From Siphonodentalium dalli (Eukaryota > Mollusca > Scaphopoda > Gadilida > Siphonodentaliidae), in contig CP136061.1 in NCBI GenBank assembly GCA_032622095.1, positions 7,946,734-8,010,733 on the forward strand: a stretch of DNA of 64,000 nucleotides, written 5' to 3'. This document shows positions 1 to 64,000 of the stretch, piece by piece; positions within the stretch are counted from its first letter, which is position 1, and every line of letters begins with the position of its first letter. A model generated the notes under the pieces. It saw only the letters and a program-made list of their open reading frames with translations, searched no databases and was not told where the DNA came from. The translations under genes were made by a program, and so were the position numbers.

Positions 1-1110
1 TCTACATGTCATTGTTAACATTATTGACAAATTTTATGATGATCAGACTAAAAGTAGGACCTGTAGCCCGTGCTAAAGGATTTAGTCATGCAAAGAGTAA
101 AATCCAAGACGGCTGCTGGCGGCCATGTTTTTTGGCCGAATGACCCAAAAATGACTCGTTCCAATCTACATGTCATTGTTAACATCCATGACAAATTTTA
201 TGATGATCAGACTAAAGGTACGACCTGTAGCCCGTGCTAAAGAATTTAGTCATACAAAGAGTAAAATCCAAGATGGCTGCTGGCGGCCATGTTTTTGGCC
301 AAATGACACCCCAAATTACTCGTTCCCATCTACATGTCAATATTAACATCCATGACAAATTTCATGATGATCAGACGAACAGTACGACCTGTGGCCCGTG
401 CTAATGGATTGAATTTTGAAAACAAAGATGGCCACTGGCGGCCATGTTTTTTGTCCGAATGACCCCAAAATGACTCGTTCCCATCTACATTCCAATTTCA
501 ACAGCCATGACAAATTTCATGATTATCAGACTAAAGGTACGACCTGTAGCCCGTGCTAAAGGATTTAGTCATACAAAGAGTAAAATCCAAGATGGCTGCT
601 GGCGGCCATGTTTTTTGCCCGAATAACCCAAAAATGACTCATTCCCATCTACATGTCATTGTTAACATCCATGACAAATTTTATGATGATCTGACTAAAG
701 GTACGACCTGTAGCCCGTGCTAAAGGATTTAGTCATGCAAAGAGTAAAATCGAAGACCGAATGACCCCAAAATTACTCGTTCCCATCTACATGTCAATAT
801 TAACATCCATGACAAATTTCATGACGATCAGACGAACAGTACGGCCTGTAGCCCGTGCTAATGGATTGAATTTTGAAATCTAAGATGGCCACTGGCGGCC
901 ATGTTTTTTTTCCGTATGACCCCAAAATGAATCATTCCGGTACAAATGTTGATGTCAACAGCTATGACAAATTTCATAATGATCCGATCAAAGGTACGAC
1001 CTGTAGCCTCTATTGTTGACGCCGCCCGTACACACGCACACACGCACACACGGACGACAAAGCCATGGCAATAGCTCAAACTTTACAAAGTAAAGTTGAG
1101 CTAATAAGTT
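1..1110 (+). repeat. Tandem repeat array, about 160-bp unit, with CA-rich tail
   Basis: Diverged units of about 160 bp repeat in head-to-tail order; the phrase GGCTGCTGGCGGCCATG or its variant recurs near 110, 271, 427 and 592. The array ends in a CA-rich stretch and then a short inverted motif around 1070-1110 (CTTTACAAAGTAAAG, AGCTCA/TGAGCT). The same array and the same terminal motif recur at 7950-9490, so the tail is probably the end of a mobile repeat. Short ORFs in the units are by-products of the repeat. The array runs off the left edge of the window. Confidence 0.85.
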
Positions 1111-1392
1111 GCTGTATTCATGGGGCAGTCGGGTGATTGTTGGAGGATGATTATGCGTGATCATCATTTGTATCGGTTGAATGGATTGAGCACGGACTGA
1201 TCAATTATTGTGGAGAGAGAAGGTAGATTTAGCTATCATTCAATGTTCAGCTTCGAAGGTGTGTCACCTCCCACACACCCATGATGCAGAAAATGTTTGC
1301 ATATAATAAAAGTTGACAGTGAAAGATTTGTCCAGTAACATTGAAATCTCCATGGCAATCAAATTTTAGTAGGGATTGATATGCATATATAT

Positions 1393-1530
1393 CCCAGAGT
1401 AAAGTAAGAGTAAGTTATATGATAATGGATGGTTATTCCCAAGATCGTACATTATTTTACAAACAACTATCCATTATTTTAATAACAGATGCTCAATATC
1501 CAAATTAATGAACAGTTATTTTACTCTGGA
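1393..1530. mobile_element. Small MITE candidate
   Basis: About 138 bp bounded by an inverted motif: CCAGAGTAAAGTAA on the left and its near complement TTATTTTACTCTGG on the right. No clear target duplication was found. The rest of 1110-1860 shows nothing I recognise. Confidence 0.35.
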
Positions 1531-1867
1531 CCATTTAATTTTCCATGACTTGCATATATGACACCATTATGTCTGATTGATTAATTGCTAGAAACATGAC
1601 AGAAGGGATATACCTATAGAACCTCAGTCAAATTTCAGGCATGTCGTTTAACGTATACAAAGGCATTGAATTTTCAACTGTTAAAATTTCTCGAATTTAA
1701 TTCTGATCTGGAGTGGCATGTTGTAGCACCCCTCACATAAACTTACATAGTAATTTACATCTAAATGAAGTCCTTCGATCTTCAGTATAAGGATCTCAAT
1801 CAACACGATTGCCAACTCTCTGATTTGGCATACCGCGCGCACCAATCAGTCATTCAATATTCATTCA

Positions 1868-2070
1868 AGGATTTTTTTACCCTGTGCCAATGCATTGGCC
1901 TAACAATTTTTTATCATTTTTTTAAAATAAATGTTTCTTACAATTTTTAGGACATAAAATAAAAAACATCCATTACCCTGCAGGGAGCCCCACACATATA
2001 TAGAAGCATATAGAAGAGTGTTGTCTGCTCATGTTTGTCTGGGGCTCTGTATGGGTGAAATATGTCATAC
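1868..2070 (-). mobile_element. Palindromic (triple-hairpin) element, partial, with collapsed hairpin
   Basis: Partial copy of the element at 5001-5378, in opposite orientation. It starts with the T-run plus ACCCTGTGCC edge, then shows only the 12-bp core CCAATGCATTGG (1887-1898) where other copies have a 67-bp palindrome. It continues through the AT-rich spacer into the central hairpin (GAGCCCCA arm to TGGGGCTC arm, about 1988-2051). The loss of the inner palindrome is described in the findings. Confidence 0.7.
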
Positions 2071-2285
2071 TTATAATTTAAAACAAGTGCCAAAATATAA
2101 GGGCAAAACTCCGAGGATAAAATTGTTAAATCTATCACAAAAGGAGCTCATTTCACATACGTCGTGTTCAGTCAACAGTCGGAAATGCGAAGAGGTACTG
2201 CCGGTCCATTAAGTTGACAATGGTCCGGGCAGCCAATGAGTGAGCGGATAAGGCTAAACACATGGAACAACTCAGGTGTCTTGAC

Positions 2286-2817
2286 CAGGGAAGGATCCAG
2301 GGCTCCTTTGATACCTGTTACAGGTTTGGGCGCCCAAACTCTGGTGGCCTAAATTCCCCAAATTGCAAGTGGATAGTTTTATTAAAGCTGAATTTTCTAT
2401 ATTTTGAAGGAAATCTTCTATTATATTTCAACAACATGCAATGCAAATCATCAATATACAGTTGATATAGAGCCTTTATTTGCTTAATCAAGTGTCCAGT
2501 GAGAAATATTTTAACCCTTTCATGACTGGGGCTTCTTGAAATTTTGCAAAAATCCTGTGCCAATGCATTCTCTTATATAAATGAGAGTCTCCCATCTAAG
2601 GAGCCTCGCATATATAAGATAATACATTGGCCTTTATCTTGACCTTGTAAGCCAGTGCATTTTCTTATGCGGGATCTTTAATGCTGCACCTAAGGGAGGG
2701 GGGGGGGACCCCCTCCCGTACCTACCCCCTTCTCAAGTCTACGGCCCTCGGGATATGCCTTCGGCATATCATGGTCCCAAAACAGGTGTCCCCAAAAAAT
2801 ACCTGGATCCATCCCTG
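2286..2817. mobile_element. hAT-type non-autonomous element, 8-bp TSD
   Basis: 532 bp with terminal inverted repeats CAGGGAAGGATCCAG and, on the other strand from the right end, CAGGGATGGATCCAG. Flanking 8-bp direct repeats GTCTTGAC lie at 2278-2285 and 2818-2825. An 8-bp TSD with a CAGGG terminus is typical of the hAT superfamily. No transposase is present. A palindromic TTAACCCTTTCATGA-type element is nested inside (from about 2510) and a G-run lies near 2698. Confidence 0.85.
2510..2680 (+). mobile_element. Nested truncated TTAA MITE with 67-bp-type hairpin
   Basis: Begins with TTAACCCTTTCATGACTG, as in the complete element at 7298-7565, followed by a degenerate palindrome at 2560-2630 (CCAATGCATT arm to AATACATTGG arm) and a shortened second hairpin (about 2650-2672). 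The right terminal repeat of the complete element is missing. It sits inside the hAT element 2286-2817, so it inserted later or arrived with it. Confidence 0.6.
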
Positions 2818-3713
2818 GTCTTGACCCAATTTCGGGTTAATATATTTTGATCAGAGGGGACGCTTTAAACAAATGGACTCAGCCAAGTTTTAAGTCAGAT
2901 AGTAGCTTCAAACTGTACATTATTTCCATGGGCGTAGCCAGCGAGGGTTCGATGGGTTCGGACGAACCCGACCTGGAAAACAGAGTGCCCTCGTCGCCTG
3001 ACTAATTCAGATTCAACGTTAAGTTAATGAACCCCCGAAGTTGCCCGAGCGAACGAACCGTCGAACCCTGGGAGTCAGGCGACGAGGGCACTTTAGCATT
3101 TCGGAAAATGTATTGACAATTGTGTTTCCGTAGAATCTGATCACACGTCAAAAGACCACGACGTCGGAACTCTGACGTAGCTTCCGACAACAACAAGGCG
3201 GTATTTTTGAAGGTCGTTTTGGCCAACTGTGCCGACAACAAAACAAAAGATTAGCGAGTTGCAAGCGAGCGGCAAGAAACATGCTCGGCCGATAATAGAC
3301 TATTTCACATCAAACTTGAGGTCCGTATGATGTTTCATTGAAATTCGCACATACGCCCGGGCGAAAATTTGATTTTAACATGAATCAAATCAATAGTCCC
3401 ATGGCTGATGCCAGTGATGGCATGTCGCATGATGTGAGCATTATAATACGTCAACATTGTGTTCAGTTACAACTAAGGTGAAGATGTATGAATGTGTGTC
3501 AAATTTGTTTTCACAGTTGTTGGCAATTATGAACGGATAGACAGTTAGACACAGTGTATACATGCAAACAATATAGGGCATAAGGTCCATTCAGTGTATT
3601 TATTCGTAATTTCGTTGTGGCCAACAACTTTTTTTCGTGGCAAGCTGTGTTCCGAGACCCGAGTCCGTGTAGTCACGGTCACGATATGCATATGATAATG
3701 TTGTAGCTAATAT

Positions 3714-4235
3714 ATGCTACCATATATTATCGTTGTGATACTGGTCAACCATATACTGAGGACGATGCTTGTAGTTTCTGGACATGAAGCCCCATCCCCA
3801 CACCAAAGGGTTTTAATAAAAATCATCGAGCCATCTGTGGTGCAGTATCTGCCGGATTTGTCCAGTGCCGAATGCGTTGAAGATGAATACTTCTCGTGGC
3901 AAAAGAGGTGTAGGGAAATGGCTGTGGATCAAGCGCCCAAGTCTTGTGCCGCTGCCCTAGAGACATGTAGACCAGCCATCTACCCAAATTTATATTCTCT
4001 TCTGAAGCTTGTCTGCACAACTCCAGCTACACAATGCGAGTGTGAAAGAAGTTTCAGTGCCATGCGTAGATTATCGAACTATATGAGGGCTACAATGGGC
4101 CACCAGAGACTGTCATCATTAGCGCTGATGCACATTCATTATGATTGGCCAATAGAGTGCGCCAATGTTGTGGATATCTTCGCCCGCAAACATGCACGGC
4201 GAATGGCATTGCAGAGTTTATTCGCCGACATATGA
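3714..4235 (+). pseudogene. hAT transposase, C-terminal dimerisation-domain fragment
   Basis: A 173-residue open frame whose second half is a typical hAT dimerisation domain. It has YPNLYSLLKLVC followed by TPATQCECERSFSAMRRLSN (about residues 106-125), then ...MGHQRLSSLALMHIHYD. The CERSFS...R...N...M...RL..LALM.I pattern is diagnostic of the family. The first 40 residues look like read-through of non-coding sequence. No DDE core, BED or THAP domain is seen upstream, so the product cannot be an active transposase. It lies in the same orientation as the surrounding element and ends 620 bp before its right terminus. Confidence 0.85.
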
Positions 4236-4430
4236 TCACTAAATGATTCAACCTTGAAAAATTGTCGTTCAATTCAATATATTATACCCCACTTCAGCCA
4301 ATATGATACCGTAACAATTTCGAGTAAGATCGCACGGGGATTTAATACGTAGATTATATTTTGGGATGGTTGGGTTTGATCACTGTTCTTTATTGTTGAG
4401 TCGATACTACACGTGGGCCCATACATGAAC

Positions 4431-4502
4431 CACAGGAGTCTGGAATTTGGTCAAAAACCCACTTTTATTGGAGGGTTTTTGACCAAATTCCAGGCTCCTG
4501 TG
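4431..4502. mobile_element. 72-bp hairpin MITE with 7-bp TSD
   Basis: Two arms of about 30 bp (CACAGGAGTCTGGAATTTGG... and the complementary ...CCAAATTCCAGGCTCCTGTG) surround a loop of about 12 bp. Direct repeats CATGAAC flank it at 4424-4430 and 4503-4509. Practically the whole insertion is the hairpin. It is nested in the hAT element 2927-4855. Confidence 0.75.
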
Positions 4503-5000
4503 CATGAACAAACATTAGTACATTATATATGACAATGTACGAAGACAAACTCTATCATGCCATATATCCTCACATAATCGTTAGTTAAAATCAAAAAATC
4601 AGTTTTTTACCTCTCAATTATAGGCGCAGATATTATAAAAATATGCTCCAGATTCGCTCTCGATAGGATCAATTTTTCAAAATTTGCACGGGGGAGGCGC
4701 CCCGGGACCCCCACCAGCAGGAAGGGGTTACCCCATCCCGCACACTCCCCCATCGGCGCTTTGCGCAGCGCCGCGGTCGGCGCCTTTGCGCCGAGTCCTA
4801 TGCCCATAAAATGAAAATTCGAACCTGCCTTTTCAAAATGCTGGCTACGCCCATGATTATTTCAGCAAATGGAACAATCCCGGAGTACGGGCTCGATTAA
4901 TCCATTCACTGAAATAATGTACAGTTTTCAGCCATTATCCTATATATAAAACAGGTGTATACGTTGTTTATGTAAACAATTCAAAACTGACAAAAATAGT

Positions 5001-5378
5001 TTTTTTACCCTGTGCCAATGCATTCTCTTATATATGCGAGTCGACCATAGGTCGCCTCGCATATATAAGAAAATGCATTGGCCTAACAATTTTAATAATT
5101 TTTTCTTGTATTCTTTAACAATTTTATAATTTCACCCATGAATACAGAGCCCCAGACAAACATGAGCAGACGACACTCTTCTATATGCTTCTATATATGT
5201 GTGGGGCTCCCTGCAGGGTAATGGATGTTTTTTATTTTATGTCCTAAAAATTGTAAGAAACATTTATTTTAAAAAAATGATAAAAAATTGTTAGGCCAAT
5301 GCATTCTCTTATATATGCGAGGCGACCTATGGTCAACTCGCATATATAAGAGAATGCATTGGCACAGGGTAAAAAAAT
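5001..5378. mobile_element. Triple-hairpin palindromic element (complete)
   Basis: The fullest copy of this form. Outer edges TTTTTTACCCTGTGCC and GGCACAGGGTAAAAAA are inverted. Immediately inside lie two 67-bp near-perfect palindromes (5015-5081 and 5296-5362), each CCAATGCATT...AATGCATTGG. The two are in opposite orientation to each other, as shown by their asymmetric centres. A third, different hairpin (GAGCCCCA...TGGGGCTC, about 5152-5212) lies in the middle, between AT-rich spacers that are also inverted (TAACAATTTT / AAAATTGTTA). No ORF of note. Confidence 0.8.
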
Positions 5379-6398
5379 CCCGACTTACGACTGGATTTGA
5401 TATGGCGGGTCACATATATAAGTGAATGCACCACTGGCACATGATCGTTAATGTTGCATGGTGACAGTTTCAGTTCTTATTCGTTCCTGAAGATGCATGT
5501 GTATAATCAAGGCCACCACGTCAATGACGTCATATCATTTTGATATTTGAATAGTTATGAAATTAAATGACCATTAAAGTGATGTGAAACAGTCCGTTGT
5601 GGTGATAATATAGAAATGGAGAATAATATTGTTCAGAGTAGTTATTTTTACAAATATTATATCCAAATTGACAACGCACACCGTCATTGTTATATATTAA
5701 TAAATGCAGTGACTGCCGATGTCGAAATCATTTTTGTTAGTTTATCGCCGATAGAAGCGTCCCGATTTGAGTATAAATATTTACAATTTAGTGTAGTTCA
5801 GACAATGTTTTCTATGGAGTGGTACGGTCGATTTGCTTGAGATTTTCAGAGATGTTAGTAGAATTCTACATTCCTCAAGTTGGCTTGCCGCCTGGATACT
5901 AACTGATCAGTTTCACGTATGCTCCAAACAAGTACATAAATATTAACTCACCAGTTTCTCGCAACCAAACAAGAACAATATGTCTTTAAAGAAGTACATG
6001 TAAAACAACCACGTTGGCAGCTGACTATCAACATGACAGTATGTCCGTTGTCACTCCATGGTGGTGGATATAGAGATATGCTTTCGTGTTCCTTTGTATG
6101 GGAATATGTGTATTTCTTACAAGTATTGCAACATCGACGATTTTACCATGATTTACATATGAATAATGGTTTTAAGAATGCATGCACTCATGTCAATATA
6201 ATTGTCTATATTCAGTCCAATCGTCTGTAATGTAATTCAATAACATAGCTAATTTTCCTTGTGATTTGATATAAACAATGAAGTTGTACTATATTTTACG
6301 CTCACACATCGGTGCTCAAAAGATGGTATTGCGCGAATTTAAATACAACAAAGGTAGATCATTTTGCTTGAACAAACTGATCAAATTTGATATATTTA
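5379..6398. other. No recognised feature
   Basis: AT-rich sequence with only short ORFs lacking family motifs. I see no repeat, exon signature or element ends here. Confidence 0.5.
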
Positions 6399-6540
6399 GG
6401 GTGTTTTGTGATTTCGGAAAGGTTCAGGGCAAATATACTGTGGCAAATTTAGTTAATGGGCGACGGCATAGCCAGAGCCCATTAACAGGTATTCGCCGCA
6501 GTATATTCGCCCTGTACCTTTCCGAAATCACAAAACACCA
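6399..6540. mobile_element. Fold-back element, about 140 bp
   Basis: Long inverted arms (GGTGTTTTGTGATTTCGG...GTTAATGGGC against GCCCATTAAC...CCGAAATCACAAAACACC) enclose a loop of about 16 bp. The arms are about 60 bp with a few small differences. The whole element is a hairpin. No target duplication was resolved. Confidence 0.7.
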
Positions 6541-7297
6541 CACTGTTATCCCCATTCTAATTCTCTTCGAACTTAAAACGTTATTTCGACACACACATGC
6601 CTTGTAATTATAGATGAAATGTGCAGACATAGAATACACTCTGCCAATTCACGACTTTTTGTTTTAATTTTAATGCGCTGGATAAAATATAGTTCCTCAA
6701 TTAGCATTGCTCTTATCGTTAAAAATGCTGATCAAGATGAAAAATTGCGACCTCGAATAGAAATAAATATGCAGAACAATTAGTTTCTACATGTACCTGA
6801 TGTCTTTTTCAGATGTTTACCACTTACAAATTGCGGTTTTGATTTTACCGCGAACTTGAAGTTGAAACTTGAATTGAAACAATGGAAAATTGTTTACTGA
6901 ATGAGATGTATTTCATGTCGTATCTGTCGCGGTTTCATGTCAAGAAATTTGGACAAATGATATCGATGGGATACAGGGCGATTGTACTGACTGTCAAATT
7001 TCGACAAAAGCTACTCCGCTGGTTTGTTTATATAGCAACGGAAGTCAATACACCGGGCGCCTACTCTATACATCTACTCGAAACGTCGCCGGCATGTACT
7101 GCGTAAGGGTGACGTCATGGAGAGAAACAGAACAGTGAGCGCATCTGGATTGGGCATGGACGAGATTAGGAATTCAGCTGATGGCAATAATGGCGCGCAG
7201 GAATATCTAACATTGAAGTGGTGAACCGGACTATACATTGCGACAGGTTATCGATGAATCCGGGGGTATATTGGCTTAAGTGCATTAGAATAAACTA
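6541..7297. other. No recognised feature
   Basis: Unassigned AT-rich sequence without convincing exons or repeats. Confidence 0.4.
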
Positions 7298-7565
7298 TTA
7301 ACCCTTTCATGACTGTAGCTTCCTAAATTTTTGTGAAAACCCTGTCCCAATGCATTTTCTTACATATGCGAGTCACCATACATGTAGGTCACCTTAAATA
7401 TATAATAGAATGCATTGGCCTAACAATATTTACCTTGATCTTGTAAGCCAGTGCATTCTATTATATATACGAGGCTCTCTACGGGAGATTCACATATATT
7501 AGAGATTGCACTGGCAAAGGGTCTTTAATGCTTCACCAACGCAGCTCACATCATGAAAGGGTTAA
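7298..7565. mobile_element. TTAA MITE with two hairpins (complete)
   Basis: Ends TTAACCCTTTCATGA and TCATGAAAGGGTTAA are perfect 15-bp inverted repeats including the TTAA. TTAA duplication and a CCCTTT-type terminus fit the piggyBac superfamily. Two internal palindromes lie at 7347-7418 and 7448-7514, both diverged versions of the 67-bp family, joined by a short spacer containing CTTGATCTTGTAAG. The element carries no coding capacity. Confidence 0.8.
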
Positions 7566-7949
7566 AGGGGGACTGGCTCAAGTCATAAACTCATTTTCAT
7601 TATAATTACCATTTGCATCATTCACAACAGTGTATTTTACACTCATCATTGGCTCAATTAATTCATTTGTTGCATATATTCTGTTGAATATAACAGGAGA
7701 TGGTCCCATAAATGGCCAGATTTAGTGTACAGTCCCCATTTAATATTTAGTGAACAGGAATGTCAATAATCACTTTAAAACTGAAAGTAAAACTAGAGAT
7801 GGGCCATATTGAAAATTTCCTAAGTCATAAAAGGGGGATAACTCCACAAAATGAAAGTGTCAATGACACTGTAGCTCAACTTGGAAAGGGAATAATTTCA
7901 TGTGTTAAAGTCAATGGAGTGATTAGGAATGTGGAAAGTTGAAAGGCCT

Positions 7950-9490
7950 AGTTATGCATAGAGTAAAATCTAAGATGGCCGCCATGTTTTTTTGCCGAAT
8001 GACCCCAAAAAGACTCGTTCCCATTTACATGTCATTATTAACATCCAGTACAAATTTCATGATGATCTGACAAAAGATACGACCTGTAGCCTGTGTCAAA
8101 GGATTTAGTCATGCAAAGAGTAAAATCCAAGATGGCTGCTGGCAGCCATGTTTTTTGACCAAATGACCCCGAAATGACTAATTCCCATCTACATGTCATT
8201 GTTAACATCCGTAACAAATTTCATCTGACCAAAGATCTGACCAAAGCTACGACCTGTAGCCCGTGCCAAAGGCTGCTGGTGGCCATGTTTATTGGCCGAA
8301 CAACCCCAAAATGACTCGTTCCCATCTACATGTCAATATTAACATCCATGACAAATTTCATGATGATCAGACGAGCAGTATGACCTGTAGCCCGCGCCAA
8401 TGGATTGAATTTTGTAATCCAAAATGGCCACTGGTGGCCATGTTTTTTTTCCGAATGACCCCAAAATAACTCGTTCCCATCTACATAACAATGTCAACAT
8501 TCATGACAAATTTCATAAAGATCGGACCAAAGGTACGACCTGTAGCCCCGCGCCAAAGGATTTAGTCATACAAAGAGTAAAATCCAAGATGGCTGCTGGT
8601 GGCCATGTTTTTTGGCCGATTGACCCCAAAATGACTCGTTCCCATCTACATGTCATTGTTAACATCCATGACAAATTTCATGAAGATCAGACCAAAGCTA
8701 CGACCTGTAGACCGCGCCAAAGGATTTAGTCATGCATAGAGTAAAATCCAAGATGGCTGCTGGCGGCCATATTTTTTGGACGAATGACCCCAAAATGAAT
8801 CGTTTCCATCTACATGTCATTGTTAACATCCATGACAAATTTCATGAAGATCTGACAAAAGCTACGACCTGTAGCCCGTGCCAAAGGATTTAGTCATGCA
8901 AAGAGCAAAATCCAAGATGGCTCCTTACGGCCATGTTTTTTAGCCGAATGACCCCAAAATGACTCGTTCCCATCTACATGTCATTGTTAACATCCATGAC
9001 AAATTTCATGAAGATCTGACCAAAGCTACGACCTGTAGCCCGTGCCAAAGGATTTAGTCATGCAAAGAGCAAAATCCAAGATGGCTGCTGGCGGCCATGT
9101 TTTTTGGCCAAACGACCCCAAAATGACTCATTCCCATCTACATGTCAATATTAACATCCATGACAAATTTCATGATGATCAGACGAGCAGTATGACCTGT
9201 AGCCCGCGCCAATGGATTGAATTTTGAAATCCAAAATGGCTGCTGGCGGCCATGTTTTTTGGCCGAATGACCCCAAATCGACTCGTTGCTATCTACATGT
9301 CATTGTTAACATCCATGACAAATTTCATGAAGATCTGACCAAAGGTATGACCTGTAGCCCGCGGGAAAGGAAATTGTTGACGGACACATGCACACACGGA
9401 TGCACGCACACACAGACGCACGCACACACGCACGACGGACGCCTATCCATGGCAATAGCTCAAACTTACAAAGTAAGTTGAGCTAAAAAA
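7950..9490 (+). repeat. Second tandem array of the about 160-bp unit
   Basis: About nine units of the family at 1-1110, again with GGCTGCTGG(C/T)GGCCATG phrases and CATCCATGACAAATTTCAT. It again terminates in a CA/CG-rich stretch (9375-9440) and the inverted motif ACTTACAAAGTAAGT...AGCTAA. Open frames of 60-100 codons here share the phrase GGHVFWPNDPKMTRSHLH only because they read the repeat. Confidence 0.85.
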
Positions 9491-10090
9491 GTTGGATAGA
9501 CCTCATAATCACAGGTGCACAGGTTCCCATGGTACTAAATATCTGTGCCAAGTTTTAACAAAAATTTACCAAAAAATGTAGTAATAAAAGCTTGGACAAA
9601 GGTATACCCCTGTATTGAACATTTTCTAAGTCGAAAAAGAGCCATAACTCCACACAAAAAAGTCGGACAGACCTCATAATCACAGGTGCACAGGTTTCCA
9701 CGGTGCTAAATATCTGTGCCAAATTAAAAAAAAATGACCAAAAAATGTAGTAATAAAAGCTCGGACAATCGTATACCCCGTATTGAACATTTTCTAAGTC
9801 GAAAAAGGGAAATAACTCCACAAAAAAAGTCAGACAGACCTCATAATCACAGGTGCACAGGTTCCCTTGGTACTAAATATCTGTGCCAAGTTAAAACAAA
9901 TTGACCTAAAAATGTAGTAATAAAAGCTTGGACAAAGGTATACCCCGTATTGAACATTTTCTAAGTCGAAAAAGGGCAATAACTCCACAAAAAAAGTCAG
10001 ACAGACCTCATAATCACAGGCGCACAGGTTCCCTTGGTACTAAATATCTGTGCCAAGTTTAAAAAACAAAAATTATCAAAAAATGAAGGA
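9487..10090. repeat. Tandem array, about 168-bp unit, four copies
   Basis: The phrase GACCTCATAATCACAGG recurs at about 9500, 9668, 9836 and 10004. Units also share TAAGTCGAAAAAG and AATAACTCCACA. The sequence just before the preceding array (7790-7860: TAAGTCATAAAAGGGGG and ATAACTCCACAAAA) is related to this unit, so the two arrays are probably parts of one larger dispersed repeat. Confidence 0.8.
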
Positions 10091-10184
10091 ATAAATACTG
10101 GCACGTATGAAAGGACGAGCAGATTCCAAAATACTTTGAGATCTGACAACATGTGGTCGAGCTATATGTGAGGATGCAGGCAGG

Positions 10185-10720
10185 CCTGATAATAAGGTAC
10201 CTGTCATGTGCAGAATGAGGTCCCCAGAGGGTGATGCTTAGTTATGCTATAAACTTATTCACATACATCTATTTCTAGCGGGCTAGCATCACTAAATGCA
10301 CCCATCAGGGACCTCATTCTGCTTAGACCTCATCTTATCTGGAAATTTACTTTATTATAAAATTTCTATAGAAACTTACTCTCAGGTACCTAATAATAGT
10401 GTCAGCACGATTATTAAATTTGGAGAAAATTCCCAACGATCACTATTATTTGGCATTGAGACATAGAGTGAAATTGCCATCACTATTATTAATTTCAGCC
10501 TAAATCCCCACCCATCACTATTAATAGGCCATCACGATTATTAGGCACCTGAGAGTATTCACATAGATTCTATTTCTTTTTTGTTTTGTTTAGTTTCTCT
10601 GTACCCCCAACTTGGCAGACATCATTGCATAATCGAGGTTCCCAATGGGTGTACAATACATTACAATATTCACTACTTGGGAACTTCAATCTGAGTTTAT
10701 GTCTCCCATAGAAGATGAGG
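10185..10720. repeat. Dispersed repeat (copy 1), interrupted by a MITE
   Basis: Shares GCAGAATGAGGTCCCCAGA, GGGGACCTCATTCTGCTTAG-type phrases and TTCCCAATGGGTG with 12955-13220 and, for its start, with 14040-14090. Relative to the copy at 12955-13220 it carries an extra segment at about 10377-10568. Confidence 0.65.
10377..10555. mobile_element. MITE inside dispersed repeat
   Basis: Inverted termini ACTCTCAGGTACCTAATAAT and (reverse strand of the right end) ACTCTCAGGTGCCTAATAAT; the interior repeats CACTATTATT and CATCACTATTA. The related repeat at 13100-13125 lacks it, reading straight from GTAGAAACTT into TCTATTTC, which serves as an approximate empty site. Confidence 0.6.
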
Positions 10721-11099
10721 CCATGCAGAATGAGGTCCTAAGATTGTAAATTTAGTGATGCTAGCCCGCTGTGCAGGATAGCATCACTAAATTTACCCTC
10801 TGGGGACCTCTGGGGTCAGTCTCAGCAGGATAGCGTCACTAAATTCACCCTCTGGGGACCTCTGGGGTCAGTCTCAGTCTGGATGCAGGATGAAGACATT
10901 TTACAGATAAACAAAATGTGAACAACAAATATTTAAAAATATTTGTCACACACCAACTCATTAACAAAGTATAACAATCGTTCGTAACAGCCCCCATCGC
11001 ATACCCCTTATATACCACTATAAAACAGACAATTATGGCGACAATTATATATGATGATGTACTGTACTGCCATGGTTACATTTAGATGGTGCGCGAATG

Positions 11100-11460
11100 T
11101 CTAGATTTGAGTGGTACAGTCAGTGACAGAGTGCTGTCGCATGCGGACTTGGTGGATGTGGCATGCACTCTGTGGGCATTGTAGGTTTGTGGAACTTGTT
11201 TTAAAGATGAATTTTAGTTATAACTTGAAACTCGACATTGCATCGTGTCTTTATGGGATTCTGGGTGCGGCATGGCTGCAGTGCCCCATGTGTGCGTGCT
11301 GTGTCCTCTGATTTGTCAATCCTTTGCTCAGTATCACTGACTGCCTTGGTCCAATTTGGACACGCATGAATGACTTATCCTGGTCCTAATGTATGCCATT
11401 ATATATAATGTGCAATGTTATGTAACTTTATGTTAATGTCTGAATAAAAGATATTTTAAA
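11100..11460 (+). other. Possible transcript 3' end
   Basis: AATAAA at 11443-11448 follows sequence of more even base composition than its surroundings. No conserved reading frame is evident; the longest frame (11111-11311) is unconvincing. It could be the terminal exon of a non-coding or unrecognised transcript, or chance. Confidence 0.2.
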
Positions 11461-11533
11461 ACAAATGCGAACAACACTGATATCATTTATAACAAAAACA
11501 TTTCTGGAACTTAAATTAGGTCTTGTAAGTATG

Positions 11534-11674
11534 GCTGATGGGGTCATTGTCACAAGGCTCCGGTCACATTCGTAGCCAGCTTTTTAAATCGATCACAAAT
11601 GTAGCCAGCTTTTCTATGGCGATCACATTTGGCTACGAATGTGACAGGAGCCTTGTGACAATGACCCCATCGGC
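11534..11674. mobile_element. Mutator-type MITE, 9-bp TSD
   Basis: 141 bp, nearly all inverted repeat: GCTGATGGGGTCATTGTCAC on the left and GTGACAATGACCCCATCGGC on the right. Exact 9-bp duplications GTAAGTATG lie at 11525-11533 and 11675-11683. The neighbouring host duplicate (11997-12097) holds the empty site with a single GTAAGTATG. A 9-bp TSD fits Mutator-like elements, but no transposase link is visible. Confidence 0.85.
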
Positions 11675-11757
11675 GTAAGTATGCAGAATAAACTTGCTGT
11701 ATATGTCAGATACTTCATACTCACATTTTCAGCTTTACAAATGTTCAAGAAAACTTT

Positions 11758-11996
11758 CGGGATTTTTTTACCCTGTGCCAATGCATTCTCTTATATATGC
11801 GAGTCGACCATAGGTCGCCTCGCATATATAAGAGAATGCATTGGCCTAACAATTTTTTATCATTTTTTTAAAATAAATGTTTCTTACAATTTTTAGGACA
11901 TAAAATAAAAAACATCCATTACCCTGCAGGGAGCCCCACACATATATAGAAGCATATAGAAGAGTGTCGTCTGCTCATGTTTGTCTGGGGCTCTGT
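11758..11996. mobile_element. Palindromic element, one 67-bp hairpin plus central hairpin
   Basis: Starts with the T-run plus ACCCTGTGCC edge, has an intact 67-bp palindrome at 11778-11844, an AT-rich spacer, and the GAGCCCCA/TGGGGCTC hairpin at about 11929-11995. The second 67-bp palindrome and right edge seen at 5001-5378 are missing. It is flanked by the 100-bp direct repeats. Confidence 0.75.
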
Positions 11997-12207
11997 AACT
12001 TAAATTAGGTCTTGTAAGTATGCAGAATAAACTTGCTGTATATGTCAGATACTTCATACTCACATTTTCAGCTTTACAAATGTTCAAGAAAATTTTCTCG
12101 CCGTCTTTATTCTTAGTTTTCAAGCAAATTCCTGGAAATTTATAGAACATGCTGAAATCACAATAACAAGAAGAAAAACTATGTATAAATTGAGAAACAA
12201 ATACATA

Positions 12208-12678
12208 TTAACCCTTTACCCAACAAACCGGCCAAAAACGCCCAAATAAAGCTTCAACAGCCTAAAATATCTTCGGTCTGTCTCAATAACACCATACAAA
12301 TATGGATATCATTGGAACCGGTTCATTGACCACATTGTGATGGTTACAGTTATGCCCTGTGCCAATGCATTCTCTTATATATGCGAGTCGACCATAGGTC
12401 GCCTCGCATATATAAGAGAATGCATTGGCCTAAAAACAATATTTTTTTAACACTGTTTAGGCCTACCATTTTTTCTTACATTCTTTAACAATTTTATAAT
12501 TTTTTCTTACATTTTTTAACAATTTTTATAATATTTTTCTACATTCTTTGACAATTTTATCATTTTTAATATGTGTTAAGCCAATGCTTTCTCTTATATA
12601 TGCGAGGCGACCTATGGTCGACTCGCATATATAAGAGAATGCATTGGCACAGGGCCGTTCTGTTGGGTAAAGGGTTAA
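12208..12678. mobile_element. TTAA MITE with two 67-bp palindromes (copy 1)
   Basis: Ends TTAACCCTTTACCCAACA and TGTTGGGTAAAGGGTTAA are perfect 18-bp inverted repeats containing the TTAA target. Palindromes at 12362-12428 and 12581-12647 face each other in opposite orientation, separated by an AT-rich stretch of repeated TTCTTACATTCTTTAAC. Left of the first palindrome lies a unique arm (ACCGGCC, CAAATATGGATATCATTGG) shared with copies at 15871, 32713 and 40372. piggyBac-like by TTAA and terminal CCCTTT. Confidence 0.85.
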
Positions 12679-13239
12679 ATAAGAAAATTCTAACATAGTT
12701 CTTTCTGTAGATGGGGAGGGGGGCGGGTGGGGATAAATTATGTGATAAAATAAAACATTTTGCACCAATTATGCACAGATGTAACAGATATTTTCTTAAG
12801 AATTGTTGTCCCGATCCAAGGATGTTGGCATCATATTATTTAGCTTGCTTTAAAATTGTGATAAACTAGGACATACAGATAAGTTGTTTTTTTGTTCATG
12901 GTTGCGTTAGTCTCATAAAATTATTCAAGTTGTATCCAAGTCTGATTTTAGTGTGCCTGTCATTTGCAGAATGAGGTCCCCAGAAGGTGAATATAGAGAC
13001 ACTATCCCAAAGCGGGGTAGCATCACTAAATTCACCCTCTGGGGACCTCATTCTGCTTAGGCCTCATCCTCTCTGGAAAGTTTCTTTATTATCAAATTTC
13101 TGTAGAAACTTTCTATTTCTTTTTTAGTTTAGTTTCTCTATATCCCCAAATTGGCAGACAACACATTGCATAATCGAGATTCCCAATGGGTGCACATCAC
13201 AATATTCACCATTTGGGAACTTCAATCTGAGTCTATGTG

Positions 13240-13402
13240 CCTGAAAACTGTACAAAAATATCTCAAAGATGAGAGTTCTATTTTTGCATTCCGGTTTATC
13301 TGCCATCTGTACCATTACTTCGTAGTCAGCAGACAGTCAAATAATGGATATCTCGTTACCTTATTCCATGAAGCATAGAGTATAGAACCAACAACAACAT
13401 GA
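13240..13402 (+). mobile_element. Fragment of the large TTAA element family
   Basis: Matches the right-hand interior of the element at 38578-39168: TATTTTTGCATTCCGGT, CATTACTTCGTAGTCA and ACCAACAACAACAT occur in the same order. The terminal inverted repeat and TTAA are not preserved here. Confidence 0.6.
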
Positions 13403-13567
13403 GTAGTGTACCACTTTAATTTTAATGATAATCACCCTAATAGAAAATCTATTATTTTTTATTGTTATCTTCCATCTTGCTATGTACATGTGTATCTTAT
13501 ACAAAGCTCATGTGCTTGTTGCAATCGAACTGATTTCATATAGAGTTGTTGTTCCTACATCACATAC

Positions 13568-13681
13568 CTGGCTGTGGTGAGACTTTAGTGAATGTTGGGG
13601 CACCAGCATCTCCTTGTCCTGCCTTAAAAAGATAAATCACGAAGAGAGTAAATGGAATGTTGATCAATCCCCCAGTAACCC
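13568..13681 (-). CDS. Candidate coding exon of an unidentified membrane protein
   Basis: On the minus strand one frame is open from about 13681 to 13568. It begins VTGGLINIPFTLFVIYLF, a hydrophobic stretch that could span a membrane, and continues with KAGQGDAGAPTFTKVSPQP. It stops at an excellent splice donor (CCAG followed by GTATGTG, intron starting at 13567 going left). No acceptor is recognisable on its 5' side, where a hairpin repeat has been inserted and duplicated. Neighbouring exons were not found. It may be a true exon of a spliced gene, an exon fragment, or chance. Confidence 0.25.
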
Positions 13682-14003
13682 ATAGAGAGCCCCACATAGA
13701 CTGCAGCAGACGACACTCCTCAGTGCATACTTCCATCTATGTGAGGCTCCCTCTGGGAAGAGAGCAAATGGAATGTTGATCAATCCCCCAGTAACCCATA
13801 GAGAGCCCCACATAGACTGCAGCAGACGACACTCCTCAGTGCATGCTTCCATCTATGTGAGGCGCCCTGTGGGTTACATATAACCCATAGAGAGCCCCAC
13901 ATAGACTGCAGCAGAAGACACTCCTCAGTGCATGCTTCCATCTATGTGAGGCGCCATGTGGGAAGAGAGCAAATGGAATGTTGATCAATCCATCACAACC
14001 ATA
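13640..14003. repeat. Three duplicated blocks: hairpin plus adjacent exon-like sequence
   Basis: A block with GAGAGCAAATGGAATGTTG, CCCATAGAGAGCCCCACATA, GCAGACGACACTCCTCAGTG and a closing TATGTGAGGC arm repeats at about 13640-13753, 13757-13871 and 13876-14003 (last copy rearranged). Each includes a hairpin whose arms GAGCCCCACATAGA and TCTATGTGAGGC(T/G)C pair with one mismatch. The same hairpin type occurs at 32632-32700 and, with different stem sequence, inside 5001-5378. Confidence 0.75.
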
Positions 14004-14238
14004 TTCTTATCCATGTCATGATGGGAGTGAAGTCTGAGTTTAGTGAGTCTGTCATTTGCAGAATGAGGTCCCCAGAGGGTGATTTTAGTGACGATATCCA
14101 GCATAGATCATTTTTGATGCAAGAAAAAAGATGCATTGTTTGAGGTGTGGCAGTCATATCCATGCCTCTACAATACAACTACAACTGAATACAATGATCG
14201 GCCGATGATCATGATCGGCAGATGTTTAACCCACCCCT

Positions 14239-14305
14239 TATGGCTTGTTGCCATTCATCAGAAAGCTCTCAGTGAGAGCTTTCCGATGAATGGCAACAAG
14301 CCATA
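14239..14305. repeat. 67-bp near-perfect palindrome
   Basis: TATGGCTTGTTGCCATTCAT reads inward from both ends; the arms meet at CTCTCAGTGAGAG with one mismatch pair. One arm, with about 75 bp of the adjacent sequence, recurs inverted at about 18435-18545, so the palindrome and its flank belong to a dispersed repeat. Confidence 0.75.
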
Positions 14306-14768
14306 CTTCCGACTAAATCCTAAAAAATTAGCCATAATTCTGCTGTGGTTAAGGAGTCGATTATTTAGGGCATTACTTTATCATGCAAGAGTAAGTGAAT
14401 GTCTGGGAGGTGTAACACGCTGAGATGTGGCCCTGTGCACTCAGCACAGGACACATCGATGATGATTCACCTGGTGATCAATAAATGTCAGATGGGGATT
14501 GGACAATTGAAATCTGAGGAGGCGCTAAAGAGTTGGTGATAATGTAGCTTAGAGAGAGGACGTGACCCTTTTCTGCTCCCGATCAGCTAAACCAACATGC
14601 TGGTGGGAAGGCGATGATTATGACTGTTATATATCTATAGTTCTAAATGTCACAGTATGTCAGTAATTAAAATCCTCATCAACCTAATTCGAAAGAGCCT
14701 GATTTTCTATCTCATATATACGCTCATGGCCAGAGTGGTACAGAGGAAAAAGCTGTCTGTTCCTATAC

Positions 14769-15712
14769 TTAACCTTTTCTATACTAAAGCATTATTGACA
14801 AGTAGTTATCACATGGGAAATGTTCAGATAATAAGTTTAACCCTTTCTATACTAAAGCATCACTAATGACTATTTATCTCATAGGAAATATATGTTCAGA
14901 TAATAAGTTTAACCCTTTCTATACTAAAGCATCACTAATGACTATTTATCACATAGGAAATGTTCAGATAATAAGTTTAACCCTTTCTATACTAAAGCAT
15001 TATTGACAAGTAGTTATCACATAGGAAATGTTCAGATAATAAGTTTAACCCTTTCTATACTAAAGCATAATTGATGAGTAGTTATCCCATAGGAAATGTT
15101 CAGATAATAAGTTTAACCCTTTCTATACTAAAGCATCATTGATGAGTAGTTATTCCATAGGAAATTTTCAGATAATAAGTTTAACCCTTTCTATACTAAA
15201 GCATCATTGATTAGTAGTTATCACATAGGAAATATTCAGATTATTGATTAGTAGTTACATGTATCCCATAGGAAATGTTCAGATAATATGTTTAACCCTT
15301 TCTATACTAAAGCATCATTGACGAGTAGTTATCTCATAGGAAATGTTCAGATAATAAGTTTAACCCTTTCTATACTAAAGCATCATTGACGAGTAGTTAT
15401 GAAGTTATCTCGTAGACATAGGAAATGTTCAGATAATAAGTTCAACCCTTTCTATACTAAAGCATCATTGATGAGTAGTTATCCGATAGGAAATGTTCAG
15501 ATAATAAGTTTAACCCTTTCTATACTAAAGCATCATTGATGAGTAGTTATCCGATAGGAAATGTTCAGATAATAAGTTTAACCCTTTCTATACTAAAGCA
15601 TCATTGATGAGTAGTTATCCGATAGGAAATGTTCAGATAATAAGTTTAACCCTTTCTATACTAAAGCATCATTGATGAGTAGTTATCCAATATGAAATGT
15701 TCAGATTATAAG
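14769..15712 (+). repeat. 68-bp satellite, 13 units
   Basis: Units start TTTAACCCTTTCTATACTAA and contain TAGGAAATGTTCAGATAATA. The phrase CTATACTAAAGC occurs 13 times, with small indels and one rearranged unit near 15240. Each unit carries the TTAACCCTTT motif that marks the ends of TTAA MITEs in this window. A complementary end (ATAGAAAGGGATAA) stands alone at about 16277-16290, beyond the array. Confidence 0.85.
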
Positions 15713-15870
15713 TAATTTGCCATCTGTAACATTTTTATAATGTGTAACTTATTATCTAAACATTTCCCTCAATAAATAGGGCTCCTTCTGCACTTTTATT
15801 TATCTGTCGTCTGCTTTTATCACCTTCACATCCCTCCTAATGAATAATAGACCATTCAGATGTATACTTT

Positions 15871-16253
15871 TTAACCCTTTACCCAACAGAAGGGCCCTCT
15901 GCCAATGCATTCTCTTATATATGCGAGTCGACCATAGGTCGCCTCGCATATATAAGAGAATGCATTGGCTTAACACATTAAAAATTATAAAATTGTTAAA
16001 GAATGTAAGAAAAAATGATAAAAAGTGTTAAAAAAAGATTTGTTTTAGGCCAATGCATTCTCTTATATATGCGAGGCGACCTATGGGAGAATGCATTGGC
16101 ACAGGGCATAACTGTAACCATCACAATGTGGTCAATGAGCCGGTTCCAATGATATCCATATTTGTATGGTTCTATTGAGACAGACCGAAGATATTTTAGG
16201 CTGTTGAAGCTTTATTTGGCCGGTTTTGGCCGGTTTGTTGGGTAAAGGGTTAA
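15871..16253. mobile_element. TTAA MITE with two 67-bp palindromes (copy 2, reversed)
   Basis: Terminal TTAACCCTTTACCCAACA and TGTTGGGTAAAGGGTTAA, same family as 12208-12678 but opposite orientation. The first palindrome (15902-15968) is intact. The second (16050-16099) has lost most of one arm. The sequence just left (GGGCTCCTTCTGC, TTTATCTGTC, AGACCATTC) is the complement of sequence flanking the 32713 and 40372 copies, so a larger repeat was copied with the MITE. Confidence 0.85.
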
Positions 16254-16379
16254 CTAATTTGGCAAATCCATTTAGTACCAGTATAGAAAGGGATAATTAA
16301 TATATTAATTATGATAGAACTCCAGTAGCTCCATACCTCTGCTAATGACGATTAGAAGCTCTCAATATATTACTGTACT

Positions 16380-16863
16380 CCCTAAGTAAATGGCCCATCT
16401 AACTGGGGTAACACCGCAGTTTAACCGCGTTTCGTTTAATGTTAACTGCGGTTATAAGATGCAGTTAAAACGTATTCCACAACTGGCTGATTGTGCGGTT
16501 AAAACATACCAATCGCGGTTAAACTGGAATCTGTTTCAGGGAACAACCATGCACATGGTATACTATATATTGTTGTGTCGTGTTTTAGTTGCCATGACTG
16601 TTTGTCAAGTATACGGTCATACATGTACCATCCACTTACAGATCCATCACTCATGGCTAGTCTTTTCGCCATCACAATTCAAATACAGGAATGTCAGCAT
16701 TTATGTGCTGCGTAACAGCAGTCAAGTGATATAACTACGGTTATCTAAACCGCAGTTAACTGAGGTGCCACTGCAGTTACTTACCCGTAACTGCGGTCTG
16801 GTCACGGTTTAACCGCAGTTATACACAGATTATAACCCCAGTTAGTGGGTCATTTACTTAGGG
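16380..16863. mobile_element. MITE with reiterated CCGCRGTTA motif
   Basis: Inverted termini CCCTAAGTAAATGGCCCA and, from the right end, CCCTAAGTAAATGACCCA, then shared AACTGGGGT. Inside, short motifs of the type AACCGCAGTT/AACTGCGGTT recur many times in both orientations near both ends. No TSD was resolved. The 114-residue ORF inside has no recognisable domain and is probably not a gene. Confidence 0.75.
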
Positions 16864-16903
16864 CATCACAGTATGTACCTGCTCTCAATATAATATGTAC
16901 CTG

Positions 16904-18144
16904 CTCTAACGATGCCTCACCTGCTCAAGGATAAGTTTCTCTAACAATGCCTCACCTGCTCAAGGATAAGTTTCTCTAACAATGCCTCACCTGCTCAAGG
17001 ATAATTTTCTCTAACAATGCCTCACCTGCTCAAGGATAAGTTTCTCTAACAATGCCTCACCTGCTCAAGGATAAGTTTCTCTAACAATGCCTCACCTGCT
17101 CAAGGATAAGTTTCTCTAACAATGCCTCACCTGTTCAAGGATAAGTTTCTCTAACAATGCCTCACCTGCTCAAGGATAAGTTTCTCTAACAATGCCTCAC
17201 CTGCTCAAGGATAAGTTTCTCTAACAATGCCTCACCTGCTCAAGGATAAGTTTCTCTAACAATGCCTCACCTGCTCAAAGATAAGTTTCTCTAACAATGC
17301 CTCACCTGCTCAAGGATAAGTTTCTCTAACAATGCCTCACCTGCTCAAGGATAAGTTTCTCTAACAATGCCTCACCTGCTCAAGGATAAGTTTCTCTAAC
17401 AATGCCTCACCTGCTCAAGGATAAGTTTCTCTAACAATGCCTCACCTGCTCAAGGATAAGTTTCTCTAACAATGCCTCACCTGCTCAAGGATAAGTTTCT
17501 CTAACAATGCCTCACCTGCTCAAGGATAAGTTTCTCTAACAATGCCTCACCTGCTCAAGGATAAGTTTCTCTAACAATGCCTCACCTGCTCAAGGATAAG
17601 TTTCTCTAACAATGCCTCACCTGCTCAAGGATAAGTTTCTCTAACAATGCCTCACCTGCTCAAGGATAAGTTTCTCTAACAATGCCTCACCTGCTCAAGG
17701 ATAAGTTTCTCTAACAATGCCTCACCTGCTCAAGGATAAGTTTCTCTAACAATGCCTCACCTGCTCAAGGATAAGTTTCTCTAACAATGCCTCACCTGCT
17801 CAAGGATAAGTTTCTCTAACAATGCCTCACCTGCTCAAGGATAAGTTTCTCTAACAATGCCTCACCTGCTCAAGGATAAGTTTCTCTAACAATGCCTCAC
17901 CTGCTCAAGGATAAGTTTCTCTAACAATGCCTCACCTGCTCAAGGATAAGTTTCTCTAACAATGCCTCACCTGCTCAAGGATAAGTTTCTCTAACAATGC
18001 CTCACCTGCTCAAGGATAAGTTTCTCTAACAATGCCTCACCCGCTCAAGGATAAGTTTCTCTAACAATGCCTCACCTGCTCAAGGATAAGTTTCTCTAAC
18101 AATGCCTCACCTGCTCAAGGATAAGTTTCTCTAACAATGCCTCA
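16904..18144 (+). repeat. 35-bp satellite, 35 units
   Basis: Unit: CTCTAACAATGCCTCACCTG followed by CTCAAGGATAAGTTT. The distance between the first and the final (partial) unit is exactly 35 x 35 bp, with no indels, and I see only a handful of single-base variants (near 16910, 17003, 17133, 17279, 18042). Such homogeneity indicates recent expansion or strong conversion. There are no spacers, so it is not a CRISPR array. Confidence 0.95.
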
Positions 18145-18296
18145 GCCTCATCTCTGTCAGGCTCCAGAAGGCTGCTCATCTTACTGGGTCCTGTGAATAA
18201 TATACATGGACATATTGAAGAACAACTAATATTACAGATGTACCTTTATTTTCTGCTTCCTGGTCTTGACAGGAGCTGTGCTGGTGCAGCATTAAA

Positions 18297-18545
18297 AATC
18301 CTGTGCCAGTGTACTCTTGTATAGGGGGCCTCACATATATAAGAGAATGCACTGGCTTACAAGGTCAAGGTAAATATTGCTAGGTCAATGTGTCTCTTAT
18401 ATATGTGAGGCTCCCTACGAGATCGCATATATACAGTAATGCCCTAAATAATCGACTCCTTAACTACAGCAGAATTATGAGTAACTTTTCAGGATTTAGT
18501 TGGAAATATGGCTTGTTGCCATTCATCGGAAAGCTCTCGTGCCAA
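18297..18545. repeat. Degenerate hairpins plus inverted copy of 14270-14395
   Basis: 18306-18354 is a shrunken member of the 67-bp palindrome family, followed by the linker CTTACAAGGTCAAGGTAAAT also seen (inverted) in the elements at 2510 and 7298. A second degenerate hairpin follows at about 18383-18440. From about 18435 on, TGCCCTAAATAATCGACTCC and GGCTTGTTGCCATTCATC are the complement of 14276-14375. Confidence 0.65.
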
Positions 18546-18724
18546 AATCATCATGTCACCCAGATTATTCGCTATCATTTGCACAGACTTTCAGAAAATA
18601 AATTCATTGTTCAAAGGAGCTTTGATCTTACATCACTAACCCTCCATAGTATACCATAATTATACTGCCCACACCTATGATATACCAGTCCTCTGCTCAT
18701 CAACTCATGTAATAACATCGGTCC

Positions 18725-19345
18725 ATGGATCGGAGATATCTCTAAATATTTGGAGATATCTCTAAATATTTGGAGATATCTCTAAATATTTGGAGATATC
18801 TCCAAATATTTAGAGATATCTCTAAATGGTTTGCACTTCTCATCAAATGAGTACTTATCCACAATAAAGTAGGGCAATTGGAGATATCTCCAAATCATTT
18901 AGAGATATCTCTAAATAAATTGGAGATATCTCTAAATGAATTGAAAATATCTCTAATTCATTTATGGATAAGTAAGACAAATAAAATTTACTTCTCCTTA
19001 AATGCATTTGTGGATATCTCTAAATGATTTGAAGAGATCTTCAAATATTTGGAGATATCTTCAAATATTTGGAGATATCTCCAAATATTTGAAGATATCT
19101 CCAAATATTTAGAGATATCTCTAAATAATTGCAGATATCTCTAAATATTTTGAGATATCTTCAAATGGATTGATGTCCTAAATAATTAAGGTATGATTTG
19201 AAGAGCTCTCCAAATCGATTTAGAGATATCTGCAAATGATTTGAAGATATCTCCAAATGATTTAGAGATATCTCTAAATATTTAGAGATATCTTCAAATG
19301 ATTAGAGATATCTCCAAATATTTGGAGATATCTTCAAATATTTGA
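18725..19345. repeat. About 20-bp palindromic satellite
   Basis: Irregular repeats of GGAGATATCTCTAAATATTT and variants; both halves (GAGATATCTC and AAATATTT) are themselves palindromes, so the array can pair with itself in many registers. Two interruptions of 50-60 bp occur near 18830 and 18960. Confidence 0.85.
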
Positions 19346-19785
19346 GTATATGTTAATTTGGCTGCCCATAGAGACGGGGGATATATTCCACTCCAACTTG
19401 CCGCTTCGTGGTTCAAATGATGCTACGCATCATATATATATAGTGCCCTCCCCCCTTTTCAAATTACCTGGATCCGCCACTGATGTACCAAACAGAATGA
19501 GGAACACATTTAATAGACTTTTTATGAGATAGATTAAACTCTTTATCGAACTTATGAATTGTGTACATATACATGTACAACTGCCGCTTCTGCATATGAA
19601 TTTACCTGGAATGTATTTCTGAATGTTAAGGACACAAGGTTATAACGTCTTGTCCAATTGGATAAACCGCTGGCATCCATTTACGAGAACCATTTTTCCC
19701 AAAGTGACTGGATTCCCATTAGGAGAGGAAGAAATACAGAAGCACGAGCGGTCAATACATTCGTTTTATACTGTATAATTTTATG

Positions 19786-20771
19786 TAGGGTTGGGCGGTT
19801 TTGATGTTTTTAAAAACCGCGATTTTTCCAAAATAACACCGCGATATACGGTTTTATTGAATATTATTTTACTATTGAAAAATACCATGTAAAATCAAAT
19901 TTTAAACGAGAGATATAACATTCCGGGTTTTCGTTACAAGGGATGTAAAATTGTATACACTATCACCAGGCAGTAAATGATAAACTATTCTCGGAATGGC
20001 ATGTGCCCATTCTATAAAGTTCCTGCATTCTGGAATACGCAACAACATTGAGTGAATTACAGGCTCAAGTTATCCTGATTACTCCATTGTTTACATATCA
20101 GCACGCGATGCACATTCCCGTTACGTCATAGCTAAGCACGTGCTCATAGGTTGATAGAGGACCTAGTAGAATTGGGCTAAGATGGTAGATTCTGGGTTGT
20201 CTGCAGTTTATCATACACTATGAATTACGGAACATTTTTAATTAACTTTTGAACACGGGAAAGATAATCATAATTAATCATTGAACAATATTGCAGTTCG
20301 TGTGTTTATTTGTCCAAATTCTTGGCAAGAAACACTAACGTGTCAACCCTAGAAGGATTGAGACATGTTCCTTTCCTGCGTCAAGTTTTAAGATATAATT
20401 GAACGACAAATACCGCCGAGTCATGAGTCAGAAAGTTTGGACGAAGTATCGCTCGTGACTTTACACCGCTACCAGGTTGGATTTGGAAGAAGATACTCCA
20501 TCGCTCTACTATAGCCCAAAATACAACCGTTGCGTCATTGGTTACAATAAAAGACAATGGAGACTTAAATTGGGAGCGACCGATAAAGGCTGCTTTCAAT
20601 CAGCGCTCCGCTAAAGTGTTTAACTCAGTTGGATTGTAATTTGAAACCGTCTTTTGAGGTGATAAAATTGCGGTTGCGATATATTGAATTTTTATTTTAC
20701 ACACGGTTTCAATACGGTTTTTCTTTTCCAAACTGACTATAGTCAATATATTGAAATATCGCCCAGCCCTA
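19786..20771. mobile_element. hAT-type MITE, 8-bp TSD
   Basis: 986 bp ending TAGGGTTGGGCG and CGCCCAGCCCTA, with exact 8-bp target duplications ATTTTATG at 19778-19785 and 20772-20779. Termini of the TAGGGCTGGGCGATAT kind are widespread in animal hAT elements. The interior is AT-rich, and its ORFs (for example 20381-20599 minus) have no recognised domain. Confidence 0.9.
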
Positions 20772-20779
20772 ATTTTATG

Positions 20780-21243
20780 CATCACTTACTGTTTTTTCTA
20801 TTTAGTTGATATGGTTATAAAGCACGTGGCTTTTCCATACATTCTAACCGGTGAAATTCAATTGAAATCCTACTTATAAACACATAGCGAGAGACCATTT
20901 TGAGGAGCCAATCAAAATGTTCGTTTCATTTCATCTTGGGATAAGATCAAAGATAGTGTGGCGAAGCTGACACGGCACGATTTACCGAATGAAAAGTCCA
21001 ACTAAAAACTATTTTCTCTTCCGAATTTTAATGAAAACATAAATCACAAAGCAAATTCACTTAAAATATATCATGAGACAAGACTGTTGTGAGTAGATGA
21101 GCACAAGGTAATTTTGTGAAGCTCAATGTTATGTTGATCCAGTAAAATTAAATTCACAGCGTGATATTTCGCATCAGATGTTGAACTGAATCCAGTGTGC
21201 AGTCAACAGGTCAAATATTGAGAGAAAAAAAAACCTCCATTGG
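20780..21243. other. No recognised feature
   Basis: Short unassigned stretch between two mobile elements. Confidence 0.4.
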
Positions 21244-22449
21244 ACAGGTCTGGCAAATGTGAGAATACAGCTACAATAGCTGTATTCAGCTAACCTAGCT
21301 GTATTCAGCTATATATTATAATCTCAAACGGGCTGTTTTTCGATAATAAACTAGAAGCGCTAATTTGCGCAATGAAATTAGGCTACCATATTCTCCGGCC
21401 ACCCTCAACCAAATCAAAACCGTCTCTTGTTTTCTGACAAAGTGTTGCCTTTTGTCGACACAGCAATTCTGATTTTGTGTGAAAACTTACTACCGTGGTC
21501 GATGTCAGTAAATATTCTGGGGACTATTTTCTGCGAATGCATTCATTAACTAACTTATATAATAAAGATCAAATTCATCGCAAACACTCGTTCACTTCTT
21601 CCCGATGCTAAACCGGTAGGGGGCGTTAGAATGGTGTACCTACATGTATATCAAGCATTTAAAATTACATACCACTAGCGGTTTGTGAGCGATACTGGTA
21701 ATTTTTCATAACGGATTATACAGATATTGTGCGGCATATTGCAAATGTATGGCACAACATAGGGACAACTGAAATGAAAATGCGACTTATATAATTTCTG
21801 AAGTATTTTAAACATGAAGTCCTGGTCGTTAGCGAGTCAGAACTATTCAATTTGTTTTGGCAGGAAAATATATAATGTGTGATAACTTACTAAACATAAC
21901 ATTGTTATTTGTATTTTCGCGATTCGCCATACATGTATGCGTTTCCGTATTTTTGGAGAAAGTCAGCTCAAGTGGTACTAGCTCGGTTAAACTCTGGCTA
22001 GAGATGTTCCCCTTTTTATTTTACCAGTTTTAACGCACCAACCAAACTGCATTTTAGCAGCATCATATTGATACTTCCGGGAATGATTTAGATGTTCCAT
22101 CTTCGGTGATAAATATTGTATTTAATGTATTTTTCAAGGTATTCCGCATTGCATAAGATTAAGAGAGTTATTAAACCGTTATGACCGACATCGAACGCCG
22201 TAGTAATTTTTCACACATAATCACCATCGCCGTGTTGACAAAAGGCAACACTTTGTCAGAAAACAAGGGACGGTTTTGATTTGGTTGAGGGTGACCGGAA
22301 AATATGGTAGCCTAATTTCGATGCGCAAATTAGCGCTTCTAGTTTATTATCGAAAAACAGCCCGTTTGAGAGTATAATATATAGCTGAATACAGCTAGGT
22401 TAGCTGAATACAGCTATTGTAGCTGTATTCTCACATTTGCCAGACCTGT
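21244..22449. mobile_element. Non-autonomous element with about 280-bp terminal inverted repeats
   Basis: Starts ACAGGTCTGGCAAATGTGAG and ends with its complement. Inversion continues through AATACAGCTACAATAGCTG, CGGGCTGTTTTTCGATAATA, AAACTAGAAGCGCTAATTTG and GACAAAGTGTTGCC, giving arms of about 280 bp (21244-21520 and 22165-22449). Candidate 3-bp target duplication TGG (21241-21243, 22450-22452). The terminal parts contain sub-palindromes around TACAGCTA. The central 640 bp has no ORF I recognise. Confidence 0.8.
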
Positions 22450-22731
22450 TGGATTCTCGATGAGTCGATTCTGAAATTGGAAGTAATTGTGAGTTGACCT
22501 GCAGGCTGCAGCGGACCTCCTATTTACCGAGAACAACCGAGAACAAGTCCAAAATTAATAAATAAGTCATAATAATGTCCAAGTATAGTGTATATATCAC
22601 TCTTAAGTAGATAATGTACCATATTTGACCATTTAAATGACATATATGTAGTTATTTTACGTATACCGAGAACTTGAAACGTCGCCGCCATGTTCTCGGC
22701 TGGCGGTAACACAAAGGCATGAGTCGTGCCT

Positions 22732-23118
22732 ACCGCTATTCTCAAAGTAATTGACCAGAAAAACGGGGTGATACCCCGGTCATGACCGCGGTGATACCGG
22801 TAATAAACGGTAACAGTATCGAGATGGTCACGGCGGTGGAGTTACGGTATTGGGCGATAATGATACCGCAGTCTTTTAGCGGGCACCGCATTAATTTTTT
22901 GGAATACCGCGGTCTTTTAGTGGGCACTGCATTAATTTTTTTGAATACCACGTTGATTTTCATGGAACTCTTTGAGGGGAGGTATTTACTCCCACATACT
23001 TGTTCGCATTAACAAGCGGTATCAGTACCGCGGTATTGGAGGATACCGCGGTATAGTACCGCGGTATTAACGGGGTGACACCACGTTATTGGTGGTCAAT
23101 TACTTTAAGTATAGCGGT
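22732..23118. mobile_element. MITE nested in the MULE, CCGCGGT-rich
   Basis: Inverted ends TACCGCTAT(T/A)CT..AAAGTAATTGACCA, about 27 bp. The interior is packed with ACCGCGGTA-type palindromes in both orientations (GATACCGCGGTATAGTACCG near 23040) and a short direct duplication (GTCTTTTAG(C/T)GGGCAC near 22870 and 22910). It resembles 16380-16863 in layout and in the AAGTAA.TGRCC terminal motif. Confidence 0.75.
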
Positions 23119-23298
23119 AAGTGTTAATTAACGGGACCTGGGTCTGTTTGGTGATTATAATTAATTGAGTTGTGTACACTAATATGTGTTACTGTTTGTT
23201 AATCACTGCGATGTGTGAGTGCATAACATTGTAGGTGAGAAATATATTAAAGAAATAATTACAACTGATGCAAAAAAACACCTTCTGTAATCTGTCAC

Positions 23299-24234
23299 TT
23301 GGAAGAACAAATCCTACTTCTCAAATCAGCAATTGAAACTGGATCTATAATTGGTATCGACGGAACATTTAATCTTGCATCTTGCTATGTAACAACTATT
23401 ATTTTTAAAAACCCTAATATTATAAGGAAATCAACTTCAGATCCACCAATACTTTTAGGACCTTTATTGTTGCATTGGGATGGTACTTTTTAATCTTACC
23501 ATCGGTTTTTATCTTATTTATCAAGTAAATTAGCAGGCATTTCACAAGATAAAGTAACATTTGGAACTGGTGATGAATTGTAACTTGTGAATGCCATAAC
23601 ATCTTGTTTTCCAAACAGCACGCATACACTATGCACACGCCATCTTAAGGACAATCTTCTCCATAATATAAAAAAGACCGACAATGACGAGACTGTGCAA
23701 AAAGTAATCAATAAGGTTTTCAATACAAAGACTGGACTTCTGACGACAATTGACAATGGTAGACATACGATGCCGAGATTACGAACTAAAATATTTGACG
23801 CTCGAAAGCAAACTAAAAACATTCCTAAATTTTGGACTAATAACAATTGTGAATCAATGAATAATATTATTAAATTATCAACCGATTGGAAAATATTAAA
23901 ACTCCCAGACTTAACAGACAGACTTTATGAAATTGTAAATGATCAACTCAGGGATATTAGAAGTGCGCTACACTCAACTGGTGACTTTCAGTTAGCGGAA
24001 AAATTCAAAGTAAGACATCAAATTTGGGTAAACTTGCCACCGGAACGAAGAGATAGACGTCTAAAACAAATTCTACAATTCGTATCAGCTCCTTCGACTG
24101 TTTTGCTAACAACAGACGAAAAAAAAAGTCACAAAGGGCAATGTCACACACTCCCCTTAGATGGGGTAAATGTGCCGAGTCTCAAATGGTGGAGCTCGAG
24201 TGCTGTAATAAGTGAAACAGCACAAGCACTTTAA
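23299..24234 (+). pseudogene. MULE-type transposase, two in-frame stops
   Basis: One frame runs from 23299 to 24234 with two stop codons (TAA at 23491 and 23581) and no frameshift. Before the first stop: GSIIGIDGTFNLASCYVTTI, where the D of GIDGTF is the expected first catalytic residue, then PILLGPLLLHWD. After the second stop: NAITSCFPNSTHTLCTRHLK, the C..H segment typical of MULE domains, and later FWTNNNCESMNNIIK, whose E fits the last catalytic residue. The C-terminal part is rich in charged residues and shows no zinc finger. N-terminal domains were not found. Defective, but recent enough that the frame survives. Confidence 0.8.
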
Positions 24235-24609
24235 ACAAAACATAGGGGCACGTTGTCTGCCGGTCCAAAGCCCGGATAAAAGCTGATGGAAGTTTAAATT
24301 CATGTCAAACCGAGAAGACACTACAAACCGAGAACAAGCTTAATTATCAAACCGAGAAGACACTACAAACCGAGAACAAGCTTAATTAATTAAGCCGATA
24401 CGCTGTGTGTTAAACGAGATCGTCGCTCGGTGGCGCTTACAATTTGTTAACAATATGTCGGTTAAATGCATAAAAGTAAACATTTTAATGAAAATATTGA
24501 TGTCTACTGTAGATATTTCAAATAAAACACTATATTTAATGTATATAAGGCATTTTAAACCTTGTTCTCGGTAAATAGGGTGACCCGGCTGCAGCAGCAT
24601 TGGATTCTG

Positions 24610-25210
24610 AATTCTGACCAATATTTATCGAAATATCTTCAGCTAAAAATCGCTACGTAAACTCAAAAAACTCAAACTCAAGCAGAGCCCTGATAATAAG
24701 TAATCGGGAGGGCTCTGAATCCGACTTACAAGCGTAATTTTCTATCTCAAGTAAGATGTTTCTTATTGTTTGTTTCTTAAAATAATTTTTGTTTGAATCG
24801 TATAACGAATTTCGGAAACATTTGTTTCGATGTCACTAAAAGAAGAAGGGCGTAAGACCAAGGTATTTTCATGCCATTAACGAACATACGGAACTGAAAA
24901 TGTTAGTACAACTACGCGAAACAATTATACCGGAACAAGACGATAACTTATTTGTAACGGTAAAACCTGGTAAAACGTGTTAAAATTAACTTTTTGAAAG
25001 TCGATATATGACCACAAGACCCTCCTATTAATAATATGTTCATTGACTTACAGGTACATTGAACCAGGAAATTATCGTCCTATTAATTAGCCTAACCTGT
25101 AGGCCCTATTTTATGTAAGATTATGGAGTACTATTCGTAAAAGACGCCACAATGGAACACATGGAGTGTAATAATTTGTTTTCCACATGCCAACATGGTT
25201 TCCGAAAGAG
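24610..25210. other. No recognised feature
   Basis: Contains a small hairpin at 24687-24718 (AGAGCCCTGA/GGAGGGCTCT) and otherwise nothing I can name. Confidence 0.4.
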
Positions 25211-28140
25211 CAGATCATGTCCGTTTAAAATGTGCTGCAAGCTCCCTATATATGTGCGCGAAGCTCACTCAGTTTAAGATCATATAATGTGCGCGAAGCG
25301 CAGAAAGGGGCTGTAGGCCCCTCCCCCTCTAAATAAAGATTCCGAATTGAGCCTGTTTCAGTTAGTATAGATAAAGTAAAATATTTTGGTTGTTGCGTTC
25401 CATATGTGCATGCATATACATGGGTTGGGGAGATGGGGTGGGGGTAAAAATAGTTTTATTGAAATAAAGTGTTCATCATACAAACGGGCCGCGCAGTGCA
25501 GGCGTGTGATCATTAGGCGGCATGCATGCTGAATACAGGTTCCAAAGGGGGTCCGTTCAAAATGTGCAGCAAGCTCCCGAATATAGGCTCCTGAATTGAG
25601 TATGTTTCAGTTGGTGCATAGTATTTAAATAATATACTGATTTTGTTTCGTTCAGTATGTGCATGCGCATATGTGGACTGGGTGTGTAGAAACACAGTTT
25701 TAGCGAAATAAAGTGTTCCAACGCGCACCCAGTAACAAAAAGGAGAAGCATGACCATTCCATGCGTCCATGAACGCGGACACTAGAAAATAACAAAGAAC
25801 ATTTATATACCCGTCATTTTGTGACGGGCAACCTCCTATAACTTTTCAACCATGCGTGCAATGTTGCCCAAATTTGTACCATGGCCTATATTGTGTATTA
25901 GAAGATGACTGACCAAATTTCACGCCGATTGGTCAAAGCAAACCTGAGATATAACAGGGCCCCCAAATGCAGTATTTGCACTCAAGTAGACACTATTTCT
26001 TATGACGTTTGTCGAAATGACGTCATTGACGTCGAACGCAAACCAATACTTGCTTTGCTACTTCCATACGCTCTACCAAAGCGTTGTTGGAAATAGGCGC
26101 TAAATTAATGTGTCAGTTCAGGTTCAGTGTGAATTTATGTAACGAATGTTGATTTTGTCGCGGAAGTGCATGTATAATGGGGTGTATATAGAGTCAAGAC
26201 TCGAACGTTCTACCGTCGTTGGGAATGGGTGGATGTAGTGGTGTGCAGAGTCAAGACTCGAACGTTCGTCGTTGGGAATGGGTGCTAATATGGTATTTTA
26301 ATTTGCCAGTTGGGTTTGAACATAAATACAGAATGCTGTCTTTGATACGAAAGTTGTGCATTTGGTGTGGAATCGAAGGAGTATACCGGTATACACGGAA
26401 GATGGCGATTGGACACAGTCTGACCTCCCGCCAGTGGGTACCGTGAACTCAGTAAATTCGCCGGAACTCAGTTGGAAAAAGCACATTCCCGGGACAGGCC
26501 TAATAATAGGGCCTACAGTGTAAACAATACTGCCGATTCTAATTAATACTCTTTTAATATTTTGGTTGAGTGCAAATCTGATACAAGAATAAATGTTTAA
26601 AAGATCACAATGCGAAGCGCACGCAGTTTAAATTCATATAATGTGCGCGAAGCTCACAAAGGGGCTGCAGGCCCCTCCCCAGCTAAATAAAGGTTCCGAA
26701 TTGAGCCTGTTTTAGTTATATAGTATAGATTAAGTAAAATATATTGATTGTTGCGCTCCATATATGTGCATGCATATACGTGGGTTAAGGAGATGATGGT
26801 GGGGGCAAAAATACAGTTTTATTGAATAAAGTGTTCATACAAATAGGCCACGCAGTGCAGGGCGTGTGATCAATAGGCTGCATGTTGAATACCGGGTCCG
26901 TTTAAAATGTGCTGCAAGCTCCCTATATATGTGCGCGAAGCTCACTCAGTTTAAGATCATATAATGTGCGCGAAGCGCAGAAAGGGGCTGTAGGCCCCTC
27001 CCCCTCTAAATAAAGATTCCGAATTGAGCCTGTTTCAGTTAGTATAGATAAAGTAAAATATTTTGGTTGTTGCGTTCCATATGTGCATGCATATACATGG
27101 GTTGGGGAGATGGGGTGGGGGTAAAAATACTGTTTTAATGAAATAAAGTGTTCATCATACAAACGGGCCGCCCAGTGCAGGCGTGTGATCATTAGGCGGC
27201 ATGCATGCTGACCAAATTTCACGCCGATTGGTCAAAGCAAACCTGAGATCTAACATTAAATGCTTAATTTTTTTTAATTTTTTTTGTTTTTTTTTTGCTC
27301 TCATAATAAAGGCAAAAACATGAGGGATTAAGGAAAGGGTCACTCGACCCTTTCGACAATCCCGGGCTAGCCCCCCGAACCACTCACTCACTAGTGTCCG
27401 CGTTCATGGACACATGGAATGGTCATGCTTCTCCTTTTTGTTACTGGATGCGCGTTGGAACACTTTATTTCACTAAAACTGTATTTCTACACACCCAGTC
27501 CAGTCCACATACGCCTGCACTGTGCGATCCATTTGTATGAACACTTTTCAATAAAATTTTATTTTTTACCCCACCCCATCTCCCCAACCCATGTGTATGC
27601 ATGCACATATGGAACGCAACAATCAAAATATTGTACTTTATCTATACTGAAACAGGCTCAATTCGGGAGACTTTATTTAGCGGGGAGGGGTCTACAGCCC
27701 CTTTCTGCGCATCGCGCACATTATATGATCTTAAACTGCCTGAGCTTCGCGCACACATAGGGAGCTTGCAGCACATTTTAAACGGACCCCCTTTTGGAAC
27801 CTGTATTCAGCATGCAGCCTAATGATCACACGCCCTGCACTGCGCGGCCCATTTGTATGAACACTTTATTTCAATAAAAACTGTATTTTTGCCCCCACCA
27901 TCATCCCCCCAACCCACGTAATGGTAATATGCATGCACATATATGGAACGCAACAATCAAGATATTTTACTTTATCTATAGGCCAGCGCCTACTAACTGA
28001 AACAGGCTCTATTCGGAACCTTTATTTAGCGGGGGAGGGGTGTGCAGCCCCTTAGTGAGCTTCGCGCACATTATATGAATTTAAACTGCGTGCGCTTCGC
28101 GCACATTGTGATCTTTTATACATTTATTCTTTTATCAGAT
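25210..28140. repeat. Cluster of about 330-bp units in both orientations
   Basis: Units carry GTGCTGCAAGCTCCCTATAT, GTGCGCGAAGC, GGGGCTGYAGGCCCCTCCCC, TTCCGAATTGAGCCTGTTT and AATAAAGTGTTCAT. Forward copies begin near 25219, 25550 (diverged), 26590 and 26895. Reversed copies occupy about 27430-28130. A poly-T/CTAGCCCGGG block with the hairpin AAAGGGTCACTCGACCCTTT (27255-27375) sits at the symmetry centre. ORFs here read the repeat and are not genes. Confidence 0.8.
25772..25834 (+). repeat. Boundary repeat with CCCGTCA hairpin, left copy
   Basis: GCGGACACTAGAAAATAACA, then TATATACCCGTCATTTTGTG and ACGGGCAACC. The CCCGTCA/TGACGGG pair forms a hairpin. The same sequence stands in the same orientation at 30253-30323 and part of it inverted at 27395-27415. 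The two outer copies bracket the inverted repeat and the 262-codon ORF and may mark ends of a composite element. Confidence 0.6.
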
Positions 28141-28409
28141 TTGCACTCAACCGAAAGATTAAAAGAACATTAATTAGCGTCGCACGGTCGCAGTATTGTT
28201 TACACTGTATACATAGGCCTATTATTAGGCCTGTCCCGGGAATGTGATTTTTCTAACTCAGTTTGGCGAATTTACTGAGTTCACGGTACCCACTGGCGGG
28301 AGGCCAGACTGTCCATTCGCCATCTTCCGTGTATACCGGTAGGCCTACTCCTTCGATACTACATTCAAGGCACAACTTTCGTACCAAAGACAGCATTATT
28401 TACTTATGT

Positions 28410-28916
28410 TTAAAGGCACGTGAGGCCTTAGTTGTCGAAAATATTCATATTTGTTCCAATCACCGTAAACAGGAAAAACAGTATAATACGCATACAGTTT
28501 CGTTCATATATACCATGACCATCGCGTAAACAGCATGTTATCATAAAGACCTACTATATTGTACCTATAAGCAAGAGCCTGATTGTGTTACAGAAGACAG
28601 CACAATGCTACTGGCTAATCACACACAAATGGCATAAACGCTCTTTATTAGTTCCATATCAGGAATTCACCCACAAAGAACGCTCTTTATGTTTACCATC
28701 ATAATATAAACAAACATCAGAAAAGTAATTTTTTATGCTTTTGTTTACATAACAATGGTCAACCATATGACAATAACATACTGTTTATGCGATATTTCTT
28801 ATTTGTATACGGACAAAGTCTGTCTACATTTTGATGTTCTTTCTGTTTGTGGCGGTTTTTGACGATTGGAAATATTTTCACAGGATACCCACCGCCAAGG
28901 CCAACCGTACCTTTAA
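28410..28916. mobile_element. TTAA element in right arm of the inverted repeat
   Basis: Ends TTAAAGGCACGTGAGGCCTT and, from the right on the minus strand, TTAAAGGTACGGTTGGCCTT; TTAA lies at both edges. The corresponding place in the left arm (about 26315-26325, TTTGAACA) has no insertion. The interior holds two copies of the motif AACGCTCTTTAT. Confidence 0.7.
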
Positions 28917-29302
28917 ACCCAACTGGCAAATTAAAATACCATATTAGCACCCATGCCCAACGACGAACGTCCGAGTCTTGACTCTGCACACCTCTACATC
29001 CACCCATTCCCAACGACGGTAGAACGTTCGAGTCTTGACTACACCCCACTATACATGCACTTCCGCGACAAAATCAACATTCGTTATCTAAATTCACAAT
29101 GAACCTGAACCTGAACTGACACATTAATGTAGCGCTTATTTCCAACAACGCTTTGGTTGAGCGCATGGAAGTTTCGCCTACAAATAGCAAATCAAGTGTT
29201 GTACTGCGTTCGACGTCAATGACAAACGTCATAAGAAACAGTGTCTACTTGAGTGCAGATACTGCATTTGGGGACCATGCAAATTTGTGATGGTGATGGT
29301 GA

Positions 29303-30091
29303 TTACTTTTTCTTTTTCCTTTTCTTTTTTGGGTTTGGCTTTTCTGTTGATGATTGTGGTGACGGAGGAGATTTCTGTTGGAATTGTTGTAAGTAAAGTT
29401 GATGTCGCTGATTGTTGATTTTTGATATCCTCAACGCCTCTTGTGTCAATGCAATCTCTTTGTCTACCTCAGCCTTGAATTCATCTCGGACGGAGGCTGC
29501 GCTGGTGTTGTTGTTGGTGCTGGTGGAGCTGGGGGACACCGGGATGTTTAGGTAATCCGGTGTCCGAGGTGTAAAGTCCAGTTCCACGTCGAAGCTGGCG
29601 GCAGGAACATCTGGGGTGGTATCCACGTCCCTGTCTCCGCTAGCCTCGACGACGACAGCAGGGACCTCCGGCAGATCCACGGAATCCCTGCTAGTTGGTG
29701 TTATGTCTTCAGTCTCCATGCGGGTCGAGTCGTCTGGGCGTCTCTCAGACAACTTCGACCCGCCGGCTATGACTTTGGACGGCTGAGCCACACGGGAAGG
29801 GGCGACTGGCCGATCAACAGTCACCCCCTTCTGCTTCTTCCATTTCGCCCGTCTGGCAGCGTCCCTTCTTTTCTGTGAGGGTGTCTTTTTTTTCGGAGGC
29901 CCCTTCTTCATATTACAGCGGGTCTTGGCGTTCCTGTTCACGGCAGAAGACTTCTGGGTACCAGCTTCTTCTGTCCTGAATTCTACACAGAGAACCAGAG
30001 AGCCCCTGTTAGCTTGGAGTGTCCAACTAACAGCGTCAACTAACCGGCTTTTCTGTATAGCGGCCAACGCGGCTTCAGGGATTAGCTCCAT
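29303..30091 (-). CDS. Unidentified 262-residue ORF, basic and low-complexity
   Basis: A 262-codon minus-strand frame beginning MELIPEAALAAIQKSRLVDA. Residues about 60-90 are strongly basic (GPPKKKTPSQKRRDAARRAK); 120-205 are acidic and rich in P/S/T (including a long STSTNNNTSA stretch); 200-235 could form a coiled coil (VRDEFKAEVDKEIALTQEAL); the end is a lysine tail KKKRKKKK. GC content is clearly above its surroundings, which supports real coding. It lies directly beside the large inverted repeat and inside the CCCGTCA boundary repeats, with the stop 30 bp from the repeat arm. I do not recognise the family. An ORF1/gag-like protein of a mobile element is the likeliest guess, and a lineage-specific host protein or a partial exon are alternatives. 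Confidence 0.45.
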   Translation of the reverse strand: MELIPEAALAAIQKSRLVDAVSWTLQANRGSLVLCVEFRTEEAGTQKSSAVNRNAKTRCNMKKGPPKKKTPSQKRRDAARRAKWKKQKGVTVDRPVAPSRVAQPSKVIAGGSKLSERRPDDSTRMETEDITPTSRDSVDLPEVPAVVVEASGDRDVDTTPDVPAASFDVELDFTPRTPDYLNIPVSPSSTSTNNNTSAASVRDEFKAEVDKEIALTQEALRISKINNQRHQLYLQQFQQKSPPSPQSSTEKPNPKKKRKKKK

Positions 30092-30252
30092 AATCCGTCC
30101 TGAGCCTAATCCAAAACCATCTCAGTCTGGCGTCTCCACGAGGGCAGTTACAACCTGGGTCGCGACCGCACAACTCACTCGTGTAAACGCTCTAGCTTAC
30201 GAGGAACTAATGGAGCCAAATAAAATCTGACTTGTTCGCTCCACTCGCAGCT

Positions 30253-30323
30253 AGAGCGCGGACACTAGAAAATAACAAAGAAAATTATATACCCGTCATT
30301 TTGTGACGGGCAACCCCCTAGTA
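30253..30323 (+). repeat. Boundary repeat with CCCGTCA hairpin, right copy
   Basis: Direct copy of 25772-25834 (GCGGACACTAGAAAATAACA ... TGTGACGGGCAACC). Read on the minus strand it lies about 160 bp upstream of the start of the 262-codon ORF, so it may be the 5' terminus of that ORF's element. Confidence 0.6.
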
Positions 30324-30540
30324 TCACTATAACAACAAAGTTCATTACCGCTGATAATCAACGAACAATGGCTACGATAGACAAGTCACCCCGGACGGGT
30401 GTCAATTAACAGTAAACGTGAACACGACTCACGGCCTGATCACAAATCACGGATGGCACGTCGAGTCAGGTGTGAAATCCAACTATATATTACTGTCAAC
30501 ACAGAATTTCATTGGTCAAAATTAGATCATTGGTTAATTT

Positions 30541-30625
30541 TATCCAATGAGAAAACAGATTATCTTCTAACAACATCTTTCATAACCCCTATAAATATAT
30601 GTTGAAAATTTCAAAAATCATAATT
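30541..30625 (+). promoter_or_regulatory. Core promoter of the zinc-finger gene
   Basis: TATAAATA at 30590-30597 is followed about 75 bp later by a consensus splice donor (CAG/GTAAGTG at 30672/30673), which places a short non-coding first exon in between. CCAAT at 30544 and an inverted ATTGG at about 30511 lie at usual upstream distances. Transcription would be expected to begin near 30620. Inference from motif spacing only. Confidence 0.5.
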
Positions 30626-30672
30626 AGATTTCAATTTTCTCGGCGGTTTCTACATCAACTCAATTTTTACAG
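30620..30672 (+). other. Predicted non-coding first exon of the zinc-finger gene
   Basis: Bounded by the TATA-directed start and the GTAAGTG donor at 30673. The matching acceptor is the pyrimidine-rich TTTTTCTCTCTCAATTTTTAG ending at 32152, three bases before the ATG. The start position is approximate. Confidence 0.45.
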
Positions 30673-30852
30673 GTAAGTGAAATATGACATCATACCATTT
30701 CCTTTGTACCAGGCGTTGGGGAATATTTAATCATTTTATTATTGATTAATTATGGAATAAATGCGACTTTTTATCTCACCTTTACGCTACAAACAGATAG
30801 CAAGAAAAACTCTCATAGCGTCACTAACCTCTCTCACGTAATCGACCCTGTG

Positions 30853-30919
30853 CCAATGCATTCTCTTATATGTGAGAGTCGACCATATATCGCCTCACAT
30901 ATATAAGAGAATGCATTGG
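30853..30919. repeat. 67-bp palindrome in intron 1
   Basis: CCAATGCATTCTCTTATAT...ATATATAAGAGAATGCATTGG with diverged centre, preceded by CCCTGTG and followed by CCTAACAATTCTTTATC as in complete elements. The second hairpin and TTAA ends are absent. It lies in the predicted first intron of the zinc-finger gene. Confidence 0.75.
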
Positions 30920-31414
30920 CCTAACAATTCTTTATCATTTTTTATAATTGTTAGAAAATGATAAAAACAATGATAAAAAATGTTAAAGAATGTAAGAAAT
31001 TATGATAACAAAATTATAAAAATTATAATATTTAGGTTTAATAACTGTTTTGTATAAATTAGCACTGTCACGTAATCGTTTTTCATTTATATCTTCACTT
31101 TCCGTGATATTATGCTCGTTATTTGAAAATATGGAGAAATACAATATGTATATGTATAGTTTATTCTATTAATGAACAAGATTGTAAAAGAAAAATTAAT
31201 TGAAAATGACTTTACCTAAAACATTTAAAATTTATTCAATTGACAGTATACTCTAAACCCAATTTGACATGTTAAAATTGACTCACAAAGAGCGTTCTTA
31301 ACTGTAATGCTAAAATATTAGTGGGGAGAAAAAGTTACATCATCATTTCGTCCATTCACAACCGGAAGAACAACTTTGGTAGAATAGTCAAAGGTTGAGT
31401 TTTGACTGTTCTAT

Positions 31415-32051
31415 TTAAAGGGGTAATGGATGTTTTTATTGCTCAGAATATACGGTTCAATAAACGATGTATAGCATTCTACTGGTTACACGGAAAATCA
31501 TGTTAACTAAAATGTCTGCCATGTTTCTTGGAAACAAAAATATTATGATTTCAAACTACGCGCCATGTTTTTGACCTTCACCGGAGAAGACACGGGTCGC
31601 AGGAAGAACCGGAAGTTCATTGTTCGCAGCTTCGATTGATGCCTTCAATCTCTTCGATCGAACAATCTCACTCCCTATACAAATAATTGACGCTTTATGA
31701 CTTGTTTCTTTCTCCCTTTTTTCCGAATCGGTTATAACGGGCCTTCCTTTTGCAGGTAACATGTTTTGTTTGCAACTCAATCATGTTCGCGAACGGCCGT
31801 CGATAAAAGACACCCAACAGATGCGATTTCAAGAACCGTAACTCGTAATGGCATAATTCTCCATTTTATGACTCCAGCCATAAATGAATTTATATTAAAT
31901 AATTCAATTTTACTTTTATGATAGCCTGTTAACCGGAACGTTTTCAGTAGACATCGTCGACTCATATTAGTTATTTTATAATATAATATTGATATTAGAT
32001 CGCTATTGTCACCGGGAATTTATTGAAATTGGGGATACAGTACCCCTTTAA
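31415..32051 (-). mobile_element. Large TTAA element, copy 1, in intron 1
   Basis: Bounded by TTAA at 31415-31418 and 32048-32051, with termini AGGGGTAATGG and (from the right, minus strand) AGGGGTACTGTATCCCCAAT. Copy B has the empty site, CTATTTAAGAAAATAAATAT near 39800. Interior matches 58572-59222 in the opposite orientation. On the minus strand it keeps a 74-codon frame (31556-31780; MLPAKGRPVITDSEKREKET...) that is broken by a 1-bp loss in the 58.6-kb copy, suggesting remnants of a captured or ancestral coding segment. piggyBac-like by target site. Confidence 0.8.
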
Positions 32052-32154
32052 GAAAATAAATATGAAAGTACACCCTTTGACAATAATCCCCACGAACGTA
32101 AAAAGAAAACACGCACTTGATTTCTACCATGTTTTTCTCTCTCAATTTTTAGAC

Positions 32155-35100
32155 ATGACTTCAGCTCTTGACATCTACGAACAGATAAATAGACAGAACA
32201 TGATGCATTACTATGGACAACAAAGGTATGTTTATCCCTGTCAAAAATATCTCTCGTTTGAAACAACTCTCTATTTTCCTAAAAAATGCATTTAGAGAAG
32301 TTTTTTAATTTCAATTCATTATATACCTTGTGGAAGGCAGCTGAATTAACTCATTGCATGGTCAATAATTCAAACTGATAATCAAAATGACATTGAAAAC
32401 ATAAGGAAGAATATAACTTATGTGATTACACGATTTATTAAAGAACAAAATAAGAAACAAGGAAAAAAAGAAGAACAAACTACACGTTTGTAGGGAGGGG
32501 TCTCATTTTCATCATGTATATATTGTCTATAAAATATTGTATATATGTTTTGCATGCTACTCATTAATTTGGGTCTTCGCAATAAAGCATTCACTAAATG
32601 AATTCGCCAAGTCAGTTAACCCTTTATAGAGCCCCACATAGACTGGAGCAGACGACACTCTGCAGTGCATGCTTCCATCTGGGTGAGGCTCCCTGTGGGA
32701 TAAATCTCTTAATTAACCCTTTACCCAACAAACCGGCCCAATAAAGCTGCAACAGCCTAAATTATCTTGGGTCTGTCTCAATAAAACCATACAAATATGG
32801 ATATCATTGGAACCGGCTCATTGACCACATTGTGATGGTTACAGTTATGCCCTGTGCCAATGCATTCTCGTATATATGCGAGTCGACCATAGGTCGCCTC
32901 GCATATATAAGAGAATGCATTGATTTTTTTTAACACTTTTTACCATTTTTTCTTACATTCTTTAACAATTTTATAATTTTTAATGTGTTAAGCCAATGCA
33001 TTCTCTTATATATGCGAGGCGACATATGGTCGACTCGCATATATAAGAGAATGCATTGGCACAGGGCCGTTCTGTTGGGTAAAGGGTTAAAATGTGTACT
33101 TCGGCCATCGGAATGGTCTGTTCTTGATTTGGAGTGATGACAGATAAACAAAAGCGCAGAAGGAGCCCTTGTGTATTGCGGGACCGACCTGCATATGGAC
33201 CATTACATCTAATGGCCGTGTCATCATAAATATATTAATTATAATATATTTAAACATCCACTGTACGATTTGACAACAAATATTAAAAACTTTTAAAATC
33301 CCGATTGTAACAATAAAGAACGTTTTCCATATTTACCACGATATGTCAATCACAAAGAGCGTTACTTAATCAAAATTGTATTCGTTTTCACATGTTGGTG
33401 CATGCATGCGTTATTATCGAATTAACGCTATATATAAATTCCGGGCATGGGTAGAAGAATTTTTGTTACATATATTGGAGGCTATAAATTATATGTATAA
33501 TTATATTTTATGGTGAATCATAAACATTGTATGTGTAATAATACGTATTATATGAGGTGTCATGTCGATTTTTAATGTGAATTATAATTCACCGCGTGTC
33601 TCGTCCAATCTGACTTTTCACCACAACCTGGACTCGCACAAGAAAAACACACACTGTACACAACATTGTATAATAACTTTATAATATTCATAAATCTCTG
33701 TGGTACATATACTCCGTATATAAGTATGTAGTGCAATTGTGGATATAAATTGACCTCGGGGCACGAAAGAGCAACTCCACACAACAAGTTTAAACAATCC
33801 CATATGTTAACATCATATACGATACTAAAATAGCTGTACAATTTGACTCTTTTGAACCCGACATAGAGAGATGATCAATTAGAACCATCTACGTGTACGA
33901 TTCGCTCGTCTTAAATGTCACTTGTTAACTGTCACTCATACGACATATATACAACACTAAAACGACGGTACAAATTTTGATTACAAATTCGGAAGCCTCA
34001 AAGGATAATTTTAGTTATTCAGCTTTCTTTATATAAGCGCAGTATGTAATGCCAATCATACAAAGTTACAAATATATGACCAAATTGGGCAAGTTTTGTT
34101 TCCTTTCTCTCTCTCTCTCGAAAGCAGTAGATCATTTGGTACGTTTAGGCAGAGGTAAAATAAATAACTCGGGTCCCGCGCGGGCAATCTTGTAATTATT
34201 TTGGAAACAAGTACACCTGACCTTTTACAGCTTTCAGTATTTGTAACCACAATTCAGCCATTTTCATCCAATATCTGTATCGTATCTGAATGTGTCTGCT
34301 TTTTGTTTTCAAACTCCAGTCAATAATATAATGCATGTTGATTGGAATAATTATATACCATTCAATTGTTATATGTAACCGACCAGCTAACTTAAATATG
34401 CATAATGACTAATAATTATATACCATTTAATTGTTATACATAACCGTCCATATGCATACTGAATAATAATTATCGTTATTTATTCACAGAATTTCAAATA
34501 TGCCGTATCTCAACCCATACATGCAGCAACCAATCATTCCTGCGCATGCGCAATCAACGTACGACAGCAGCAATATGCCACAACATCTACCGAAAGTACC
34601 ATCCGCCCAAGTGCCAATTCCTCGACCCACACCTGTTCGACCTGCATCATGGTACCAAACGCCTGTTCTTCCACAACATCCAGCAACAGTGTTCGTCACA
34701 ATTCGACCTCCGACATTCCAACCAGATCCATCCACGAAGGTTGTGTCAATCAAACCAAAGATTAACCCACTCACGGTGCCATCGACTCTTAGTCAAGAAG
34801 CCATCAGTCGATTCTACTCAACCGCAACCGACTGTCGACCAATCCCGCTAACAATTCGACCAGAGAATGACGTCAGTCTACAGTCATTGCCCAGCTGCGA
34901 TGCTGGAAAACAACTCGAAAACTATCACGTGACTAACACAGAGAAAGCAGACTGCATGTTTCCATTATCGACGACGTCACTTCAGCTACCTGAAGTGAAA
35001 TTCACACAAAGCATCGCCAGCAGCCTTCTCGACGAAGAGTTCGACTCAGGCAACTCGAGCCTCTCCGACATGTCGACGAACCCATCCGACTCTCCCCGAT

Positions 35101-35603
35101 CTTCGCCGGACATCTCGCTCGAAAGCATCGTACCGACTGTTCCTGATGCTGGTCTGTTTCCATTCATGTCTGCTGAGTGGGACGCGTTCCTACCAAAAGT
35201 TCAGCACCCTCCTTCGCCAAGCTACCGCTGCAAGCAGTGTGGCGCCACCTTCAAGTCGCAGACGTCAGTTAAGATCCACATGAAAGCCATCCACACCAAG
35301 CCAACACCAAGTGAGCTAACTTCGGTCAAAGCAGACGACAAGAAATACGAGTGTGACGTCTGTCGAAAACGCTTCACGTGCCGATCGTCGTTAAGGGGAC
35401 ATAATCGGATCCACATGGGTTTGAAGCCGTACCAGTGTCAGTTCTGTTGGCGCCGTTTTACAGACTACTCTACATGCACCAAACATCTCCGAACGCACAC
35501 CGGCGAACGACCGTTCAGATGTGACATCTGTGACAAGACCTTCTCTCAATCCGGGAACCTATCACGTCATAAGCTCATCCACGAGAGGTTGTCTTTTCAG
35601 TAA
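32155..35603 (+). CDS. C2H2 zinc-finger transcription factor, Glass-like fingers, two coding exons
   Basis: Coding exons 32155-32225 and 34490-35603 join AG/A in frame across GT-AG borders (donor GTATGT at 32226, acceptor TTATTCACAG at 34489) to give 394 residues. Residues 1-27 start MTSALDIYEQINRQNMMHYY. Residues 28-265 are P/S/T-rich with an acidic-serine patch around 200-238, like an activation or interaction region. Then come four C2H2 fingers: about 269-292 (C-X2-C-X12-H-X4-H), 310-332, 338-360 and 366-388. The last three use X12/X3 spacing, with a canonical TGERPF linker between fingers 3 and 4. Finger 3 (FTDYSTCTKHLRTH) and finger 4 (FSQSGNLSRH) resemble the final fingers of Glass, so a related nuclear DNA-binding factor is likely; orthology is not shown. 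Start choice: first ATG after the intron-1 acceptor. AATAAA lies at 35881. Confidence 0.85.
32616..32716. mobile_element. 97-bp hairpin insertion absent from copy B
   Basis: Copy A reads GTCAGTTAA, then a 97-bp block, then CCCTTTACCCAACA. Copy B reads directly GTCAGTTAACCCTTTACCCA (from 40367). The block has TTAA on both sides (32616-32619, 32713-32716) and consists mostly of the GAGCCCCACATAGACTGGAG...GCAGACGACACTC...GTGAGGCTCCCTGTGGG hairpin, the same type as at 13.7-13.96 kb. Confidence 0.8.
32713..33090. mobile_element. TTAA MITE with two 67-bp palindromes (copy 3), intron 2
   Basis: TTAACCCTTTACCCAACA / TGTTGGGTAAAGGGTTAA ends; palindromes at 32857-32922 (right tip truncated) and 32993-33059, in opposite orientations. 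Present in both A and B, so it predates the duplication. It lies in the intron between the two coding exons. Confidence 0.85.
33091..34489 (+). other. Remainder of intron 2
   Basis: AT-rich intron sequence ending in the acceptor at 34488-34489. Contains CACAAAGAGCGTTACTT (33352), a motif also seen at 31284, but no exon or element I can name. Its part from 33239 on is deleted in copy B. Confidence 0.5.
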
Positions 35604-35910
35604 AGATTCGTAGAGACACAGCATGATAATTTCAAATAAAAACAATACGTTACCAGGTCGTTTCATGCATGTTTCAATGATATTCATTCATATTTATGGT
35701 TTGTTCCATACAGTTTATATATTATTTTATGGCAATACCCACTTCACTGACATTGATATATATGGTAATGTCACAACACTGAATTGTGTTATTATTATGA
35801 TTTTTGTTGAATTGTACATAAGTTGTTATATTGCAATATAGTGTTATGTATAGTTAACAAATTATAGCAGAATTTGTTGAAATAAACGTTTAAGATGTTA
35901 GATATTTTGT
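35604..35910 (+). terminator. 3' UTR and poly(A) signal of the zinc-finger gene
   Basis: The stop TAA at 35601 is followed by 280 bp of AT-rich sequence and AATAAA at 35881-35886 (TTGAAATAAACGTTTAAG). The same signal exists in copy B at 41547-41552. The 72-codon frame in this stretch is not considered a gene. Confidence 0.6.
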
Positions 35911-36574
35911 TTTTATATTTCGCCAATCACATCTCTAAATATAGAGCGTTACAGAACATCAATCGTACAATGTCTGAATATAAATATTTAGTCATTAATT
36001 AGGGACAAATTATTGCTGGAGGGATCAGGTTTTGCCGGTTTCGACAAGAAACCAGTCTATTCAACAAGAGAGGAGAGATTGAGTGCGTGCAAATAAACAG
36101 GCACGAGAGAGTCGCAAAACAGCGACATATATACTCATTTTTCATTCACTGAGCAGTTATTTCAACCTTAAGACGAAAATAATCCATTAAAATGTACTTT
36201 TACTCCCATGAACTAGAAATTTAAATGTAGACAGTTGTCGAATTTCACGCGATAGACCGGCCCTTGCCTTTGTTCACCGTGCAGATAGAAAACGTAGTAA
36301 CCTGGCCATTTCTGCCAAATTACTCACTGGTGGACAATCTGCAATGAGTTACCTCTTGAGTTGTTCTTCCGCGCCGACAGAATGAATGATAATATACATT
36401 ACATACCTTTATCTTACTTATACCACTCTCCATTATTATTTCTTCCCTATTGGGGGTGGCGTAAAATTTTGTTCTGGGGACATTTGGCTCATAAAATACT
36501 GCCGTTAATATTTCTTCAATGATGTGGTACCCGAATGAGGTTAGGGTCGATACACACATGCATGTAATTTCTGT

Positions 36575-36607
36575 ATGTAAAATACATGTATTACATGTAT
36601 TTTACAT
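36575..36607. repeat. 33-bp perfect palindrome (also at 42243)
   Basis: ATGTAAAATACATGTA and its complement TACATGTATTTTACAT around a single central T. Identical in both duplication copies. Could be cruciform-forming or a binding-site pair; otherwise the stretch 35910-37011 shows nothing I recognise. Confidence 0.5.
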
Positions 36608-37020
36608 GGCCACACCAATAATTGACAACATTAATCACCTGCGCGCGAGCAGTGATAAGCGAAGTCAAACTGTCTGCTATCAGGACATTTAAGGCCAGTC
36701 CAAAACATGTCTCCTTTATGGATGCGGAAATTAGTCAAGTCTGTGTGATATCTGGCATTTTATTAATGCACGAACACCATAAACGACACGTCTGGCATGT
36801 ACAGGTTTGATATAGAACATGTTCGACCATGATGCTTGTTTGGCGTTGGGTCTCGAAAGCTTCAAATTGCTAAGGGACTTAGTTGAATGTATCGGTCGGA
36901 ATAATCTGGGCAAAGAAGGTACAATATAATATGTTTTACTCAAATAGCTCAGAGTTAGCCACCCCGCCTGGTAGCTGTCGGGATCATATATAGCCCCAAG
37001 TCGGGTATCATATATAGCCC

Positions 37021-38186
37021 TAGTCCAAGTCTTCTTGTACTAAAACCAGCTAAGATATTGGGATGGCGATGCTGGCGTTTAGTCCAAGCCCGCCCTATAT
37101 GCTCGCTTATGACACGGCTTAAGCGTTAGTGACCCGCTCAAATAAAACCACAATTATATGAAATAAAATATCACAATTGCGACAATAAACGGATATTTTC
37201 CGCAGAAGACATGCTATTTTATCTGAAACCCACATCAGTTGTGAATTTAAAACGGTAATTTAATGCGAAAAGAGACATTTACCTCAATGTTTACAATTTT
37301 TTTAAAGTATGCGAACTCGGTTGACCTCGCGAACTGTGTTCGGCATTTTCCGTTGAAAATATTCCGTAGATTTTGGACAACAACGCAAATTACGATGAAT
37401 TCTCCATTGTAATCGTAATTATGTGTGTCAATAAATAAAATAATAAATAGATTAATTAAACATTGGAGATATAAATGTAATACACTAAATAAATGAACCT
37501 TAAGTTTGAAAAGTCCCACTAAAACGGAAGAACTATATTTCGAAACTGTGTGATTCGGTTCTCCGATTATTTTATCAACACAGATGTCAAAATGCACACC
37601 ACGCGCATGGCAAGTCAGACACAAGAGATCTAATTTGCTCCAATTTTGACAAGTTGCTTGCGATAATTGTCAACAAAACTACCGTTCTGATCCTCCATTA
37701 TGTCATTAAGTTTTTAGTGCGGGAATTGTTCTGAAAGCACATAGAAAACTGGACTTTCGGGCGATCGGTTTTCGCCATTTTTGTTCGGAAAACCCGCGCT
37801 ATATATAGAAACGGAAAGTAGAATTCCCAGAACAAACAGCGGATTATGCCGAACTTATTCGGACCACTTCGGCTTTCGGTTAAAACGTAAACAAACAGAG
37901 AAACAAATCGATGTTTGTGGCAATCAACCGGAATATTCTATGTGTAATTTAACATTAAAGTTAGATTATTATACACCATTATGACCATTAGATGTAAGCC
38001 TTTCCGATGTATATAGCATCATGTATTGATTTGCTAGGTAAATCGAGTAAAATACACCACAAATTCCCGCCACAGATCGTGGGCGTAACTCATGTGGTAG
38101 GATTGGTATGCAAGCGGGCTTGGACTAAACGCCAGCATCGCCATCCCAATATCTTAGCTGGTTTTAGTACAAGAAGACTTGGACTA
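37021..38186. mobile_element. 1166-bp TIR element with 9-bp TSD, empty site in copy B
   Basis: Perfect inverted termini of about 70 bp, beginning TAGTCCAAGTCTTCTTGTAC and including CGCCAGCATCGCCATCCCAA. Exact 9-bp duplications ATATAGCCC lie at 37012-37020 and 38187-38195; copy B keeps the unoccupied target with one ATATAGCCC (42678-42686). TSD length suggests Mutator-type. The interior is AT-rich; a 125-codon minus frame (37247-37624) shows no domain, so it is non-autonomous. Confidence 0.9.
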
Positions 38187-38577
38187 ATATAGCCCCTGAG
38201 TTGGGGAAATCCTGATGCACCACTGCTATAAATATCAAGAGAGGACGGGTAATTATTTAAATAGAACGTCCACCATATGGGTTATCCCACGAACAATTAT
38301 TTTAAGTGGCCTGACGACTCGGTCTAAGATAGCGGATTCTCTACATTCCGACTTAATTTGAACTATAACTCAGTGCGGTCAACACGTCGCCAATGATTGG
38401 GTTGTCAGTGGACACACATTACATTGTCTGTATGATCCATGTAAAACGCCAAATACACGATCATTACAGAGATTACATGCATGTGTGAATCCACCCTTAG
38501 ACAAAAATTATGTCAATCTATTATTATATTTTATCTCAATGGATGAGTTTTGACCATGTAATCTAAGATTCTGGTAA

Positions 38578-39168
38578 TTAAAGGGGTACTGTACGCCATT
38601 TTCATTAAATTTCCGGTGACAACAACGATCTAATATCGATAATATATAGAAACATAAGTAATTTGAGTCGAAGATGTATTCTGTAAACGCTCAGGTTAAT
38701 AGGCTATCTTAAAATTTAATAATTTAAAAGTTATTAATTTGATATAAATTGAATTTATGACTGGAGCCATAAAATGGCGTCAATTAAATTACGAATTTGC
38801 GTAATCAAATAAAGTAAATGAGGGATACTGGCTTGTTAAACCGATCGCACACACGATCGCTTAAAATATTATGATGATACGGGGAGAACAATCAAGCCAC
38901 TCACTGACTAGCGACGATACAATAACTTAAATGATTATATGGGACTAGTATGCCTATACTATAACTTTTATTTGATTCATTTGGTTGACAACTGTACAAA
39001 AATTACTCGACAACGACAATTTGTATTTTTGCATTCCGGTAAATTTGTCATCCGTAACACTACTTCGTACTCAACAGACTTTCAAATAATGAAAAAAGTG
39101 TTACCTTATTCTCAGACTCGGAGACTATAGAAACCAACAACAACATTTGGCGTACAGTACCCCTTTAA
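38578..39168 (+). mobile_element. Large TTAA element, copy 2, empty site in copy B
   Basis: TTAA at 38578-38581 and 39165-39168 with perfect inverted termini AGGGGTACTGTACGCCA. Copy B reads TCTGGTAATTAAGTATCCCC with a single TTAA at 43069-43072. The interior resembles 58572-59222 and, at its right end, 13240-13402. Confidence 0.9.
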
Positions 39169-39910
39169 GTATCCCCAAAATAAGTCCAACCAATGAATTA
39201 ATTTCGGACTGAATAGAGGAGAGATATTTAATTAAACCAGAATTCCAACCAAATTTGTTGTGAAATTATTCAAGGGTTTCAAGGAAGACCGAGGGTAGGT
39301 TCTAAACCACTGAGTCGTTATTTGGTGGGATAATCTGGATTCAGATTACGGATTATTCCCCGTACGCCGTGGTTCGGTAATCAAACAGACCAGAATCAGT
39401 AAACGAACAGACCGTAATCGTAATCAATCGTTATTTCGTCGTAATCCGGATTCAGATTCTGATTCTGATAACGGACTCAAACGTTCATAATGTAAACAAA
39501 CCGAGATTTCGCCACCCGGAGTTTAAAAACACAATAAAACATAAGAATCCATCCCTTGTGTACAACTTATTGCAGAATATAAACGATATATATCGAAGAA
39601 TTTTAAATGCGGCTGAATTCGGAGACAAATTTGTGTTATCAAGTGTAAACGGGGAGAATATTATTGAAATTAGCCAAATAATAATGTTATTGATAGTAAC
39701 GCTGGGGGAGCACTTCAGTCACATCATCATTTCGTCCATTCACAACCGGTATTGAAGAACAACTTTTGTAGAATAGTCACAGGTTAAGTTTTGACTGTTC
39801 TATTTAAGAAAATAAATATGAAAGTACACCCTTTGACAATAATCCCCACGAACGTAAAAAAAAAACACGCACTTGATTTCTACCATGTTTTTCTCTCTCA
39901 AATTTTAGAC

Positions 39911-41269
39911 ATGACTTCAGCTCTTGACATCTACGAACAGATAAATAGACAGAACATGATGCATTACTATGGACAACAAAGGTATGTTTATCCCTGTCAA
40001 AAATATCTCTCGTTTGAAACAACTCTCTATTTTCCTAAAAATTGCCTTTAGAGAAGTTTTTTAATTTCAATTCATTATATACCTGGTGGAAGGCAGCTGA
40101 ATTAACTCATTGCATGGTCAATAATTAAAACTGATAATCAAAATGACATTGAAAACATAAGGAAGAATATAACTTATGTGATTACACGATTTATTAAAGA
40201 ACAAAATAAGGAACAAGGAAAAAAAAGAATAACAAACTACACGTTTGTAGGGAGGGTCTCATTTTCATCATGTATATATTGTATATAAAATATTGTATAT
40301 ATGTTTTGCATGTTACTCATTAATTTGGGTCTTCGCAATAAAGCATTCACTAAATGAATTCGTCAAGTCAGTTAACCCTTTACCCAACAAACCGGCCAAA
40401 AACGGCCAAATAAAGCTGCAACAGCCTAAATTATCTTCGGTCTGTCTCAATAAAACCATACAAATATGGATATCATTGGAACCGGCTCATTGACCACATT
40501 GTGATGGTTACAGTTATGCCCTGTGCCAATGCATTCTCTTATATATGCGAGTCAACCATAGGTCGCCTCGCATATATAAGAGAATGCATTGGCCTAAAAA
40601 ACTTTTTTTTTTTAACACTTTTTACCATTTTTTCTTACATTCTTTAACAATTTTATAATTTTTAATGTGTTAAGCCAATGCATTCTCTTATATATGCGAG
40701 GCGACCTATGGTCGACTCGCATATATAAGAGAATGCATTGGCACAGGGCCCTTCTGTTGGGTAAAGGGTTAAAATGTGTACTTCGGCCATCGGAATGGTC
40801 TGTTCTTGATTTGGAGTGATGACAGATAAACAAAAGCGCAGAAGGAGCCCTTGTGTATTGCGGGACCGACCTGCATATGGACCATTACATCTAATGGCCG
40901 TGTCATCATAAATATATTAAGTCGCAGACGTCAGTTAAGATCCACATGAAAGCCATCCACACCAAGCCAACACCAAGTGAGCTAACTTCGGTCAAAGCAG
41001 ACGACAAGAAATACGAGTGTGACGTCTGTCGAAAACGCTTCACGTGCCGATCGTCGTTAAGGGGACATAATCGGATCCACATGGGTTTGAAGCCGTACCA
41101 GTGTCAGTTCTGTTTGCGCCGTTTTACAGACTACTCTACATGCGCCAAACATCTCCGAACGCACACCGGCGAACGACCGTTCAGATGTGACATCTGTGAC
41201 AAGACCTTCTCTCAATCCGGGAACCTATCACGTCATAAGCTCATCCACGAGAGGTTGTCTGTTCAGTAA
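39911..41269 (+). pseudogene. Truncated copy of the zinc-finger gene
   Basis: The short coding exon survives (39911-39981, same 23 residues, same GTATGT donor). The 2016-bp deletion removed the acceptor and the first 250 or so codons of the long exon, including both cysteines of finger 1. What remains is an open frame for fingers 2-4 (40922-41269, ATG at 40946). No promoter or first exon is included. There are three base differences from copy A in the shared coding part and all change residues (W to L, T to A, F to V). Probably non-functional; a short three-finger peptide from an unknown transcript cannot be excluded. Confidence 0.8.
40372..40772. mobile_element. TTAA MITE with two 67-bp palindromes (copy 4)
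   Basis: Duplicate of the 32713 copy, with both palindromes intact (40526-40592, 40675-40741), ends TTAACCCTTTACCCAACA / TGTTGGGTAAAGGGTTAA. Flanked on the right, like the A copy, by TTCGGCCATCGGAATGGTCT and CAGAAGGAGCCCTTGTG. Confidence 0.85.
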
Positions 41270-43621
41270 AGGTTCGTAGAGACACAGCATGATAATTTCA
41301 AATAAAAACAATACGTTACCAGGTCGTTTCATGCATGTTTCAATGATATTCATTCATATTTATGGTTTGTTCCATACAGTTTATATATTATTTTATGGCA
41401 ATACCCACTTCACTGACATTGATATATATGGTAATGTCACAGCACTGAATTGTGTTATTATTATGATTTTTGTTGAATTGTACATAAGTTGTTATATTGC
41501 AATATAGTGTTATGTATAGTTAACTAATTATAGCAGAATTTGTTGAAATAAACGTTTAAGATGTTAGATATTTTGTTTTTATATTTCGCCAATCACATCT
41601 CTAAATATAGAGCGTTACAGAACATCAATCGTACAATGTCTGAATATAAATATTTAGTCATTAATTAGGGACAAATTATTGCTGGAGGGATCAGGTTTTG
41701 CCGGTTTCGACAAGAAACCAGTCTATTCAACAAGAGAGGAGAGATTGAGTGCGTGCAAATAAACAGACACGAGAGAGTCGCAAAACAGCGACATATATAC
41801 TCATTTTTCATTCACTGAGCAGTTATTTCAACCTTAAGACGAAAATCATCCACTAAAATGTACTTTTACTCCCATGAACTAGAAATTTAAATGTAGACAG
41901 TTGTCGAATTTCACGCGATAGACCGGCCCTTGCCTTTGTTCACCGTGCAGATAGAAAACGTAGTAACCTGGTCATTTCTGCCAAATTACTCACTGGTGGA
42001 CAACCTGCAATGAGTTACCTCTTGAGTTGTTCTTCCGCGCCGACAGAATGAATGATAATATACATTACATACCTTTATCTTACTTATACCACTCTCCATT
42101 ATTATTTCTTCCCTATTGGGGGTGGCGTAAAATTTAGTTCTGGGGACATTTGGCTCATAAAATACTGCCGTTAATATTTCTTCAATGATGTGGTACCCGA
42201 ATGAGGTTAGGGTCGATACACACATGCATGTAATTTCTGTATGTAAAATACATGTATTACATGTATTTTACATGGCCACACCAATAATTGACAACATTAA
42301 TCACCTGCGCGCGAGCAGTGATAAGCGAAGTCAAACTGTCTGCTATCAGGACATTTAAGGCCAGTCCAAAACATGTCTCCTTTATGGATGCGGAAATTAG
42401 TCAACTCTGTGTGATATCTGGCATTTTATTAATGCACGAACACCAGAAACGACACGTCTGGCATGTACATGTTTGATATAGAACATGTTCGACCATGATG
42501 CTTGTTTGGCGTTGGGTCTCGAAAGCTTCAAATTGCTAAAGGGACTTAGTTGAATGTATCAGTCGGAATAATCTGGGCAAGAAGGTACAATATAATATGT
42601 TTTACTCAAATAGCTCAGAGTTAGCCACCCCGCCTGGTAGCTGTCGGGATCATATATAGCCCCAAGTCGGGTATCATATATAGCCCCTGAGTTGGGGAAA
42701 TCCTGATGCACCACTGCTATAAATATCAAGAGAGGACTGGTAATTATTTAAATAGAACGTCCACCATATGGGTTATCCAACGAACAATTATTTTAAGTGG
42801 CCTGACGACTCGGTCTAAGATAGCGGATTCTCTACATTCCGACTTAATTTGAACTAGAACTCAGTGCGGTCAACACGTCGCCAATGATTCGATTGTCAGT
42901 GGACACACATTACATTGTCTGTATGATCCATGTAAAACGCCAAATACACGATAATTACAGAGATTACATGCATGTGTGAATCCACCCTTAGACAAAAACT
43001 ATGTCAATCTATTATTATATTTTATCTCAATGGATGAGTTTTGACCATGTAATCTAAGATTCTGGTAATTAAGTATCCCCAAAATAAGTCCAACCAATGA
43101 ATTAATTTCGGACTGAATAGAGGAGAGATATTTAATTAAACCAGAATTCCAACCAAATTTGTTGTGAAATTATTCAAGGGTTTCAAGGAAGACCGAGGGT
43201 AGGTTCTAAACCACTGAGTCGTTATTTGGTGGGATAATCTGGATTCAGATTACGGATTATTCCCCGTACGCCGTGGTTCGGTAATCAAACAGACCAGAAT
43301 CAGTAAACGAACAGACCGTAATCGTAATCAATCGTTATTTCGTCGTAATCCGGATTCAGATTCTGATTCTGATAACGGACTCAAACGTTCATAATGTAAA
43401 CAAACCGAGATTTCGCCACCCCGGAGTTTAAAAACACAATAAAACATAAGAATCCATCCCTTGTGTACAAATTATTGCAGAATATAAACGATATATATCG
43501 AAGAATTTTAAATGCGGCTGAATGCGGAGACAAATTTGTGTTATCAAGTGTAAACGGGGAGAATATTATTGAAATTAGCCAAATAATAATGTTATTGATA
43601 GTAACGCTGGGGGAGCACTTC

Positions 43622-45200
43622 GGTTTATGGCGAACTTGAAGCAAATCATTGTCAATTTCATTGTAACTTTCATCATGTTCGTTTCATAATTCCATCCATA
43701 AAATACCGCCCGAACGCATGTCGATTTCAAATTTGGCGGATACGTCACCATTGACCGAATTGACGTGAACATGTATGGATATGTATTCTGCTTTGTTCGT
43801 TATTATGTGTTCCTTCTTATTCAAGAAATAGTATTATATGATATTGATGGATTATCAGATACACGTATGTACTATCAGGTCTTATAGTAATTTATATTTA
43901 AAATGTTTTGTTTCGTTAAATGCAGTCATTTTGCACAATAGTCTCTGTATAGTGCAAAAACACAGGCATGTTTTGGTCAATGTGCTGTACATTAGTTGGA
44001 AAATAAAGCTTTTCACATGAAGCCACAGTTGTGAACGTGCACGTGAACTGCATCTCTCAATCGCACAAACAAAATGGAAAGCTTATTCTAGGATCTCAGG
44101 ACTATATAGTGGAAATGTCAAGTCAAATTATTGATTAAGTACCCTCACGTACAAGTTCTAGGGACGCTAGGCTAGAGGTTTCACAACGGGAGTGCTCCAT
44201 CAAATTTCCGACCAACTGCACCCCCTTGAACTAAACATTAAACTCACAGGTTCGCCGAATTCCATTTCCACCCCCTTGGAAATATCCAACCTGACACACA
44301 CCCTAAGATTGGAAAATTACCAACTTTTACTGATCAAATCAAACAATGAGAACAATTCCAACCTATATATGGCGTCAAATTAATGTCCAACTAATGTTGT
44401 GTCAGGCATGGACTTTCCAACTGCTGGAAATGTACAAAAGTTTAGTTTAAACATATTCATTTGTCAAATTTAGATAACACACGATATATAACACATACAT
44501 TTGTTTATACAGACAATGGGATTGGAGGACAAGTGCTGATTCACTTAAGGGTACCCCCTCTCCTATATGTTACTACACTGAAAAATAATAATAAGTAATG
44601 GCGAAGCAACATGACTACCAAAACAAGTTGAACATATATTCAGATCACCGGTCACCCCCTCCCCCGAGTTAGTCATAAGTTTGTATATGTATTTGTTTAA
44701 AATCGGTTTTGTTTGTTACGTTTGCTGGCTTGTACGTATCATTATTTGGAATAGTTAGTCAAAATAATCCTGATTTTCCTCACGTATGAATGACTGTACA
44801 GCTAAGAAAATTGTTACCAAAAGTTACCAAAGTTCGGGGGGGGGGGGTTCGAGACACCCCAACCAACCCCTGTCGCCATGTCCCTGTACAACTGACAAGT
44901 TTCGTGTGTTCTCCATAACGTCTTCGGAATTTGATTCAGGAGATCTGGAGCTGTTAGAAATTCTTGCCCTCATCAATAAACACACTTTAACTTGAAAAAA
45001 AGATGCGATTTAGCCGGATTGGCAGCTAATTATGTGCCATATATATACACATAGAAGAAAAGCATGACTTTCACAACAAACATGAACATTATAAATATAA
45101 GATACAAATGATACTTGTGTCAAACACATGAGCCATGTTTGACGCTGAGAGAACATTAAACATAGTATCGGAGACCACGTGGATTTCAAAATCAGACCTA
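43622..45200. other. No recognised gene
   Basis: Unique-looking sequence right of the duplication. An AATAAA at about 44001 and a G10 run at 44839-44848 are the only notable items. Short ORFs lack motifs. Confidence 0.4.
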
Positions 45201-45204
45201 GAAT

Positions 45205-45935
45205 CGGGAATTAGCCACACCCCCGTAATCGGATTCGGATTCTGAATCCAGATTCTCACGAAATAACGACTCTGGTATGCATACAAGCGATGATATGTCC
45301 TGTATACATATTGTGGAGTAAGATACAATATCTCTAATGTTGTGTCAACTAAAAGTAAAGAAGATAATTAGTAGCTTGGCGGTGGAGTATAACATTTGAT
45401 ATGCTACTCACATAAAGGCTGTGTATGCCATGTGATAACTATGATGGAGTGCCTTGCAAGAGGTCTAAATATTAAATATAGTTAAAATCACAGCAAAAAC
45501 ACCGTCACCACAGTTACCAAATGGGAGTATAAAGACCGTAACCTGATGTTGGGCTATTATCAATTTAGAAAGTATTTGGGGCGTTAGCAAAGGGTCGAAC
45601 GAAATTTATAGCCAAATGGTTTAATTAGGAATTTAATAGTATATATGTATGTTGTAGGAGCAGAGCAAGAAATAGTGTATGTATATGTAGTGTTAAAAAG
45701 AAGTGTAATATGTTAAAATCAGAATTTCATCGATATCATCATCAGTTACAAATATCTCGGTGACGAATCCTCTTCTTTACTTTTAGTTGACATAACATTA
45801 GAGATCTTGTATCTTACTCCACAATATGTATACAGGACATATCAACGCTTGTATGCATACCAGTGGTTTAGAACCTACCCTCGGTCTATAGTGACATTCC
45901 TTGCAACCCTTGAATAATTTCACAACATATTTTTG
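45205..45935 (-). repeat. Inverted third copy of part of the duplicated block
   Basis: GAATCCAGATTCTCACGAAA...TAACGACTC (left) and GTGGTTTAGAACCTACCCTC...GGTCT...TTGAATAATTTCACAAC (right) are the complement of 39250-39350 and 43165-43250. In those places the two halves are contiguous (CTAAACCACTGAGTCGTTAT). Here they are separated by the 590-bp element below. Confidence 0.8.
45273..45862. mobile_element. 590-bp element with about 100-bp inverted termini, no TSD seen
   Basis: Starts TGGTATGCATACAAGCG and ends CGCTTGTATGCATACCA. Inversion continues through GATATGTCCTGTATACATAT, TGTGGAGTAAGATACAA and ACTAAAAGTAAAGAAGA. The unoccupied target is visible twice in this window (39.3 and 43.2 kb), and comparison shows essentially no duplicated target bases, which is unusual for a cut-and-paste element. 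Confidence 0.8.
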
Positions 45936-45954
45936 TGAGTCAATGATATCAAAA

Positions 45955-46210
45955 TACAGGTCAAGTTCGAATTTGAGTTTGATCCGATGCTTTTTCTCAG
46001 AGTTATGGACTTTTCGACTTAGAAAATTCAATTTTTCTTGTTTTTTCTTTGGTTTCCGGATGATAACTCAAGTTTGGATTTTTTAATTGGAAATTCTGTT
46101 TTTTTTGTGGGTAGTTCATATAAAAATACAGGCCAAGTTCGAATTTGAGTTTGATCCAATGATTTTTCCCAGATTTATGGGCCTTTCGACTTTTTTTTAT
46201 AATTTTCTGT
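45955..46210. repeat. Two-copy repeat, about 173 bp apart
   Basis: CAAGTTCGAATTTGAGTTTG, ATGGRCYTTTCGACTT occur at about 45960-46025 and 46133-46195. Diverged dispersed repeat. Confidence 0.6.
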
Positions 46211-46489
46211 ATGAGGGTACCTTCATGGTGTAATCAACTCCTCCTACAGTTTTGATCGTAGATATTGAAACTTCAGAGTATTGTTACCCACATATTGCAG
46301 ATTTACAACATGTACAACATGACGGAAATTTTTTACTGAATTATTAACCCTTTCGACTTAAAACATTTCAACATTTTTGTTAATTTCTTTAACAAAGTGG
46401 CATCGACTTGCCACGTTGTCGGGGGACAATGTGGTCGGCCGACCTTTTATTATATATATGTATTGTAGGCAGGAAGCATAATTCTTTTT

Positions 46490-47300
46490 GTCAGTTGTCA
46501 ATTGTGCTTTGGAAAGGGGCGTAAACAAGTTAGCAATAACTTGTGCCCCAATCTAATTAGCTATTTTTGCGAATACAATATGTTTAAACTAAAAGACTAT
46601 CCAGCTGAGATTCACAACAATTGCTTTCAATCGGCCGCCAGGGGGATTCAGGTGGATCCCCACAGGTTTGACACTCATCTCGCGTGCACCGACTTGAACA
46701 TTACACTTCAAAGACTACTAATCACACTTCCCCTGCAGGTCGGCGGTGTACAATTTGACACCATGGGTTTTCACCCGAACATTTTTGAGATTTACACAAC
46801 CCACAGAAGCCATGTCGTTAGCTCTCCAGGAAGTGTACTGATCTTGGCAGTACACTGGAACGCAACGCTTTGTGAGCCACCATCTGATAGCCTCCAAAGT
46901 ATACTTGCATTGCACAGTGTTGATATAGCTACACCCATTGGAACATACGACCAGTGAGGTATTGGATACATTAGCATAACAAGTCGTGTTTAATCTTGTA
47001 TTTATTTCATAGAGTTACCCTCCCTTTGTGAAATACTGTTACACGAACATCATGCAGTGTGATTAGTTTTTTTTCTTCTTAAAATTGTTTCTTAGCTTCT
47101 CTTTGATAAGGTTACCGTGTGTATTCTTTTGTGTTAAATTATACTCACCTTATGCACATATTATAATTCGAATATTTTCAGTCGTGCTAAAGCGATCAAT
47201 ATACCACAGTTGTATGCGACATTGAGTTTATCGAGCTTCTGGGCAGCCGTTCTAAATATAGCGATGATGGCTTTGTTAAATATAATCATGGACATATTCA
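46490..47300. repeat. Dispersed repeat, copy 1 (partner at 52812-53425)
   Basis: Shares CAATAACTTGTGCCCCAATC, GCTTTCAATCGGCCGCCAGG, CCATCTGATAGCCTCCAAAG and AGCCGTTCTAAATATAGCGA with 52812-53425, in the same order with many small indels. Here a 151-codon plus frame is open (46502-46957), but the partner copy does not keep it, so I do not call it a gene. Family unknown. Confidence 0.75.
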
Positions 47301-47304
47301 TCGC

Positions 47305-47800
47305 TGAAATAATATAAAGATAAAGATAAAGATAAATTTATTGACAGATACGCCCACCCGAGGCCGATGTTAAACGAGTTACACAAATGAAATGTTATTA
47401 TAAGTATAGTAACATAAATATATTAATGTTCAATGTTTGGTGATTCACACCGTTTATGTAGAAAGAGTTGGACCATGTTGCAGATGATATTACATGTTTT
47501 TGGTTCATCATTTCTCAAGATGATTAAGAATTTCTGTTGGTCAGCCATATTATTAAAGGTCTGAATATTGAACATGACATGAACACAGAGTTCCAGAATT
47601 AAGCGCGTTTGTTGTATTGTCATCTTATAGAATGTTAACCACGTAGGAAACGTGCTAGTTGATTAATCAGGTTCAAAATGTCTTTGTGACGATTATAGTG
47701 CGATGAAAAACATGTTTAGGTGTGAGCTATGTAGTCAAGTGACACATTTTGTATGTGGATGTCCAGGTATATCATACATTCATACATAACGTATTTTCTT
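47305..47800 (-). mobile_element. LINE 3' end remnant
   Basis: Read on the minus strand: a short frame ending ...QKFLIILRNDEPKTCNIICN MVQLFL (47423-47623) looks like the extreme C-terminus of a non-LTR retrotransposon polymerase. It is followed by about 80 bp, an AATAAA and a TTTATC microsatellite tail (47313-47340 as AAAGATAAAGATAAA on the plus strand), typical of CR1/RTE-like 3' ends. Upstream is too decayed to translate. Confidence 0.45.
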
Positions 47801-47924
47801 CTTTCTCTCCATTTTTCGTGTATATATACTTTTCATTTCTCAATATCATTGTCATTTTGATCAGATAATAAAGCATTATTATCATATTATTCATGGATAA
47901 CATTTTCCCTTTTCACGTTGAAGT

Positions 47925-48115
47925 GGTCGAGGTGGTTAGGTCGTAGATAAGATGACCGGAGTCTGGGCTGGACGAGGTGGTTAGGTCGTGGATAAGATGA
48001 CCGGAGTCTGGGCTAGACGAGGTGGTTAGGTCGTAGATAAGATAACCGGAGTCTGGGCTAGACGAGGTGGTTAGGTCGTAGATAATATGACCGGAGTCTG
48101 GGCTGGACGAGGTCG
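47925..48115 (-). repeat. 45-bp tandem repeat, four units
   Basis: Unit ACGAGGTGGTTAGGTCGTAG followed by ATAAGATGACCGGAGTCTGG and GCTG. Because 45 is a multiple of three, the minus strand reads a repeated 15-mer SSPDSGHLIYDLTTS; no other support for a gene. Confidence 0.85.
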
Positions 48116-48450
48116 GGAACGATTTTCCAGATTGATCGGGACATCTCAATGTGCCATTCCGATCGATACATGGGCCACATGGCCATTTCGATAAGAAATG
48201 AGAATTTGTTCACGTTCACGGAGTAAAGCAAATATGAAACAATGAGCTCTCACACGGAGTGCCTGATTCCAAAACTCTGTTCGAACCCCGGCATGGATGA
48301 AAATTGGGACCGATTTTCAAGCTTGATTTGGTTTGAGGAACATCTCAATGTACCATTCCGATCGACACATGGCCATTTCGATAAGAAATGAGAATTTGTT
48401 CACGCAAATATGAAGCAATGAACACTCATACTGAGTCCGTGCCTCCATAC
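48110..48450. repeat. Two-copy repeat, about 185 bp
   Basis: GGACATCTCAATGTGCCATT, CGATAAGAAATGAGAATTTG and AAACAATGA are found at 48140-48245 and again at 48340-48420; a third trace (AAACAATGAACACTCATACT) is at 49159. Confidence 0.65.
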
Positions 48451-48454
48451 CTCT

Positions 48455-48455
<1 letters not shown>

Positions 48456-48548
<93 letters not shown>
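48456..48548. repeat. (CA)n-(TA)n compound microsatellite
   Basis: About 16 CA units pass directly into about 30 TA units. Confidence 0.98.
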
Positions 48549-48549
<1 letters not shown>

Positions 48550-48697
48550 CCGTGTTGGTTTAAACAATATTTTATTTCTTCCCAAAATTATATAATTATA
48601 AAACATGACACATGTATGAATAGAAGACTAGAAGGGAGGAAGAGGATTTGACAACAAGCATCAGATGCTTATATAGAGCCATCTCCTCATTACCGTG

Positions 48698-49150
48698 TTA
48701 AAGGTATTCAATCTGATCAGACGCTCATAAATTACTATTATTTGTCTTCGGGGGTAAAATTTTGATTGGAGTCGAGGAACCCACCCATCAAAGCTCAGAG
48801 TGATCATATATCGATTTTTGAAGTTTGTTATTTCTCGAGATGTGTAATAGTATGTGACTCAGAAACACCTGGTCAAACGGAGCGTCTGTGACAAAATTGC
48901 GGATGCTGATGGATACTCTAAAATCAAGTGGTAATACGGTCAAATGTCGTGATTATTTAGTGATAATACATATTTTGTTGAACAAAATAAATAAATAACA
49001 AGTTTTGGGAAATTTGATACCATAGTTGACAGTGGTTCGCATTATTCTGTTGCAATATATCGATTCTGATAACTAAAGCGTATTTTGAAGAAATGTTGTT
49101 GTTGTATCGTGATGGTATGGGGACCGTCTGATCGGATTGAGTACCTTTGA
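48698..49150. mobile_element. TTAA-type element, slightly decayed
   Basis: Inverted ends AAAGGTATTCAATCTGATCA and AAAGGTACTCAATCCGATCA. Left flank TTAA (48698), right TTGA (49147), i.e. one base off the expected duplication. About 110 bp of its left interior (CAAAGCTCAGAGTGATCA, ATCGATTTTTGAAG) recurs at 61550-61680. Confidence 0.65.
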
Positions 49151-49199
49151 GCACACATGAAACAATGAACACTCATACTTAGTCGGTGCCGGTTACGTG

Positions 49200-51120
49200 A
49201 CAAACCAAAATAATCTGGTTGATTAACTAAAATTTTATGGTAAACCTAGAAGAAATTTGGACTAAGTTGGTTTATATACCATTTGAAGAGGAAGATTTCC
49301 TCTATAACACACACATCCAAAATCCGCTAAAATCCGCTTTGGGCATTGTTTTGTAATTCAATATGGCGTCCAAGATGGCTGCCATTTTCTGTTAAATCAG
49401 TTTGATGCAATTATAGTGAGAAAATCTTGTCACATGTACACACTTCTGTGAAGCTAAGATATAACGTCAGCTTTCTATGCCAAAATTAGAAAACCTTGTC
49501 CAAGATGGCCGCCAAAATGGCGGCCGGAAGTGAAAAATGTTGCGTTTTACTGATATCTTTAAGATCAGTTTCTGCTGCTTGGAACTGGTTGAGAATTGTG
49601 ACTTTATTTTGTATTTAGCATGTTAACTGTCCATTGGAAAATGGAATATGCCATTCATTCCTGGGGTACTCACCATTCCGATCACTCAATCATTCGATTT
49701 TACACGGTATAAAATTTAACAAAAAAATACTGTTGGGATTCTAGTCATATCTCATCAAGAAATTGAAAGAATTGTGGAATGTTAGTGATGCATTAAATTT
49801 ATTTTGGATATTCCAACTCAATAGTACCAAAATTTTCACTTTGAATCAAAATGGCTGCCAAAATGGCGCCCAAAATATGAAAAATGGTAAATAATGCACC
49901 AGCAAGTAAACGGCTTAGAAGTTATGGCTGATAAGCAAAATTGACTATTCTGTCCTATATTTATTAAAAACAGACATTACATATGCAGTTGAATAAGTTT
50001 TACTATTTTAACCACTAAAATTACCAGAATTATGGGATCTTATATCATAAACTTGGCTTCAAAATCGGCAAAAACATCACTTTTCAGGTTTGGACCAATT
50101 TTTTCAAGTACAATGGAACCATCTTTGGCATCAAAGGTGCTTATTATTTTGTAAATGTTGTGTTTTACTCAAGATATCTTGGCTTGCAAAATGGCAACCG
50201 AATTTGGTAAAAAGTTGAGTTGTTACATATATTCCGAACATTATGCTCTGCTGTTCCTAAAAGGTAGCAAATTGTGACTCACTTTGTTATTAAACATGCT
50301 ACTAAATCAACTGACAACTAAATGTTATTTCCTGGTTGTCTCAATACCTTATGAGGCACGACAAGTTCATTTTAAGGGATACAGTATGGATTTTGCCTAA
50401 AACGTCTTTTAAAATTATGTCCATGTTTTTGAACGAAAATAGGCCAAAATGTACACCAGTATAACCCACCATGACCATAGTCACTCCATACATACATGAA
50501 CCCACACAGATTACCATGTGCCACTCTTTGTATGCACCTCAGCCATAACCCATTAGTTGGATTATCCATGAAAAAAATGCATTACTTACATTGCATCTTT
50601 GTTACCATTTCTTGATGTATATGACTAGAATATCAAAAGTTATTTTTTTGCGATATGTTATACTGCGTTCTGTAAAATCGAATCTTTGAGTGATCGGAAG
50701 AGATGGACACCACATGAATAGAATATGTCATTGATCCAATGGTCAGTTAACATGCTAAATAAAGTCACAATTCTCAACCAGTTTAAAACAAAACAGAAAC
50801 TGATCTTTAAGATATTAATAAAATACTTAAAATATTCCCCTTTCGGTCACCATTTTGGCGGCTATCTTTGACTGGGAGTTCCAATTTAGGCACAAAAAGT
50901 GTCGTTATGTTTTAGCTTCACAAAAATATAAACATGTGTATACATATGACGATATTTGTTCACTATAATTGCATCAAACTGACTTAACGGAAAATGGCAG
51001 CCACATTGGACGCCATCTTGATACAAAAAATGCTCTAAGAGGATTTCAGCGGATTTTGGATATGTTATAGGGGATAAATTCTTCTTCAAAATGATACACA
51101 AGTCCAATTTTTCTAGGTCA
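49200..51120. mobile_element. About 1.9-kb element with long diverged inverted arms
   Basis: Left arm 49240-49840 and right arm 50640-51115 are complementary over long stretches: ATCCAAAATCCGCT / AGCGGATTTTGGAT, GATGCAATTATAGTGA / TCACTATAATTGCATC, GCATGTTAACTGTCCATTGG / CCAATGGTCAGTTAACATGC. Arms contain ATGGCGGCC-type triplets. The interior plus part of both arms recurs at 53925-54850 in the same orientation. Confidence 0.7.
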
Positions 51121-51189
51121 AAACTGTTATCGACCAGACTATATTGGCAACACTAAAAAGAGGAATATATCGATGCACATCTTAGTCTT

Positions 51190-51880
51190 TCGTCATCTCT
51201 CCTCTTATAGAATATGCTGATATTATTTGACACCGCGACTCCCGATTCCCTCCTAAGTACGCTAGACAAATTACACATGGCTCGAATTGTATCGGGCCTA
51301 ACTCGCTCGTGTGTCGTACGTAAATTACTTACAGAACCGAAATATTCAACCGAAATATTTGACTGATATATTACATGCGTTACGGGGACAACACAAATTA
51401 CCCTTCCCGATATATCCCTACCGATTTAACTCTTTATCTAGAAAGGCCGAATATTATAATAAATCGTTTTTTCCTTCAATGCTTATCCAGTGGAATAAAT
51501 TTCTGGATGACCTCACGAAGAGTGAAAATAAAGAAAATAAAGGGAATAAGAAGAAAATAAATAAAGATAATATACTATAGAGCAAAAACTAGTCGCAATG
51601 TTTGTTCTACCCAAACCGCCTCCACCATACCTCGTTGCACGGAAGCCGAGAGAGGAACGTACTACACACTAAACTGCAAAACAATTGTAGTAATCTTAAT
51701 TTTTGATAACCATATTAATTCGCGGAAATGTTGTTGTGGTGCACCTGAGGAAACAGCTTATCACTTTACTTTATTTATATGAAAGATTAAAACTCCTAGA
51801 TGTATATCTAAACTGGGCATACTACACTTGACCATTGGAAATATACTTGTCGGCTCTGCTCATGAGACTGAGCAAATAAT
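51190..51880 (+). pseudogene. LINE reverse-transcriptase C-terminal fragment
   Basis: Translating with frame changes gives LLEYADIIW, LDKLHMARIVSGLTRS and later a cysteine-histidine segment CCCGAPEETAYHF-like (near 51730-51765). This is the order found after the polymerase domain in CR1/Jockey-like non-LTR elements (LEYA..W, L...Q..AARI.TGL, C.CG...E...HF). Frameshifts and stops throughout; 89- and 61-codon frames at 51311-51580 are pieces of it. Confidence 0.65.
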
Positions 51881-52049
51881 TTACAAGTTATTCATTGTTG
51901 CTCAAAAGTATATTATTAGAAACACAACAAATTATTGATTAATTGTATACCAAACCTAGCGAATATTCCATTATATATTTTGGAATTTCTGTCCGTATGT
52001 GTATAATTATGTGTATATGTGTGTATGTGTGTTATACACACGAAAACTG

Positions 52050-52330
52050 CTCGACCAATCAGAGTAAAATTTGGTTGTGGGTCTACTTTCATCCCGGGTA
52101 CAATATGGGTGGGACCAATTTCACGTGCGACCGTGTCCTTGACTTTGACCTCGGTCATATACGCTCATATAGGCATGTTTCTGGACCTCGAACGATCAGA
52201 CTCAAATTTGGTATGTGGGCCTACTTTGATCCCGGGAACAATATGGGTGGGACCAATTTCACGTGCGACCGTATCCTTGACCTTGACCTAGCTCATATAC
52301 GCTCATTTTGGCATGTTTCTGGACCGATCG
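52050..52330. repeat. Two-copy repeat, about 137 bp
   Basis: ATGGGTGGGACCAATTTCAC, GTGCGACCGT and GGCATGTTTCTGGACC recur at 52107 and 52244. Overlapping ORFs are repeat read-through. Confidence 0.75.
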
Positions 52331-52375
52331 AACAAGTTTTCCCCCTACATAGCCCGGACGAATATTAGGGGGAAA

Positions 52376-52760
52376 TATGACGTCGTCGATCGACGGTCCA
52401 CAAACCAAACAATATGACGTCATCGATCGACGGCCCACGAAGCAAATAATATGACGCCATCGATCGACGGCCCACAAACCAAAATGATATGATGTCATCG
52501 ATCGACGGTCCACAGACCCAAATACTATGACGTCAACGACCGACTGCCCATACAACCAAATAATATGACGTCATCGATCGACGACCCATAAACCCAAATA
52601 ATATGACGTCGTCGATCGGCGGTCCATAAACCCAAAATGATATGACGTCATCGATCGACGGCCCATACACCCACCAAACAATATGACGTCATCGAGCGGC
52701 GACCCACGAAGCAAATAATATGACGCCATCGATCGACGGCCCACAAACCCAAATAATACA
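52376..52760. repeat. Array of ten units with CRE-like palindromes
   Basis: Units of about 36-42 bp: ATATGACGTCATCGATCGAC followed by GGCCCAC(A/G)AACCAAATA. Five units contain the full palindrome TGACGTCA; others differ by one base (TGACGTCG, TGACGCCA, TGATGTCA). ATCGATCGA is also conserved. Confidence 0.85.
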
Positions 52761-52811
52761 CTCTCCCTTAGACATCTTAACGTGTATCCCCACGACATCT
52801 TCATCTTTTAA

Positions 52812-53425
52812 TCTTTTTGTCAGTTGTGTGTTGGAAAGGGGCGACAATATGTTAGCAATAACTTGTGCCCCAATCCAATTAGCTATTTTTGCTAATACAA
52901 TATGTTTAAACAAAAGACTATCCAGCTGAGACTCACAACAGTTGCTTTCAATCGGCCGCCAGGGGGATTCAGGTGGATCCACTTCCTGCATCCCCACAGG
53001 TTTGACACTCATCTCGCGTGCACCACCTTAAACAGTACACTTCAAGACAACTAATCACACTTCCCCGGCAGGTCGCGGTGTCCCCTATACGGGTCGACTG
53101 CTTGTGGTACCGAGCGAAGCGCGCCCACTGAAGCCATGTCATTAGCTGTATGAGAAGCGTACTGATCTTGGCAGAGCACTGGACCCAAAGGGTCCCCCAA
53201 CGCTTTGCGAGCCACCATCTGATAGCCTCCAAAGTCTGCATGCACTCACAGTGTTGATATAGCTACACCCATTGGAACACACGACCAGTGAGGTGTTGGA
53301 CACATTACCATAAGAAGTCGTGTTTAACTTGTACTCGACATTGAGTTAATCACTGGAGCTTCCGGGTCAGCCGTTCTAAATATAGCGATGACGGCTTTGT
53401 TAAATATAATCACGGACATATTTAT
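52812..53425. repeat. Dispersed repeat, copy 2 (partner at 46490-47300)
   Basis: Same landmarks as copy 1, with a CATCCCCACAGGTTTGACAC block and different insertions (GGATCCACTTCCTGCATCC; CTTGTGGTACCGAGCGAAGC). Confidence 0.75.
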
Positions 53426-53924
53426 GACATGAACAAAACTAGCCTATTCCTCAGCGATAAAGCTACTAAATACGGGATATCGCGTCAATTTTATTACGTC
53501 CACAGACGGCATATCGTGGAGAAATGTTCTGATGTTGCGTGGGATATATAGGTGGGAGCTAACTCTTAATTAAAAATTTGTATCAGGGGAGATTACTCGA
53601 TTTTTGAAAACGTTATTGTGGTATATTTTTGAAGGGCGATTGCTTGAATTTCAAAAACTCTTCAAGGGACTTAACTCGATTTGTAATGTTATTGATACAT
53701 TTTTACACAGGGGAGATAGCTCAATTTTAAGCAAATCTAGAAATAATTGTGTATACAAACATGAAGTGGCAACGAATGAAGTGAAAGTATAATGGAAAGG
53801 ATAGAATGTAGTTGATAACAGACAAATAAGGTATCCAAACCACTTATGGGATGTACCTATAAGTGTTGATACATATGTATTGATTATTGATCATTCGATT
53901 TTACACGGTATAAAAGCATTGGGA

Positions 53925-54850
53925 TTCTAGTCATTAAGAAATGGGAAGAACTGTGCAATGTAAGTGATGCATTCTATTTATTATGGATCAAAATGGCTGC
54001 CAAAAATAACGCCTAAAATATGAAAAATGGCAAATAATACACCAGCCAGGAAACGGCTGAGAAGTTGTGGCTGATGAGCAAAATTGATTATTCTGTCCTA
54101 TATGCATTGAATACAAACATTTCGGATGCACCTTGATTAAGTTTTATATTTTAACCATTGAACTGAAATTAACAGAATTATGGGATTCTTATATCACAAA
54201 CTTGGCATCAAAATAGGCAAAAACATATCTTTTCAGGTTTGGACCAATTTTAGAAGTAAAATGGAACTATCTTTGGTATAAAAGGTGCTCATTATTTTGA
54301 AATATGTAAATGTGGTGTTTTATTCAAGATGGCTTGCAAAATGGCAACCAAATTTGGTAAAAAGTTGACTTGTCACATATATTCCGAACATTATGCTCTG
54401 CTGTTCCGAAAAGGTAGCAAATTGTGACTCACTTTGTTATTAAACATGCTACTTAATCAACTGACAACTAAATGTTATTTCCTGGTTGTCTCAGTACCTT
54501 ATGAAGCACGACAAGTTCATTTTAAGGGATGCAGTATAGATTTTGCCGAAAATTCCTTTTGGGATTATGTCAATGATTTTGAGCGAAAATGAGCCCAAAA
54601 GTACACACATGGCCATAGTCACCCCATATATACATGAACACCATATAAATTACCATGTGCCACCCCCTGTATACACCTCATCCATTGCCCATTAGTTGGA
54701 ATATCCATTAGAAATATAATGCATCACTTACATTGCACACTTTGATGTATATTACTAGAATCAAAGTGATTTTTTTGCGAAACGTTATACTGCGTTCTGT
54801 AAAAGCGAATTTTTGAGTGATCGGAAGGGGTGGAAACCACATGAATGGAA
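53925..54850. repeat. Partial copy of the 49200-51120 element
   Basis: Follows 49735-50735 in order: GGGATTCTAGTCAT, CAAAATGGCTGCCAAAA, ACAAACTTGGC, TTTTCAGGTTTGGACCAATT, ACATATATTCCGAACATTAT, GTACCTTATGA(A/G)GCACGACA. No terminal arms. Confidence 0.8.
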
Positions 54851-55440
54851 TATGTCATTGTAGTAGAGGCTCAAAGGTCCCAAAAATGGCCAAAGTGTGC
54901 AGAATTGGATAAAAGCATGAAACTTGGTATACAGACTATACACATAGTTCATGATATGGGGGTCAATATAAGAGCGAGACCCAAGCGTGAAAGTGCCCTT
55001 GATGACCTTGAGGTCAAGGTCAAAAATCAAAATTTAAATTTTTTATCGGCTGTATGAGTTATAACATTTTTAAAACAACACATTACTTATACATACCAAA
55101 ATTACATAAATATGACTTCAAATAGGCCATATTAGTCACCTTTATAACAAACATCTACAAACATCTTGAGAACTTTTCATATTGAAGCCCAACAAATCGT
55201 TCATCCGAATAATTGCAAAAATTCCATGAACAAATGAAGATAAAGTCCCACCTATTTAACATGCGCACTAAATGCCACCACATTCCAGATCATTTTATTT
55301 GCATATATATCAGCGTACATTACAAGAGTGAGACCCAAACATTAAATTCACATATATGACATTGAGGTCAAGGTCAAATGTCAAAACTCATTTTTATAAA
55401 ATTGTTAATGGTGTGAGCTGAGTCTAAATTATTCCTCGAT
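54850..55440. repeat. Diverged two-copy repeat with GTCAAGGTCAA motif
   Basis: GAGCGAGACCCAA(G/A)C followed by TTGAGGTCAAGGTCAAA appears at 54973-55027 and 55327-55385. No coding signal; 55450-55889 shows nothing further. Confidence 0.5.
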
Positions 55441-55889
55441 ATTTGTCTGAAATTACATAAATATATTATAATACTGAACTCTCAGGAATTCTATCAATTT
55501 ATGAACATATATTTCAGTAAATGTTGGTAAGAAGATAAAAAATTCACTATACCTGTAAAGTCACAAAATAAAAAGCCAACATGATGCCACTAAGTTATAC
55601 ATTTTAGGCACATGTATTCAATATATGGATGACAAGGGTTTCAGAGGATTTTGCAAAAAAAAATATGTTACTTTTAATAAGTAACAATTTGCTAATTTTA
55701 GTCACCCAACGCATTGCACAATACATGTATTACCCAAATGTTTGATTAAGCACTACATGGGGTTGAAAAAACTTGGCATGATCACATGGTAATCGATTCA
55801 CTGGTCAGGATTAAAGGACAGGAAAATCACATGTCAGCAATGTATAGACAGATTATATGTTGAATATGTTGAACCGACCTATATCATCT

Positions 55890-57513
55890 AAGACCCCTAC
55901 CCTTCCAGGTTACAAGACCCCCTACCCTTCCCGGTTACAAGACCCCCTACCCTTCCAGGTTACAAGACCCCCTACCCTTCCAGGTTACAAGACCCCCTAC
56001 CCTTCCAGGTTACAAGACCCCCTACCCTTCCAGGTTACAAGACCCCCTACCCTTCCAGGTTACAAGACCCCCTACCCTTCCAGGTTACAAGACCCCCTAC
56101 CCTTCCGGGTTACAAGACCCCCTACCCTTCCAGGTTACAAGACCCCCTACCCTTCCGGGTTACAAGACCCCCTACCCTTCCAGGTTACAAGACCCCCTAC
56201 CCTTCCAGGTTACAAGACCCCCTACCCTTCCAGGTTACAAGACCCCCTACCCTTCCAGGTTACAAGACCCCCTACCCTTCAGGTTACAAGACCCCCTACC
56301 CTTCCAGGTTACAAGACCCCCTACCCTTCCAGGTTACAAGACCCCCTACCCTTCCAGGTTACAAGACCCCCTACCCTTCCAGGTTACAAGACCCCCTACC
56401 CTTCCAGGTTACAAGACCCCCTACCCTTCCAGGTTACAAGACCCCCTACCCTTCCAGGTTACAAGACCCCCTACCCTTCCCGGTTACAAGACCCCCTACC
56501 CTTCCAGGTTACAAGACCCCCTACCCTTCCAGGTTACAAGACCCCATACCCTTCCAGGTTACAAGACCCCCTACCCTTCCAGGTTACAAGACCCCCTACC
56601 CTTCCAGGTTACAAGACCCCCTACCCTTCCAGGTTACAAGACCCCCTACCCTTCCAGGTTACAAGACCCCCTACCCTTCCGGGTTACAAGACCCCCTACC
56701 CTTCCAGGTTACAAGACCCCCTACCCTTCCGGGTTACAAGACCCCCTACCCTTCCAGGTTACAAGACCCCCTACCCTTCCAGGTTACAAGACCCCCTACC
56801 CTTCCAGGTTACAAGACCCCCTACCCTTCCAGGTTACAAGACCCCCTACCCTTCCAGGTTACAAGACCCCCTACCCTTCCAGGTTACAAGACCCCCTACC
56901 CTTCCCGGTTACAAGACCCCCTACCCTTCCAGGTTACAAGACCCCATACCCTTCCAGGTTACAAGACCCCATACCCTTCCAGGTTACAAGACCCCCTACC
57001 CTTCCAGGTTACAAGACCCCCTACCCTTCCAGGTTACAAGACCCCCTACCCTTCCAGGTTACAAGACCCCCTACCCTTCCAGGTTACAAGACCCCCTACC
57101 CTTCCAGGTTACAAGACCCCCTACCCTTCCAGGTTACAAGACCCCCTACCCTTCCCGGTTACAAGACCCCCTACCCTTCCAGGTTACAAGACCCCCTACC
57201 CTTCCAGGTTACAAGGCCCCCTACCCTTCCAGGTTACAAGACCCCCTACCCTTCCAGGTTACAAGACTCCCTACCCTTCAGGTTACAAGACCCCATACCC
57301 TTCCAGGTTACAAGACCCCCTACCCTTCCAGGTTACAAGACCCCCTACCCTTCCAGGTTACAAGACCCCCTACCCTTCCAGGTTACAAGACCCCATACCC
57401 TTCCAGGTTACAATACCCCCTACCCTTCCAGGTTACAAGACCCCCTACCCTTCCAGGTTACAAGACCCCCTACCCTTCCAGGTTACAAGACCCCCTACCC
57501 TTCCAGGTTACAA
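55890..57513 (+). repeat. 25-bp satellite, about 65 units
   Basis: Unit GACCCCCTACCCTTCCAGGT followed by TACAA, with point variants (CCGGG, CCCGG, CCATACC) and two 1-bp deletions (near 56280 and 57278). The unit has no stop in any forward frame, and 3 x 25 = 75 nt spells the same 25-residue peptide in all frames. The resulting 573-codon ORF (55857-57578) is therefore an arithmetic by-product, not evidence of a gene. Confidence 0.95.
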
Positions 57514-58009
57514 AAGGATTCCCTCGTAGCCCCGCCCATCGCTGTCAACAGCGCTCGTCAAGCGTCCATATTCTATAAAATGAGAGAAAATTGAAGTTGT
57601 GAGTCTGAAAATACATATTTGGAAAACAATTACATGCAAATGTTTTCCGACAACCTCCCCCCTAAATGAATAAGGAAAAAATTTACGTGTAATTTTTTTT
57701 GACGCCTATGTACCCCCCCACCCCCCGGTACGTTGTGTCCCGCATTTTTTTCCGGCCCCCCCCCCCCTGGACACTAGGCGTTTTTTTTCCGCCCTCTGGG
57801 TACCCACCACCCCCTAATTTATATTTTTCCGATTCTGGGATAGGGACACACCCCCTTCAACCTGCTTCAAATGACTATTTTACTTAGTTATCATGATATT
57901 ATCCAATCTATGTTCTGTATCATGAGTATAGAAGCATTTCTATTTTTGATTTACCAATAAGGCTGTACAATTTCAAAGCAATTCTCCAATAAATGTGGGC
58001 TGTAGGTTG
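57514..58009. other. Unassigned, with homopolymer tracts
   Basis: C-runs at 57710-57770 and T-runs near 57690 and 57780; no gene seen. Confidence 0.4.
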
Positions 58010-58350
58010 TGCCGATGGATTCACATTTGAAATCCAAGATGGCTGCTGGCGGAGTGGCGGCCATGTTTATTTTGAACAAATTTCGGGGAAAAAGGGAATC
58101 TCCCATCTTGAGGTCACCCCGAAGATCCATATGAAGTTTGGTGACGATTGGGTGAGAAATGTGACCTGTAAGATGTGCTAAAGGATTTGGTCATACAAAG
58201 AGTAAAATTAAAGATGGCCACTGGCAGTCATGTTTTTTACAGAATTCGGTAAAATGGTAGGCATCCATCGAGAGGTCACACCAAAGATTCATATGAAGTT
58301 TGATGATCGGATGAGGGATAAGCTCTGTAGGGTGTTCTAAAGGATTTAGT
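58010..58350 (+). repeat. Diverged copies of the 160-bp unit family
   Basis: TGAAATCCAAGATGGCTGCT, CATACAAAGAGTAAAAT, AAGATGGCCACTGGC and ATATGAAGTTTG mark two units related to those at 1-1110 and 7950-9490. Confidence 0.65.
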
Positions 58351-58571
58351 TTTTCATCGAAAATCGTTACAGAAAAGTTGGTGATCCTAGACCAATGTAC
58401 CGAATAACGTTAAAATCGGTTAAATTTGGTGTAACACCTTTATGTTTTATTTTATTATGGTATTATGAATAGACTATTTTTATTGTAGAGTTTACATTTA
58501 TTTGAATAATCTATTATTGTGTTATGTTTTCATTTATATCAGGGTGAATAAATGATTTTTAATAGAAATAT

Positions 58572-59222
58572 TTAAAGGGGTACTGTACCCAAATTTCAAT
58601 AAATTCCCGGTGACAATAGCGATCTAATATGAATATTATATTATAAAATAACTAATTTGAGTCGACGATGTCTACTGAAAACGTTCCGGTTAACAGGCTA
58701 TCGTAAAAGTAAAATTGAATTATTTAATATAAATTCATTTATGGCTGGAGTCATAAAATGGAGAATTATGCCATTACGAGTTACCGTTCTTGAAATCGCA
58801 TATGTTGCGTGTCTTTTATCGACGGCCGTTCACGAACATTATTGAGTTGCAAACAAAACATGTTACCTGCAAAAGAAGGCCCGTTATAACCGATTCGGAA
58901 AAAAGGAGAAAGAAACAAGAGTCATAAAGCGTCAAGTATTTTACAGGGAGTGAGATTGTTCGATGGAAGAGATTGAATGCATCAATCGAAGCTGTGAGCA
59001 ATGAACTTCCGGTTCTTCCTGCGACCTGCGTCTTCTCCGGTGAAGGTCAAAAACATGGCGCGTAGTTTGAAATCGTAATATTTTTGTTTCCAAGATCAAT
59101 ATTTTTTTCGCTAAATTAGGTTTATACGAAACTCATTTAACACGAACACAATCTAACTTGAAAGTTATTTCAATGGGAGTAAATAAAAAAATCGCCTATC
59201 TTTGTGTACAGTACCCCTTTAA
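58572..59222 (+). mobile_element. Large TTAA element, copy 3
   Basis: TTAA at 58572-58575 and 59219-59222; termini AGGGGTACTGTAC on both sides (inverted). Interior is the reverse complement of 31415-32051 over most of its length (GGTGACAATAGCGATCTAAT, CATTTATGGCTGGAGTCATA, ACCGATTCGGAAAAAAGG). The short reading frame found in copy 1 is broken here by a missing base near 58880. Confidence 0.85.
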
Positions 59223-60550
59223 ACATGAGCCTTTCCATGTCAAAGTGCATTGATAGATCCTTGATGAAAACATTTAGCAAGCTGACCTTTTTATTACTCA
59301 TTGGTGTCATCCCTCATTATTAACTGATGGTGAACTCAACCCCCCTACCAAGAGTTAAGTTCATACCTATTACATAATAGAAGCATTCTTAAAACCTTTT
59401 GTCACATTATTGTGAAGAGAAATGACTACAGGAAAAAATTTACTGAGCCAGGAAAAATTGTGTTAGCCGGGCTGCTGAAACACCCACCCACACCCGCCTA
59501 GTGTTCGGAAAAAAATTGCAGACCCCCCCCCTCCTGACACGGTCAGAATAATATAACCGCGGCAAAGGCATGGCTGTCAAAATGGCCGCAACCCAAACCA
59601 TGCCACGAAGAAAGCAACATATTGTATAACCACCTAGTAATGAGTCTAATGACAATACGTATTGGTAATACACACGTCTGGTGTTAAATATCTTTAAACG
59701 TGCACACATAGTTAAAACAAATCCTTCTGGCGGATTCGGGTTATTAATTAATGTCGGGCATGCAACACACGAAGTAATGTTTCGCCACATAAATGTAGTG
59801 TGTGGTAGTGCTATTCGACTTGATGATTTAACGCAAAAACTGCCAAGCATTATCCTTGCGGTATAAATAGTCGTTACATTTCCGGAATTGTCAACACTGT
59901 CCGTGATAATAAACCATACCCGCATGATGCAATGCTTATTATACTGCAATAGACAGCGCATCGTAAAATTTATATGAGACTAATTTTCGTGCTGCTGCCA
60001 AACTGGTGTCGTAGTGGATAATAACTTCAGTCGACAATTTTCAACTGGAATATTCTATTACGCAATGTGCAATATTAGTTTTTAATAACTTGTTGTTTGA
60101 AAATATCTTACCAATACCGCCCACGTAGTTGTGCCGAATATCAGGTGATCAACGTTTAAAGCTGTTGACCATTGACTCAATGTTGCTATTTTGACAGTGC
60201 TATTTTATATACAAAACAGTATATGTCTTTAATGTTGTAGTATTCATACTACATATGTATACTAACTCAGTTATAAAACCTAACTCACTAATATACATCT
60301 TACAGCCGCACCATAATCATTTCATTTCGCGTGCTTGGTTCCGTTTTCTATCTGCGCTATCCCGCCTATCTCAAATCCCGTTCCCACTTGCATTTCTGTT
60401 CTCCATTTTACTATATTCATATTCTTAACTTAGCCCAATAACTTATCCACCACTCTATCGTCTGTCTATATTAGCGCCCAATCTGAGATCAAACAGTCGG
60501 AGACTAACGACAGCCAGCCTATCAGAGGTAACGTACTTTCGCGGGCTTTT
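59223..60550. other. Unassigned; upstream region of the small gene
   Basis: No repeat or family recognised. A 173-codon minus frame (59440-59961) has no domain or splice context and is not called. C-run at 59523. Confidence 0.4.
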
Positions 60551-60555
60551 CAGTC

Positions 60556-60563
60556 TATAATAA
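60556..60563 (+). promoter_or_regulatory. TATA-like box of candidate small gene
   Basis: TATAATAA about 100 bp before the ATG at 60659, leaving room for a short 5' UTR. Confidence 0.35.
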
Positions 60564-60658
60564 GCTGTCAACGTCGCTCTATCGTCGTCAACTCCGTGTT
60601 ATCATAATTCTTCAGTGATTTGAAGAATGTTAAAGTTATAAAGTTAACTGAAACTACA

Positions 60659-61175
60659 ATGACATCCGACCTTTGCTTCCCCAGGATGGTATGTGATATT
60701 TGTGATATTTGTTCTATGCTTCATGTTTTTAATAACATTTTAAGTCTTCGTTTGTAACTTTAGAGTTGGTCACATTTGTTTAAATATATTTGCCCAATAG
60801 TGTAGGGATGTAGAAATCGCATGCTGCGTTCATAATCCCCATTTTTTATACTAGTATATAGGTTTTGTTTCTAACTATGTCGTCATAGTTATGATTGTGT
60901 CAATATAGATGTCATATCGACAATAGGGAAGTTGGTTATTGACACATCACATTTTGTATATATTTATACATATCCATTCTGGATATGGTCAGGCAACAAC
61001 AACAACAACCTGTGTATTTGTTTCCCAGGGTCATCTCGATGAGACACACTGTGTCATCTCTTGTTGTCAACGTGATGCATTTGATGTTGGAAGTCAAGCT
61101 ACCTGTATAGATGTGTGTGATGTCCTCCACGTGTCTTGTGATGTATTGGATTGTGTTCCGTTTGGTGTTGCATGA
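60659..61175 (+). CDS. Candidate 58-residue cysteine-rich peptide, two exons
   Basis: Exon 1 60659-60688 (MTSDLCFPRM) ends at donor GTATGTG. Exon 2 61029-61175 begins after the pyrimidine-rich acceptor TTTGTTTCCCAG and stays in frame: GHLDETHCVISCCQRDAFDV and so on to TGA. The product has eight cysteines in 58 residues (C6, C18, C22, C23, C36, C40, C48, C53 approximately), an even number suited to disulfide pairing, but no signal peptide is visible. An upstream exon could supply one, because CTTCAG at 60610-60615 could also be an acceptor. AATAAA follows at 61187. No family recognised. Supported by TATA, splice sites, frame and poly(A) signal together, but not by homology. Confidence 0.45.
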
Positions 61176-61186
61176 GTACAGTATTC

Positions 61187-61192
61187 AATAAA
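61187..61192 (+). terminator. Poly(A) signal of candidate small gene
   Basis: AATAAA 12 bp after the stop codon of the candidate peptide gene. Confidence 0.4.
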
Positions 61193-61234
61193 TGTTCTAA
61201 ATTCCTGTCTCCAAAAATTACTCAAAACTCGGAG

Positions 61235-61385
61235 TACCTCGTTGGCTGCTCGGAGCCGCCTCTGATTGCACGGAGCGGCCTTCTGTTTATTTCCCCCGTG
61301 TAATACTAGTAGGCTGTACCTTGTTGGCTGCTCGGAGCGGCCTTCGGTTTATTTCCCCCGTGTAATACTATAGTAGGCTTAATTT
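61235..61385. repeat. Two-copy tandem repeat, about 87 bp
   Basis: TTGGCTGCTCGGAGC...GGCCTTC(T/G)GTTTATTTCCCCCGTG then TAATACTA repeats twice. Confidence 0.8.
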
Positions 61386-61549
61386 TAGACGTAAGTGAGG
61401 AACTGAATGATAATAATTAAAAGACAGATTTTCAATTTCCGAAATTCCATTATTATAACTCTGGTTTGTGGCTGTGTTAATTTGGGGTCAACGTACGGAA
61501 TTGACAGCGAGGTGATTAATATCATGAGATGTTTAAAGATGCAAAATCC

Positions 61550-61680
61550 GAATTAACGCTCGCAGATTACTATTTCTTTGGCTTCGGGGTTAATAAATAT
61601 TCGGTTTGAGTAGAGGAACAAACACATCAAAGCTCAGAGTGATCAGATATCGATTCTTGAAGTATATTATGTTCAACCAC
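61550..61680. mobile_element. Fragment related to the TTAA element at 48698
   Basis: Shares ATTACTATT, TCGGGGTTAA/TCGGGGGTAA, GAGTAGAGGAAC, CAAAGCTCAGAGTGATCA and ATCGATTCTTGAAG in order; starts with TTTAAAGATGC. Confidence 0.5.
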
Positions 61681-61813
61681 CGGTTCTTTTTAGCGGCATG
61701 GTAAGACCGTCTCGGGCCAACTTACGGAGAAAGACGTCAAAGTTCATGTTCATGTTTATCGCGTGTCGTCCAATAATTACAGCAGTTAGCTCACTTTACT
61801 CGATCACTTCACC

Positions 61814-61938
61814 AGGTCATGTTATCGCGGTACAGTGGTACACTAGGTCATGTTATCGCGGTACAGTGGTACACTAGGTCATGTTATCGCGGTACAGTGG
61901 TACACTAGGTCATGTTATCGCGGTACAGTGGTACACTG
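61814..61938 (+). repeat. 31-bp tandem repeat, four units
   Basis: AGGTCATGTTATCGCGGTAC followed by AGTGGTACACT, four identical copies. Confidence 0.95.
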
Positions 61939-62469
61939 CATTTAGGCATTGTTCATTGACACAGCTGGTCTCTATATGTGCAGATATGACAGGTCCACCG
62001 AAACCAACATTTACCACACCATCATGGCCGACGGGGTTGTTTCAAAAGTATATCAGTAATAATTTTCTGATTACGATTATCAGATCCGGCAAATTCTGAA
62101 TTCACCCATTGCAATTAAATTAATATGGAAATGTGTGGGAATAAAAGCTCTCTCTTCTGAAGCATTTGGGTCATCTCTGACACCAACCATTTCAAATTCA
62201 CGAAAGTTTCAGGTCTTTTATAGCCGTATCTGTTATTCCATAAACGTATTAACAGGCAACTTAGAGTCATCTATTATTTTTGAAAACAGACATTGGGCAA
62301 ATTTCATACTACTATGCCACTAGTGTAATAGGACTGGATGACACGTAATTCTCACCAGGGTGGAATAAAAAACTGTGTATTCATACTTATTGTGGTTTGA
62401 TACAATTGCTCCAAGAATAGAAATGTGCCCTCTCAATGAAAATAAACAAAGCCTTGTTCATATGGTATT

Positions 62470-62620
62470 AAGAAATAAATCATGTTCAGCTGTAAACTGA
62501 ATTCAGGTAAATAAATCATGTTCAGCTGTACACTGAATTCAGGTAAATAAATCATGTTCAGCTGTACACTGAATTCAGGTAAATAAATCATGTTCAGCTG
62601 TACACTGAATTCAGGTAAAG
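62470..62620 (+). repeat. 36-bp tandem repeat, four units
   Basis: AAATAAATCATGTTCAGCTG followed by TACACTGAATTCAGGT; first unit differs by one base. Confidence 0.95.
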
Positions 62621-62899
62621 TATCGTTTTCCGGATCCGCATAGAATTAGTGATAATTTTATTTTTTTTATTTTGCAAAGAAATTACTCGCAAGTGAAAGT
62701 ATCCATAGACCAAGTCAGTCATTATAGAGGGTATCACCCCCTCCCCCTGAATCCTGAACACCAGTTAATTTTGGGGGGTGAATCCTGAATACATCTTAAG
62801 AAATAATATGCGATAAATGACATACAAATTGACTGTTTTAATATACCGGTTAATTAAAAGTTTGGAATTGGAACACAAATCAAATATAGAAACCGGATT

Positions 62900-63010
62900 G
62901 ATACTTTGATTGATACTTTATTCTCATGATTACAAATGAATATTGAGAAATAGAGAGTGATATTTACAAAAGGATATGAAGATATATACACATACTATAT
63001 ACATGTCTCC
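62900..63010 (-). other. Possible 3' end of a minus-strand retroelement or transcript
   Basis: On the minus strand AATAAA (62917-62922) is followed by two tandem AAGTATCAATC(A/C) units, like the short-repeat tails of non-LTR elements. No coding sequence found upstream; the rest to 64000 shows nothing I can name except a C-run at 63679. Confidence 0.25.
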
Positions 63011-64000
63011 GGTGCAATGGGGAAATCGAGATTACACTAAACAATTTTGTTTGTTTGTTTGTTTTTTTTTGTACGAAGACTTTACAGTACGTTTTTCTAC
63101 GCGAATTCCGAAATGGATCATGAGTCGAGTTGGATTCGAAGTACGACGGTAATTGTGTATTTAATTACGTTAATCGTCTATAAACAGATGTGAGTTATAT
63201 ACCAGTATGTTAATTAAATGTTGTTCCTGGTAGTATTCATAAAATTGGGCATAATGATTCTATTCACTCAGTGCAGATACTCGGTGAATGGAGCTGCATG
63301 GAATTACATTTCGCCTGGTATCGCTGTCAGTGTCAAGCTTAGCTTCGCGATCACACTGTGTTATTGCTTTTACCTATCGACTGTCTCTGTGTTGGTCAGT
63401 AGGTCATTTGCGACCTGGCATAAGTGTGATTTGCTAACAGCTGGTTGATATCGATTATTTTATAGTCATGATAATTTTTGCTAGGTGCACCATCATCAAC
63501 AGTAATTATACAATATATTAATTAATATTAATTAAGACCTATAGTTTAAATTAACTTGAAAATTAAGTGATCAGTTTTTAAAATTTTCAATACATATAAC
63601 TTGATATCACTAGCATATATACATAACAACCCTACTTGGTGTGTTTGCATCTACCATATTAACCCTTTGAACCCTGCCCCCCCCCCCACAACGATCGACA
63701 CCCTGACCCTGGGCTCCCAGTGGTATTTTTATATTGTGGCCAGTGTTTAGATGTATGGTGTTGTTTATATGTTCAAGTGGTGTCACATTTCTGAAACGTT
63801 AGATGTATGTTCCCCATGGACCACTGATTATTTTACGATCTGGTTACATTGCCACGTGGTCACTCCCTGGTAACGGTTGCCTATGCATCTACCCGATATT
63901 GAAAGTAAAATACAATTATAGCTTTTACGGTCGTAATTCAGCCCAAGGAAATGGCGTTTTTGATGCAGTCAACACCCTATTGTGAAATTTGAGATATATC

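Follow-up and report, generated by a model that had tools for sequence, protein, structure and literature searches.

Palindrome-bearing elements of the window

The window, that is the whole 64-kb stretch of DNA analysed, carried copies of a 67-bp palindrome, which lay in the following elements.

1879..2060, forward strand: part of a type A element with its hairpin reduced to CCAATGCATTGG (1887-1898); right boundary approximate
2511..2720, forward strand: decayed type C TTAA MITE with a palindrome (2560-2630) and the remnant of a second; right end approximate
5000..5378, forward strand: type A element with opposed palindromes (5015-5081, 5296-5362); arms of 94 nt, 98% complementary
7298..7565, forward strand: old type C TTAA MITE with palindromes at 7347-7418 and 7448-7514
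11759..11991, forward strand: half type A element with a single palindrome (11778-11844) and a direct repeat of host DNA on both sides
12208..12678, forward strand: type B TTAA MITE with palindromes at 12362-12428 and 12581-12647
15871..16253, reverse strand: type B TTAA MITE with palindromes at 15902-15968 and 16050-16099, the latter cut to 50 bp
18298..18457, forward strand: decayed type C remnant with a palindrome (about 18306-18355) and a second remnant; ends approximate
30845..31067, forward strand: single-palindrome piece (30853-30919) with an AT-rich tail; 11-bp repeats TCACGTAATCG on both sides, E 0.03 only
32713..33090, forward strand: type B TTAA MITE with palindromes at 32857-32923 and 32993-33059
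40372..40772, forward strand: type B TTAA MITE with palindromes at 40526-40592 and 40675-40741; flanks matching those of 32713, a local duplication

The start of the span, position 1868, leads into the copy whose hairpin was reduced to CCAATGCATTGG. The direct repeat around 11759..11991 comprised about 106 bp of host DNA (84 bp at 98.8% and 31 bp at 96.8% identity). The sequence-only reading had placed about 16 palindrome copies between 1.9 and 40.8 kb and none later, and this was confirmed: 14 of the 16 listed palindromes possessed both arms and 2 were partly lost. Arm matches with at most 3 mismatches numbered 30 in the window, compared to 0.03 expected by shuffling, with none beyond 40,741, and the profile search of the window detected no palindrome past 40,758. 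The palindrome at 16050 had an internal deletion (50 bp against 67), and at 18306 only the right arm was recognisable (18336-18355). The folded 67-mer consisted of a 26-bp stem, one mismatch, 5 bp and a 3-nt loop; its folding as DNA gave -33.2/-35.6 kcal/mol, and 0 of 200 shuffles were equally stable.

Opposed centres were found in five clear pairs of the window (5015/5296, 12362/12581, 15902/16050, 32857/32993 and 40526/40675). The earlier statement that paired centres always oppose each other thus stood for these pairs but not as a rule, since the locus L010 (C1:540001-550000) contained palindromes in 97-bp head-to-tail arrays with a single direction, and 32 exact in-place flips were counted genome-wide. 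The description of the elements as palindromes of palindromes suited type A best (94-nt arms, 98% complementary), whereas in type B the tips and palindromes alone were repeated between the two halves; the distance from palindrome to end in the type B reference copy was 154 bp on the left and 31 bp on the right. An element's two hairpins belong one to each of its inverted ends and therefore point towards each other; this mirror-image layout is ordinary transposon architecture.

A module shared by several element families

The palindrome formed part of a module of about 79 bp, composed of an outer CCCTGTG, the 67-bp hairpin and an inner CCTAA or CTTAA. The elements that carried this module within their ends were short and non-coding; most were MITEs with TTAA at their borders and with CCC...GGG tips like those of piggyBac. 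In types B, C and D the sequence started with TTAACCCTTT and finished with AAAGGGTTAA or close variants. Compared to 423 of 5,070 background positions (8.3%), 38 of 53 distinct palindromes, chosen by profile search and not by flank, had a TTAA tip within 170 bp, and 10 of the 15 palindromes without such a tip were internal units of the L010 arrays. Of 13 elements with palindromes, 10 scored TTAA at both ends and the other 3 also showed it there in sequence; this is not an independent rate, because the 13 had been chosen by their TTAA tip. By type, TTAA bounded both ends of B, C and D but not of A, of which three copies (5000, L026 and L057) were followed to both ends, or almost, and did not end in TTAA. 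A TA target was considered for type A on the basis of sequence and then set aside, since types B and C do not fit it. No empty insertion site was found in the 359,065 bases searched.

The palindrome consensus was identical (67/67) among type A, both ends of type B and type D, and matched the type C ends at 60 or 63 of 67 positions. Beyond the palindrome, the four family ends matched poorly, with 3-10 of 22 outer bases and 9-20 of 30 inner bases in an ungapped comparison of hand-made consensus sequences. The module is not obligatory for every TTAA element, since type D possessed it at just one of its ends and it was absent from a foldback MITE (L026:4502-4715) whose tip resembled that of type D. 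It is unusual for one hairpin to be common to several element families with no other apparent relationship, and no published account of such a module was found among the matches listed in literature searches. Why a single hairpin recurs in several MITE families whose flanking sequences match poorly is a testable question.

Abundance, decay and arm pairing of the copies

In the genome (2.23 Gb), the exact centre 35-mer occurred 113,695 times and the 79-bp module was present as 45,138 identical 79-mers, a count of copies some of which lie within segmental repeats. Recent spread, one of the explanations offered before, was supported by these identical copies. With more than 45,000 identical palindromes of 79 bp, this single animal genome offers an unusually large natural experiment that allows direct counts of hairpin deletions, centre inversions and arm drift. 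Collapsed hairpins, represented by the 24-mer junction of the copy at 1879..2060, numbered 177 genome-wide; an ancestral form without the hairpin might in principle be among them. Exact in-place centre flips numbered 32 against 45,138 canonical copies, and two of the 32 were inspected in sequence. The hairpin would produce its own scars, by loss between the basal AATGCATT repeats, by partial deletions and by rare centre inversion, and inserted copies would decay with little or no coupling of the arms.

Selected pairing and frequent arm-to-arm conversion, both suggested earlier, were unsupported at the level of copies. For five arm pairs, 12,996 copies were altered genome-wide; 12,386 of them (95%) had changed in a single arm and 610 in both, compared to 337 expected under independence, where the counts are of copies with the other 25 places exact and not of events. 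A mixture of young and old copies alone could raise the two-sided count (an excess of about 273 of 12,996); since the copies differ in age, 610 against 337 is not evidence enough for coupling. When 34 copies were examined individually, 30 pairs showed a one-sided change and a single pair had changed in both arms (to A/A). Among eight old type C copies, 58 pairs had one-sided and 6 two-sided changes, and 5 of these 6 were complementary, a fraction not separated from the complementary pair by which the two type C palindromes differ as subfamilies. The genome-wide counts gave no support to the predicted compensatory changes, for which these type C pairs would speak; conversion or compensation would account for a small minority of those counts at most.

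The proposal that arms stay matched while spacers drift was weakly reflected in young type B copies, in which minority letters were 7/722 in the arms, 31/1456 in the outer flanks and 15/545 in the inner flanks, but failed in old type C copies (83/704, 88/656 and 24/188, respectively). Changes repairing the T27/C41 mismatch occurred 731 times, 2.76 times the 265 other transversions. However, the adjacent paired positions C42/T43 showed 585 changes of the two types that would repair the mismatch at T27/C41, at least 10 of them from one tandem locus (C1:820-921 kb), so that 731 was only 1.25-fold higher, and the claim of hairpin mismatch repair was abandoned. Paired changes did separate subfamilies (centre CTCCC/GGGAG or CGACC/GGTCG; A4-T64 or G4-C64), and palindromy was therefore kept along amplified lineages.

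Putative function of the hairpin and known systems

CCC...GGG tips are typical of piggyBac, and tips of this kind (TTAACCCTTT...AAAGGGTTAA) were found here. By analogy with the palindromes of piggyBac ends, the hairpin is most likely a putative subterminal transposase-recognition site. The fuller proposal, whose chances we consider about even, is that the palindromes are modules of TTAA MITEs that would be mobilised in trans by a piggyBac-type transposase (TTAA target, CCC...GGG tips), the palindrome acting as a putative site of recognition and assembly, as piggyBac end palindromes do for the dimer of the cysteine-rich domain (CRD). Families with differing tips and interiors would retain the module in the same orientation through shared machinery, used now or by their ancestors. 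The left and right ends of piggyBac are described as having identical 19-bp palindromes at asymmetric distances from the tips, with two CRDs binding the left-end palindrome (PMC11707139).

Genes for piggyBac transposases were abundant (128 matches to PF13843, DDE_Tnp_1_7, many without stops). Neither the palindrome nor the AAAGGGTTAA tip was present at 28 partly scanned piggyBac loci (116 scored of 649 candidates), of which 8 covered the domain with about 1.5 kb on each side (4 of one family) and 20 covered 1.6 kb of the 3' side only. The sole arm-like match there, a 20-mer with 4 mismatches in L051, was taken as chance, and AAAGGTTAA, one G short, was detected in 6 of the 20 3' flanks. The 4.2-kb element L019:4449-8666 has type C ends but no open frame longer than 137 codons and was rejected as autonomous partner. 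Against the fuller proposal, the near-perfect pairing over 67 bp far exceeds what a dimeric site needs; the one-ended type D, the non-TTAA ends of type A, the lack of empty sites and the partner-free loci were also counted against it.

Alternatively, the palindrome could be a passive relic of one founder MITE, amplified along with it and without function in transposition. The nearly independent drift of the arms, the like divergence of arms and flanks in old copies and the similar-tipped element without the module are consistent with this, but the identical module in one orientation between poorly matching flanks of four family ends, and the subfamily-level paired changes that preserve the palindrome, make it rather unlikely, at perhaps half the weight of the piggyBac reading. 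A transferable cassette (palindrome, or palindrome-tail-palindrome) that entered MITE families by insertion or passed between them by recombination, perhaps through template switching at the hairpin, would explain the island of identity with poor matching on both sides and a similar tip with and without the module. Of 5 places tested, 3 also had the single-palindrome piece (219-233 bp) set between direct repeats, which measured about 106, 47 and 11 bp (the last at E 0.03 only). However, the places at 1868 and 18300 showed no direct repeats longer than 9 bp, the orientation relative to the host element was fixed in the copies read, the boundaries were not uniform (A, D and 30845 start at ACCCTGTG, B does not) and no independent target preference was established, and we consider the cassette improbable. 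Equally doubtful is a "mobility tag", a 79-bp cis module that would jump or recombine, always in the same orientation, among MITE families with no other relationship and turn its carriers into substrates for one trans-acting transposase; if true, tens of thousands of elements of different origins would form one mobility group.

A role as RNA, the hairpins being a source of small RNA or dsRNA, is very unlikely: the hairpins are very stable and one B element gave weak matches to miRNA-precursor families, each well below the gathering score, but the 64-kb window contained 0 Rfam matches to a known RNA family or miRNA precursor at that score and arm changes were little coupled. Maintenance of matched arms by gene conversion or selection on pairing has hardly any chance, since the 610 copies with both 5-base arm stretches changed, the complementary type C changes and the fewer arm substitutions of young B copies are outweighed by the 95% of one-sided changes, the effect of mixed copy ages and the 1.25-fold mismatch control.

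In line with the preferred reading, a putative recognition site for a piggyBac-type transposase, the ends resembled those of piggyBac and piggyBat in the TTAA boundaries and in subterminal palindromes placed asymmetrically from the tips (PMC11707139). The type B palindromes were likewise asymmetric (31 and 154 bp from the ends). Differently, the palindrome here was 67 bp with a perfect 26-bp stem, compared to 19 bp in piggyBac, and was common to several MITE families, with no autonomous partner at the 28 loci partly scanned. Hairpins near element ends with an asymmetric centre are also known from IS200/IS605 and parvovirus termini, and both features were shared by the elements here. Parvovirus-like flip/flop replicators have both centre orientations at similar frequency, whereas the centre here was nearly fixed (32 flipped against 45,138 canonical) and the ends were TTAA; these counts do not fit a flip/flop hairpin replicator. 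Kolobok shares the TTAA target site, but its tips are given as 5'-RR...YY-3' (PMC9587614) and those here began with 5'-CCC (CC...GG), which excluded membership. Like foldback elements and MITEs, the elements were short, non-coding, bounded by inverted repeats and present in high copy number; they differed in the nested hairpin module, which was kept across families with poorly matching flanks.

Abundance and fold of the palindrome

The palindromes are a real and very abundant architecture of short non-coding elements (MITEs). The arm CCAATGCATTCTCTTATATA gave 30 matches in the window at up to 3 mismatches, compared with 0.03 in shuffles, and both arms were detected at 14 of the 16 positions where the sequence-only reading had placed a palindrome; at 16050 the hairpin was present with part of it lost, and at 18306 the right arm alone was recognisable. 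In the fold of the 67-mer, 26 bp of stem are followed by a single mismatch, 5 further bp and a loop of 3 nt. Across 2,226,750,531 bp in nine contigs, the two strands contained 157,048 and 157,062 exact copies of the arm 20-mer, its backwards control gave 0 matches, and the exact centre 35-mer and the 79-bp module (outer CCCTGTG, hairpin, inner CCTAA) were counted in 113,695 and 45,138 copies, respectively. The palindrome was present in 8 of 18 arbitrarily placed 10-kb stretches (L011-L028). On contig C1, no palindrome was found in stretch L009, and many were found in stretch L010, which had been placed on known matches. An ~11-kb tandem segmental repeat (G000:C1:820040-926292) carried palindromes along.

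Additional features of the window were as follows.
3711-4235: open-frame fragment similar to the C-terminal dimerisation region of hAT-type transposases
16904-18144: long, almost perfect minisatellite, 35-bp unit, 35.5 copies
34470-35603: 377-codon open frame that ends in C2H2 zinc fingers; probably an exon of a host gene
55890-57513: long, almost perfect minisatellite, 25-bp unit, 65.1 copies

Carrier elements and the shared module

The module was carried by four families.
Type A: long inverted ends; the copies read lack TTAA there
Type B: TTAACCCTTTACCCAACA...TGTTGGGTAAAGGGTTAA, eight copies aligned
Type C: begins TTAACCCTTTCATGACTG..., older and more diverged
Type D: begins TTAACCCTTTGAGTGCCAGG..., module at one end only

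The centres within a pair are opposed because the module is present in both inverted ends. A TTAA tip lay within 170 bp of 38 of the 53 distinct palindromes obtained by profile search, compared with 423 of 5,070 background positions, and 10 of the 15 palindromes without a nearby tip were array-internal units. TTAA was scored at both ends in 10 of 13 palindrome-bearing elements and recognised in the other 3 on sequence reading, all 13 having been picked by a TTAA tip. In L010 (2597-4823), type C elements contained palindrome and spacer repeated head to tail in 97-bp arrays, all in a single orientation, within a duplicated stretch of ~1.5 kb.

With consensus sequences made by hand, A, B-left, B-right and D had an identical palindrome (67/67), of which 60 or 63 of 67 positions were shared by type C ends. 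Between family ends, ungapped comparison gave 3-10 matches in the outer 22 bases beyond the module and 9-20 in the inner 30 bases, the maximum being reached by A and D on their AT-rich inner side. A nearly perfect 214-bp foldback MITE (L026:4502-4715) had a type D-like tip without the module. These differing flanks round an identical palindrome, together with the D-like tip, show that tips, module and interior are variously combined. In a listing not picked by flank, CCCTGTG or a close variant lay outside end-proximal modules, except where a copy was truncated (L026:2215) or fused (L022), in remnants, and in units internal to arrays. A module common to families with poorly matching flanks remains the part of interest.

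Three pieces of 219-233 bp contained a single palindrome, and their flanking direct repeats of host DNA differed widely in length.
Window 11759-11991: repeats of ~106 bp
Window 30845-31067: repeats of 11 bp
L026:2212-2430: repeats of 47 bp
Such flanks are not those of TTAA transposition, and the pieces may have come from templated repair or template switching.

Arm drift and hairpin scars

Selection on pairing and frequent arm-to-arm conversion, both proposed from the sequence, found no support at copy level. Over the five arm pairs that positions 22-26 form with 42-46 (remainder of the 35-mer fixed), 6,021 copies were altered on the left only and 6,365 on the right only (12,386 one-sided), versus 610 on both sides. 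Independence predicted 337 two-sided changes, the tally being of copies, several of which may descend from one event; unequal copy age alone raises the two-sided count with no coupling needed. Among 34 copies in sampled loci, 30 pairs were altered on one side and 1 on both (to A/A). Eight type C copies, at least one aligned in reverse orientation and subfamily differences included, showed 58 one-sided pairs and 6 two-sided, 5 of the latter complementary.

The proposal that arms stay matched while spacers drift agreed weakly with type B, in which minority letters among eight copies numbered 7/722 for arms, against 31/1456 for outer flanks, 15/545 for the inner part and 7/207 for centres, a modest difference of few events with subfamily structure included. 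It failed in type C, where divergence was alike in arms (83/704), outer flanks (88/656), inner flanks (24/188) and centres (28/187). Subfamilies were separated by paired changes (centre CTCCC/GGGAG versus CGACC/GGTCG), so the palindrome was kept in the lineages that amplified.

Hairpin length was measurable in 40 of 49 modules from sampled loci, a set anchored on CCCTGTG, and thus uninformative on its constancy, that included L057 and L058 (chosen for centre flips) and duplicated stretches of L010. The hairpin was 67 bp in 31, shorter in 8 (12-50 bp, two of them with deletions also present in a local duplicate) and 72 bp in one. Genome-wide, the junction with the entire hairpin gone between AATGCATT repeats occurred 177 times, the first 100 being spread across contigs C1-C5 apart from a few local clusters, and an exactly inverted centre occurred 32 times. 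The two flipped-centre loci read were ordinary type A and B elements with the partner palindrome in usual orientation. These deletions and flips are traces expected where hairpins or cruciforms form or where template switching takes place, and such processes presumably produced them. Hairpin mismatch repair was apparent at first, and a control took away most of the signal.

The predicted transposase

Given that the elements are bounded by TTAA, have CCC tips and carry subterminal palindromes at asymmetric positions, a piggyBac-type transposase is predicted as the likeliest mover, and piggyBac transposase genes were abundant in the genome (128 matches). These MITE ends were absent from all 28 partly scanned piggyBac loci, where the nearest likenesses were a weak arm match in L051, with 4 mismatches, and six ends reading AAAGGTTAA. 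The module is therefore a putative transposase recognition site. That it is a simple, obligatory site is counted against by its length, its absence from one type D end, and the element with a similar tip that lacks it. In PMC11707139, piggyBac ends are described with 19-bp palindromes at asymmetric distance from the tips, that of the left end being bound by two cysteine-rich domains, and the left end of piggyBat with three imperfect palindromes.
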